DNA of 64,000 bases, from NCBI GenBank assembly GCA_963920765.1, contig OY987251.1, positions 13,519,219-13,583,218 on the forward strand, written 5' to 3'. The translations under genes and the position numbers were made by a program. Shown in pieces: positions 1 to 64,000 of this stretch. Origin of the DNA: Ulota crispa. Taxonomy: Eukaryota; Streptophyta; Bryopsida; Orthotrichales; Orthotrichaceae. Each line of letters starts with the position of its first letter. The first letter of the stretch is position 1. Below the pieces are notes generated by a model. That model did no database searches. It saw only the letters and a program-made list of their open reading frames with translations, and was not told the DNA's origin.

Positions 1-87
1 AATATGAAAAAAAAACCGGTTGAAATTTGAATTCTTCTTAATAAAAACTAGTTTATTTGCTATACATATTTTTCATCACAACATAAG

Positions 88-444
88 TATGAGAATTGAT
101 ATGTGTACCAAACCCTTTTAACTATTATACCACAGTTACTATACAAGGATAATATTGACGATATTATAGTAGGTGTGGACCATGAAAAAAATATCACTAA
201 ATTGAAAATTCAACCTAATACCAAAGTTGTAATTTCAACTCTATTTTTCAACTCTAAATCATACTCATATAATTGATTAAAAAATCCAAATTAAACTTAC
301 AATTTATATGTCAAGTTGTGTCTTCAATTTTGTGATATTTTGTCCGTGATCCACACTTGCTATATTATCATAAATATTGGCCATACACAATAGGTGTGGT
401 AGAATAGTCAAAAGGGCGTGGTACACATAGCAATTCCTCATAAG
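88..444. repeat. MITE with about 125-bp terminal inverted repeats
   Basis: The left arm (about 88-210) and right arm (about 320-444) are near reverse complements. Both contain the GTGTACCA/TGGTACAC block, the CCCTTTT/AAAAGGG block and a GTGTGGA/TCCACAC block, so the segment could fold into one long hairpin. There is no coding capacity. The superfamily is not assigned because a clear target duplication could not be read. Confidence 0.6.
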
Positions 445-590
445 TATATAAGCAATATTACTAAAAAAATGATTGAAAATGAAAATGTAGGAGTTTACCA
501 CGGAAGTTTGAAATCTCCCTGGACATTGCTCATGTGAATGTTTTATTAGCTCTAGACTAGGCTCTAGATCACAAGAGAGGAGGCTTTGCA

Positions 591-1083
591 TTAACTCCTA
601 AAGGAACATTGTCCCTTTGGGGGACAAATGGTATTTCACGCATGTACCTATGGCTAAATTGCTTTGTGTGATTTTTTAAACTTTTATGAATGATAGGGAA
701 TCCAAAGATCTATGTGGGCATCAAAACCACACCTACCTGCAAACTAAAACTTCTCATAACTTTCATCTCACCAATAAAAATTGATTGATTTAAAGCTCCC
801 CATGTCTATATAAGTCTATAGAACTTGTTTCAGATTTTTATTTTTAAAAAATGCAGTTTTTAAAGAAGTTTTTGGGTTGCATGGAGTCCCTTGTTATCCA
901 TAAATTCATTTTTAGCTCCTTCAATAAATGTTGGAATAAAGAAAATTTTAGATGCCCACATAGAGCTTTGAATTTCTCATCATCCATAAAAGTTTCAAAA
1001 ATCACTCAAAGCAATTTAGCCATAGATACATGCCTAAAATCCCATTTGTCCCCCAGAAAGACCAAAAGTCCTTTAGGGGTTAA
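591..1083. mobile_element. TTAA-flanked MITE, family A (piggyBac-like signature)
   Basis: TTAA lies at 591-594 and 1080-1083. The body starts CTCCTAAAGGA and ends TCCTTTAGGGG. The ends are long inverted repeats of about 130 bp, sharing a GGGGGACAAATGG block, a CTATGGCTAAATTGCTTTG block and a TATGTGGGCATC block in opposite orientation. It carries no transposase. The subterminal sequence recurs at the left ends of the 1.84-kb and 30.25-kb elements and the right end of the 25.97-kb element, so these are related families. Confidence 0.8.
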
Positions 1084-1603
1084 GAGAAGCTAGAACAAGG
1101 GACTTTGAGTAAGTAATTTACTTGAAAAACAAGCCAGTATTACAAAGATAAAGCTAATCTCTCTTATTTGAATATCATGCTCTTTGTATAAACTTAAGCT
1201 AATAGGAGTTGCTCAAGGAGTAATGCTGGCTCTTTTTTGACATTCTGTTACATGGATTCTTCATTGTAACAGTCACAATACTTTGAAATCATGAATAATA
1301 AGTCATATATCATTGTGCTTATGCTTATAGACTCACTTAGTGATAATAAATAATTGAATTCTAATTTTGAATTGAAAATCAAAAGAACTGATATTGGACC
1401 TATAAATAAATTTTTGTACTCTTCACTTGGATGTCAACACTGAGTGTTTAGAAACTCTCAGTTGATCGAAATTGATAACTTTTGGATACAACGTGCCCTT
1501 TATGACAACGTTGGGGAAACATATAATTAATTTCAGTGAAGTTCATGATATTCTTGAAGAAATTCGTTTATTCAAATCTCCAACAAGAGCCAAACCATGG
1601 ACC

Positions 1604-1839
1604 TTAACCCTTGAATAACCATAGGGCATAGTATATACATTGATGTATAATTGTCAAACATGCTACCAATAAGAAATTTTAAGTTGGGATCTCAAGTAGC
1701 TCACTAGAATTGCATTGATTTATTCTCCAATTTTTTTGTTGGTTTTAAATGTAATAGAGGTGTGGATCCATTCCAAATATAAGAAAATTACCCCGTATTG
1801 TATTGGTCGCAAAGGGCCTCTCGGTTGTTTAAGGGTTAA
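1604..1839. mobile_element. TTAA-flanked MITE, family C copy 1
   Basis: This is about 235 bp between TTAA sites at 1604 and 1836. It is homologous along its length to 8996-9264 and, reversed, to 49758-50011. Shared blocks are TAGCTCACTAGAATTGCATT and AGGTGTGGATCCATT. Its right TTAA is also the left TTAA of the next element, so the two abut with a single shared target. Confidence 0.7.
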
Positions 1840-2943
1840 CCTCTAAAGACCCAAGTGGTCCCTTAGGGGCCAAGTGGGATTTCGGGCATGTACTTACAGC
1901 CAAACCACTTTAGGTGATTTTTTGAAATTTTTATGCAAGATGGGGAATTCAAAGATTTGTGTGGGCATTTGTTTTTTCTTCATTTTAATATTTATTGAAG
2001 AAGTTATGCATGAATAACTAAAAAACAAGGGAAAAGGGGGCAGCCCAAAAACTTCTTTAAAAATTTCATTAGAAAAATAACATTTTGACATTGGTTATTT
2101 AAACTTACATATATGTGGGAAGCTTTGAATCAATTGATTTTGATCGACAAGTGAGAAGTTTTAGTTTGCATGTAGGTATGGGACTCCGAAACCTCCTTTC
2201 CTCTTGTTCTTTATAAAATTTGGTGCTTTACTTTTTTGAGCTCTTTTTGTATTTGTTTTTTGACTTTTTTTTTCTAGGTTGTACTAGACTACAATTCCTT
2301 GGTTTCCACCATTTGGATCTATGTAATCCAAATTTTTGAATTTCTCTTAAATCCTCCAATTTTGCCTAGTGTATATGCAAATTTCATGACCTTGCGACAT
2401 AAATGCAAGATTTTACAAAGAATGATTCACACCTCCAATTCATTTGATAATTCTCCCACATTTGCTTAACTTGGTTTTCTACATGAGAAAAAAAAACTTC
2501 AACTTTGTGTAGAGAATTTTTTTTGATATATATATCAAGAAAAACATGTCCTAAACAACTGGTCCACGACAACTGCAAATGTCCTAAACGACTATACAAT
2601 GACTCAATTACAATAAAATTGAGTTGTTTAGGACATTTGCAATCGTCATGAAGCAGCCGCTTCGGACAAGATTTCTTCTAGTGATAGGAGAGGTCAAAGG
2701 CTTCTACAATTTTTGGAGCAGCACGGATTTTTTTAATTTTTTTTACTTTTGATGTCAATATTTCACTCTTGTACATCTAGAATGAGCTGCTCTTTTTTCC
2801 CACAAGTACCTTCCATAGTCTAGGGCAATATCTTATGGTTGGATTTCCAAAAAGCTTTTTTTCTACCATTCTACTCATTTCCCCAAAAGTGACAATTTTT
2901 AGTGACTTCCATGGAAAAAAGTGCTTGAGCGTTTAGGGGTTAA
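1836..2943. mobile_element. TTAA-flanked element, family B copy 1 (1.1 kb)
   Basis: TTAA lies at 1836-1839 and 2940-2943, and the right end is TTTAGGGG. It is homologous over its length to 30253-31171, with the same internal order: the GGGCAT block near the left, a T-rich tract in the middle, and CCCCAAAAGTG then AGTGACTT near the right end. Inside, 2549-2658 contains a smaller inverted repeat built on CATGTCCTAAAC/GTTTAGGACAT. No transposase is visible, so it is non-autonomous. Confidence 0.75.
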
Positions 2944-4080
2944 AGATTTTGTTGGTGGCTCCTATTGACTTCTATCGGCTTCTATTGACCTATTTTGTGA
3001 AATTTAGAGAAGGCCTTACATTTACACTAGGAAAGCGTCAAATTTATGGCTTTTTCTAGAATTTGGAGAGAATTTGTACTCCACCCACTTGAAATCCTCT
3101 TCACAACATCAATCAGCTATGACTCTTAAACTTAGCCAAATGTAGCTTGGTGCTTCAAATTTTGACAAGCCAAAACATGTCTTCTTTCTAACATTAGCCT
3201 TGCTAAACTTCCTCTAAATTTCAATTGAAACTAGCAATTACTCTAATCATTCATGATTAACTCAATTAACTTTCAAAAATACATTTCAAGTTATAAGAAT
3301 ACATTTTTACAAATTCACTCCAAAGAATATATAATGCAACAAAGTTGTTGTATATAGACATGGGAAAATTGATCCATGCCAAAAATTAATTAGTGTATCT
3401 CATGGCAAAATTTATATTCAAGCCCTACAACTCTAAGTTGGGCTTGCATTGTTATTAGTAATACAAGGCCATGTTGTGGTCTCTTGTTTGTCCATTAAGC
3501 CAAAAATCCTCCATACCCTTGGAAAACCTAAACAAATTCCAAATATATCTGTGTGGGCAAAATTCCTTACAACCACTATCTACCCACCATAAGTTTTTTC
3601 ATCCAAATAATGTAAACATTGATTTGTACAGTACCCTTGCATATCTTTGCGCCCAGCCCATTCTACCATTCCAAAAATTTAGCATTTTAAACAATACAAT
3701 TGACAGATTTGTATGTTGAATCATAGACCTCTAATTCTTACATGATCCTAATCAAGCATACCAAATTTTGAGTTCCAAAAATCAAAATCCTATTTTGGTG
3801 AATCATTTTAGATAAAATTCATGGTTTTACTTGACAGTTGATTAAAAAACATTGGTGATGAATTTTTGAGATTTGATTGTATGGGTATGTAGGCATCATG
3901 CGCACGTACATCTTTCTTTTGAACTAAAATCTTCAAAAAGTTTCAAAATTCCTTCTATAGAGATTTTAGTGTTAGGTCCATTATGACCAAATTTAGTACA
4001 ATAGATATCTCCATTCTTTAATTAGTTTTTGGCAAAATAAACATATTCCTCTGCTCAAAGGTACAAACTTAACCACAGTG
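2944..4080. other. AT-rich stretch, no gene recognised
   Basis: Both strands hold only short open frames with no recognisable domain, splice pattern or repeat family. The 82-codon frame at 3471-3719 has no feature that supports it as a gene. Confidence 0.5.
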
Positions 4081-4265
4081 TATGAGCTTCAAGAAGTCGT
4101 GCTGAAGCTATCATTTGAAGCTTCTAAAAGCTATCATTCGTTTGAAGTTTCAAGAAGCTATCATTAGTGCTGAAGCTATATCTATTGAAGCTTCTCAAAG
4201 TTATACCTATCAAAGCTTTGAGAAGCTATTGTTAGCTTCAGCATGAAGCTATTTAAAGCTTTGTG
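4080..4265. repeat. Degenerate GAAGCTTC-rich tandem repeat
   Basis: Irregular units of about 30 bp are built around GAAGCTAT and GAAGCTTCT. The alternating GAA/TTC spacing resembles heat-shock elements, but no gene follows that would make use of one likely. The simplest reading is a decayed tandem repeat. Confidence 0.5.
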
Positions 4266-4726
4266 TTGAAACTCGTTTAACGTGCCCAAGCTATTGGCGC
4301 AAGAGATTGCAAGTTTGAGGTGGAGTGCGGAGGTTTGCAAGCGCTGTCCCGTGCACTCAGGTAATTGCTGCTCTGAGTGACCGTGCTGGACAAGGCTACA
4401 AAAACTTGAGAGATCAAGTTTTGATTCTTCCTCCTTCTGTTATATTTCTCTGCCATCATGTCGTCATACGTTTAGTTACAGCTTTTATGCAAAGCCAATA
4501 AGGAGTTTTGAGTTATCTAAGGCTGTTTTGTAGTCTTGTTTCTCCTATTATATTGATCATCTTTTAGTATTTTTGGTCTAACCTGCATAATATTTTAGTA
4601 TTTTTTATTTTTATTTTGTAGCTAGAGTTTCTGTAAATCGTAAATCTCATATTGCTGGATATGCATGGAATACACGGTTCTGAATTGTCAGTCTCTATAT
4701 TTTGATTAGATTTTATTTGTTTTTCT

Positions 4727-6482
4727 ATCTTCCGTTGGCCTATTTTGTGACTGACTTTAAGAGTATAATGATCAAGGTATAGATAAGAGCCCACAGGATA
4801 TGAGACGAATAGAATAAGATAGTAGATATGAGCTGTCGTCCGAATGATGGAATTTGAAATTAAATTCAAAATCCACTGGCCAAAATTTCAGATCGTGAGA
4901 ACAGAGCAAGTCTTGATCATGTGGGTGATCAATCCTACTTTGTCACCACGACAATTAATATAGTTAAATTTGGTTTAACTCAAATTGTCCGCAACAAGAT
5001 TTACAAAATAGAATAAAAATAAAATGACAAACAAGCCTTCAAAATCGGCTATGAATAACAAAGGTACATTCCACATACATAAAAGATAAACCCAAAACAT
5101 TCCTCTTGAAATCTTTGTATTTTCAGATCTTCAAGTTTATATGTCTTCAAATCTTCATGTTTAAAAAAAAACTTTCGGAAAAATCATAATCAACAAGTTC
5201 TAAAAAAGCTACAACCTTCTATCTAGTGTCACAAATAGCTCAAAAATGCAAATGATAAGTATAATAGCATTTTAGAAAGCCTTTCTAACCTTTTGACATC
5301 CGTCTAAATTTCAACTCAATCTCAGCTATAGTCCAAAAATTATGCGGGTTCAAAGTAGAGGTTATTTTTTGTTCTTGCAAACTAAACAATGCATTTTTAA
5401 ACCTTTATAATTTTTGTTTTACTAATCTCTCCTACAAAAGTAATATCAATTTAGAAAGATGATAGCACTGGCTACAATTTATAAACATTACACTAAAAAC
5501 TAAAATTTTGTCCGATAGTTCAAATCAATCAAAGATAGAACCTCATTTGTTTAGAGAGCACCTAATCTTTCAATTTCTACACATTATAACTTCTTCAATA
5601 GAACTCCAAATAGAATAGGTGATGACAATTTAAAAAGATATAGCAACAAATTGTCTCTCTTAAAGGTTTGAGAATAAAACTTTATACAGTTCAAAAGTTG
5701 AAGTTTCTCAAAGTTTTGCCTTTCTCCCAACAAAAAGATAGCAGCCACTTTTAATTCTTCACACCTTCATAGCTTTCTCCTCCAAATTCTAAATCACAAG
5801 TTTAATGATTTTTTAGAAAACTAATACTAAGATGAATATTTTTCTTAACTTTTGTTACAGAATGATATACAGATCATAAGTTATAGCTTATTGAAGCCTT
5901 AGCTTTTCTTCATAATTCAGTTTTTTAACTCTAGAATTCAAACATTCATAACTTTTGCATTCCAACTGTAAATTAAACTTGCAAATTCATTTTGTAAAAG
6001 TTATAGCACATGGAACATTTTTTTCAAATTTCAATTAAAAATAATGCATATACAGAAAGTTCTTTAAAATAAAAATTTTAGATATTTTTCTCTCTTCCAA
6101 CCTACACTCATACACTAAATTCTAACATACTAAAGAATCTCTTTTATTACATTTCAACCTTATCCACGGTAGGAGGGTGGGGCAAATCAACTCATATCTT
6201 TCTCCTTCCTAACTCCACTATAGATGCCAATTCTTTTTTCCTTTCATATATTTCTAAATTATTTCTAAATCCTTAGTGTTTTTATTCTAAGAAATGCAAA
6301 ATACATGAATATTTCAAAACACATAGATAAACATATAAAAATGAATAAACACAAAATAAACACCACTATAAAGTGGCCATGCGCCTTTGCAATTATATAA
6401 TAGCGTCAAACGGTTATCTTCAATTGCCAAGTTGTAGACTTGGTTAGATAAAGAAGCGGTCGTCTTTGGCTGCCCACCGGTA
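4727..6482. repeat. Dispersed 1.75-kb repeat, copy 1
   Basis: It aligns over its full length with 21137-22890. Shared blocks in the same order are CGTTGGCCTAT at the start, then CATGTGGGTGATCA, CGCAACAAG, a GTCTTCAAGTC-type block, GGTAGG.GGTGGG, and AATAGCGTCAAACG near the end. No open frame spans it. The length and lack of coding would fit a solo LTR, but TG/CA ends with a 5-bp duplication could not be confirmed. Confidence 0.65.
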
Positions 6483-6604
6483 TGGACTGGGTCCGTGTTT
6501 GCTTGCCTTCCGTTGTTTTTGTTGTCTTTGAACTCTCAAAGAATGTAGCATCAGTTTTTGAAAATAACAGATGTTACGAAACCGAATATAAAGTTTATAC
6601 TAGA

Positions 6605-7510
6605 CTTGTTAATATTAAATCAATAACTGCTATCCGCATAAAAATTTGAAATTATTAAGTTACTCACATTTATGAATAATCCACTAAATGCAAAGCAAAA
6701 TAAAAACACTGTCTAGTAGTTTACTATTTTTACCCTATTGAGTAAAAATAGTAAAGCATTTTGCGGAACAATGACTGTCTGTTTCCGTACAATGTATGCT
6801 TGAAAATAATAGAATAGTCTTTTTGCAATGGAGGAAGCCTGAAAAAGCGGCTGGGAGGGTTTGCACAATAAATGAAAGGTGAAGGTAGTTTTCCTACTAT
6901 TTCCTCTGGCCAAAGAACTTTGTAGTATGCGGATGAAACTCAATTTATTACTTTCAAATATGCACATTTACTTCATGTATGCTCAATCTGCTCTAAAATG
7001 GGAAATGTATCTCTAAGCACTTTCTCCAATAAAACTTGTGTTGCTATTAACGTTAAATGGCTTAGAGATAAAATATGATTGCTGAAAAAACCATACTGCT
7101 TTTAGTGTTAAATTACTCAAAGAGAAGATATGATAGCTAGAAAAAATTGAATTGCTATTAATGTTGGATTACTTAGAGAAAAAAACATGATTGCTACAAA
7201 AATTGTATTGCTTTTAGCGATAAACTGCTTAGAGAGAAAACATGATAGCTCAGAAAAGTTTGAATTCGATTAGGACTTTTGTGGGTTGGGTGTTTATTGT
7301 TTTGAATTTTTTTGCATCGACTGGTTATAGTCAGATGTTCTGGCTTATTAATATTAAATAAAAAATTGCTATCTGCATAAAAATTTGAAATCATTAAGTT
7401 ACTCACATTCATGAATAGTTCACTGAATGCAAAGTAAAATAAAACACGTAGTATGTGGATGAAACTCAATTTACTACTCTCAAATATGCACACTCACTCC
7501 CTGTATGCTC
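6605..7510. repeat. Local duplication around a 57-bp tandem array
   Basis: The block at 6605-6715 and 6918-6970 recurs at 7340-7510, sharing ATAAAAATTTGAAAT, AAGTTACTCACATT and GGATGAAACTCAATTTA. The two copies bracket the short tandem array at 7031-7263, so the whole may be one decayed element with internally duplicated ends. Confidence 0.6.
7031..7263. repeat. Tandem repeat, about 57 bp x 4
   Basis: Four diverged units each contain TTGCT(A/T)TTA, then a GTTAAAT-like block, then CTTAGAGA, then ATGATTGCT or ATGATAGCT. It is non-coding. Confidence 0.65.
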
Positions 7511-7699
7511 CAAATTTTGAACTACATCAATAACAACTTCATCAATGGCAACTTCAGTGCCGACTGCCTTCAGAGGTACTATGTCTTGTTTTGTTGTCAC
7601 ATTTAAATTATCCTTGTATTGTTTTGGCTTAACTAATATTTTTAATTGTTGTTTAGATCATGTTTTTCAAATTGCCTCAAGAAGGTGTGGTGCATCTTT

Positions 7700-8233
7700 A
7701 TGTGGTGCATCTTTATGTTCAAGACCACTTCGCAAGTGGTACAACCAGAGGTGAAGAAGAAGAGAAGGAAAAAGAAGAAGAGCAATGTGGCATTGCCCCT
7801 ACTAGATGCCATTCCTATCAAAGATCCTGCACTCAAAGATGGAGTCCTTGCCCTCCACACCGCCATTGAGACAGGAGAAGGTGAAGAAGGCGAGCTTGCA
7901 ACAATGGAGGCGTGTGTTGAAGGTAGTTTGGCAACAATGGAGCCTAGTCTGGCAACAATGGATGCTCGTGTTGAAGGCAGTCTGTTAAGAATGGAGGCAC
8001 GTGTTGAAGGTGGGTGAACAACAATGGAGGCGGATTTGATACAAAAGGTGGCGCTTGGTGAACACAAGGTAAATTTTGAAGTTGAACCTTAACAAAAAGG
8101 AATTTATATGTGTAGTATTAAGTATGAATTTGACAAGTGAGTTAATTCTGATTTCAGGTCATAGAGCTCATTGTGTCCATGAAAGATGAGATTTCTGCAC
8201 TAAAGCAGGATGTTTTTGCAAGGAAGCCATCAG
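7700..8233 (+). pseudogene. Unrecognised gene fragment with 11-residue repeats
   Basis: I do not recognise this protein. A lysine/arginine-rich stretch (EVKKKRRKKKKSNVALPL) and an acidic stretch (ETGEGEEGE) are followed by 11-residue repeats of the type MEARVEGSLAT, encoded by units at 7904-7936, 7937-7957 (shortened), 7958-7990 and 7991-8023. The frame continues to AAG at 8068, followed by a good donor (gtaaat). It resumes after ttcag at 8158 in phase and reads through a helical stretch (VSMKDEISALKQDVFARK) to 8233, before gtatgg. In the fourth repeat a TGA at 8015-8017 replaces the leucine codon, so this allele looks broken. The basic region plus coiled coil suggests a nuclear or scaffold protein or a transposon-borne gene. 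No 5' or 3' limit was found. Confidence 0.4.
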
Positions 8234-8383
8234 GTATGGATCCTTCAGCAATATTATCTTTTTATCTCGACGCAGACTCTAAATCTAGCCCATACAAGTG
8301 GTATAGTTTGGTCCCCAGCCCTGATGTGCTGTTAAACCCCAAGCCGTGATCTTCTTCAAGCCCCAGCCATTCACTAAATACCC

Positions 8384-8490
8384 TATAAGCTAAAGGGCAG
8401 CATTTTAAGACCCTAATATGCTTAAGGGCAAAATTTCAAGACCCTAAAATTCTTAAGGGCAACATTTAAAGACTCTAAAGGGAAACATTT
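8384..8490. repeat. Short tandem repeat, about 34 bp x 3
   Basis: Units carry the pattern AAGACCCTAA, then CTTAAGGGCAA, then CATTT. It lies between the unknown gene fragment and the transporter remnant and is non-coding. Confidence 0.55.
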
Positions 8491-8539
8491 CTATAATTGA
8501 ATTTTGAAGTTTGTTTGGAATTGAGATGTAATCCATAAT

Positions 8540-9551
8540 CAACTGGTTTTGCTCTTACCATGATTTTCAACTACATGTTTTGGAGCTCTACTTGTAAAAA
8601 ATCAGATACAAACCAAAGAAAACACGCATATTTTGCACTAAATGACATTGAACACATCTAATGGACTTGTCTATGTAATCTAATGACACCTTTAACTTCT
8701 AAAATAGCTAACATACATGAAGGCTGTTAAGGATTTAAATACAACAAGACTACCACATGGCATTTCTTAAAGCACATACACTTTGCAAAAGGATGAGGGA
8801 CTATGTCTATGCAAGTATAATTTTAAACTTTGGAATTTCAAGTTTGGGGTTTAGTGCCTAAACTTGACACGTGCAACACCCAACATGTAATGACAATCCT
8901 GAGTTTTGACTGAGCACTTCTTTGAATAAGATGTTAACTTGTAAAACTTACCATGCCTAATATAATTGCAATTTGGATGTAGAAATAATGACATCTTAAC
9001 CTTTAAACATCCCATGGGTATAGTAGATATGTTGCCATATAATTGGCATTTTTGCTACCAATAAAAAGTTGCAGCTTGAGATTTTAAATAGCTCACTAGA
9101 ATTGCATTGATCCAACTTCTTTGTTAATCTTAAATCTAGTAAAGGTGTGGATCCATTTCAAATACAAGAAAAGTACATTAATTATATTGGATCCATTTGA
9201 AGCACAAGAAAAGTACCTTGTATTGTATTGGTTGCAAAGGGTTTTTTGGATGTTAAAAGATTAAGGGATTTGAGGATGAATTCTGTATTGAGAATTTTGC
9301 CAAGGAAAACATGGAAATATATCGTATACAAAAGTTACACGTTTCTACTTGAGGTCGAGATACTTACAATTAACCACTTGTTTTTTTTTAAAATTTGTGG
9401 AGTTATATATTCAGTTGTGGGAAACTTTGGTATGTGCATGTCCTTTCGGATATTTGCAGCTGAGTACGTGAGCACAGTACTATTTGTTGCAATGTTTGTC
9501 CCAGAGACACGTTGCCGCACGCTTGAACAAATTGAATCCTCCTTCAAGTGA
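8540..9551 (+). pseudogene. ERD6-like sugar transporter remnant, copy 1 (C-terminal exons)
   Basis: Two C-terminal exons of a plant monosaccharide transporter (major facilitator superfamily, ERD6-like) remain. The first (about 8540-8597) still spells NWF and then, after a 6-bp loss relative to copy 2, TMIFNYM and WSS, the start of the last membrane helices. The second (9415-9551, after tattcag) encodes a hydrophobic helix followed by VPETRCRTLEQIESSFK and a TGA stop. This matches the family's C-terminal VPETKGRTLEEIQ motif, with KG changed to RC. No earlier exons are visible upstream. A family C TTAA element (8996-9264) occupies the intron. The family exports or imports monosaccharides at vacuolar or plasma membranes. 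Without the N-terminal half this copy cannot make a 12-helix carrier. Confidence 0.7.
8996..9264. mobile_element. TTAA-flanked MITE, family C copy 2
   Basis: TTAA lies at 8996-8999 and 9261-9264. It is homologous to 1604-1839. It contains a small internal duplication: GGATCCATTT...AAGAAAAGTACC occurs twice. It sits in the intron of the transporter remnant. Confidence 0.65.
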
Positions 9552-9858
9552 GCCCGGGGGTTAGAATAATTCTTTGGCTCTTGCTCTGTGAGCCCTTTGC
9601 TTTTAGGGTTTTTTTCAAATTTTTATTTTATTACTTTTCTTTAGTTTTAGATAGACTTGAACTACTCCTTGTTCAGTTGGAATACCCGTGGAAGGTTGGA
9701 GGTTGTTGCTGAGTGTATAAATTATGACTTGACCAATATAAAGTAGCCAATCAAATGTGTGGATGTTTTCATTTTGCACTAGGGTTTCTGCCAGGTGTAG
9801 TTTGGTGTCTCTTTTTGGGGAAATTTCTTTTTACAACAATTTGATAGAAATATGGGCA

Positions 9859-10510
9859 TTAACCCCTAAATGCCCAAGGCCTTTTTGAACTTCTTGGCAT
9901 TTTCAGGAAAGTGAACTATCAACCAACCTTTTCATAAATCTCATCAAGTTTTTTTTATACTGTAACCATACAAACTTAAACTTGACATGTTAGAGATTAC
10001 ATGGAAAAAGAAAACACAACAATATCACTTATAGTTTGAAAAATTATAATGTTTGAACATGAGGGTGTTAAAATTGCAAAAGTGACTTGAAATTTTCTAA
10101 TCCTCATTTCACATGTAAAATCTAAAAATTTGGTCATCAAAAAACTATGAGGTTTAAAGTCATTACATGTTTAATCTCAACTAATTTACAACTTTCAAAA
10201 TCTACTCCTCTATTTTTTAGAATGAATTTCTAATGCAGATTTTTCTCTAAGCTCTTGTGTATTTGAGGCTAATTTTCAAGATCTTTCAACACTAAAAAAC
10301 TCAAGATTGCAATGGACACCCTTGTACAAAATCTTGAATAGAAAAATCATGAACATTCATTTTCAAAATCAGATTTTGATGTTGAAAATAGACTTAAAAA
10401 CAAACTAGTGTTCAAAAGAAAATACCAAAAATAGTGATTTGATAAGGTTATATGCGTCTTCCAAGTTTTGCAAACACCCAAATTGGGTGCCTTGGGCATT
10501 TAGGGGTTAA
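9859..10510. mobile_element. TTAA-flanked element, family D copy 1
   Basis: TTAA lies at 9859-9862 and 10507-10510, with ends CCCCTAAATGCCC and GGGCATTTAGGGG. It is the same orientation and structure as 50200-50845. The copies at 24905-25555 and 54710-55351 are in the opposite orientation. All four are about 650 bp and lack coding sequence. This copy has the best preserved ends of the family. Confidence 0.85.
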
Positions 10511-10524
10511 TCAAGTTTGGCTAT

Positions 10525-10785
10525 TATAGTAGAACTCCTCTAAACCGATATCCTCCAAACTGATATCCTCCATAATCTAATATATAACACAAATCTCAAT
10601 GTCAGACCATACGTCAATCAGAAACCAAAGCAATTAATTCAATAGCAGTAATGCTCCTTAGTGCTATCCCGGCACTAACCTCAAGGTCACTTCACTTACA
10701 CTTCCACAAAATTAATTGATAACTTACTTAAACTAATCTAGTTTCTAGGATCCTAACCATATCAGTTTAGAGGAGTTCTATTGTA
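10525..10785. mobile_element. 260-bp MITE with 27-bp inverted ends
   Basis: The ends are TAGTAGAACTCCTCTAAA (left) and TTTAGAGGAGTTCTATTG (right), reverse complements with few mismatches. A second partial CTCCAAACTGATATCCTCC lies just inside the left end. It fills the gap between a family D element and a Stowaway-like MITE. The superfamily is not assigned. Confidence 0.6.
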
Positions 10786-11369
10786 CTTCCTTTGTCCCCT
10801 TATAATGCTCCAAAATACTTCTCAATGAGGGATTAACTATAATTTTAGTCATTATGCTAGTGACAAATGCATTCTAGAATTAATATACCACCTATCAAAT
10901 ATCTACAAAATCTCAGGTTTTTATGTTGTCATTTAGACATCCAAATTTCATACAAAAAGTACCATATTTGTGCATAGTTTGAGAAGGTTGCTAGCTCCTT
11001 ATTATTTTAGTCTTTGTATTGATCACACATGCATTCTACAATCAATATACCACCTACCAAATGTGTGTAAAATCTCTAGCTTTGATGTTGCTATTTGGGC
11101 ACCCAAATTTCATGCAAAAAGTACCATATTTGTACATGTTGCTAGCTCCTCATTATTGATGATTTAAAGATTAGTAGCAACAATGATACCTCATATGGGC
11201 AAGGCCAAGCTTGTTAGAAGAGGAATGCTCTTTAATAGCTTAACTTGCCCACATGAGACTATTGGACATGACAAATGTTTTATTAGAAATTGAAATTAGC
11301 AAAAGGGTGCTTTTTAGTGGGACAAGAACTATGCCTAATTTGGAGCTTTATAGTGGGACAGAGGGAGTA
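10784..11369. mobile_element. Stowaway-like MITE (Tc1/mariner type)
   Basis: The ends TA-CTTCCTTTGTCCC and GGGACAGAGGGAG-TA match the CTCCCTCCGT-type Stowaway terminus, and TA is duplicated on both sides. The inverted repeat continues through ATAATGCTCCAAA / TTTGGAGCTTTAT. It contains the tandem duplication at 10849-11160. At about 585 bp it is longer than most Stowaways because of that duplication. Confidence 0.7.
10849..11160. repeat. Direct duplication of about 150 bp
   Basis: Two copies share ATATACCACCTA, AAATCTC, CCAAATTTCAT and AAAAAGTACCATATTTGT, then TTGCTAGCTCCT. The duplication lies inside the Stowaway-like element. Confidence 0.7.
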
Positions 11370-11580
11370 GTTGTTTGGGGGAGGCATCATTTCTTTTACT
11401 GTAATTTTCTCAACCCTTTGTTGTTTTTAGTTTTTTTTCTTATTTGCATAGAGTTGCCAAACTGGAGTATTTTGTTTATATTTTCCCTTGTGAAGGTATG
11501 TATTGTATAGTCATTTGCAGCCAGTGTTTGGAATTTTGGAGTACTTTGTTTTAAAATTCCTATAATCTTTGTTTCTTTGC

Positions 11581-12444
11581 TTAACCCCTAAAGGACTTGA
11601 TCCATTTTGAAATGGTCAAACTTCATGTCTAAGCTCAATTTTGCCTTTTAAAGTGTGTTCAAACAACAATTTTGTATTTTTATTGCTTGAAACTATGAAT
11701 GATATATCACTGCAAGAAATTTCAATTTGTTTCATGAAAAATTGTAATTGTTATCGTTTTTTTTTCAAAAAATGAACATAAATAAGTTAAAATAGAAAAA
11801 AAAATCCAAATCACTTGAATTGTTTTTCAAAAGGTACAAGTAGCATTAAAGATAAGTGTGAAAAATTCCAACTAGTTATTTTATTTTTTACATCCAAAAC
11901 AGCCATAACAAAGAATCTAAAGTCAAATTTGCCTATCAAACCAAGTTTATCCTTATATTTAATCAATTTAATCAATTTTGATATTTTTCCCTAAAAGACA
12001 CATTCATTTTTGATTTAAATTGATTTTTTCAATAAGCTTGAGGGAAATTTGGAATTATTGTGCTTTTTTAAAGCTAAATGTGGAATTAAAATCATATCAA
12101 TTATAATATATATTAAAAAAATCTTCAATTTTCATTATAGATGAATGGTAGAATGAGAAACATCATTTTGTAGTTTAAATTTAAAATGCATTTAAAGAGT
12201 TGAAAATATGAATGAAAAACACACCATATTGTGTTATTTGAATTCTAACACTTTGGAGCTTTCAATGGCAATAACTCTTTTGATTTTTGACATTTTTCAA
12301 AAGAAAAAATGGAATTGAAAAGAAACTTGTCAAGTATAATTTTCTTAGATTGAACCACGTACCAAAATTTGATATTTAGAAAATTACAATCAAGGTTGAC
12401 CAAGGCGCATCCACTTTTTGGATGCACAGACCTTTAAGGGTTAA
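11581..12444. mobile_element. TTAA-flanked element, family E, abutting a splice acceptor
   Basis: TTAA lies at 11581-11584 and 12441-12444. The left end is CCCCTAAAGGAC and the right end CCTTTAAGGG. It has no coding sequence. The right TTAA is followed by only CAG before the transporter exon at 12448. The element's terminal sequence therefore now stands where the intron's pyrimidine tract should be, and the left TTAA follows a T-rich tract. Confidence 0.75.
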
Positions 12445-12447
12445 CAG

Positions 12448-15400
12448 GTACCAATGTATATTGGAGAGATCTCACTGAAGCATTTGAGGGGAGCTCTTGG
12501 AACAAAGAATCAGGTTTTGATTTCTTGCTCTTTTCTAGTTTCATGAAATTGCTGGTTTGTTTTTAGATTTTCCCTTTAAAACATATTGAGTGAGGTTTAG
12601 GGTTTAACAAGGTTGATTACTATTTTTTCTTTGAACCATGGACTATTTTGCCATTACAATCGGCATCACCCTTTCTTACATCTTCAGCATGTTCTTCAAG
12701 TGGCATTTTCTTGCTTTACTTGGTACATATTAGAAACTACCTGCTCAAGTTACCACATCTCATTAATTGCTTTAAAGCTCTGAGTAAATATTTTTGTTAG
12801 CAAATCAAAGAGGATTTCAACTCAGAATCCTTAAGGTGTTTTCAAAGTTTTAATTGACAGATGTTTTAATAGCAGCAAATGGTCTGATGTTTTGAGTCGT
12901 TTTGAATAGTTAAAAATCAATATTATGTACTTATTTGTGCAGAATTTGGAATGTTGCTATGAGGTGTGATTATTCTTTTGTTTCTTGGCAAAGTGAGGTA
13001 GGTTTTTCAGTAAATGAAGCTTGAAAAAACTCTTCTCTAGACTTAGAATTGATTGCTTTATGTTTGAGGCCTTTGGACAAAAACATACACATGCCATAAT
13101 ATATTATTTTTTCCAACTCTTTGAAGTTTGTATAAAAAACAGGAGATGTTACACATGGTTTTCCAAAATTCTCTTGCAGGCAAATTTGAAAACACCTTCA
13201 GATATATGTAAAGCACTTCAAAAAATCTGCAGATATTTGTAAAGCATTTCACTTTGAGCATCACCAAAGGCATTTTCTTCCTTGGGTGGTAAGGCTATTT
13301 TTGTGACGTTATCAACCTAACATAACATGATTTTGTAACCCTTCCTCATTATAAGTGTTCAAAGTACAAAATCCAAGTACTGTACATTAGACATGTAAAG
13401 TAAATATCTATATATAATAAAAATATGGACTTATTGTTGATATTATTTTGTTATTGATTCTTATGTTAATAAAATAGAGTGCCTATTTAAGAAAACCAAC
13501 CAACTTTTTTTGGGAGGTTACTTTCCTTTGCATTTTCAAGGGGTATCAATATCTATTGCACCTTTCTAGAAGCTTTTCATTGAACAAAGAATGACTTTGA
13601 AAAGGATTAAGGGCAGAGTTATGTACCTTCGGCATTTGGCACAAAGGGATTAATGTTATGCATCTCAAATACTTCTGTATTGACTTTGATTACTTTGGCA
13701 GGTGTTGCACCAGGGATTGCATTAATTGTTGGACTTCTCTTTGTTGTTGAAAGTCCTTGATGGCAGGTGTGTTGTATTACTATCTTGCAACTCTTGCTTT
13801 TGTTATTGTTATAGAAAGCAGTGCAGTGTTGGCTTGATCCCATACTTGTGGTTTCTAGCTGGTTTGAGTGGTTTCCATTATTAGGTTGTATATTTGTGCC
13901 GTAGGAGTTTTTTTCCTTTTCTCAAGATGATTTCAACAACCTTAATCCTTAAACGTCCGAGCGTCCCTTTGTGACCAATACGAGCAATTTTTCATGTATT
14001 TGAAGAGGCTGCCATGTGTGGAATTCACTAGGGTTTGGAGAAGTTAGTATTTGCATAGTCCCCCATGTTTTGGAATGCTCAATGGATTTAGCAGAGTTGT
14101 GTGCATTATTTAAAGAATTGTTGTACAAATTGAGGCATACGCGTACATATTTCAGTGGGAGACTTGCAAGCCCGTAGGAGAAGCGGGTTGGAGAACGGTT
14201 TTGGTGTCTCCAAGGATGCCCATGTGGCATAGGATTTGGCACAAAGTTTGGATTTTGCGTAGTGTAACGACTCAGCTTTGGGAACGGTTGGGTTGTCAAC
14301 CCTTTCAAACCGACGCCAACTTGACGCTTCCTCCAAGCAGATTATTTCTTCCTCTGATCAATTTGAAGCCTCCTTATCTGAGTGTAATGACACAAATCTA
14401 TATGAGTTAGATAAAGATACTGCCTTTTAGACTTCACAAGTCAAGAACATGCATACATACAACAACAAGTACAAAACAAAAGACTTGTAACACACATTCA
14501 CAAATGCATTAACTAGAATTTACATGAACCCTTCTCAACGTAAGTAGAAAACTGGTAAACACTCATAGAGATCAACATACACAAAAATTGAAAGATAACC
14601 TTAAATCTTATGTACAATTGCACCAAATCCATTAGCAAGGAAGAAATTCTAATAATAGCAACACACTTATTCATAAGGGTGGTTGCTATTGATATGTGAA
14701 TTTGCCAAGAAGGGATTGCCAGGTTTTTATTATAAGAAGAATTCATGTATCTGTCTCAACCTGCAAGCTTGAGAAAGTAATAGATTCATTGATACATATA
14801 GCACACAAATTTATAGCAAGAATCTTGTTCTTAAGCTCTTCAATCTAACACAAGCTCACTTCTAAGCAACTTTATAAGGAGTACTTCAATCTAAAGCTTA
14901 AGGATATATATTGAGTATTTAGAAGTGCACAAATACAGTCCAGCTCATGCTACTATGTCCCACAATATTGACAAATGGTTTAAAAGGTTTTGTACATTAG
15001 AGCTTAAACCTTGAAATAGGAGTCAAAGATTTTATGCAAGCACAAATTTCAAAGGCAAGTATGCACATGTATTGAAAATCTTACCTTATCCTCCCACCAA
15101 TATATGGATTCCACTCTTGTATAAACCCCCCCAGCAGAAAACCATGGCATACCCCACATAAGTTCCCTTGAAGTGTAGAGGCCTTGTTGTGAATATAATT
15201 TATTCTTGCTGTAAATTTCTAAATTTGTCAATATAGATGATCCTTCTACAGTCAGTTTGAGCTGTCATGACAAAGGATCGGGTAGAATGGACATGGAATT
15301 TGATTCACGCAGGCACCAAGCTTATTCTCAAAAATACTATGCGCTAGCTTTGTTCTGAGAATTGAATTACAGCACAGTTTTTACACCAAGTCATCTACTA

Positions 15401-18400
15401 TTCAAAACTATGTAAAAAAATGATTTAGCACAAATAAATTGTTCTTTAGATTTAAAATATCAGATCCCAATAGGCTCACAATAGATGTCTACCACATAAT
15501 TGCACTAAAAAGTTATACAAATCTACTCAATTTTGGTAATACCCCATTACAGAGCATATTCCAAGCCTCTAAGACCTAGAAGTAGGAACACTCTTGATGT
15601 CACAACAACGTGAATCCGTGTTACAAAAGAAAGTTGCGTGAGGAGCGTTGTCCCAACAACGCTTATACTCTTGAGCATACAACCACGGAAAGACAATGCA
15701 ACAGCCTTTCATCCTAAGAATAAACATCGTTGCAATACAACCACGACAGACCACCGAGTCCAGATGTTGCTATGTAGTTGTAACACGTGGTGAGCTAAGC
15801 AGGTGTCCTTCCATTCTCAACGGGCATTGAGATTCTTGTTGGACAACGTGCACAATGAAGACATGTATTGGTGGGAAGATGCCGATGCGCTTGGCACATA
15901 AACCTGCAGAACCCTGTAGTACCATTGGCTTTTGACTCAAAAACACGTGCTATGATGTTCCAATTTGTCCTTGAAATCCAAAAATCCATCCCATTTCAAT
16001 TGCTTTTGAAACCCTTAGAAGGTGTGTCTTGCTAGCAGCTCACGAACTTGCACATACGGATCAGGCATTCCACACTTACTCCAACCATCATTTCTTCCCA
16101 AAAGAAAAGGCCTTACACAATAGGTGCTTGCTCCACTAGCTTAAACCCGTGAACAACACCACCTTCAGGCATTGTCGTCCAGGTGCACTCACAATGAGTG
16201 GCGTCCTCCTTGCATACATGCTCGACTCTGAACTTGTCAATCACCAGTGTCACAAACCACTCCCAGATTTTCAAAGGCCTTGGCAGGTGCCTTCTCCGCC
16301 ATTAGCCGGAGTTCTATCCCACAATTCCTGCGCCCTATACATGCAACTCTGCTTGCAACCTAAGAGTTTCCTCAAATCTTCCAACACCACGTCGCTCACT
16401 ACCCGCTTTTGTTTACAAGCCAAGGCTCACTGTCACAAATCGTAAGGGATACATCCAAAATCTAGGCAAACTAGTAGCATCACAAGGACAATTTGGAACA
16501 CCAACCTCCTTTTTCTAAGTTTTAAAATCGAAGAGGATCTGGCACGTCAAAATTGCACCCGCAATAGACGCCATTGACAACACCTGCCAAGATTGTCAAT
16601 TGGCTCTCAACAAAGCTTTAGAAAGGATCAAACCTCCGCAAATGCCCATCCACATCATCTAATTCCACGCACCAATTGTGCCTTTGTTCCTGAACACCCT
16701 GCTGCATCTAAATTCCACCAATGCGCCACCATGTAGCCTCAAAAACCACCTCTCGATCGCATTTGCCGCCACCATCATTTACATTGTTGCCACAAATCAC
16801 CGCATGCACCACACTTACCAATCCAAGCTACATCCTCTCGCGCTCTTAACTATTACCGCACCAACCGCGCCATCTAGCAAGCACACCCGCCATTTTGTAT
16901 GCTCAATTGGTAGCCACCGTGGTGTATAAGAAACCTATAACCCCTTTTCTTCTGGGTGAAAGCACAAGAATTGCATCCATACGGTTGGATTGACAAATCG
17001 TATGGCCAAACTTCCGCCACTTCAAGAGAACACATTGTATATGTACTCTGGGATGCCCTAGGTATGGTTCCCTAGGGACATTTAAGGATTAAGTATGTAC
17101 TATTTGGATATTATATGAGTAAGGTCTGAGTTTTTGAAGCTTTGGAGAAGTAGGATTTCAAATAACAAGCCTAGACTACTCTCAAACCATGAGAATCATA
17201 TCTACAACTCACTAAAAGTGTCTTTTATTCCTTTTACAAGTCATGTATTTGGATGCATTTGAAGCATACAAAGTGGCTTCTTATATGAATAAGCCAAGGC
17301 AGGAAAAAAAGATGAGCTTTCTTCATGTTTGCAAAAGTTGCGAGACAGAGATTTCAACATTGCCAATGAGATTGCAGACATCTAGGTACAATTTTTTTCT
17401 CATTTCGTAGCTTTATCTACACTTTTCCTTTACTCATTTGCAAATTTTAATTTCAAAATTTCTTATGGATTTTTTTGGCCAATGTAGGCGGCTATGGAAG
17501 CCTCAAGTGCTCAACCCAATGTTAGGTTGAGCAATCTGAAGCAACAAAAACTTTTTTGTCCACTTGTTGTGAGTTTATTGGTCTTCACCATGCTAATGTT
17601 TTGATTTCAAACCTTTTTACTCATTCTAGTTGGAAAATCCTCCAAACTCCCATTAAAGTTTACACTATATTCCAACTTTGCATGATTGTAAGGGCAAAAA
17701 GAAATACTAAGGGAAGCCTTAAATAATTTAATCCAAAAACATTAGTCATGGACTTGTATTTTGAAATTTGGTCTCCTTTTTTATTGAGCAAAGTCCTACC
17801 TCCTTGGTGCTAAATTTTCCAAAAATTGCGGCATTTTAAGTGAACTAGGTCTTTGGGACTGGGATGTAGTGTGAATTGCCAAATCCTCATTTTCAACTCT
17901 CAATCAATTAGATAGAGCTGAGATCTTAGAGGAACTTGGGATGTGAGACATAGTGTGAACCACAAATAAATGTTTTAAAAACATTGATTTATGTTAGACT
18001 TACCAATTATAATGCCATTTTTTGGTCAATTGTAATAGTCGTTTTTGGCAATTTCAACCTAAACCCTACCAATTTTCTTCTATATTATTGCGAACATTGA
18101 GTGACACTTTTCTTGTGAGAAGGTTGGAATAGGTTTAATGGTTCTTCAGCAGTTCTCTAGGATCAACGCAGTCATGTTGTACTCCAATTCAATCTTTTCC
18201 ACAATTGATACGTTGTGAATATTAGAGATTCTTCATAATTTTAAACCTCTGTTTTGTGCAAAATATGCAAGTAAGAAATAATTTAATTTAACTTCCATAT
18301 AAACCGTTATTTTGCTCTGGTCTAAATTTCTTAATACTTTAGCTTGATTCTCATAAACCTGAAAAAAATGAATAAGAACTATGTTGTTTGAATTAACGCA

Positions 18401-19715
18401 AATTCCATGGACTTTTGACTCCAGGTGTTTCAAATCCCGACATAGCCTCTATTGCTTTGGGTACTCTACAAGTACTAAGCCTTTTACTGTTGAGAGTCTC
18501 TTTTTGCTGAAGTATTTAACTTAATAGAGAAACAATAGGTGTTTATTGTACTTGCTTTTTCTTTCTTTGTCATTGATGTTGTGTTAAAATATGTGATTGG
18601 CCAATTCAGCCCTAAGCACAGATGCAGCAAATGCTAGAATTTTGATGTTACTTGTCTGGTTACCTTTTTGCAGGTTTTTATCACTATTGCTACAGCTGGA
18701 CTGATGGACAAAGCAAGAAGGCGTATTTTGCTCATGGCAATTTGACACCAAATATTAAAAAAAAAAAAAGTGTTTTTAACCAGAGTTTGTGTGCACTCAT
18801 TTCAAATGAATTAGACATTTAAAAGTTTGTTAATCTAATGAGAGTCTTTGTAAGTTAACAAATTTAGAAGACAAATTCAAAATTCTATGCTTTAAAAGTT
18901 TCCTTGCCTTTGACACACAAGCACTTGCTTGTAGATATCTACATGAGGCATGGCCCTCAACTGCTTCTTTGTTGGATTTTCCTTCTACTTACATGTCAAG
19001 TTGAACTTTCTCTTCCTTTTCAATTCTAATTTTATTTTTGTTTCTTTGTAAAAAAATTCTACTTTTTTTTCCCCAAGTTTTATAAAGTTTTTATGTATAA
19101 TATGGTGTGTTCATTTGCTACAAACTTTGCAACCAAAGAAGATGTCAGAGGCATTGAACACCTTTGTTTCTGAGCTGACACTTATCAGCCTTTTGGTATG
19201 TTCTAAATCCACTTCTAAACCAGAGGCAATTACACAAATAATTATACTAATCTCAATTGAGTTTTTATAAATAACAAAAATAATTGCAGTGGGCTTAAGG
19301 TTTGAGCTTGGGCAAAGATTGCTCATTTCTTTGCAAGGTAGTTCTAAAATGTTTTGGATGTGTTAGTAAATTACTATTTTCTTTGCTCTTCTCTATTGTG
19401 CAATTTTATATAGCAACATTCTCATTGGGATTAGGTGCCATGCCATGGATTATCATGTCTGAGGTGAGAGCTCTTTTTCTTGATCTCTTCATGTAGCAAA
19501 ACCTTGGACTTTAAATGAATATCAAAGCAACTAGAGATCTCTTGCTTTTAAAAATGTATATAACTTGAATACTTTGTGATTGTTTTAATGTATAGATTTT
19601 CCTTGCACACATGAAGGGCATTGCTGGAAGCGTTGCTACTATGGTCAATTGGTTTTGATTGTACGCCGTTACCATGATTTTCAACTACATGCTTCTTTGG
19701 AGCTCTATCAAGGCA
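12448..19715 (+). pseudogene. ERD6-like sugar transporter pseudogene, copy 2
   Basis: Exons in order are 12448-12513 (VPMYIGEISLKHLRGALG, the conserved loop after helix 4), about 12640-12727, 13702-13766, 17299-17385, 17488-17568, 18123-18207 (GIGLMVLQQF), 18425-18471, 18674-about 18736 (MDKARRR, family motif DKxGRR), about 19110-19200, about 19405-19463 (FSLGLGAMPWIIMSE) and 19596-about 19715 (GIAGSVATMVNWF). All align with ERD6-like monosaccharide/H+ carriers of the major facilitator superfamily. The gene is dead. TGA at 13758 replaces the arginine of the PESPRW motif, TAG ends the 17.3-kb exon, TGA follows NWF near 19657, and the donor after 18207 reads at instead of gt. The N-terminal exons and the C-terminal VPETKGR exon are missing. 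The intron at 13767-17298 was swollen by a 3.15-kb TTAA element. Confidence 0.85.
13942..17092. mobile_element. Largest TTAA-flanked element, family G (3.15 kb)
   Basis: TTAA lies at 13942-13945 and 17089-17092, with ends TCCTTAAACGTCC and GGGACATTTAAGGA. It sits in an intron of the transporter pseudogene. It is long enough to have held a transposase of about 600 residues, but no frame on either strand shows a DDE domain, and the longest open frames are about 100-120 codons. The interior from about 14000-14340 and 15560-16970 is richer in GC than its surroundings, which suggests decayed captured sequence or an old nested element. I recognise no protein in it. Confidence 0.6.
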
Positions 19716-19917
19716 ATGAAGTTGTCTATGTGTTCTTTTTTATTTGGGTTAGTGTAAGATGGCCTGTCATTAGAATATGGGAATATGGAGGTGTACTACT
19801 CTTGTTCAAAACAGGGAGTAAATTACATGGTTGAGCGTATGGGCACATAACAACATGTAGCTCCGGAATTGGTACCCTTGGAATCCTAAACAAGATATTT
19901 GATAGGACTACATTTAT

Positions 19918-20283
19918 TTAACCCCTAAACATCAAGGAAGACAAAAAAAACATCCTCCGGCTCTGAAAAAAGATTATGTGATTCAAAAAGTCTTTTTTCA
20001 TCTAATTTTTTTCAGAAGTGACCATACACACATGGTCCATCATGGAAGACAAAAAATTACCTCTTGAGATGCATTCATTTTTTTTTGTAACCCAAATTGT
20101 AATAAGATTCAAAAACATAGTATTAGCCCTAAAGTTGCCCTTTTTGCAATTTTCATAAAGGCACCATACACTTTTGACTTTTCCAACTTTTTGAAGCAAT
20201 ACTACTAGTGTCCATGTGCAAAGCACTGTAAACTGCTACAGGCAGGGCAAGCCACGGTTACCCATCCGTCCACTAAAGATTAA
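19918..20283. mobile_element. TTAA-flanked element, family H copy 1
   Basis: TTAA lies at 19918-19921 and 20280-20283. Subterminal sequence matches the 95-bp copy at 61565-61659 (GATGGGTAACCG.GG type left part, GTCTTCCTTG type right part). The inverted duplicate block near 63010 lacks this element and has one TTAA at the equivalent position, so both presence and absence can be compared within this window. Confidence 0.75.
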
Positions 20284-20593
20284 AGGAATATTTCATGGAT
20301 ACCCCTGAAGTTTTGCAATATTTTCATAGATACCTCTACTTTTCCATAAATATCACAAATACCCTTGGACAAAAAAAATGGATTTGTTTTGTTATGTATG
20401 TCGCTTTCTTCTCCCTTTGTGCGTACACTAATTCTTTCTTGTCATGCGTACGCATAAAGGAAGAAGGGAAGTGAAATGCACAACAAAACAAATGCCTGAA
20501 AATATTGGACTAAGAACATTTCTGATGTTTCTGAAAAAGTAGGATATCTATGAAAATATTGCAAACTCTAGCGGTATCCATGAAATTTTCCCT
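20284..20593. mobile_element. MULE-type foldback MITE, copy 1
   Basis: A hairpin element of about 310 bp belongs to the family with ends GGGAAAATTTCATGGATACC / GGTATCCATGAAATTTTCCC. Its arms repeat inward (ATATTTTCATAGATACC, CACAAATACCCTTGGAC), with a loop around the GTACGCATAA motif. It is part of the block duplicated at 62.7-63.0 kb, so these two copies descend from one insertion. Confidence 0.75.
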
Positions 20594-21136
20594 TTAATTA
20601 ATAGAAAGTACTACTTTTTTTTAAAAATGTTAGAAGATGAGTTCAAGTAGTGCTGTCGTGAAGAAGGCAATTTCATAATTGCATTCCAAACTCTATGAAA
20701 AGATAGTAATTTGACGAATGGTACAATGCTCAAATTGGTAACAAATTGACGGAGCGTGAACTGCAAGGTCTATTACCGTGCACAACAACAAAAGCTCTGG
20801 AGACCATGCTTCACAAACTATACACATGGAGGACACTCAAAAGACGGCACATGAATACATTTGGTCTCTTGGAAGGCAATGGTATTGTACATTTTCTGGA
20901 ATACTAGTGGACCTTCGTACTCGCCATTCTGGCGGAGGGCCATCACGGGAGGGGGTCCTTGCAAAAAATTAACATGACTTTCATCATAATTACCTTCTTC
21001 AAGATTCTTCTCTTTTCCGTTATTGGGTTGAGAGGAGCGCGCCTTGAAAACACGCAGAGTGTCCAGCTGCAATCGTATGTTGTTGACTAAAACTCTTTTT
21101 GGTCTTGATCTTCACTCTTTAAATCTTCAATCTTCA

Positions 21137-22890
21137 ATCTTTCGTTGGCCTATCCTATGGCTGGTTGTAGGGATATAAAGGTCAAGGTAGGGATAAAAAC
21201 CCACTGGATACGGAACAGGTACATTGAGACAACAGACACGAGCCGTCATCTATATGATGAGATCTTAAATTCAAATTCACGATTTGCTGGCCAAAACTCC
21301 AGATTGTGAAAACAAAGCAAGTCTCAACCATGTGGGTGATCATTTCCGCTTCATCACCACAACAATAAATAGAATTAAGCTTGGTTTAATCCAAACTACC
21401 CGCAACAAGGTTTACAAAACAAAATGGAAATGAATTGACAAACAAGCCTCCAAAACCGATTATGAATAACAAAGTCACATCTTACACTTACATAAAAAAA
21501 AATCTAAAGTATTCCTCTTGAAGTCTTCATATTTTTAGATCTTCAAGTCTTCATGTCTTCAAGTCTTTATGTTTTAATAAAAACAATGAGAAAAATCATA
21601 GATAACAAGTCCTAGAAAGGCTGCAATTTTTTATCTAATGCCACAAATGGCTCAAAGATCCAAATGTTAAGTATAATAGCAATTTAGAAAGCTTTTCTAA
21701 TCTTCTAACATTCTTCTAAATTTCAACTCAATCTAAGCTACTGTCCAAAAATTATGCGAGTTCAAAGTAGAGGCTTTTCTTCCTCCTTACAAATTAAATA
21801 CTGCTTCTATAAACCTCTATAATTTTTGTTCTACACATCACGCATAGAAACGTGATATCAATTTAAAAAGATGATACCACTGGCTACAATCCATAAAATT
21901 TTCACTTCAAAATAAAACTCTGCTCATAAGTTCTAGTCAATTAAAGTGTGGATCTCAATTATTTAAAGAGCACCCAAATCCCCAATTCTTATACACTATA
22001 ATTTCTTCAATAAGATTCCAAATGAAATGGTTAAAGACAATTTGAAAAGCTATGACAAAAAACTATCATTTCTAAAATTTTGAGAAAAAAATTTCAGACT
22101 GTTCGAAAGTTGTAGCTCTTCAAAATTTTGGCATTTTCATAATAAAAGAGCAGCCACTTCTAATTCTTCACACTTCCATAATTTTCTCTTTTAACCTTCA
22201 AATCTTGAGTTTAAGGACTTTTTAAAGAGTTAAAACTAAGATAAATACTCCCTTCAAATTTTGTTGTAAAATGATATATAGATCATAAGCTATGGTTTGT
22301 CAAAGTCTCAACATTTCTTTATAGTTTGGCTTTTTGATTCTAAAATTCAAACACTCATAACCTTTGCATCAAAATTCCAAATTAAATTTGCAATCTTATT
22401 TTGAAAAAATAATCACATAAAAAACAACTCCTCCAAATTTCAATTCAATATCATATATACAGAAAAAGTTCTCTTACATCAAAGTTTCAGAATTTCTTCG
22501 CTCTTCTCATCAACACTCATACACTAACTTCTAACAACTAAAAAATCTTCCATTTTTAATTTCGACCCTATCTAAGGTAGGGAGGTAGGGCACATCAATC
22601 CATGTCCCTCTCTATTTTAACCCCACCATAAATGCCAAATCCTTTTTCCTTTCACACCTTTCCCATTCACTTCTAAATCTTTATTATTTTTTATTCAAAT
22701 AAAGATAAAATATATGAGCCTTCTAGAACATTTAGATAAACATATAAAAATGATTAAGTTACAAAATAAACACTACCGTAAAATAGCCACGTGCCCTTGC
22801 GGACATATAATAGCGTCAAACGCTTATCTTCAGTCGCCAAGTCGTGGACTTGATTGGCTGGAGAAGTGGTCGTTTCTGGTCGCCCGCTGG
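21137..22890. repeat. Dispersed 1.75-kb repeat, copy 2
   Basis: This is the second copy of the repeat at 4727-6482, in the same orientation. It lies wholly inside the 2.54-kb DNA (20898-23435) that interrupts the duplicated block, so it moved there, or was carried there, after the duplication. No open frame spans it. Confidence 0.65.
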
Positions 22891-23566
22891 TCCAAGTTCG
22901 AATGTAATCAAACTCATCGAGTGGTAATGGTGGCCTACGGCTTGGCAGCTAGTGAGGTAGGAAATTGGCCTAGCCAATCCGCTACCTACCCTCTTGAGCT
23001 GTGCATGTGACAAGACGGCGCAGAGCACTAGAATGTATGGCCGCTGCTCTGTCACTAAACCATGGTCCTTACCACGACCACCCCTTTTGTCACAACTGTT
23101 GATTTATTGAAATCAATACAAACATAAATAAATAACGAGTATTTAAATGATGAAAAGATCTCTATTAGGACACCGTTACAATGAGCTTACCTATACTATG
23201 CCTACCTACACGTTTTGTTTTTTTTTTCAAGAGACCACCTCATATTTCTGTGTACCCCATCTCTAAAGACAACCACAATCATCACATAATCATAGAAATA
23301 AGAATAACTGCTACATAACCGCCACTTAATCTTCTTGAAACAACATCCAACTACTCAACTAATAAAGATTTTATTCTATTATAAACATCCAATTACCTAA
23401 CCAATAGAACCAAGCCTATTATTAGTATAGATATGAGACATTACAGTTGTATACGATGGAATACACCACCATCCATTGTAAGTCACAAACTGCATACAGA
23501 GCATAAAATTTGTGTGTATGGAACATATTGTCACTCAGAAAAGTAGAGTAAGGAAGTGCTGGCCAC

Positions 23567-23930
23567 ACCTTTAGAACCACTTCACATTATGGTCAAAAGT
23601 CAAGAGGCCATTGGTTTTCATTAGTTAAATTGCAAAAAATCAAGAGTTTGGCCTCTTGACCCTTCACACTAGAGGCCAAAGTCCAAACTCTAGTCATTCA
23701 CCAAACTACTTATATGGCATCACTTTATCATCCAAAACTACGGCCTCTCAAAAAAAAGTTTAGGTTCAGCAAAAATAAAGATCCAAACTATGTTTGAGAG
23801 ACGGTTAGCTTTAGCATTTATGGCATATTTTCAGCAAATTTTCTTGCCCTCTCAACAAAGTTTGGCCACTCAATCTGACGCCTGCTCGGCTTGGTTGACC
23901 GTAGTGTGAAGCGGCCCTTGATGTGACGTT
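23567..23930. mobile_element. MITE of about 365 bp inserted in the duplicated block
   Basis: Inverted ends share CCACTTCACATTATGGTCAA (left) and the reverse complement of TTGACCGTAGTGTGAAGCGG (right). The equivalent point in the 62.2-kb copy is uninterrupted. Exact ends and target duplication are uncertain because the flanks have diverged. Confidence 0.55.
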
Positions 23931-23965
23931 TTTGTATTGTGCCAAGCTAGACTCTTGGTAGTAGT

Positions 23966-24009
23966 GGTGACTTGGCCCCCAAGGAGCCACTTGGATCTTT
24001 AGGGGTTAA
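23966..24009. mobile_element. Orphan right end of a TTAA-type element
   Basis: The sequence GGATCTTTAGGGG-TTAA, preceded by GGCCCCCAAGGAGCCAC, matches the terminus of family B. No matching left end was found, so it is a truncated element. Confidence 0.5.
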
Positions 24010-35029: not shown

Positions 35030-35350
35030 GCTCAGTTCAGACTTCAGACTAGTGAGAGGACGAAACACAAAAAAGTGGCATCTTGTTCAATCTTTCATCC
35101 TCCACAGCACTTCCGCATCATCCAAGAATGTTGGGGAAAAACATTGCCGCAAAACATGAGTACTCATCAATGAGTGTTTAACTACCACCAGACAACTTTG
35201 GAGTCACCCTAATCACAAACCCCAAAACTTAAGTACCTTGTCCGCTGACATGGCTATATGTCCGCTATTGACAAACCCGACAGAATTGATATTTCAACCA
35301 ATGATATTTGAGATAATTTCATTCAATCGCTAGTTAGTCTAAACCGAGCC
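35030..35350. repeat. Dispersed repeat, copy 1 (partner at 42730-43070)
   Basis: It aligns with 42730-43070 in the same orientation. Shared blocks are AAACACAAAAA.GTGGCA, TCTTTCATCCTCCA, CAAGAATGTTGG, GGAGTCACCCT/GGAGCCACCCT, CCCCAAAACTT and TTTCAACCAATGA. It carries no open frame of note. It lies between the tRNAs and the snoRNA cluster. Confidence 0.65.
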
Positions 35351-36140
35351 TTAGATGCACACAAGTTGACACCTTACTGACAATTACTCAATTGACCACA
35401 ATGAATGTCCAGGGTATTAGTCCACAGCTGCAGTACTCAACGAGTTGTAGTGAGGTTTCGACGATAATCCCCGTATTCATGTAGCACCCAGTTACCCTCT
35501 CGATCTTCCCTCAAGGCCATGCCTCCGGCCTAGAGGGGGCTATTTGGTGCTCTCTTCCATCCAGAAAACAAAACTATTTCCAAGGCTATGAAATCACATA
35601 CCTGAGGTACTTCTCTATCGTAACAAATGTACGGTTGCAAATCTAGAATCTTTCAGAAAGATCAAGACCCAGAAGACACGCAGCAGAACGGATGGCTCTA
35701 GCTTACAAAATGAATGTTGAACACTGTCCGTGAGTCTTTGGTCAGTGCTCGACCGTTGAAAGCATGTCAAACAAACAATCTATTACGCAGCATTCCAAAT
35801 TTCAAACCTCAAATACTTTTCAAAACCATGTTTCCGACTACTGTCGCCATCAAAAGACCGAGGATTTCTAAAATTGACAAACCCCTATTGAACATACTTG
35901 TGAGAATATAGTTCAGATAGGAGATATTATGTGTCACCGACAGCAGCGAAGAAATTAGATGAATTGATTCATCGGTAGATATGTACGGAGAAAAGAAAGT
36001 CCCCTAACAAAAACCACTTAACTGCTAATACACAGAACTCATTTGGAGCTTCTTGATCTTTTAGAAGACTTGACATCTGAAGGTTGAAAAGGTTCTCTAG
36101 ATTGTACAACAAAACACTCTGATTTAACTAAAAATAAGTT

Positions 36141-36391
36141 TTCACCCCTAAATGATGTTGCTGTTTTGTATACAGACTCCCGTGTTTTTTGTATATAGAC
36201 TCCCATGTTGTATACAGATGGGGCATTTGGGTAGAGCACATAAATCCCATTGGAGTTGAAAATTTCAAGCCAAGTCATACACAAACTACTGCTCAATTGA
36301 CATTTGTCACTAAGCCATTTCTTCAAGGACTAAATGGTCCCCATATGAATACAAACAACACTTTTGGCAGGTAACATCCTTTAGGGGTTAA
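36141..36391. mobile_element. TTAA-type MITE, family N
   Basis: The right TTAA is at 36388-36391 and the left target reads TTCA (36141-36144). Ends are CCCCTAAATGATGTT and AACATCCTTTAGGGG. It contains a short internal repeat of TGTATACAGACTCCC type. It lies 30 bp beyond the 3' end of the last snoRNA copy. Confidence 0.7.
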
Positions 36392-36423
36392 GCGAAGATG
36401 AAATCATATCAGAATTTATCAAA

Positions 36424-36579
36424 AACTGTGTAGAATAACCAGGCCCGATCTTTCATGGCCCACGAGCCATTCAAGTCGAGCAGACAGCATCTACCATTTT
36501 CATCTTCGTTACACATAGTCGCATGCCAGTCACCATAGCCTGAAGGCTCTTCACTGGCATGCCGGCTTAATTGTGAACG
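36424..36579 (-). ncRNA. H/ACA box snoRNA-like gene, copy 1
   Basis: This 156-nt RNA reads as hairpin, hinge, hairpin, tail. Hairpin 1 has lower stem CGTTCACA with TGTGTAACG (one bulged T), an internal loop, and upper stem CATGCCAGT with ACTGGCATG. The hinge carries box H AGATGA. Hairpin 2 has basal stem GTAGA with TCTAC, a pocket, stem GCTCGA with TCGGGC (G-U allowed) and an inner stem ATGGC with GCCAT. Box ACA stands exactly 3 nt from the 3' end. The architecture is that of pseudouridylation guides, which act in the nucleolus with dyskerin. The target was not identified. Confidence 0.75.
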
Positions 36580-36607
36580 GTGACAATCATCAAAGATTTG
36601 AATATAC

Positions 36608-36763
36608 AAATGTGCAGAATAACCAGGCCCGATCCTTCATGACCCACGAGCCATTCAGGTCGAGCAGACAGTAGCTGCCATTTTACTCTTCGTATCACAT
36701 AGTCGCATGCCAGCCACCATAACCAGAAGGCTCTACACTAGCATGCCGGCTTAATTGTGTACG
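36608..36763 (-). ncRNA. H/ACA box snoRNA-like gene, copy 2
   Basis: It has the same 156-nt length and fold as its neighbours. The lower stem of hairpin 1 is CGTACACA with TGTGATACG. The basal stem of hairpin 2 is GCAG with CTGC, against GTAG with CTAC in copy 1, so both strands changed together. Box H is AGAGTA and box ACA is 3 nt from the end. It lies 28 nt upstream of copy 1 on the same strand, close enough to be processed from one transcript. Confidence 0.75.
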
Positions 36764-36863
36764 TTTACAGATAAGCAAACACAAAAGACATTTTCAGAAA
36801 CACAAATAGACGCAAATAATGATAAACAAATCAACATATCCTTCACTCTCGAATTTTGGTGTA

Positions 36864-37019
36864 CAATGTGCAGAATAACCAGGCCCGATCCGTCATGACC
36901 CGCAGGCCAGTCAGGTCGAGCAGACAGCATCTCCCATTCAATCTTCGTATCACATAGTCGCATGCCAGCCACCATAGCCCAAGAGCTTCCGGCTGGCATG
37001 CCGGCTTAATTGTGTACGG
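36864..37019 (-). ncRNA. H/ACA box snoRNA-like gene, copy 3
   Basis: It is 156 nt with hairpin 1 lower stem CGTACACA / TGTGATACG and upper stem CATGCCAGCC / GGCTGGCATG. At that stem's inner end the U-A pair of copy 1 is replaced by C-G. Box ACA is 3 nt from the end. The hinge reads AGATTGA, one base longer than a standard H box, and the basal stem of hairpin 2 has a mismatch (GGAGA against TCTGC), so this copy may be weaker. It is the promoter-proximal copy. Confidence 0.7.
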
Positions 37020-37085
37020 TTTACAGCTCTCAAAAACCTCGCAACCACAGAATCTCAAAAACCTCTCAACCACAAGATCGAGTGG

Positions 37086-37290
37086 GAAAAAAATACCGCT
37101 ACATCATGCAACAGTCTAAGAAAATGAACCAGAAAAAAAGCTCGTATATCTCAAAAGAAAACGTCAAGTTGGCATTGAGCTCAACATCCTCTTCAACCAC
37201 AGAATCCCGTAGAAAAAATATATCGCATACATTATACAACAGTCTGAAGAAAACCGAACCAGAAAAAAAGCTCATGTATCTCAAAAGAAC
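37086..37290. repeat. Direct repeat, two units of about 80 bp
   Basis: Units at 37086-37170 and 37208-37290 share CAACAGTCT.AAGAAAA, GAACCAGAAAAAAAGCTC and TATCTCAAAAGAA. They lie between the snoRNA cluster and its presumed promoter. On the minus strand no C/D or H/ACA boxes are conserved between units, so I do not call them snoRNAs. Confidence 0.7.
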
Positions 37291-37499
37291 CCAGAAATAG
37301 CATCACAAGTAAAATCACTTAAACGAGTAAAACGAACATGAACTACAACGACAACACTCACAGATATTGTGTAAGAAATCAGCACCGCAGAATCCTGAGG
37401 GCGTCCTTCTGAGCGTTAGATTGCGAAGTGTGTCAAATGATCGTTAGGATGGATTGATTGAACGGTTAACAGAGGCCAGGCTCCTTTCAAACTTGTACA

Positions 37500-37830
37500 G
37501 AATGCCGTGACGTGTATGTGCAAACTCAAAGTTCCGCGTGTTGTTTGCGGTCTGCTCCACCGCTTTGACCTAACGATCGCTCCCGAATGCCGTCGAGTGG
37601 CTATGGAGGGAAGGCGGCGCAGGTGGAGATGTTAACCTAGGAAACTCGGGAACCGTGAGGAGGTGAAGGATTGGAGAAGAGGGAGGACGGAGGTGGTGGA
37701 GGTGACAATTCAACGGGCAAGAGCTGCAACGGCTTCTCCAGTTTGAAGGCCAGCTCTAGGGTTCTGGATATGTTGCGAAACCCTAATTGTTCCGAACCCT
37801 AGCCCTAATAGTCCCCTTAACAGTGACAGC
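37500..37830 (-). promoter_or_regulatory. Telo-box promoter region and GC-rich leader
   Basis: AAACCCTAA at 37778-37786, AACCCTAGCCCTAA at 37795-37808 and TAGGGTT at 37757-37763 are telo-box motifs. In plants these mark promoters of snoRNA clusters and ribosomal protein genes. Toward the minus strand follows a GC-rich, CT-rich leader (37500-37740), then the three snoRNA copies about 0.75 kb downstream. I infer one minus-strand transcript. A protein-coding host gene is possible, but no convincing frame was found. The 79-codon minus frame at 37710-37949 overlaps the motifs themselves and a MITE. Confidence 0.55.
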
Positions 37831-37846
37831 TGGAGCGTGGTTATCG

Positions 37847-38486
37847 GAGCATCTCCAGCGTTGCACTTCAAACTTGACACTTCAAGAGAGATTGCATCTA
37901 TTTTTATAGAGTCCTTAAAATCTCTATTCTTTGTTTTCGAGCCTTGCACTTCAAAAATTCCCTATAAATAGTCATTTGACTATTTACCAAGGGTAAGATA
38001 GTGTGCTCTTAAATGGACCATCTACGGGCTGAAACTGAATTTTTGGAAGGTGTAACTTCTTGAAAGATTTTTCAGTAAATTTTCTTTGAAAGATAAGAGG
38101 AATTGACATCTAACCCAAGTTATTTCATATTTTTTGGAGCTTTTTGGAATTAGTTAAGAAATTTTGAAGTGGAAAGGTCATAGGTCTCTAAAATGGTACA
38201 CCTCCTCAAATGTACACTACTTGTATATTGTTGAAGTCTATGAAAAAACATGTACAAATTTAGGGCATATGAGCAAGTGAACCATTTTAGAGCGTGAACC
38301 ATTTTAGAGCACACTACTTTAACAAAAGATAAAACCTATTGAACTTAGGATGAATAGTGTTTTGAAGGGGCATTATTGTGGTAAAATAGGATGGAATAGC
38401 ATGTGAGTATTTTGAGGGGTTTGGAACACTTATTATCCATGCTTCAGGTATGTCAAACCCTTGGAGGGCAATACTAGAAATGCTCT
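37847..38486. mobile_element. MITE family Q copy 1, with another MITE inside
   Basis: The left part (37847-37998) and right part (38317-38486) match 39191-39514 in order (TTGCACTTCAAACTTGACACT, AACTTAGGATGAATAGTG, TTATCATCCATGCTT-like). They are interrupted by the family R MITE at 38001-38314. Inverted ends are GGAGCATCTCCAGC and AGAAATGCTCT. Confidence 0.7.
38001..38314. mobile_element. MITE family R copy 1 (TA target)
   Basis: The ends GTGTGCTCTTAAATGG and CCATTTTAGAGCACAC are inverted, and TA stands on both sides, as in Tc1/mariner-type MITEs. It matches 61315-61780 (TGAAACTGAATTTTTGG, TTTTTCAGTAAATTTTC, GCACCTCCTCAAATGTA types). Confidence 0.7.
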
Positions 38487-39190
38487 CAAAGCAACTCTTT
38501 ATGATTGACCTCTAAAGCAAATCAACGGTGAAGATTCTCTAAGGCAAATACACCTAAATTTGACTTTATAAGGAAATTCAAAATAGTTCTTTTTGTTGAA
38601 GGATCTATTCTTAGGCTTGTATAGCAATAAAAATAAATATCCAAAATTTCTTTTCCCCTTCATTTGTAATAAAATTATTGTTTTTTATAAAATAAAATCT
38701 AAAATATAAGTGTCTAAAATTTTAAACTCTAGGCTTTACTAAGTCCTTTTTACTATTGAGGGATTTGTTTAATTTTATAGGAAAAAAACTCATGAATTCA
38801 AGTGGTTTGATAATTCTTGTATATGAGATTGTTGCCCACAACTTGATTTCAAATGAAGGGATGGCTCATAGACCTAGCCAAAAAAGATCCACTCCTCACT
38901 CAAACCCTTTCTAAATGATTGATTTTCACCAAATTTTAAAATAACTCCATGTATAACTTAAAGGCTTGTGGAGGGGGACAAAGATGTTAGAATTTGAAGT
39001 GTAGATTATTGTTCCACCTGTCCACCATGTCCTTTAATCTTGCGTCAAGGATAATCTTGTACTCGTGAATATGTCATGTTCATTAATGTTCACTAACATA
39101 TTTTTGACTTTATATCACTTTTTTAGAACTTGGTAGCACCTCAAATCAAACTAACAGCTTGTAAATTGAAAACAACTTAGTGATAGATTA

Positions 39191-39514
39191 GAGCAGCTCT
39201 AGCCTTGCATTTCAAACTTGACACTCCAAGAGATTACATCTTTATTTGAAGGGCCCTCAAAATTCTTGCTTTTTAGTAATGCACTTCAAACATGGCCCTT
39301 ACACTCCACATGTGCCCCATAAATAGTGATTTGACCATGCACCAAAGGGAATAAAGGATAAAGCTCACTGAAGTTAGGATGAATAGTGTTTTGAAGGGTC
39401 CCTACTTTAACACTCTAAAATGGAGTGCCATGAGAGAATTTTGAGGGGCCCTGAGCATTTATCATCCATGCTTGGAGTGTGTCAAACTTGACCAGTGCAA
39501 GGGTGGAGAAGCTC
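39191..39514. mobile_element. MITE family Q copy 2 (PIF/Harbinger-like)
   Basis: The ends are GAGCAGCTCTAGCC and GGTGGAGAAGCTC, flanked by TTA on both sides (39188-39190 and 39515-39517). This is the target duplication of Tourist/PIF-type elements. It is about 325 bp with no coding capacity. Confidence 0.7.
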
Positions 39515-41253
39515 TTACTTATGGACATATAGTGATTTCAAGAGCCCTTTCAATTTGGTTTTAACATTTTTCCATTTATTTTTATTACCACTTCTTCTTG
39601 ATTGATACACTTAAAATTGTAAGAACTCTTATCTTCCATTCTCATCTTAAAGAACATTCAATTATTTTTAAATTGGTGAGGAACTGATTGAACATGAAAG
39701 AATCTGAGGGAGGAATTCATCTTCATGTTTTCTACAACATGTTTTTTGTACATTCTAAAAGCGATTTACAAATTTCGTGAATATTGATTAGAGATGCAAC
39801 CAAAATGGACCCTATCTCCTTATGTCTACGAGGTATATATTTTGAGCATTTGAGCAAGAATCTAAATGGGTTAGCTTTGCAACTTATTACTTTATAGGAA
39901 AACCCTCAAGAAATGTTTAGCAATGATTTGCTTTACATGTAAATGCCGAGGATTGCATTAGGCCATTTGTACTCCACTTGGCATATCTACTCTTTAAATT
40001 TTGTTTTTATATGTGCAATCAAAACCCAAAAATATTTTTGAAATGAGTGCAATGGAAAATCATATGCATGCAATATCCCTAGAAAATCAAGGAAAAAGAC
40101 TTGAATTTTAAATAATAAATTGCATCCTTTATGCATACTTTTGTAGAAATAGAAAATAGGCTAAAAAACTTCAATCTCAAATTGATATCATATTTTACTA
40201 TTTATGAGGTATTCACTAAACCATGAATTTTTTGTATAATGGAGATTCATCCATGTTTTACATGTGTTGTAATATTTTATGCATACTTTTTATTTGGAAA
40301 AAGCTCTTGCTGTTTTACAAGCATCTCCCAATGTTTTGCAAGCATCTTCTAATATTTTATAAGTATCTTATGATGTTTTGCAAATCAAAATTTTGTTTTT
40401 ATTTTTGAACTATTACTTATGGACTTTGAATAGTCCATAAATAGTTAAATATGTCATTTTAACAATTATTTATTAATGTGTATGTCCTTAAATTGGCAAA
40501 TCTGTATAAGTGGCTACTAAATCTTGCTTGTTGTATTTTTGTACAAGAGCCAACTTAGATGCCTTCATCCAAATTTCCATCTTGTCTTATATTTTCACGT
40601 CATAGACATGACTAAGATATTCCCATATATTCTTGTGTAATCTAATGTATCTACTTCCATACACATGCACAATCTCAAAACTTCAATAATATAAAAACTA
40701 AGAATATGCGCAACTATAAATAAAGATATTAAAAGTTGAAACGGAAGTAAAATATTAATTTATTCTTACTAATAAAATTCATTATAATGAAAGCAAACTT
40801 ACAATTCACCACATTTGGAGCTATATCCCTATGTTAGTGGAAAGAAATAGGTTTTGGAATAGATCCTTCACAGAGGGTAAACTCTTCCTCTTTTGTTATG
40901 CACATCTTTACACAAACCAATATGAGCTATTTATTTTTAGTGCATATTCATATGACTTTTGTTTGCCAACTTTGATCATCTTTAAGTTGTATGGTCTTCA
41001 AAATGGAAAAGAAAAGAATTTGAATGTACGGTCAAAGAAACTACGCCATTGTGTATCTTTTGGGTTTTGATCGAGGACGTACCTTGACGAGGTGCAAAAT
41101 GTGTGGTAATCATGTATTGCATGTATCCCAAAGGAGTTACGATTCTAAGCAAAATCAGGTACATGTAATCATTGCCTTCCCCGTAGGACAATAAGTTTTA
41201 GATTTTGCACGCATCCACCTGCTTGAATGATTCAGATAATTGTATTATTTAAA
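39515..41253. other. AT-rich stretch with a short tandem repeat
   Basis: No gene is recognised. At 40312-40390 three 25-bp units of the type ATGTTTTGCAAGCATCT follow one another. They give a short Cys/Phe/Tyr-rich frame that I attribute to the repeat. Confidence 0.5.
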
Positions 41254-41601
41254 AGGGAAAATTTCATGGTACCCCTGAAGTTTGACATGTTTGACATATT
41301 TTCATAGATATCCTTGAAGTTTGACATATTTTCAGAGATACCCCTGTTTTGTCAGAAATTTCACAAATATTCTTGGACCAAAATTTTTCAAGCGTTAGTT
41401 TTGTTGTGCATGTCCTCCTTCCTTTGTGCTTATACTACTTCTTTATTGTTATGTATGCACACAAAGGAAGAAGGAAAAGTGACATGCACAACAAAATAAA
41501 CACCTGAAAATTTTCGTCCAAGGTATTTGCGATATTTCTGAAAAAAGCTGGGTATCTATGAAAATATGGCAAACTTCAAGGATATGCATGAAATCTTCCC
41601 T
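41254..41601. mobile_element. MULE-type foldback MITE, copy 2
   Basis: Ends are AGGGAAAATTTCATGG and CATGAAATCTTCCCT. It is the longest copy of the family because TTTGACATATTTTCA is duplicated near the left end. The interior keeps the CACAAAGGAAGAAGG and GACATGCACAACAAAA blocks. The flanks TTTAAA / CTTAAA are too diverged to fix the target duplication. Confidence 0.75.
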
Positions 41602-43973
41602 ACTTAAAGTGGGCCAAAAGACCATCATGTATCAAGAAATCCCTCACACGGTGCATTTGAAGGGGATGGATTATGCATAAATAAGATAAAAATATATAAA
41701 GGAAAGAAAGAAAAAGGAATAAAGAAAGAAAAGAAAAGAAAGAAAAGAACAAAATAAAATAAGATAAGAAAGAGAGGTGAGATTTGCAATAAATTATATT
41801 TGAATACTATGTATATATGCACTAATGTTAAAGCCATTTTTTTTAACAAGAGTTGGGGTCATGAAAAATTGGGGCCTTTTGAATTAAAATTTCAGCTCAA
41901 ACGGTTTCAAGGATGACCCCAAGCAATCACCTAACATAACAAAATAACCATGTCTTGTCCTTGGCTATTTTTATTTATTTTTAATGTCTGTTGTGGAAAT
42001 TTTGTCATTGAAATTTGTGGTTGATTGATTTGACCAAGCCAATAGAATTGGCCTAGACACCGCACCTCCTTTCTCTTATCTCCATACCATCCCTCTTTTC
42101 TAGAGTAACATACTTTTTTAATTGGGGTTTATTTTGTAAAGAATTTTGGATGACCCCAAAGTAAATACGCAAACAAAAGAAATATTTTTTTAAGAATAGA
42201 AGTGATGTGAGTTTGCATTCTTATTTTAATAAGAATTTAACGGGGGTCAATTTTCTTCTATAAAGACCTCAAGACCAAAATAATCAAGGTAGTTAGTTGC
42301 ATACCCGTAAAAATTTCAGCAAAGAAGGAAAGAAAAAGAAGGAGATTAGATAGAGCCATTGATATTTCTATTCCATCCTATGACATTGGCCATCTAAAAA
42401 TAATTTTTTTATTCAAAAAATTGAGTACGTTCTACTGAAATCTAACAATGGTTTGGAGCTATGATTTGGCCTTTTATTTCTTGACCGACCTAGTATTTTG
42501 GAATTAGGGTCATATCACATCTTGTTTGTTAAATATTGACATATGTTTGAAAATTTTGGCCTTAAACTCATAGTGTAAATGCTTTTCAAAATATCTACTA
42601 ATAAGAGGCCAAAATCTAGACTTGAAAAGGTTTCAAAATGGTCTTGGCTCTCAGTTTAAACTTTAAAGCAACCCTTGTTGTAAAGTACAAATCAAGATGA
42701 TAAAACTTATGATTGACATCCCAACTCTCCAAGGTTTGGTTCAAACTAGCAATCGGACAAAACACAAAAAGTGGCACCTTGTCCCATCTTTCATCCTCCA
42801 TAGCACTTCCACATCATGCAAGAATGTTGGAGAAGAAATTTGTTACAAAGCAAGAGTGTTCATATATAGGATAGGTTTGGAGCCACCCTCATAGCAAGCC
42901 CCAAAACTTCACTATCTTGTTGGCTGACGTTACCATATTGATTAATGACATGACAAATTGAAATACCGGACAACCCCTAAGTGTGGACACTTCATTGGAT
43001 GAAAATGATATTTCAACCAATGAGGTTTGAGATAATTTTGTCCGGTTCCTAGTTTGCATGGGGTCTAAGTTCCATTTCAATAATATACTTCAACTTTGTT
43101 GAATTATAGAGGACAAGAATACACATACATGTGTATACTAATACATAAATTTGTATATCACAATCTTAAATGCTTTTTGACCCTAATTCTTTATAAAAAT
43201 TTAGTAGGAATACATTATAAAGTGAATCTAAATATAAAAATTTAGTAGGAATACATTATAAAGTGAATCTAAACATAATATGAAGCTATGAGTTCCAAAC
43301 TTTCAAACTTCAACCAATTAAAAGATTTGATGGAACTTAAGACCTATAACATTGAGAGTGGAAATCATTAATAATTCATGCCATTTTAAGTTAAGGGCAT
43401 GTTATATTTTTAGTTCTAAAATGTTTTTGTACAATGAATTCAAAATAAGAACAATTTTCGCCCAAAGTCTAATGATCAGTTTGAATGGAGAGTTTGTTGG
43501 AATTGAATTCAGCCAACAATACCATGTGAGTGCAAACAAAGTTCTATAGAATGAAAATTTTAAGGATAAGCACATTCCAAACACAAGTCTAAAACCGCGC
43601 TCTAGTTAATCTAGATAATTTGCATATACCTACTGTAGAATGTTTAGCACTAGGACACTAGAACAAGAATATGAAATTAGAGTGTGGATCGAATTGAAAT
43701 TTTATTTTAATAAATTTTGAACTATTGCAACTATTGCATACAATATTCAATATCATTGTAAACTTCACCTGGTCTCAATTCTCAACAACATTTTAGTTGC
43801 ATAAGATCAAAAGATCACACGATCATACTTCTCAATAAAATTTGTTGAAATTTGTTTGGCCTAAAATTCTTTTGTGTCTACATGGTCAAATGGTTCAAAA
43901 TTGACCTCTCTCAATAAAATGATCAGTAAATCAAAATTTTGATTTTTTTTTAATAATTTAACCTTAACCCTTT
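41602..43973. other. AT-rich stretch with simple repeats, no gene recognised
   Basis: It contains a purine tract of GAAA type (41697-41780), the second copy of the 35.0-kb dispersed repeat (42730-43070) and a 42-bp direct duplication (43193-43275, AAATTTAGTAGGAATACATT). Short open frames show no recognisable domain. Confidence 0.55.
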
Positions 43974-44878
43974 AAAGACCACACATATTTTCCCAAAACC
44001 CACTAGAAACCGCAGCAGTAAGATTAGATGTGCATTTGAAACAAATATGGACCCAATTTGAATAATCTAACCATATAAATGTGAAGGACACCTTGTTTGT
44101 TGCAATGCATCAAAATTTTAGTTAGATTTACCATTGAAAGTGGAATATTATAATGATTGAGTGAGCCATATATGGAAAATCTTTAGTTTTTCATGCTTGT
44201 GTGGTTTTGAATGGTAGTGCTTCATGCAAGCTTTGATTGAGAAGAGTCTTACATTTCTAAAAAGTAAGGTTTCCCACCTTTCCAACAAGACTAGTTTCAC
44301 TCAAAATAGAAAAAAATAGCAATCACAAGGTGTAGTTAAGTGGACAAAAAGGGGCAAAAATCCCGTTTTCTTTGCTACCCTAAAACAATTCTATAAGAAA
44401 TTTGAAATTTTTTATTGAAAATCCAATTGGTGAAACCAGTCAAGAATTGGCCTTAAATGTAGGATGAACTTTTTTCAAAATAAATTAATAGCATCATTTC
44501 AATGGATTCTCAAATAGTACAATTGTACAACTACCGTATAGAGAAACAATACAAGCGTATTTCTTGAGTAATTTGAAGTTTTTAAAGATTGCACAATTGA
44601 AATGTAGCATTCTTCTTAGATGTTTGATGTATTGTGTTGTTGCTTTGATCCATCTTTGACCAAATATGGATACGTATTTTGATGCCATGATGTATAAACA
44701 CCATTATTTATCAACTCCCATATCTGATTCTATTGTCGTTTTTTGGGTTGGACGCAAAATTCTGGTGATCACAAGCATTGATCAAGATCATTTTCCAAAT
44801 TGTTGAGCGATTTTATTGTATAGGCCAAAAACTACTCTCCCAAATCAAAATATGGTTTGGTGGTCTCTAAATGGTTAA
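43974..44878. mobile_element. TTAA-flanked element, family F copy 2 (inverted)
   Basis: TTAA lies at 43974-43977 and 44875-44878. The left end is CCCTTTAAAGACCACA. The whole length is the reverse of 33562-34494. Open frames starting MASKYVSIF occur in both copies but are interrupted at different places, so no conserved protein is supported. Confidence 0.75.
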
Positions 44879-46596
44879 GATGTATTTTTTCACTTGCTTA
44901 TGTACACTCTCTCAAGAATTCAAACTTTGTGAGGGCACATTTCATTAGATTATAACACTCAAACTAGGGGCAAATTTTTTTTGAAGCTTCTGTAAGGTGT
45001 CAATTTTTTCTTTGGTCATTCAAAATGACATCTTCCCCTTTATGATTTTCTTATGCAATTTAAATTTCTTGGACGTAGAGCATGAAGTTGGTTATATGTC
45101 TCACAAATTTCACAATCACGCAATGCTTAATCATAATAGAAAAAATATGGGAGCATGAATTGCTTTGTTCAAATTGTCATTACACTAAGAAAACTTTAGT
45201 GAAGAGATTCTTATAAAAATAAATCTCAATTACAAAATCCATAAAGTGTAAACCTATAACATCATGTAGAGTACTTGCCAAAGTAATTTTTTTGTAAAAA
45301 TAAAAAGTAAAACTCAATTTATTACATAATCAAGGAGAATTGATTGCAAATTTTGCCCATTGACCAAGTCATTGTAAAGTACTTTCACAAGTAAAAAACA
45401 AGTCCATAATGACTAAGTGACAATGATTGCAATGATTAAACAACAAGTAAAAAATGATTGTAAAATGACTATACAGTCATGGTTTAGTTATTGTCACATA
45501 GTCATTGTGAACCTGTTTTTACATGTGTTTTGAACACTATTTGGGCAACACCCTTCCTCAATCCCTTTGTTTTTGATTTTTTTGAGGATGTCCATGTTAA
45601 CATCTAAATCACATTTAATACCATATCTCACTTAATAATTATTCAATTCCACTTTTTTAAAAGGTATGCAAGCTTTTTAGTATGAGCACATACACCGTCA
45701 TTTTCACAATCTTATCTTATGTATTTACTGGACAAATGTTTGCTCAATTAACCTAAAGGCCCAAAGTGGGCTCCTTGGTCCTTTACGGGTTAAGTACCAA
45801 CAAACCATGAAGAAAAAAGTCACTTTCTTCAAGATACCAATTCAAATTAGAGTTCCATTTTGTTGGGGACAACGACGTTGAGCATTTTGTGGAATTTAAT
45901 GATACTATTTTTAATGAAAGAAACGTGAAAAGTTACATTGAGTTGGTCTTTTACGTCAGCTGTAAAAATTCACGCGTGTAGAATTTACACCTCTACAAGT
46001 TCCCAATCCTACGCCAACGCCCAACTTTGTGTGGTTCTAGACGGGCAATTAAAATAACTTTGTGTTTTGTTCAAAAAGAATTTTAGTACTCAACTCTAAA
46101 CTGGACTCCTCTTTTTGTTACTCTCAATTCTTGGAGCAAAGTTCCAAATTCTAGATGTCAAAATTTGTTAAAAATGTTGCCTTCACGGTACACATTTTTA
46201 AGCGAGCTGGGGCTAGAAACTTGGAACAGTGTGATGTTGTAAGTCCCAGTTTGCAACTTTTCAACCAAGAAGATTTGAAGAATTCACTGGGACATGGAAT
46301 GTAGTGTGAACTACCCTCATTAATAACCACCTCCAAGTAGGTAACAAGCAATTTCGTTGCAAAAAACTTGTGCCTCTATAACATAGGCTGGCTTTTTGGG
46401 TAATGTACCTACTCAAAACTTCCACAATATAGCTTCTCTTAGTTAATCGCCAGGGAGATTTTTAATTTCATTAATCAATATAATGGATTTCATCCATCAT
46501 TTCGTCATGGTTGTGCCATTAAGAGATATTTCAATTTTTAAAATCTCATAATAAATAAAAACCATGTTTTTCACATTTTGAGGAAGATTAGGCAAC
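44879..46596. other. AT-rich stretch with a minimal TTAA element
   Basis: No gene is recognised. The only clear feature is the 46-bp TTAA pair at 45748-45793. Confidence 0.5.
45748..45793. mobile_element. Minimal TTAA element: two termini only
   Basis: TTAA-CCTAAAGGCCCA at the left and TGGTCCTTTACGGG-TTAA at the right are joined by about a dozen bases. It looks like an internally deleted element reduced to its ends, related to family B by the GGCCCA/GGGCTCC block. Confidence 0.6.
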
Positions 46597-46860
46597 TACT
46601 CCCTCAGTCTTAAAATATTTTTCTTTGTTTCTTTTGCAACATTCTTGCACTATTTTCATTGACTACGTTGAAAGCAACATACTTAATATGTCAATCTAAA
46701 TTCTATGTTACAAGAATTAACGAAGCTAATTGCACAAGTAGCCAATATTTAGTTTTGAATTAGATACAAGAAACATTCCATGTGATGTACAGTGCTCATA
46801 ATTAATGAAAAAAAAGTTAGGGATTGGATGTGGATAATCATTTTGGGACTGAAGGAGTAT
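46597..46860. mobile_element. Stowaway MITE
   Basis: The ends TA-CTCCCTCAGTCTTAAAAT and ATTTTGGGACTGAAGGAG-TA are the standard Stowaway terminus with TA target duplication. Length is about 260 bp, typical for the family. Confidence 0.85.
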
Positions 46861-46873
46861 ATGATAGATATTC

Positions 46874-47157
46874 CTTGTACTACTTTCATCCACCATCATT
46901 GTACTACTTTCATCTGTATCATTGTACTACTTTCATCTGTATCATTGTACTACTTTCATCTGTCATCATTGTACTACTTTCATCTGTCATCATTGTACTA
47001 CTTTCATCTGTCATCATTGTACTACTTTCATCTGTCATCATTGTACTACTTTCATCTGTCATCATTGTACTACTTTCATCTGTCATCATTGTACTACTTT
47101 CATCTGTCATCATTGTACTACTTTCATCCACCACCTTGTACTATTTTCATCCATCAT
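46874..47157. repeat. 24-bp minisatellite, about 12 units
   Basis: The unit is CATTGTACTACTTTCATCTG plus TCAT. The first units are shorter (TAT instead of TCAT) and the outermost units carry CCACC in place of CTGTC. The 24-bp period keeps all frames open, giving long artificial repeats on both strands. It begins 14 bp from the end of a Stowaway MITE. Confidence 0.95.
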
Positions 47158-49175
47158 CTCTTCAACCACTAGTCCGGAAATGGAGTATTACAAGAATTTG
47201 GTCCTTCAAATTGGTTTGGTAAAGCTCGTAATGATGATTTTTCTCCTCCCATCATTTAAATTCATGTGTCTATTTGCGTCCAACCCAAGCAGTGCAAACT
47301 TGTAAGGGCGCTTCACAATTGCACTTTATGCTTGATCGGATGCAATAAAGTATTAACAAAATGCTTGAATATTCAAGGAAGAAGTTTCGTTTTTGTTGGA
47401 ACTTGGGTTGTGAGTTGGTTTTTTTGTTTTTGCTAAGCCCAAAAATTCAATTAAAATTATCATTTTTTTAATGTCAAGTCTTCTAACAAAGATTATTGCC
47501 ATGTAAATATATATAAGTATGCCTGGCCCTTATTTAACACCCATTAAGGTAGGAGCGCCATTGTTAGTGTCCCCATCCCCAATATTTACATGTGTTAGTG
47601 ATGTCACTAATTGACAATTAAAAAAAAAGTGGTTATGGGTGACAAAGTGATGGTTATGGTGACAAAGTGATGATTATGGGTGACAAAGTGGTAGATTTGG
47701 GTGACTGGCATAAAAATTTTGAGTGCCCATCTTACTATTTAAGAACTCCTCAAGTTAATATTATGAGCATATGAGCACACTAAAAACATCTCCTACACAC
47801 AACTATACATTTTTTGATGATTTAGGACTTTTAAAAATCTTTGTGAACAAATGCTTGCAATTGGAACTTTCAAATTGAAACCAATATTTTAGATTTCCTC
47901 TTCCTAGCTTAGCACTATTTTGTTCAAAGTTCATCAACTGATTTTCCTACCCCAAAACCCTTAACCCTTAGTTTCATGCTCCTACCTTATCCCGTACCTA
48001 TCTCTTAGATTCTAATGACTCTTTGCCCTTCCTTTCCATGCCTTTTCCTCTCCCTCCCCCACTTCAAATTTTAAATTTTGTGTGACTGACATACACCAAG
48101 TGCTTGACACCCAATGCTTTGTATTAGAGAATTTTGAACTTTTAGTGTTTGTAGAGAATTTTAAAGTTTGGTGAAACATTTTTAGAACACCACTGTTTTT
48201 GGTGACAAACACTCAAGACTTTATAATAGAGAAGAAATTCATGCTTTTTAGAGTTACGAAAAAAATCTGAATTTCCTACAACAGACAAACACTTGAGGCT
48301 TTATAATGTTTATTATAAGTGAGTCAAGACTTGGGACTATGTGAGCTTGTAACTTGTAAGTCCCAATTTACAACCTCTCAACCAATCAAATATTGGGAAT
48401 TCAAATGGGACTCCGGATAAACAGCTCAACAATACCGTTAAGCAGATGTTTTCCTTCATCCAATCAAGGGAACTCTTCAATTATTATTTTTGGAGTATTT
48501 GTAGTAAAATTTGAAATCTGAAGGCACCAAAATTCTGATTGGAACAGCAAGGACGAACGCTTTGGCCTCAAAGGAAATTTGACATCTTCAATTTTGATTA
48601 GAAGTGTGAAAACCAAGGTTCTAAAACCCCTTGTTAATTTGTGTAATATTGAGTATTTTTTGACATGTCAAGTTTTCATTTTAACATTGAATCGCCACAA
48701 TGTTGTTGAACTTCTTACCATTATGTCCATTTTGAATGTTTAGGTTGCAATATTTAGGTTGCAACACCAAACATGTCTTGATGTATATCGTTGCAATATT
48801 TGGGATTAATAGCCAAAGAATATGCACAACTTAGAAGAATTTAGAAATTACAAACTACAAAATGGTTTGCCTTAAGTCATTTGACGTGGATGATTTCTTA
48901 GTTTTTTTGAAAAGTATTCGAGCATCCTCAATGGAAGCAATATGCGTACTTTGTGCCAATATTTTATTAAGTGCTTGTCTCAATGGGATCATTGACCCAA
49001 GAGTTCCAGTATTCCAGTGAGCAAAGTGCACTCATGCCACATTTTCTCCCTTTTGTCAAGTTTTTGCTTGAACCTAGCAAGTCCCTCAAGAAACCTTGGT
49101 CAATATCACCATGGCAACAAAAGAAGTTCAAAAGACAAAATATTTCTGTAAATATTGTTTGTATAGTGCGTGCCA
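47158..49175. other. AT-rich stretch, no gene recognised
   Basis: A short tandem repeat lies at 47634-47700 (GGTTATGGGTGACAAAGTGAT, about 22 bp x 3). Nothing else is recognised. The minus frame at 48012-48212 and plus frame at 48971-49189 have no support. Confidence 0.5.
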
Positions 49176-49592
49176 CCATAAACCAATAAACATTTGGCCA
49201 CAAAATGTCAATGAGTGGTAAGCTTTGGGTGCTATCATCGTCTTTTTGACAAATGATAATTCCAATTCATTTTTGTAACTTTTTTCCTAAGATCTCCTTG
49301 CTTAAAGTTACGAAGAGTTTCAACTGATTGAGAGACTAAAAATTACAAGAAGCTTCAACTTATTAAAAGCTATTACAGCACAAAACAACAAAGATCTAAA
49401 AGTCATATGAACTATTCATAACAACCCTCAATAAGTTGAAACTCTTTGTAACTTTAAGCAGGGAGATCTTAGGGAAAAGTTACAAAAACAGATTGGAATT
49501 ATCATTTGTCAAAAAGACAGTGATAGCACCCAAAGTTGACCACTCTTTGACATTTTGCGGCCAAATGTTTGTTGGTTTATGGTGACACGCAC
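49176..49592. mobile_element. MITE family S copy 1 with 155-bp inverted arms
   Basis: Arms at 49176-49333 and 49434-49592 are near reverse complements (ACCATAAACCAATAAACATT / ATGTTTGTTGGTTTATGGT, and AAATGATAATTCCAAT / ATTGGAATTATCATTT). A loop of about 100 bp separates them. A shorter relative is at 54063-54296. Confidence 0.8.
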
Positions 49593-49757
49593 CGTAGTAT
49601 CTACATCACCTATTAATGTTTCATGAGAGAAACGTAACTAACAAAACATTAAAAAAAAATCCATAATTGAACAAATTTGGGTAATATAGGAAATTTTGAG
49701 TTGTATAAAACCATGGTGATTGGAGACATTATGATATTAGGATGTGAAAGAATTCTC

Positions 49758-50011
49758 TGAACCCCTAAAGGATCAAACAGCCCTTTGCAACTAGTACAAT
49801 ACGTGAGACAATATGGGGTATTTTTCTTGTATTTGGAGTGCATCAACACCTTTATTATATTTGAGATCAACAAAGAAGTTAGAATATAAATCAATGTTGT
49901 TCTAGTGAGGTAGTCAAGATCCCAAATTAAAACTTTTTGTTGGTAACAGATGCCAGTTATACAACAACATATATACAATGTATTATAGTAGCTTGGTCCT
50001 TTAAGGGTTGA
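49758..50011. mobile_element. TTAA-type MITE, family C copy 3 (inverted)
   Basis: Ends are CCCCTAAAGGATCAA and TGGTCCTTTAAGGG. The target sites have decayed to TGAA and TTGA. It is the reverse of 1604-1839. Confidence 0.75.
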
Positions 50012-50199
50012 GATGGACTAGTTCTAGTATAGGAAGAACCCTTGGTGATAGAGACCAAATATCATCAAAATTTTAAATGTCCCTTTAAATGAATATCTAC
50101 CTATGAATCTTGAATTATTTGAGTCTAATAGGACATCAATGCCACCAAAGGGCACGCAAGCACTTATCTTGTGAGCCTATATCACATTTGAAAATGCTT

Positions 50200-50845
50200 T
50201 TAACCCCTAAATGCCCAAAGCCTATTTGAGCTTCTTCGAATTTTCATGAAAGTCAACAATCAACCAACCTTTTTATAAATTTCATCAAGTTTTTTTCAAC
50301 GTTACAAATTTAAACTAAACACGTGAGAAATTACATGGAAAAAGAAAACACAACAATATATTTCTTATAGTTTAAAAGATTATAATGTTTGAACATTAGG
50401 TTGTTAAAACTACAAAACGGATTAAAAATCTTCTAATCCTCATTTCACATGTCAAATCTAAAAAGTTGGCCGCCAAAAAAATACAAGGTGAAAGGTCAAA
50501 CATATCTAAATTAATCAATTTACATGCTTAAAAATCTACCTCTACATATATTTTAAATGGATTTCTAATGTGGATTTTTCTCCAAGCTCTAATGTATTTA
50601 AGGCTCATTTTTGAGATTTTTCAACACTAGAAAACTCAAGATTGTAGTGGACACCCTTATACAAAATCTTGAGTAGAAAAATCATCAACATTCATTTTCA
50701 AAATCAAAATTTTGGTATTGAAAATAAACTTCAAAACAAACTTACATTGAAAAAAAGCACTAAAAATAGTGATTGGATAAGGTGTTATTCATCTTCAAAG
50801 TTTTGTAAAGACCTAAATCTTGTCGCTTGGGCGTTTAGGGGACAA
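50200..50845. mobile_element. TTAA-flanked element, family D copy 3
   Basis: The left TTAA is at 50200-50203 with CCCCTAAATGCCCAA. The right end is GGGCGTTTAGGGG with the target decayed to ACAA. It is homologous over its length to 9859-10510 in the same orientation. Confidence 0.8.
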
Positions 50846-52559
50846 TGATCACAAAAACTTTGTCACACAAAAATGAACTACCAAAAAATGGCCAAATAAC
50901 CATTTGAACTTTGAAACTCAATATCTACGTTAAAGCTGGAGGAGGCCGATTTTGCCAGTTTTAATGCCGTTTATTTTGTCAGAATTGGCACACATGAAGA
51001 TCATCGGAAACACTGGTAGAATTGGCCAAAGCTTCAATGCTAGATAACCAGCCGGTTATCTAGTACAAATTCTCTAACAACTCAAAGGACCTGAACTTAG
51101 TTAAACTATAAAAACACATGTAGTATAACTTCCGAAATCCCTCACATGACTAAAGGGCCATTCACATTTTGTCTCACCTCCCACATCCCATTGATTTCTA
51201 AGAACATAATTAGCCCTTAAATTTTTCATCGACCCAAATTGGGTCGATTGGTTTTTAGCAATGCCATTTATGACTTTAGGAATGTGAAGAGTTACTTGAA
51301 CTTTGACTCATTTGAAAGATAAACAAGTTAGCTATGTAGGGGTGTTTTCAAATTTAGAAGGAGAGTCACCATTGAATTTATAGAAATTTTCAAACCATGT
51401 GTGATTTTGGAGTTGTAATGTTAAATTTTGGCCCTAGATTTGTGAAAGTCTTCTATTTTACTCACAGTTTTTGAAATTTAAGGGTAAAGTGGTCACTATT
51501 GCAAGACCATTTTCTCACTTATTTTTTACCTTAAAAATACAAGACTTGTTTCTATGCGTGTGGAACTTAATTACCTTGAGAATGAGCGTAAGATGCCAAT
51601 TTTTTAAAATGTTATATGTCCAAAAAAGCCAATCAAAGCACAATTTCAATTACTCCAAAAAACTGGTTTCCTTGTAGTACCAATTATATTTTTGTTATAA
51701 TCTTCCAATCGAACCCTTGGATTGAAACCATACTTTGTAGAGATGATAAGGACTTGGCTTTCTATAAGATCTTATGGTTACTTTGGCCTAAAATTGACTC
51801 ATTGTTCTTTAAGCTTCACCCTTTCATAACTTACAAAATTGAGGTCCAAAACACCTTCAAAATGGTTGAAAAATTTAAGGGTTAGTGTAGAGCAAAAATT
51901 TGGGACTTGGCATTCTTCACTATGCTCCAAGTCCCATGCTGTAGTTGCTTACATGGTAACATTTTTTTGTAAGCTTTGGCAACAAATTAAAGAAGGTGGG
52001 ACTTCACTCAAAGCTTGGGTCAACCATTTTGCTAAACCCAACTCTTTCACCTCAAGTACCACCCATATTTTGCATAAATTATTCATGACTCTCTTTAACA
52101 CTCTTTTTTGCCTCAAGAACACAACAAAGATGAGATCTCACATTGAGGTGGAACTTGCAAAGATGAAAAGTGGAGCAATAGTGCAAACCGCCCCCATAAT
52201 ACTACCAAACCATTTCTTACAATAAAATCCGATACTTGTTGGTTATATTAAAAAGAATAGGCACAACAAAGTATCTTCGACTCACCCCCAAAAACATAAG
52301 ACAAGGTAAAGTAACTCACACACAAGGACGGTCCTTTCCCCTTTGTTTTTCCCATTCATACTAGGGGGTACGTGTCACTCACCCAATAGAACTAGAAACA
52401 CAAAATTTAAAAAAAAAAAAAAAAAAGCCCCTTCCTTTGCCACATACCCCACATGCACCCAAGTGACCCAACTCCCCCCAGATTTTTTGAACTTTTACTT
52501 TCCACTTCACAGGATCTTCTCAAACGGAGAAGATTCGATCCCCACATGACCGTTCTAGA
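50846..52559. other. Stretch with broken open frames, no gene recognised
   Basis: From 51471 to 52225 the plus strand stays open in overlapping frames of 68, 89 and 128 codons. The encoded sequences look like folded protein (Trp, Phe and Leu rich) more than random DNA, so a decayed coding element is possible, but I cannot name a family. An A/T homopolymer follows near 52408-52425. Confidence 0.35.
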
Positions 52560-53658
52560 ATAGAGCCACTTGGCAGGTCGCAAACTCGCGACCGGCAAAC
52601 CAGGTCGGTCGGAATCCCGGGACCTACCACCCTCCCCTGTTTCTACACCCCTTCCCCTGTTTCGACAGCCTCGTCGAAACTCCGTCCACTCCACCGACTG
52701 CGCTCGAGTCCATCGCCGTTGCCATCAGCGCGTCGCCAAAGCTTCTTCTTCTTCAACGCCGCATCAGCAATTCAACAGCAGCGCTTCGCGATTTCGGACT
52801 TAATTGCACGCTCTGTCCCCTCGTGCTCCCTTCAAAACCGCGTCTTCTGAAACAAAAAGATGGAAAAGCTTCAGTTTGATTAGATCGCTCTTGATCCTCA
52901 ACAACAATTCTGCTGTACTTGCCCCTTTGTCGTTGTAGTTTTTACCGATCCTTGCACTCTCACACTCTCTCAGAGTTTCACAGTCTCGCATTCCAGTGTC
53001 TCGGTTCTCATGATTCAATTGGAATTGCAAAAATAGCCAAAAAAAAAACAGAGCTTTGTAGACCCAACTTCAGCATTCGCCCTTCTTTTTCTTCCAGTTT
53101 ACGTAGTTCTTGTGGTTTCTGTGGTTCTTGTAGTTTCGCAGGCCAATTTTCTCGATTCTCATGATTCAATTGCAATCTTATAAGCAGTCATAACAATTCT
53201 GTAGAAACAGAGCTCTGTAGTATACCGAACACCAGTATTCGCCCTTCTTTTTCTTCCATTTTTCGTAGTTTACGTCGTTTTTTTGTGGTTTTTGCAGTTT
53301 TCGTAGTTTCGTAGGCCAATTTCTCGGTTTTTATGATTGAATTGTAATCCCAGAAACAGCCAAAAAAATTCTGTAGAAGCAGAGCTTTGTAGACCCATCA
53401 CCAGCATTCGCCCGTCTTCCTTCCAGTTTTCGTAATTTACGTAGTTTTCGTAGTTTTTCGTAGGTTTTGCAGATTCGAAGTTCATTTACTTCACGCGTTT
53501 GGCATCAGTTTTTGTGTCGCAATCGTTTAACTGAGTTGCTTGATGATTTCGGTCGTAATTCGGAGGTGAGTTAGAGTGGGATTCTTGCGATGTAGTGGAA
53601 GAATTGGAGAGATAGAGAGAGATTTGAAGGAGAGAAGTGGAGAGGGAGAGAGTGGGTG
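52560..53658 (+). promoter_or_regulatory. GC-rich promoter and 5' leader region of the NDL gene
   Basis: Composition rises sharply at 52560. The segment 52580-52800 is rich in CT and CG. From about 53000 to 53480 nearly three tandem units follow (spacing about 162 and 169 bp), each with ATTCGCCCTTCTTTTTCTTCC, then a GTAGTTT-rich stretch, then TCTCGGTT.TCATGATT and GAGCTTTGTAG. A GAGA-rich stretch at 53570-53660 leads into the start codon. The transcription start cannot be placed. Part of 52560-52800 could belong to a separate upstream exon. Confidence 0.5.
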
Positions 53659-56600
53659 ATGGGGGAGAGGTGTGATTCTTTTGCTTTGGAGGTGGACGAA
53701 ACGCCGTGGAACGGCCAGGTATTTGCAACAATCAACCAAACCTTCTACCCCTTTGGGTTTTTTTGAGTTTTTAAGAAGGAAAAACAAACAAATGTTTTTG
53801 AGTGGTTACTATAGATGTGTTAGGATTTGAAATTATAGTCCATTTTAGTAGTTTTCTTTTAGATTTAGCTTGAGTTTTTTGTGAAATTTACATTTGGGAG
53901 CATGTTGGGTTTTTCTCATGAAATAATGAGTTAATTAATGAAATAATGGGCTATCCCATGAAATAATGGAGGCGAAAGTTTGATTATGAGAGAAGTGGAG
54001 TTCCTTTTTTGCAAATTTTGTATTCAAAGAAGGTATAATTGTAATGTTTCCGAAAACATATAGTACAAGATACCATAAACCAACAAATGATTGATTAGAA
54101 ATGTCAAAAGAGTTGTCAACTTTGAATGTCAAATAATTTCTTTTTTTGATAAAAAATAGTTCTAATTTGTTTTTGTAGCTTTTATCCTAAGACCTTTTTA
54201 CTTACAATTACAAAGAGTTTTAACTTATTGAGGGGTGCTATGAATGAACAACTCATATGGTTGATAGGTCTTTGTTGGTTTATGCTATCTTGTCTTGCAC
54301 CATAAGAGTTCCATTGTCCCCAATAACAAATTTTTCAAACTCTAGTGTTTTATGGAATAGTTCATTTTTTGTTTTGTTTTCAAAATTCACGTTTTTGTAC
54401 ATTTCTATAAGCGAGTAAATGTGATTTTTGTAATTAGCTCAAGTGAGTGGGTGTTTATTTGCTATTCTATTTATTGTGTATTTGTATGTACTAGATTGGG
54501 ATTTTTTTGCAAAATTGAGCCACGTTTTGTAAAACCTCGTGCTTATAGATTTTGGTCGGTTTGTTTGTTGAGGAGCAGGAGTATTGGGTACCGACTTCGT
54601 TTGGCCACGTGTTTGTAACCGCGTGTGGAGACCAAGACAAGCCCGCACTTCTCACGTACCCCGACATTGGACTTAGTTGTAAGATTTCCAACCAATCAAA
54701 TGAGTCCTTTTAATCCCTAAATGCCTGCGGCACCAAATTTTGGTGTTTGCAATATTCTGAAGTTCAATAAATTTAACTAAGTTACTATTTTTTAATAGTT
54801 TATATTTTGGATTTATTTTTTGTGTAGTCTAATTTTAGGATTAATAATTTGACTTTGAAAATGATCAATTATGAATTTTTTATTCAAGCTTTTGTGTAAG
54901 GGTCTTGATTTTCTTTAGTGTTGAGAGCTCTTGGAAGTGAGCCTCAAATACATCAGATCTTGGAGAAAAATTTACATAAATAATTCATTTGAAAAACTGT
55001 AGAATTTTTTTTGAAAAGCTATAAAGTGATTGGGGTTATGTATGTTATTTCCTTTAACTTTATATTTTTTTTATGGTCATTTTTTTAGATCCAACATGTG
55101 AAAAGAGGATTCAAAGGCTTCAAGTCATTTTTGTAGTTTTAACACCCTCATGATTAAACATTATAATCTTTCAATCCATTAGTGATATTGTTGTGTTTTC
55201 TTTTCTTGTATGACCTCTAACATATCTAGTTTGAATTTGTACGGTTACAATTCAAAAGAACTTGATGCAGCTTATTAAAATGTTGCCTTTTTGTTCAATT
55301 TGAAACAAATTCCTAGAAGCCCAAAAAAGGCCTCAGGCATTTAGAGGTTAAAATAGCTTTTGTTATTTGAGTCTAGTCCATACAAACTCTAAGAAGAAAA
55401 TATAATTATTTAGTTAAATGCAATTGCTTAAGGTGGAAGCATTCATAGCCAACAACACCTTATACACACCCAACTAATAGGATGTGTTATTTTCAATGTC
55501 AGCGTGGTTAGGTGCATTGGAATACGTTCTTCTGTCCTTTCTAAGGTTGGGATCACTTAAGTCATGTCCTCTATCTCAAAGTAAAATATGAAGTAATGAG
55601 CATAAAGTAATTTGGTTAGTATTGGAATTGCATGAGTTTAGAGGTTGGCAACAAGTTCAAAGCACTTTTGACTCCCATAATTCACAATAATTATAGTAAA
55701 ATTTGGAATCCCAATTTTTCTTATCTTCCTACATGGGAAAAATATTTGTTGCCTCAAACTCCTTGTAATTTGTTGCGGAATCACTTAATTTATTGGGTGG
55801 GTGCTCCCACTATAGCTAAGTATTTAGCCAAGTGTAATTATGTAACCAAGCGCAATTATTCAGACAAATACTGTTATTTAACTTGATTTCAACAAAAACA
55901 AAAGAAAAGGTTATTAAGAATTGTTAAACATTGTACATGTAACTACCAAACCATCATAAACATTATGCAGCATTGTGCCATAATTGACAATACTGTAGCA
56001 ATCAAATGTCTGAAGCTACTTTAATGTTACATTTTTAAACAATTTTGGACTATGTAAGAAAATGTAGACTATACAAGGTAGCCGTGACTTGGAGGTATTT
56101 TTGATATCATACACATCCTCTAGATTTTTACTCCCATATATGGCTCTCTATCAAAAGATATTTCTCATGCAAATTAACAATGCTATAGATTAAAAAAACT
56201 TCTCATATCTGTTGGATTCAATTTGTAGACTTTAGATTGTTGCAAATACAGCGTGGATCTTCATAAGCTTGAGGGTCTTTGTAAGCGTGGGATGTGACAA
56301 TTTGTGTTTGTCTGCATTGACAGCTTTCTCTTGTTTTGAGGGACTACTTTCTTCTCCAGATGCTTCCTCGGTGCTCTTCCACAATTTCTGCATTTTCCAT
56401 ATCGAGCCCCCTGGCCATGAGGTTAGTGAACTTCCACTTGGGATTTTTTACTAATATTTCTAGTATATCACTCCATGAAACAATTGCCGAGTATGTGGAC
56501 TCGGGAGTGTGAAATCTCTATTTTTTTATTTTTTTGTTCCGAGAAAAGATAAAGAGAAAATTTTATGGGTACCCCTAAAGTTTGCCATATTTGTATAGGT

Positions 56601-59600
56601 TCCCTAGTTTTTCAGAAATTGCACAAATGCCCTTGGACCATAATTTTCAAACGTTTGTTCTATTGTGCATGCCACTTCCTTCTCTCTTTGTGTGCACATT
56701 ACTTCTTTTTGGTGTTATTGCACTCTTTGCTTTGACATTGGTCATGAAGGAAGAGGTTTGCACAACAAAACAAACGCTTATAAATTATGGTCCAAGAGTA
56801 TTTGTGCAATTTCTGAAAATGCAGGGCAAATATGGCAAACTTCAGGGGTATCCATAAAATTTTCCCAAAAGATAATGCAAACCCTGCCAGTAGGAAAACC
56901 TTGGTCATAGGACCCTGCAGTTATTCTGTCACGAGAGAGAAGAGAGGGGGAAGTGTGGGGGTGTGTCTATGGTTAAGGGTCGAATTGAAATTTGATGCAA
57001 TTTTAATGACATAAGTTTCTTGACAGGCGAAATGTTTTTAGTAGGGAAACAACTCAATATCTTTATTAAGCTAGAGGTAAAAAGTAAAAACCTGTTGCTA
57101 ATTTTGTAGTTGGATAACTTTGTCTCCATTCTCCTTTGTAACGCAATTCAGGATCCCTGCATCCAAACATGAGTTATACAGAATTTCAGATCACATGTAA
57201 AATTCTCATGTTCTCACCCAAGGTGAAAAATCGGAGGTTGAGCAACCCAGGGTCCACATATTAGAATGATCAGTATCATAAGCCACAATTGTCACCCTAG
57301 TTATTTTTATGAGAGCTATTTGTCTATGACGCTCCTATAAATCTATTTAATGTTGAAGAAGAGCTCTGGTTTGTTGAACCAACATGAATGAAGAGTCTAT
57401 TAGTTCAAGACCTAAACACAAAATTCCAGAGAACAATGGGAGATAGGAGAAATAAGTTACAATCCTCATAATTAACGGAGACATTGGTTTGTGTTACCAT
57501 GGATCAGATTGGAGCTCCTGATCTCATTCCAGAGCAAGCATCCATGTCAGTTGATGACCGAGCGGACCAAGTGGCGGAGGTCCTGGATTATTTTGGGTAA
57601 GCACATTCTGCTTTAGTTCATACCCTCTGAATAAAGTGTTACAAACTTTGGCTAAACTTTTGCAAAACCTCTACCAATGTTTTTCATAGCTTTAAAAAAA
57701 GGGAAAATTTCATGGATACCCCTAACGTTTGCAATATTTGCATAGATACCTCTGCTTTTTCAGAAATTGCACAAATACCCTTGGACCATAATTATCAGGC
57801 GTTTGTTTTGTTGTGCATGCCACTGCTTCTCCCTTTGCACGCACACTACTTCTTGTTATGCGTGCGCACAAAGGAAAAAGAGAAATGGCATGCACAACAA
57901 AACAAACACCTGAAATTTTTTGGTCCAAGGATATTGTGAAATTTCTGGAAAAACAGGGGTATCTATGTAATATTGCAAATTTCAGAGGTATCCATGAAAT
58001 TTTCCCTAAAAAATGTGAACAGCATACTGTTCAACTGGAAATCTTAGTACAATTAGCAGTGTTTTTAGCCAGTCGAGGCTTCTAATGAGAACCACATTCG
58101 AGACCATTGATGTAAACATACAAATGCTTAGGTTGTAACTTGGACTGTGCACTTACAGAGTGTGTTACTCTAGGAGGGCTGAGATTTTGATTTTGTGGCC
58201 CTTGCGTGAATTGCAGACTGGATGAGGTGATTGGCTTGGGAGTGTCTGGTGGAGCCTACATTCTCAGTCTATTTGCGGTACTTAGCTTGGTCCATCTCTT
58301 TCTTTCCCGTGCCTGCAATAATCTGAAAACATGACAACTTGAGGTGAAGATGGAAAATAATATGGGCACTTACACGGTAGCAGTTTTTGTTAGACATTTG
58401 GTCCTATTGATTGACTGTTCAAAGAATGCTGTAATATTAACTTGCAACCTATTAAATTTTCATCAAGATAAGATTACCGAAATCTTAAACCAAATTTTTT
58501 CACACGTCTTGTCATTTTGTTACTAGGGTTCTCATTGGCCGAGTCTTGTTCTCAACTTTTTGCTTGATTCGAAGGCTTGTGCGAATAAGCATAAACCTGA
58601 CTTAAGAGTTGTAGCTATTAGTAATGTGCACAAAATATTTACGAGAATGGTAGGATTCTGTAACTAGTGAAGTTTTATTTTAAAACAGATGCACAAAAGA
58701 TGAATTGAAACTTGTCCTAGTCTTTAAAGTAATAGGTCCTATGCACCAAGTGTTTAGCAGTAAGAGAACAATGACTATTGTGAGCATTTTTGCATATAAA
58801 TAGAAGTGTAACAATGGGTACAAAACCTATTTGGTGATGTGCAGTGCAAGTACACGAACCGTGCTTTGGGATTGATCTTGGTGTCACCACTTGCTCAAAG
58901 GCCATCGTGGACTGAATGGCTGCAAAATAAGGTCTTCCATCTTGCTCACCCTATCTTGCAATTTGATGATTCTTTAGATACTCTATTTTTTCCTTTGATA
59001 ACTCTCATGTTTGATAATATAGGTAGTGAGCCCTTCTGGTAATTCAGACGTAAACAGGCAAGAAGTGGAGGAACCTTGACAAGTACATGCTTAGAACACC
59101 ATGAAAATAACAACGTACAACAATAATTAAAGTGTCAAATCCTACCATCCACCATTGTACTCAACCTTTGCGCAATCTTTTGCAATTCACAACTTATTCT
59201 ATAATATCCGAATAGCTCATTTCTGTGTGTTGGAAATCATTTTAATAATGAAAACAAGATCCGCATCAAAAACATTTTAATTCTATGGAAAATTTCATGG
59301 ATACCCCTGAAGTTTGCAATATTTGCATAGATACCCCTGCTTTTTCAGAAATTACACTAATACCCTTGGACCATAATGTTTAGGCATTTATTTGTTGTGC
59401 TTGTACTCCCTTCATGACCAATGTTGAAGACGGGAATGTAATGAAACAAAAAAGAAGCAACGCGCGCACAAAAGAAGAAGGGAATGATATGCACAACAAA
59501 ACAAACACCTGAAAATTTTGGTCAAGGGTATTTGTGTAAATTCTGAAAATGTAGGGGTATCTATGAAAATATTGCAAACTTCAGGGTATCCATGAAATTT

Positions 59601-62114
59601 TCCCTTCATTCTAATGAGAGTAACATGAGAATAGATTGTTTTTACCTTATGCTAGGTCTCTTTCAAGGGATAGTTGCTCTTCAACACGACCTGAACTGTG
59701 GCAATGGGTTGTTTTGTATTACAGGCTCTGATCAACCTCCTTTACTTCTGCGGCATGTCCGGGTTTGTCAAGGAGATACTGCTTCTACGGTATTTCAGTT
59801 CGGTGAGTAGCCAATTTGCTTTTGATTAAGCTTGGCACAGAAGAGGAAATCCATATGAGACAATGATTAGGTAGAGCATCCGCTTATTTATGAAGTCTTA
59901 TTTAAAATCAACTTCTTCAGGGGAGGGAAAAGAATTTAGAAGTTATCGTAGCAAAATGATGAGAAGCTTAATATGACAAGAGTGTATTGTAGTATTATGG
60001 GAAAAAAAAGGTCGATGGCATGATACACCAGCTTGAAAACATTGTAGTTCACCCTCCACAAATAGGTGCATAACTCAATATCTACCTAGTATCCCGTCTA
60101 TATCCTTAACAGGGAACTTTTTCTTTCTTTTTTCAGGAAGTTCGTGACGCAGCAGCTTCAGTAGAAGAGAAAGACGTGCTTATGACCATTCGCCGAGTAA
60201 GTAGCCTACAACAGCAATTGCCTCTATCCCACATCAAAAAGTATAAATGTCATATGTTTGTTTAAAAGTAATTAATTCTTGGTATAATTCTTAATCCTCT
60301 ATATACCTTTGAACGATTGAAAATTTTTAAATCTCTTTTTGATAATCTCCTAACTTCAGTATTCTGACAACTTCAGGTCATAACTCCATTGTACATAAGA
60401 AATGCATTCTCTAAAATGACGACACCAACATGCTACTACTAATTTCAACAAGTGCATCAAAACTCAATATGTTTTATTAACCATTGCTCACTTTGGGGTA
60501 CAGGTATAGACAGTAAAAAAAACAACATTAAACTGAACATTAAAAGGAACTATTTCACAGAGTAAACTATACAATCTTCATCTATAAAAGAATACAACCT
60601 TTTCTATATAAAAAAGAATACAAGCAAGAATACAATCTTTTTCTCTATACATAAAAGAATACATCTTTTTGAGCTGCTTGGTGTGATTGACTAAGAGAGA
60701 GTGTCATGGTGCAACTTCCAATGATTTGTTTGTTCTTTTACATGGAAGAGAAAGGTACATGCTTAAAGTGGAGAGAGGGGTACATACATAAAGTAATTTA
60801 TGTTGAGGTTTTACGTTAAATCAAGGCAATGGCGTTTGTGAGTTAACCAATTGCTCATGGTTTAAATTTTTAAATTGACTATATTTTGTAACAAGATTGC
60901 TAGTGCAAAATTTGCTTATTGCATGGATATTGCTGTTGCTTTAAACTCGTGTGAAATGAGAGAATTAATTATTTGTGCTTACAATATTGACTTATTTGGT
61001 ACTCATGGTTGGGTATCTTTGGTGAACTGTGCAGTCCATGGATGACAGACGTAGCAAGAATGTAATGCATTACCTGCAAGCGGTTCACCAACGGAGAGAT
61101 CTGACGGAGAGCTTGAAGAAATTGAAGTGCCGAACGCTGATATTGGTTGGTGATCAGTCACCTTTCCACCGGGAAGCATTACACATAAGCAAGGCCATGA
61201 ACCGACGGTACAACGCATTGATAGAGGTAAGATCTCCGGCTCTAGAGCGAAGTATCTTCTTTCCTTTGTTTGTTTTTTAATATTTTCTTAAGAAATGCAA
61301 TACACTCAGACCTCTTTCAGTACGACCCTCTAAAATGACACTCTGGAGTATCTTGCAAACTTCTAAAGAGGATTGTAGCATACCTATCACACATTCAAAA
61401 CACATCTGAAACTGAATTTTTGGGGAGGTGGAACTTCTGTAATATTTTTCAGTAAATTTTCCTTGAAAGACGAGAGGAATTGGCATCTAACCCAAGTTGT
61501 TTTATAATTTTTGGAGCTTTGTGGAATTAGTTATGAAATTTTGAAGTAAAAAGTTCATAGCATTTTAATCCTTAAAGGATGGGTTGGTCACCGCGGGTTG
61601 GTTGCGCGATGAGTATTTCCAGAGGACGTCTTTTATCCTCCTTGTCCTTTAAGGGTTAAAATGGTGCACCTCCTCAAATGTATAGTGCATTTACATTGTT
61701 GAAAGAATATGAAAAGCAACATGTATAAACGGAGTACATTTTAGGAGATGCACCATTTTAGAGCCTGCACGCTTTTACAACCTCCTACCTTAGTTTATTT
61801 TTTAATTTTTTGGGTACCAGTCAGATTAAAGGGGCCAGGGTTGCACCAGTCTCCTAGATTGACTCAAGCATTCTTTGCAGGTTGAAGGAGGTGGGTCTCT
61901 TGTAACAGAAGAGAGACCACAAGCAATGCTAGTGCCAATCTTGCTATTCCTCACCGGCTATGCCTTCTACCAAAGGCCAGTAGTCCCTTCACCGTCCAGC
62001 CCCAAAAGCCCTTTGAGTCCACCTTGTATGCCTGCTGAACTTCTTTCACCTGAAAGCCTTGGACTTAAGTTGAAGCCTATCAAGACGCGCGTGCCTTCAC
62101 CTGTAAATATTTAA
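53659..62114 (+). CDS. NDL: NDL protein (N-myc downregulated-like, NDRG family), 352 aa, 10 exons
   Basis: Coding exons are 53659-53718, 54579-54678, 56324-56421, 57508-57596, 58217-58277, 58845-58931, 59725-59802, 60137-60196, 61035-61226 and 61881-62114. Together they give 1059 nt, in frame, with gt-ag at every junction and stop TAA. NDL proteins have an alpha/beta-hydrolase fold. In Arabidopsis they bind the G-protein beta-gamma dimer and influence auxin transport. Family landmarks are [13 protein letters not shown] (near 40-50), [24 protein letters not shown] (about 147-155), [17 protein letters not shown], and the conserved tail [15 protein letters not shown] after a Pro/Ser-rich linker with several SP sites. 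The nucleophile elbow reads GVSGG. The start chosen is the ATG that gives MGERCDSF. Length is normal for the family (about 345-350). Six introns carry transposons, yet the frame is intact. Confidence 0.93.
54063..54296. mobile_element. MITE family S copy 2, in NDL intron 1
   Basis: Inverted ends ACAAGATACCATAAACC and GGTTTATGCTATCTTGT enclose a shorter version of the 49176-49592 hairpin (CCTAAGACC, TTACAAAGAGTTTTAACTTA shared). Confidence 0.65.
54710..55351. mobile_element. TTAA-flanked element, family D copy 4, in NDL intron 2
   Basis: TTAA lies at 54710-54713 and 55348-55351, with ends TCCCTAAATGCC and GGCATTTAGAGG. Orientation is opposite to the 9.9-kb copy. It begins 32 bp after the exon 2 donor. 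Confidence 0.8.
56553..56866. mobile_element. MULE-type foldback MITE, copy 3, in NDL intron 3
   Basis: A perfect 9-bp direct repeat, AAAAGATAA, flanks the element (56544-56552 and 56867-56875). This is the target duplication of Mutator-like elements. Ends are AGAGAAAATTTTATGGGTA and TATCCATAAAATTTTCCC. Confidence 0.85.
57701..58006. mobile_element. MULE-type foldback MITE, copy 4, in NDL intron 4
   Basis: Ends are GGGAAAATTTCATGGATACC and GGTATCCATGAAATTTTCCC, a perfect terminal match over 20 bp. Flanks are A-rich (TTAAAAAAA / TAAAAAATG), so the duplication is ambiguous. It occupies about half of the intron. Confidence 0.85.
59286..59604. mobile_element. MULE-type foldback MITE, copy 5, in NDL intron 6
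   Basis: A 9-bp target duplication TTAATTCTA / TTCATTCTA (one mismatch) lies at 59277-59285 and 59605-59613. Ends are TGGAAAATTTCATGGATACC and GGTATCCATGAAATTTTCCC. Confidence 0.85.
61315..61780. mobile_element. MITE family R copy 2, in NDL intron 9, with a TTAA element inside
   Basis: It aligns with 38001-38314 on both sides of an insertion at 61565-61659. Outer ends are CCCTCTAAAATG and CATTTTAGAGCC. The left part carries about 65 bp not present in the other copy. Confidence 0.65.
61565..61659. mobile_element. TTAA-flanked mini-element, family H copy 2 (95 bp)
   Basis: TTAA lies at 61565-61568 and 61656-61659, with ends TCCTTAAAGGATGGG and CCTCCTTGTCCTTTAAGGG. It is inserted in the CTTAAAATGG motif of a family R MITE. 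It is related to 19918-20283 by its subterminal sequence. Confidence 0.75.
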
Positions 62115-62161
62115 TCTATACTTAGTTTGATTCTAGACATGTACCATTTCAGTAGTGATAT

Positions 62162-63100
62162 CTACTACTACCAAGAGTGTAGCTTGGCACAGTACGAGAA
62201 TATCATAATAAGGGTGTAGCCAGCATCTCCCCCACTCTACCTCTCTGAGTGGCAATATGCTCCCTACACACAATTTTTATGCTCCCTACACACAATTTTT
62301 ATGCTCCCTATACACAATTTTTAGTTTGTGACTTGCAATGAACGGTAGTGTATTCCACCGTATACAACTGTAATGTCCCATATTTCAATAAATGTACAGT
62401 ACCATTGCCTTCCAAGAGATCAAATGTATTCATGTGCCATTTTTTTGAGTGACTGTCCTCCATGTGTACAGTTCGTGAAGCATGGTCTCCAGAGCTTTTG
62501 TTGTTGTGCACGGTGACGGACCTTTTAAGTTCATGCTCCGCCAATTTCTTACTAATTTGAGCAATATGCTATCCTTTCATCAAATCACTAACTCTTCATA
62601 GAGTTTGGAATGCAAATTATGAAATCTCCTTCTACACGGCAGCACTACCTGAACTCATCTTCCAACGCTTTTTTAAAGGCAATGATCTCTATTAATTAAA
62701 GGGAAAATTCTATGGATACCCTTAAAGTTTGCAATATTTTCATAGGTATCCTTGTTTTCCAGAAATATCACAAATATACTTGACCAAAAAATTTCGGCAC
62801 TTGTTTTGTTATGCATGTCATTTCCTTCTCCCTTTGTGCACATATGATTTCTTTCTTATTATGTGTGCACATAAAGGAAGAAGGGAAGTGGCATGCACAA
62901 CAAAACAAACACCTAAATTTTTTGGTCAAAGGTATTTGTGATATTTCTGAAAAAGCAAAGGTATCTATGAAAATATTGCAAACTTCAGGGGTATCCATGA
63001 CATCTTCCTTTAATTAAGTGTAATCCTCCTAAGTATCTAAAAGGGGACGTTCCCAACGTTTAGGATTCCAAGGGTACCAATGCTGGAGGCAGGAGCTACA
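62162..63100. repeat. Duplicated block, less interrupted copy (inverted to 19.86-23.97 kb)
   Basis: It starts 48 bp after the NDL stop codon, so it includes the likely 3' untranslated region or its flank. It runs through TGTGCCAAGCTAC.., a triplicated ATGCTCCCTACACACAATTT unit (62259-62320), the tract ending in the MULE-type MITE, and TTGGTACCCTTGGAATCCTAAA. It serves as the uninterrupted reference for the copy near 20 kb. Confidence 0.75.
62701..63009. mobile_element. MULE-type foldback MITE, copy 6, downstream of NDL
   Basis: A 9-bp duplication TTAATTAAA / TTAATTAAG (62692-62700 and 63010-63018) flanks the element. Ends are GGGAAAATTCTATGGATACC and GGTATCCATGACATCTTCC. It is orthologous to copy 1 by block duplication. 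Confidence 0.8.
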
Positions 63101-63329
63101 GTGACTCACAAAACCGATTTAGTGTTTGGATGTTTTTCATTAAATAAGTAATATTATCACATGGAATGAACAATCCAACATGTAGAAAATTGTTTCAAAA
63201 AATAGAAGCTTTATTGATTATTTACATGGAAATTAAAAACAAAATACACATAATATATGGAAGCACTAAATTCTGAAATCAAACCCCTCATTGACTCATT
63301 TTGGACTTGTGTGTCTATACACACTCAAA

Positions 63330-64000
63330 AATCAATTTACTTGCCCTATGCATAACCAATTGCTTGCACTTTTTGTGGCATGCTCTCATGAAGGTTCTCA
63401 CACTCAATGGAAGTGATAGAGTGGAAAATCTTAAACCCTCGCTCTCACAATTCTAAAAGATCCTTTGGATGTGTTGATTAACAATTGAGCTTCCGTTTTA
63501 GTGTTGCCCATAGGTGTTTTATAGGGTTTAGGTTGGGTGATTGAGTATGTCACTTTAAAACATTGAAAAGTTGTTTAAATAATACTCTTTCATTGTTTTT
63601 GTTGTATGTTTCAGATTGTTGTCATGTTGAAAAATGACTCTAGATGCATCTATGCCATACTGAAAAAACATCATCAAGAGATTAGCCTCTAATACCTCAC
63701 AACAAACATATTGATTTATTGTACTTTCTATCTTGCAAATCAAACCAAGTCTAATTGCACTTATGCAATCTTAAATTGTTGTAAAACCTTTTCCATGTTT
63801 CACACTTTTCTTCATTGTTCAATCTACAAGACCCTCTTTGTCTCAATCCCAACATTAGTAACAACCATTTAAGCAAAAATGATTGATTAGAGTCTCATCT
63901 CAAAAAATCACTTGCTTCCAATTTGCAATAGTCTAATTTTCAAGAGATTTGGCAAAATTTAAACAAACTTGAATATTGTTTTTTGAAAAAAATGGTTTTT
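63330..64000 (-). pseudogene. Tc1-type (DD34E) transposase, decayed, 5' end beyond the window
   Basis: Reading from the window edge on the minus strand: KPFFSKNNIQ then LNFAKSLEN, then ANWKQVIF-stop-DET (first catalytic Asp region), GTIN-like ESTINQY, IFQHDNNLKHTTK (second Asp), QSPNLNPIKHLWATLKRKLN, and ENLHESMPQKVQA. This is the order of a Tc1-like DDE transposase from before the first Asp to near the C terminus. Counting gives 34 residues between the second Asp and the third catalytic position. That position is Lys (codon at 63517-63519) instead of Glu. Several stops and at least one frameshift, after the LNN motif, confirm it is dead. Plant mariner-like enzymes usually have DD39D, so this type is unexpected. 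Confidence 0.85.

Follow-up and report, generated by a model that had tools for sequence, protein, structure and literature searches.

TTAA-flanked short elements of probable piggyBac affiliation and their candidate transposase sources in the genome of the moss Ulota crispa

In animal genome engineering, the piggyBac transposon is one of the principal tools; most descriptions of it come from animals, fungi and protists, and the piggyBac-derived MITEs of animals are mobilised in trans. According to a published account, the classic piggyBac element is about 2.5 kb in length, and the tips of animal piggyBac elements read CCCTT, CCCTC or CCCAT (PMC10813416). As for plants, published repeat tables give 1230 copies (122 kb) of piggyBac-type repeats in Ceratopteris and a single 75-bp copy in Stipa, and the piggyBac superfamily is included in an angiosperm MITE list. 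In a word search of the open-access literature, no piggyBac elements of mosses were described in the titles and abstract openings among the matches listed; the excerpt of a Niphotrichum moss paper contained "piggybacking" only, and no piggyBac elements.

The elements in the window (the whole 64-kb stretch of U. crispa DNA analysed here) very probably belong to the piggyBac superfamily as non-autonomous cut-and-paste transposons, namely MITEs and internally deleted copies, residing in a moss genome. The superfamily is already known, and the novelty lies in the host and the scale. Like piggyBac of Trichoplusia ni and piggyBat of Myotis, the moss system combines a DDE_Tnp_1_7 transposase having aligned Asp residues with TTAA on both sides and CCY tips; unlike them, it resides in a plant, its five best-bounded transposase-bearing elements measure 5.0-6.0 kb, one transposase lineage (lineage A) carries another long charged ORF upstream, and short copies contribute tens of thousands of ends. 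The short copies resemble animal piggyBac MITEs in being gene-free and having common ends, but differ in that a single plant genome here houses several transposase lineages whose tips are not alike. Whereas the piggyBac repeats of other plants are small entries in repeat tables, the moss possesses a transposase-bearing element, matching short elements and more than 30,000 exact ends.

The TTAA-flanked swarm in the window was confirmed to be real (Table 1). Inward-pointing TTAA followed by CCCCTAAA occurred 12 times exactly, 25 times with at most one mismatch and 39 times with at most two, against shuffle means of 0.01, 0.59 and 6.35, respectively, and the outward-pointing counterparts numbered 0, 0 and 6, in line with the symmetric TTAA-bounded ends reported in the first-pass annotation. 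A wider tip, CCCYTWAR with at most one mismatch, was found on 37 arms of the 505 TTAA sites; none of 11 other palindromic tetramers, with between 58 and 833 sites apiece, had it on more than 2. Pairing by hand yielded 17 elements, whose lengths range from 46 to 3151 bp, the same extremes as annotated before, and which total 12,947 bases and are accompanied by one-ended remnants; the right TTAA was mutated in three of them (30253, 33562 and 50200). The earlier estimate of 23 elements covering about 14 kb was of the right order, because tip-like sites with no partner found (including 8996, 12607, 19918, 22233, 24009, 31694, 31929, 33329, 33565 and 36391) add to the 17 pairs, although the exact number was not reproduced. 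About ten sequence families had also been proposed, which is consistent with the window self-BLAST as judged by eye, without formal clustering. Since related copies in the window were only about 70-85% alike, most copies are probably old. A Pfam search of seven window ORFs gave no match.

Table 1. Paired elements, a transposase-lineage remnant and single exact tips in the window (window coordinates; ~, similar to)
Feature	Position	Strand	Tips and relationships
493-bp hairpin-like element	591..1083		tips CTCCTAAA / CCCCTAAA; ends mutual inverted repeats, 84.7% over 137 bp; right-end transposase match marginal
236-bp element	1604..1839		tips CCCTTGAA / CCCTTAAA; right TTAA common to 1836 element; copies at 8995, 49980; no transposase-end match
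1108-bp element	1836..2943		right end ~ lineage B 3' ends (score 23.0 to L051 3' end; 0/974 controls as high)
652-bp element	9859..10510		tips CCCCTAAATGCCCAAG both ends; right end ~ lineage A 5' end
864-bp element	11581..12444		tips CCCCTAAAGG / CCCTTAAAGG; no transposase-end match
3151-bp element	13942..17092		tips TCCTTAAACGTCC / TCCTTAAATGTCC; one internal ORF without Pfam match; no transposase-end match
651-bp element, 9859 family	24905..25555		degenerate tips TCCCAAAG / CCCCAAAG; no transposase-end match
931-bp element	25971..26901		tips exact; left end ~ lineage B 3' ends
437-bp near-palindromic element	27328..27764		tips CCCCGGAA / CCCCTGAA; no transposase-end match
232-bp element	29400..29631		kin of 27328 element and L041 893-1124; no transposase-end match
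919-bp element	30253..31171		right end ~ lineage B 3' ends (26.0 to L051 3' end; 0/974 controls as high); right TTAA mutated
Lineage A remnant	31929..32615	+	5' end and 3' subterminal block present; transposase absent; no right tip found
933-bp element	33562..34494		CCCTTTAA tips; 81% to 43964 copy; right TTAA mutated; tip as in L033, no match past tip
915-bp element	43964..44878		CCCTTTAA-type tips; no match past tip
46-bp minimal element	45748..45793		TTAA both ends; no transposase-end match
646-bp element, 9859 family	50200..50845		right end ~ lineage A 5' end; right TTAA mutated
642-bp element, 9859 family	54710..55351		both ends ~ lineage A 5' end
95-bp element within repeat	61565..61659		empty site at window 38184 region, L036, other genome loci; no transposase-end match
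Exact tip TTAACCCCTAAA, single end	19918..19929	+	exact-tip scan
Exact tip TTTAGGGGTTAA, single end	23998..24009	-	exact-tip scan
Exact tip TTTAGGGGTTAA, single end	36380..36391	-	exact-tip scan

In the whole genome, the exact 12-mer tip was counted 30,972 times (15,477 + 15,495) versus 77 times (41 + 36) for the reversed control. Inspection of flanks across genome copies, a check suggested by the first-pass annotation, revealed exact TTAA at 82 of 100 longer tips (CCCCTAAAKGMCC) listed genome-wide and TTAA with at most one mismatch at 95, where, TTAA being a palindrome, the flanks by themselves are equally compatible with duplication of all 4 bp and of fewer bases inside TTAA. Among CCCTTTA sites, TTAA was present at 32 of the 38 whose letters were inspected, and all 19 close pairs among 100 sites listed pointed inward, with 0 outward and 0 in the same direction; the genome also holds pairs of 908-925 bp with CCCTTTA-family (CCCTTTAA-type) tips resembling the window element 43964..44878. 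Seven of the first eight genome sites (L001-L008, the exception being L004) had an opposite exact end within 1.5 kb inward. For near-exact ends in 20 transposase loci, some of which stem from 5-6 kb elements, a partner lay within 1.7 kb inward in 4 of 15 cases versus 2 outward.

Empty sites were observed for the insertion at 61565..61659. All 40 loci scored, out of 3658 candidates, matched the joined flanks through the junction and differed from them in length by at most 3 bases, and CTAA occupied the junction in the two paralogues inspected. The tips of this element are altered (TCCTTAAA/CCCTTAAA). When two further elements were tested, 9859..10510 gave one weak junction-spanning hit and the other was uninformative.

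A genome search for a DDE_Tnp_1_7-type transposase with matching ends, proposed beforehand, gave at least 120 matches to PF13843 (DDE_Tnp_1_7, piggyBac transposase domain), the best with an E value of 1.3e-73 and with 116 of 528 first-look candidates scored. Among these loci, L032 is a 5746-bp element having the PF13843 transposase inside and TTAACCCCTAAATGCCTAA at either end, and it was the only one of 20 transposase loci taken whole that displayed its own TTAA-CCCCTAAA ends on both sides. In lineage B, the 3' TTTAGGGGTTAA of L031 was seen first, and L025 and L026, whose 3' flanks were examined afterwards, both proved positive; the exact motif was present at three of three loci, and an unrelated right tip is expected by chance in about 0.08 of 1.4-kb stretches, as estimated from the genome-wide count. 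CCY-CCY end pairs on TTAA numbered 10 in 8 of 19 transposase loci (6 loci after removal of the ends of neighbouring elements), and 0 of 67,500 were obtained for 11 other palindromic tetramers in the same loci. The initial piggyBac-like reading of the swarm is supported by PF13843 in the moss's own genome, the L032 ends, the TTAA flanks and the land-plant host.

Lineages A and B were 46-48% identical over the compared fragment, and both carry CCCCTAAA tips; a third lineage (L033) has the tip common to the CCCTTTA families. The lineage A fragment aligned with the solved transposases piggyBat (E value, 2.4e-18) and piggyBac (1.9e-16). In this alignment, the first and second Asp of the DDD triad, positions that we take to be catalytic, match both piggyBac and piggyBat, and the third matches piggyBat. 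The lineage A copies observed contained stops, frame breaks or truncation.

To relate the short elements to these lineages, 35 window ends were compared with twelve reference transposase-bearing ends. Beyond the tip, 11 of the 35 matched at a threshold passed by 10 of 974 control flanks, 3 of the 11 (R1083, L1836 and R26901) being weak and pointing to another lineage. The other 24 had the tip alone in common with the sampled transposase-bearing ends, and the four CCCTTTA window ends likewise gave no match past the tip to third-lineage ends. Elsewhere in the window, 31929-32144 aligned to L042 1871-2080 and 32243-32615 to the 3' regions of L042, L032 and L046, so that 31929-32615 is a deleted lineage A copy.

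Kolobok and Sola3 likewise target TTAA. It is conceivable on this ground, and on that of the 24 window ends tied to no transposase, that the elements belong to one of these superfamilies with the piggyBac transposases as bystanders; we regard this as very unlikely, however, considering that the piggyBac element L032 has the same tips at both ends, that the lineage B 3' tips recur at every locus of the three, and that the window itself contains the deleted lineage A copy. Equally improbable is that one transposase lineage moved every tip-sharing family, as the first-pass annotation had supposed from a tip common to interiors without mutual alignment: two lineages as divergent as A and B both use CCCCTAAA, and each resembles its own set of window families in subterminal sequence, which differs between A and B. 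The CCCCTAAA families were served by at least two transposase lineages, and the CCCTTTA families have only the tip in common with the third. Membership in PIF/Harbinger, whose plant Tourist MITEs are marked by a TAA/TTA duplication according to one source (PMC10004981) and whose 3-bp TWA target could mimic TTAA, was rejected as extremely unlikely, since all four bases are kept at the longer tips listed above and the full-length relative L032 encodes a PF13843 transposase rather than one of another superfamily.

On the preferred piggyBac reading, a DDD transposase of the piggyBac type, encoded by 5-6 kb elements located elsewhere in the genome, would recognise ends starting CCCYTNA, and would excise the DNA and then insert it at TTAA, leaving TTAA on either side; unrelated interiors would in this manner be mobilised in trans. 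With about even weight on either side, the genome may have seen piggyBac radiate into many lineages that each possess a distinct variant of the CCCYTNA tip and a separate cloud of non-autonomous elements. If so, related transposases would have diverged in end recognition side by side, and the rules of tip recognition would be readable in a single genome. By extrapolation from the window, piggyBac-type DNA could in that case be a major component of the genome, of the order of a tenth. The transposase matches together with the tens of thousands of matching ends suggest that the piggyBac superfamily is able to colonise plants massively, and the moss genome offers a source of natural end/transposase pairs of plant background.

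The C-terminus appeared Cys-rich by eye in the L032, L046 and L031 translations, in which no Pfam zinc-ribbon match was found. Two candidate boundaries were rejected: L031 is not a 6-kb element running from 917 to 6937, as 917-1842 constitutes a separate short element, and the left tip of L046 (665) belongs to an adjoining short element.

Inward-facing TTAA-CCCCTAAA occurred in the window at 12 exact sites and at 25 with up to one mismatch, against means of 0.01 and 0.59 in 100 dinucleotide shuffles, and outward-facing copies were absent at both stringencies, bearing out the symmetry described in the first-pass annotation. The wider tip CCCYTWAR was carried by 37 arms on TTAA in the window, and none of 11 further palindromic tetramers had more than 2 such arms. 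Hand pairing gave 17 elements, the shortest of 46 bp and the longest of 3151 bp, which together take up 12,947 bases; two of them share the single TTAA at 1836-1839. The swarm stood, at a size comparable to the 23 elements and about 14 kb claimed, although the exact count was not recovered. The claimed diversity of interiors was recovered, with self-BLAST separating several mutually unrelated groups (see table) and leaving the remaining elements without a related partner inside the window. The elements are very likely non-autonomous transposons of the piggyBac superfamily. Their CCCCTAAA tip includes CCCTAAA, which we take to be the plant telomere unit; since other lineages have CCCTTTA, CCCCTCA, and CCCTTGA tips, this likeness is probably due to chance.

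In the host genome (274.8 Mb searched), the exact TTAA-CCCCTAAA 12-mer occurred 15,477 + 15,495 times and the reversed pattern 41 + 36 times; the window, at 0.19 exact ends per kb against 0.11 genome-wide, lies above average, and only by extrapolation would the elements' share of the genome be near a tenth. The longer tip CCCCTAAAKGMCC, counted with any four bases plus a non-C before it, gave 5993 + 6088 sites against 2 + 6 for the control. Of the 100 sites that head the listing, which all come from the beginning of contig 1, 82 had exact TTAA as flank, 13 a flank one base off, and 5 a flank further off, in line with the TTAA target proposed earlier. A second tip, CCCTTTARNGACC, gave 828 + 846 sites against 10 + 11, and its first 100 listed sites formed 19 inward pairs, mostly 908-925 bp long; outward and same-direction pairs within 1.5 kb were absent.

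The 95-bp element at 61565-61659 sits inside a repeat, copies of which at window 38029-38306 and in host locus L036 lack the element and have CTAA at the junction. When its flanks were joined with one TTAA, 40 of 40 scored loci spanned the junction at 85-88% identity, with lengths equal within 3 bases. Because these were the best 40 of 3658 candidates, scored in favor of the best matches to the empty site, the search shows that empty sites are common but does not give their share. For 9859-10510, one locus weakly spanned the junction (83%, 16 bases past it); the flanks of 54710-55351 were nearly single-copy, so that the joined-flank search was uninformative.

Transposases of the anticipated type were found in the host genome, with at least 120 matches to PF13843 (DDE_Tnp_1_7, the piggyBac transposase domain) when 116 of 528 first-look candidates were scored; 14 control genomes gave no match. 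Ten of the 120 were stop-free, as counted from the match list. A tree of 25 domains contained several deep lineages; lineages A and B, together with loci L016, L023, and L024, formed one clade (support 100/100) with an unresolved internal branching order. A fragment of L046 retrieved an identical twin, more lineage A copies with 69-81% identity (an additional piece with 57%), and the three loci of lineage B with 46-48%; among PDB transposases it matched piggyBat (E 2.4e-18) and piggyBac (E 1.9e-16). A Cys-rich segment with no Pfam match closes the transposase translations. Two fragments on contig C2 (36765124-36766008 and 36779670-36780554), 100% identical to the L046 query and lying 14 kb apart in opposite orientation, suggest a recent inverted duplication. 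Unlike most copies, two adjoining matches at C1:1180709-1181995 are listed with a 563-aa open frame and no stops, possibly an intact or domesticated gene. Upstream of the lineage A transposase lies a charged ORF of 430-464 aa (L032:5302-6591, minus strand; L046:2284-3675) with no Pfam match and, by eye, a common stretch TP.LSL.ALKR.L; a second gene is one possible reading of this ORF, a disordered N-terminal exon another.

The L032 element, which ends in CCCCTAAA on both sides, ran in transposase direction from TTAACCCCTAAATGCCTAAA at 1990 to inverted TTAACCCCTAAATGCCTAAG at 7735 (5746 bp). Its 5' tip recurred in L042 and its 3' tip in L046; the opposite tips, 3' in L042 and 5' in L046, were not found at these loci. 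In lineage B, L031 bore TTTAGGGGTTAA 1.9 kb beyond the domain, and this tip recurred at 1.7-1.8 kb in both L025 and L026, whose 3' flanks were fetched afterwards, the chance of an unrelated right tip per 1.4-kb stretch being about 0.08 from the genome-wide exact 12-mer density. Other transposase lineages (L029, L030, L033, L034) kept TTAA with tips differing from CCCCTAAA. Weaker end pairs were seen in L036, L041, and L048, and no convincing pair in L035, L037, L039, L040, L043, L044, L045, or L047; the L038 element runs past the fetched stretch. Across 19 loci, CCY-CCY pairs scoring at least 12 numbered 10 in 8 loci on TTAA, against 0 of 67,500 pairs on 11 other tetramers; two of the ten were second pairs within a single locus, and in L031 and L046 the pair draws on the tip of a neighboring element, leaving 6 loci.

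For 35 window ends, bases 13-70 were compared by score with 12 ends of transposase-bearing elements. The remaining TTAA flanks of the window, 974 in number, served as controls, and the threshold was placed where no more than one of them passed per reference; 11 of the 35 exceeded it, against 10 of the 974 controls. In alignments with lineage A elements, window 31929-32144 corresponded to their 5' part and 32243-32615 to their 3' subterminal part, the transposase being absent from the window copy; 31929-32615 is, as judged from this alignment, an internally deleted lineage A copy. The CCCTTTA-element ends 33562, 34494, 43964, and 44878 matched none of the 12 reference ends past the tip, so that these elements are tied to the L033 piggyBac lineage by the tip alone. 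This, and the observation of both CCCCTAAA ends of an element's own in L032 only among 20 loci fetched whole, would slightly favor Kolobok or Sola3 elements with the piggyBac transposases as bystanders, a reading that we consider highly improbable. As piggyBac-superfamily elements, the window elements would be moved by a transposase that binds and cuts the element ends, the excised DNA being inserted at another TTAA, as expected from the family; because short copies would require the ends only, unrelated interiors could spread. A single transposase for all families, as initially suggested, agrees with the tip common across interiors, but lineages A and B both have this tip and differ next to it, so that each lineage probably mobilized families of its own, and crosstalk is possible.

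Features of the window and of transposase-bearing loci (L numbers) in the host genome
Feature	Positions, loci or tips	Basis
Element family	9859/24905/50200/54710	self-BLAST of window
Element group	591/1836/30253	self-BLAST of window
Element family	27328/29400	self-BLAST of window
Element family	33562/43964	self-BLAST of window
Element family	1604/8996	self-BLAST of window
Clear matches to lineage A	window ends 10510, 50845, 54710, 55351, 31929	bases 13-70
Clear matches to lineage B	window ends 2943, 25971, 31171	bases 13-70
Marginal matches	window ends 1083, 1836, 26901	bases 13-70
Lineage A members	L012/L032, L022/L042, L046	
Lineage B members	L011/L031, L025, L026	
L029 tips on TTAA	CCCCTCATCGCC/CCCTTCATTGCC	
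L030 tips on TTAA	CTCCTAAGCGCC/CCCCTAAGCACC	
L033 tips on TTAA	CCCTTTAGGGACC/CCCTTTAATGACC	
L034 tips on TTAA	CCCTTGACCGCC/CCCTTCACCGCC	
300-340 bp repeat copies	20279-20601, 41300-41602, 56550-56866, 57700-58007, 59277-59610, 62692-63017	self-BLAST of window

The host genome contained a LEAFY SAM domain (E 1.2e-27), which we take to mark a land plant or close streptophyte, besides five weaker SAM matches; at L050 (1462-1740 and 307-921), a LEAFY-SAM-like stretch lies near a frame resembling, by eye, a BED zinc finger. On contig C157 (112.5 kb), two psaA/psaB-type genes, both full-length, lie next to each other; one of them scored 1679 bits to PDB 7ksq, 6l35, and 8htu (next best 1641), presumably Physcomitrium patens photosystem I, which makes a moss the most likely host. 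Passages in the literature attribute piggyBac-like elements to plants (PMC8086355, PMC10813416, PMC10004981) and report small piggyBac amounts in Ceratopteris and Stipa; titles and abstract openings of the open-access papers listed yielded no description of moss piggyBac elements. The superfamily is already known, plants included, and what is notably new here is the host and the scale.

Directly right of the element at 33562-34494, adjacent tRNA-Gly(GCC) and tRNA-Asp(GTC) genes occupy 34573-34755 on the minus strand. The 300-340 bp repeat, present in six copies that each match themselves in reverse complement, probably constitutes a further family of MITEs with no relation to the TTAA tips. 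A 2.15-kb insertion at 21019-23176 shows a short duplication containing CGTTA; L029 has its empty site, near 6802-6807, and related sequence occurs at window 4723-6481 and in L047. The window also holds a tandem array of about 71-bp period (46872-47158) and, at 36424-37026, a unit of about 165 bp that is present three times, with starts near 36424, 36608, and 36865.
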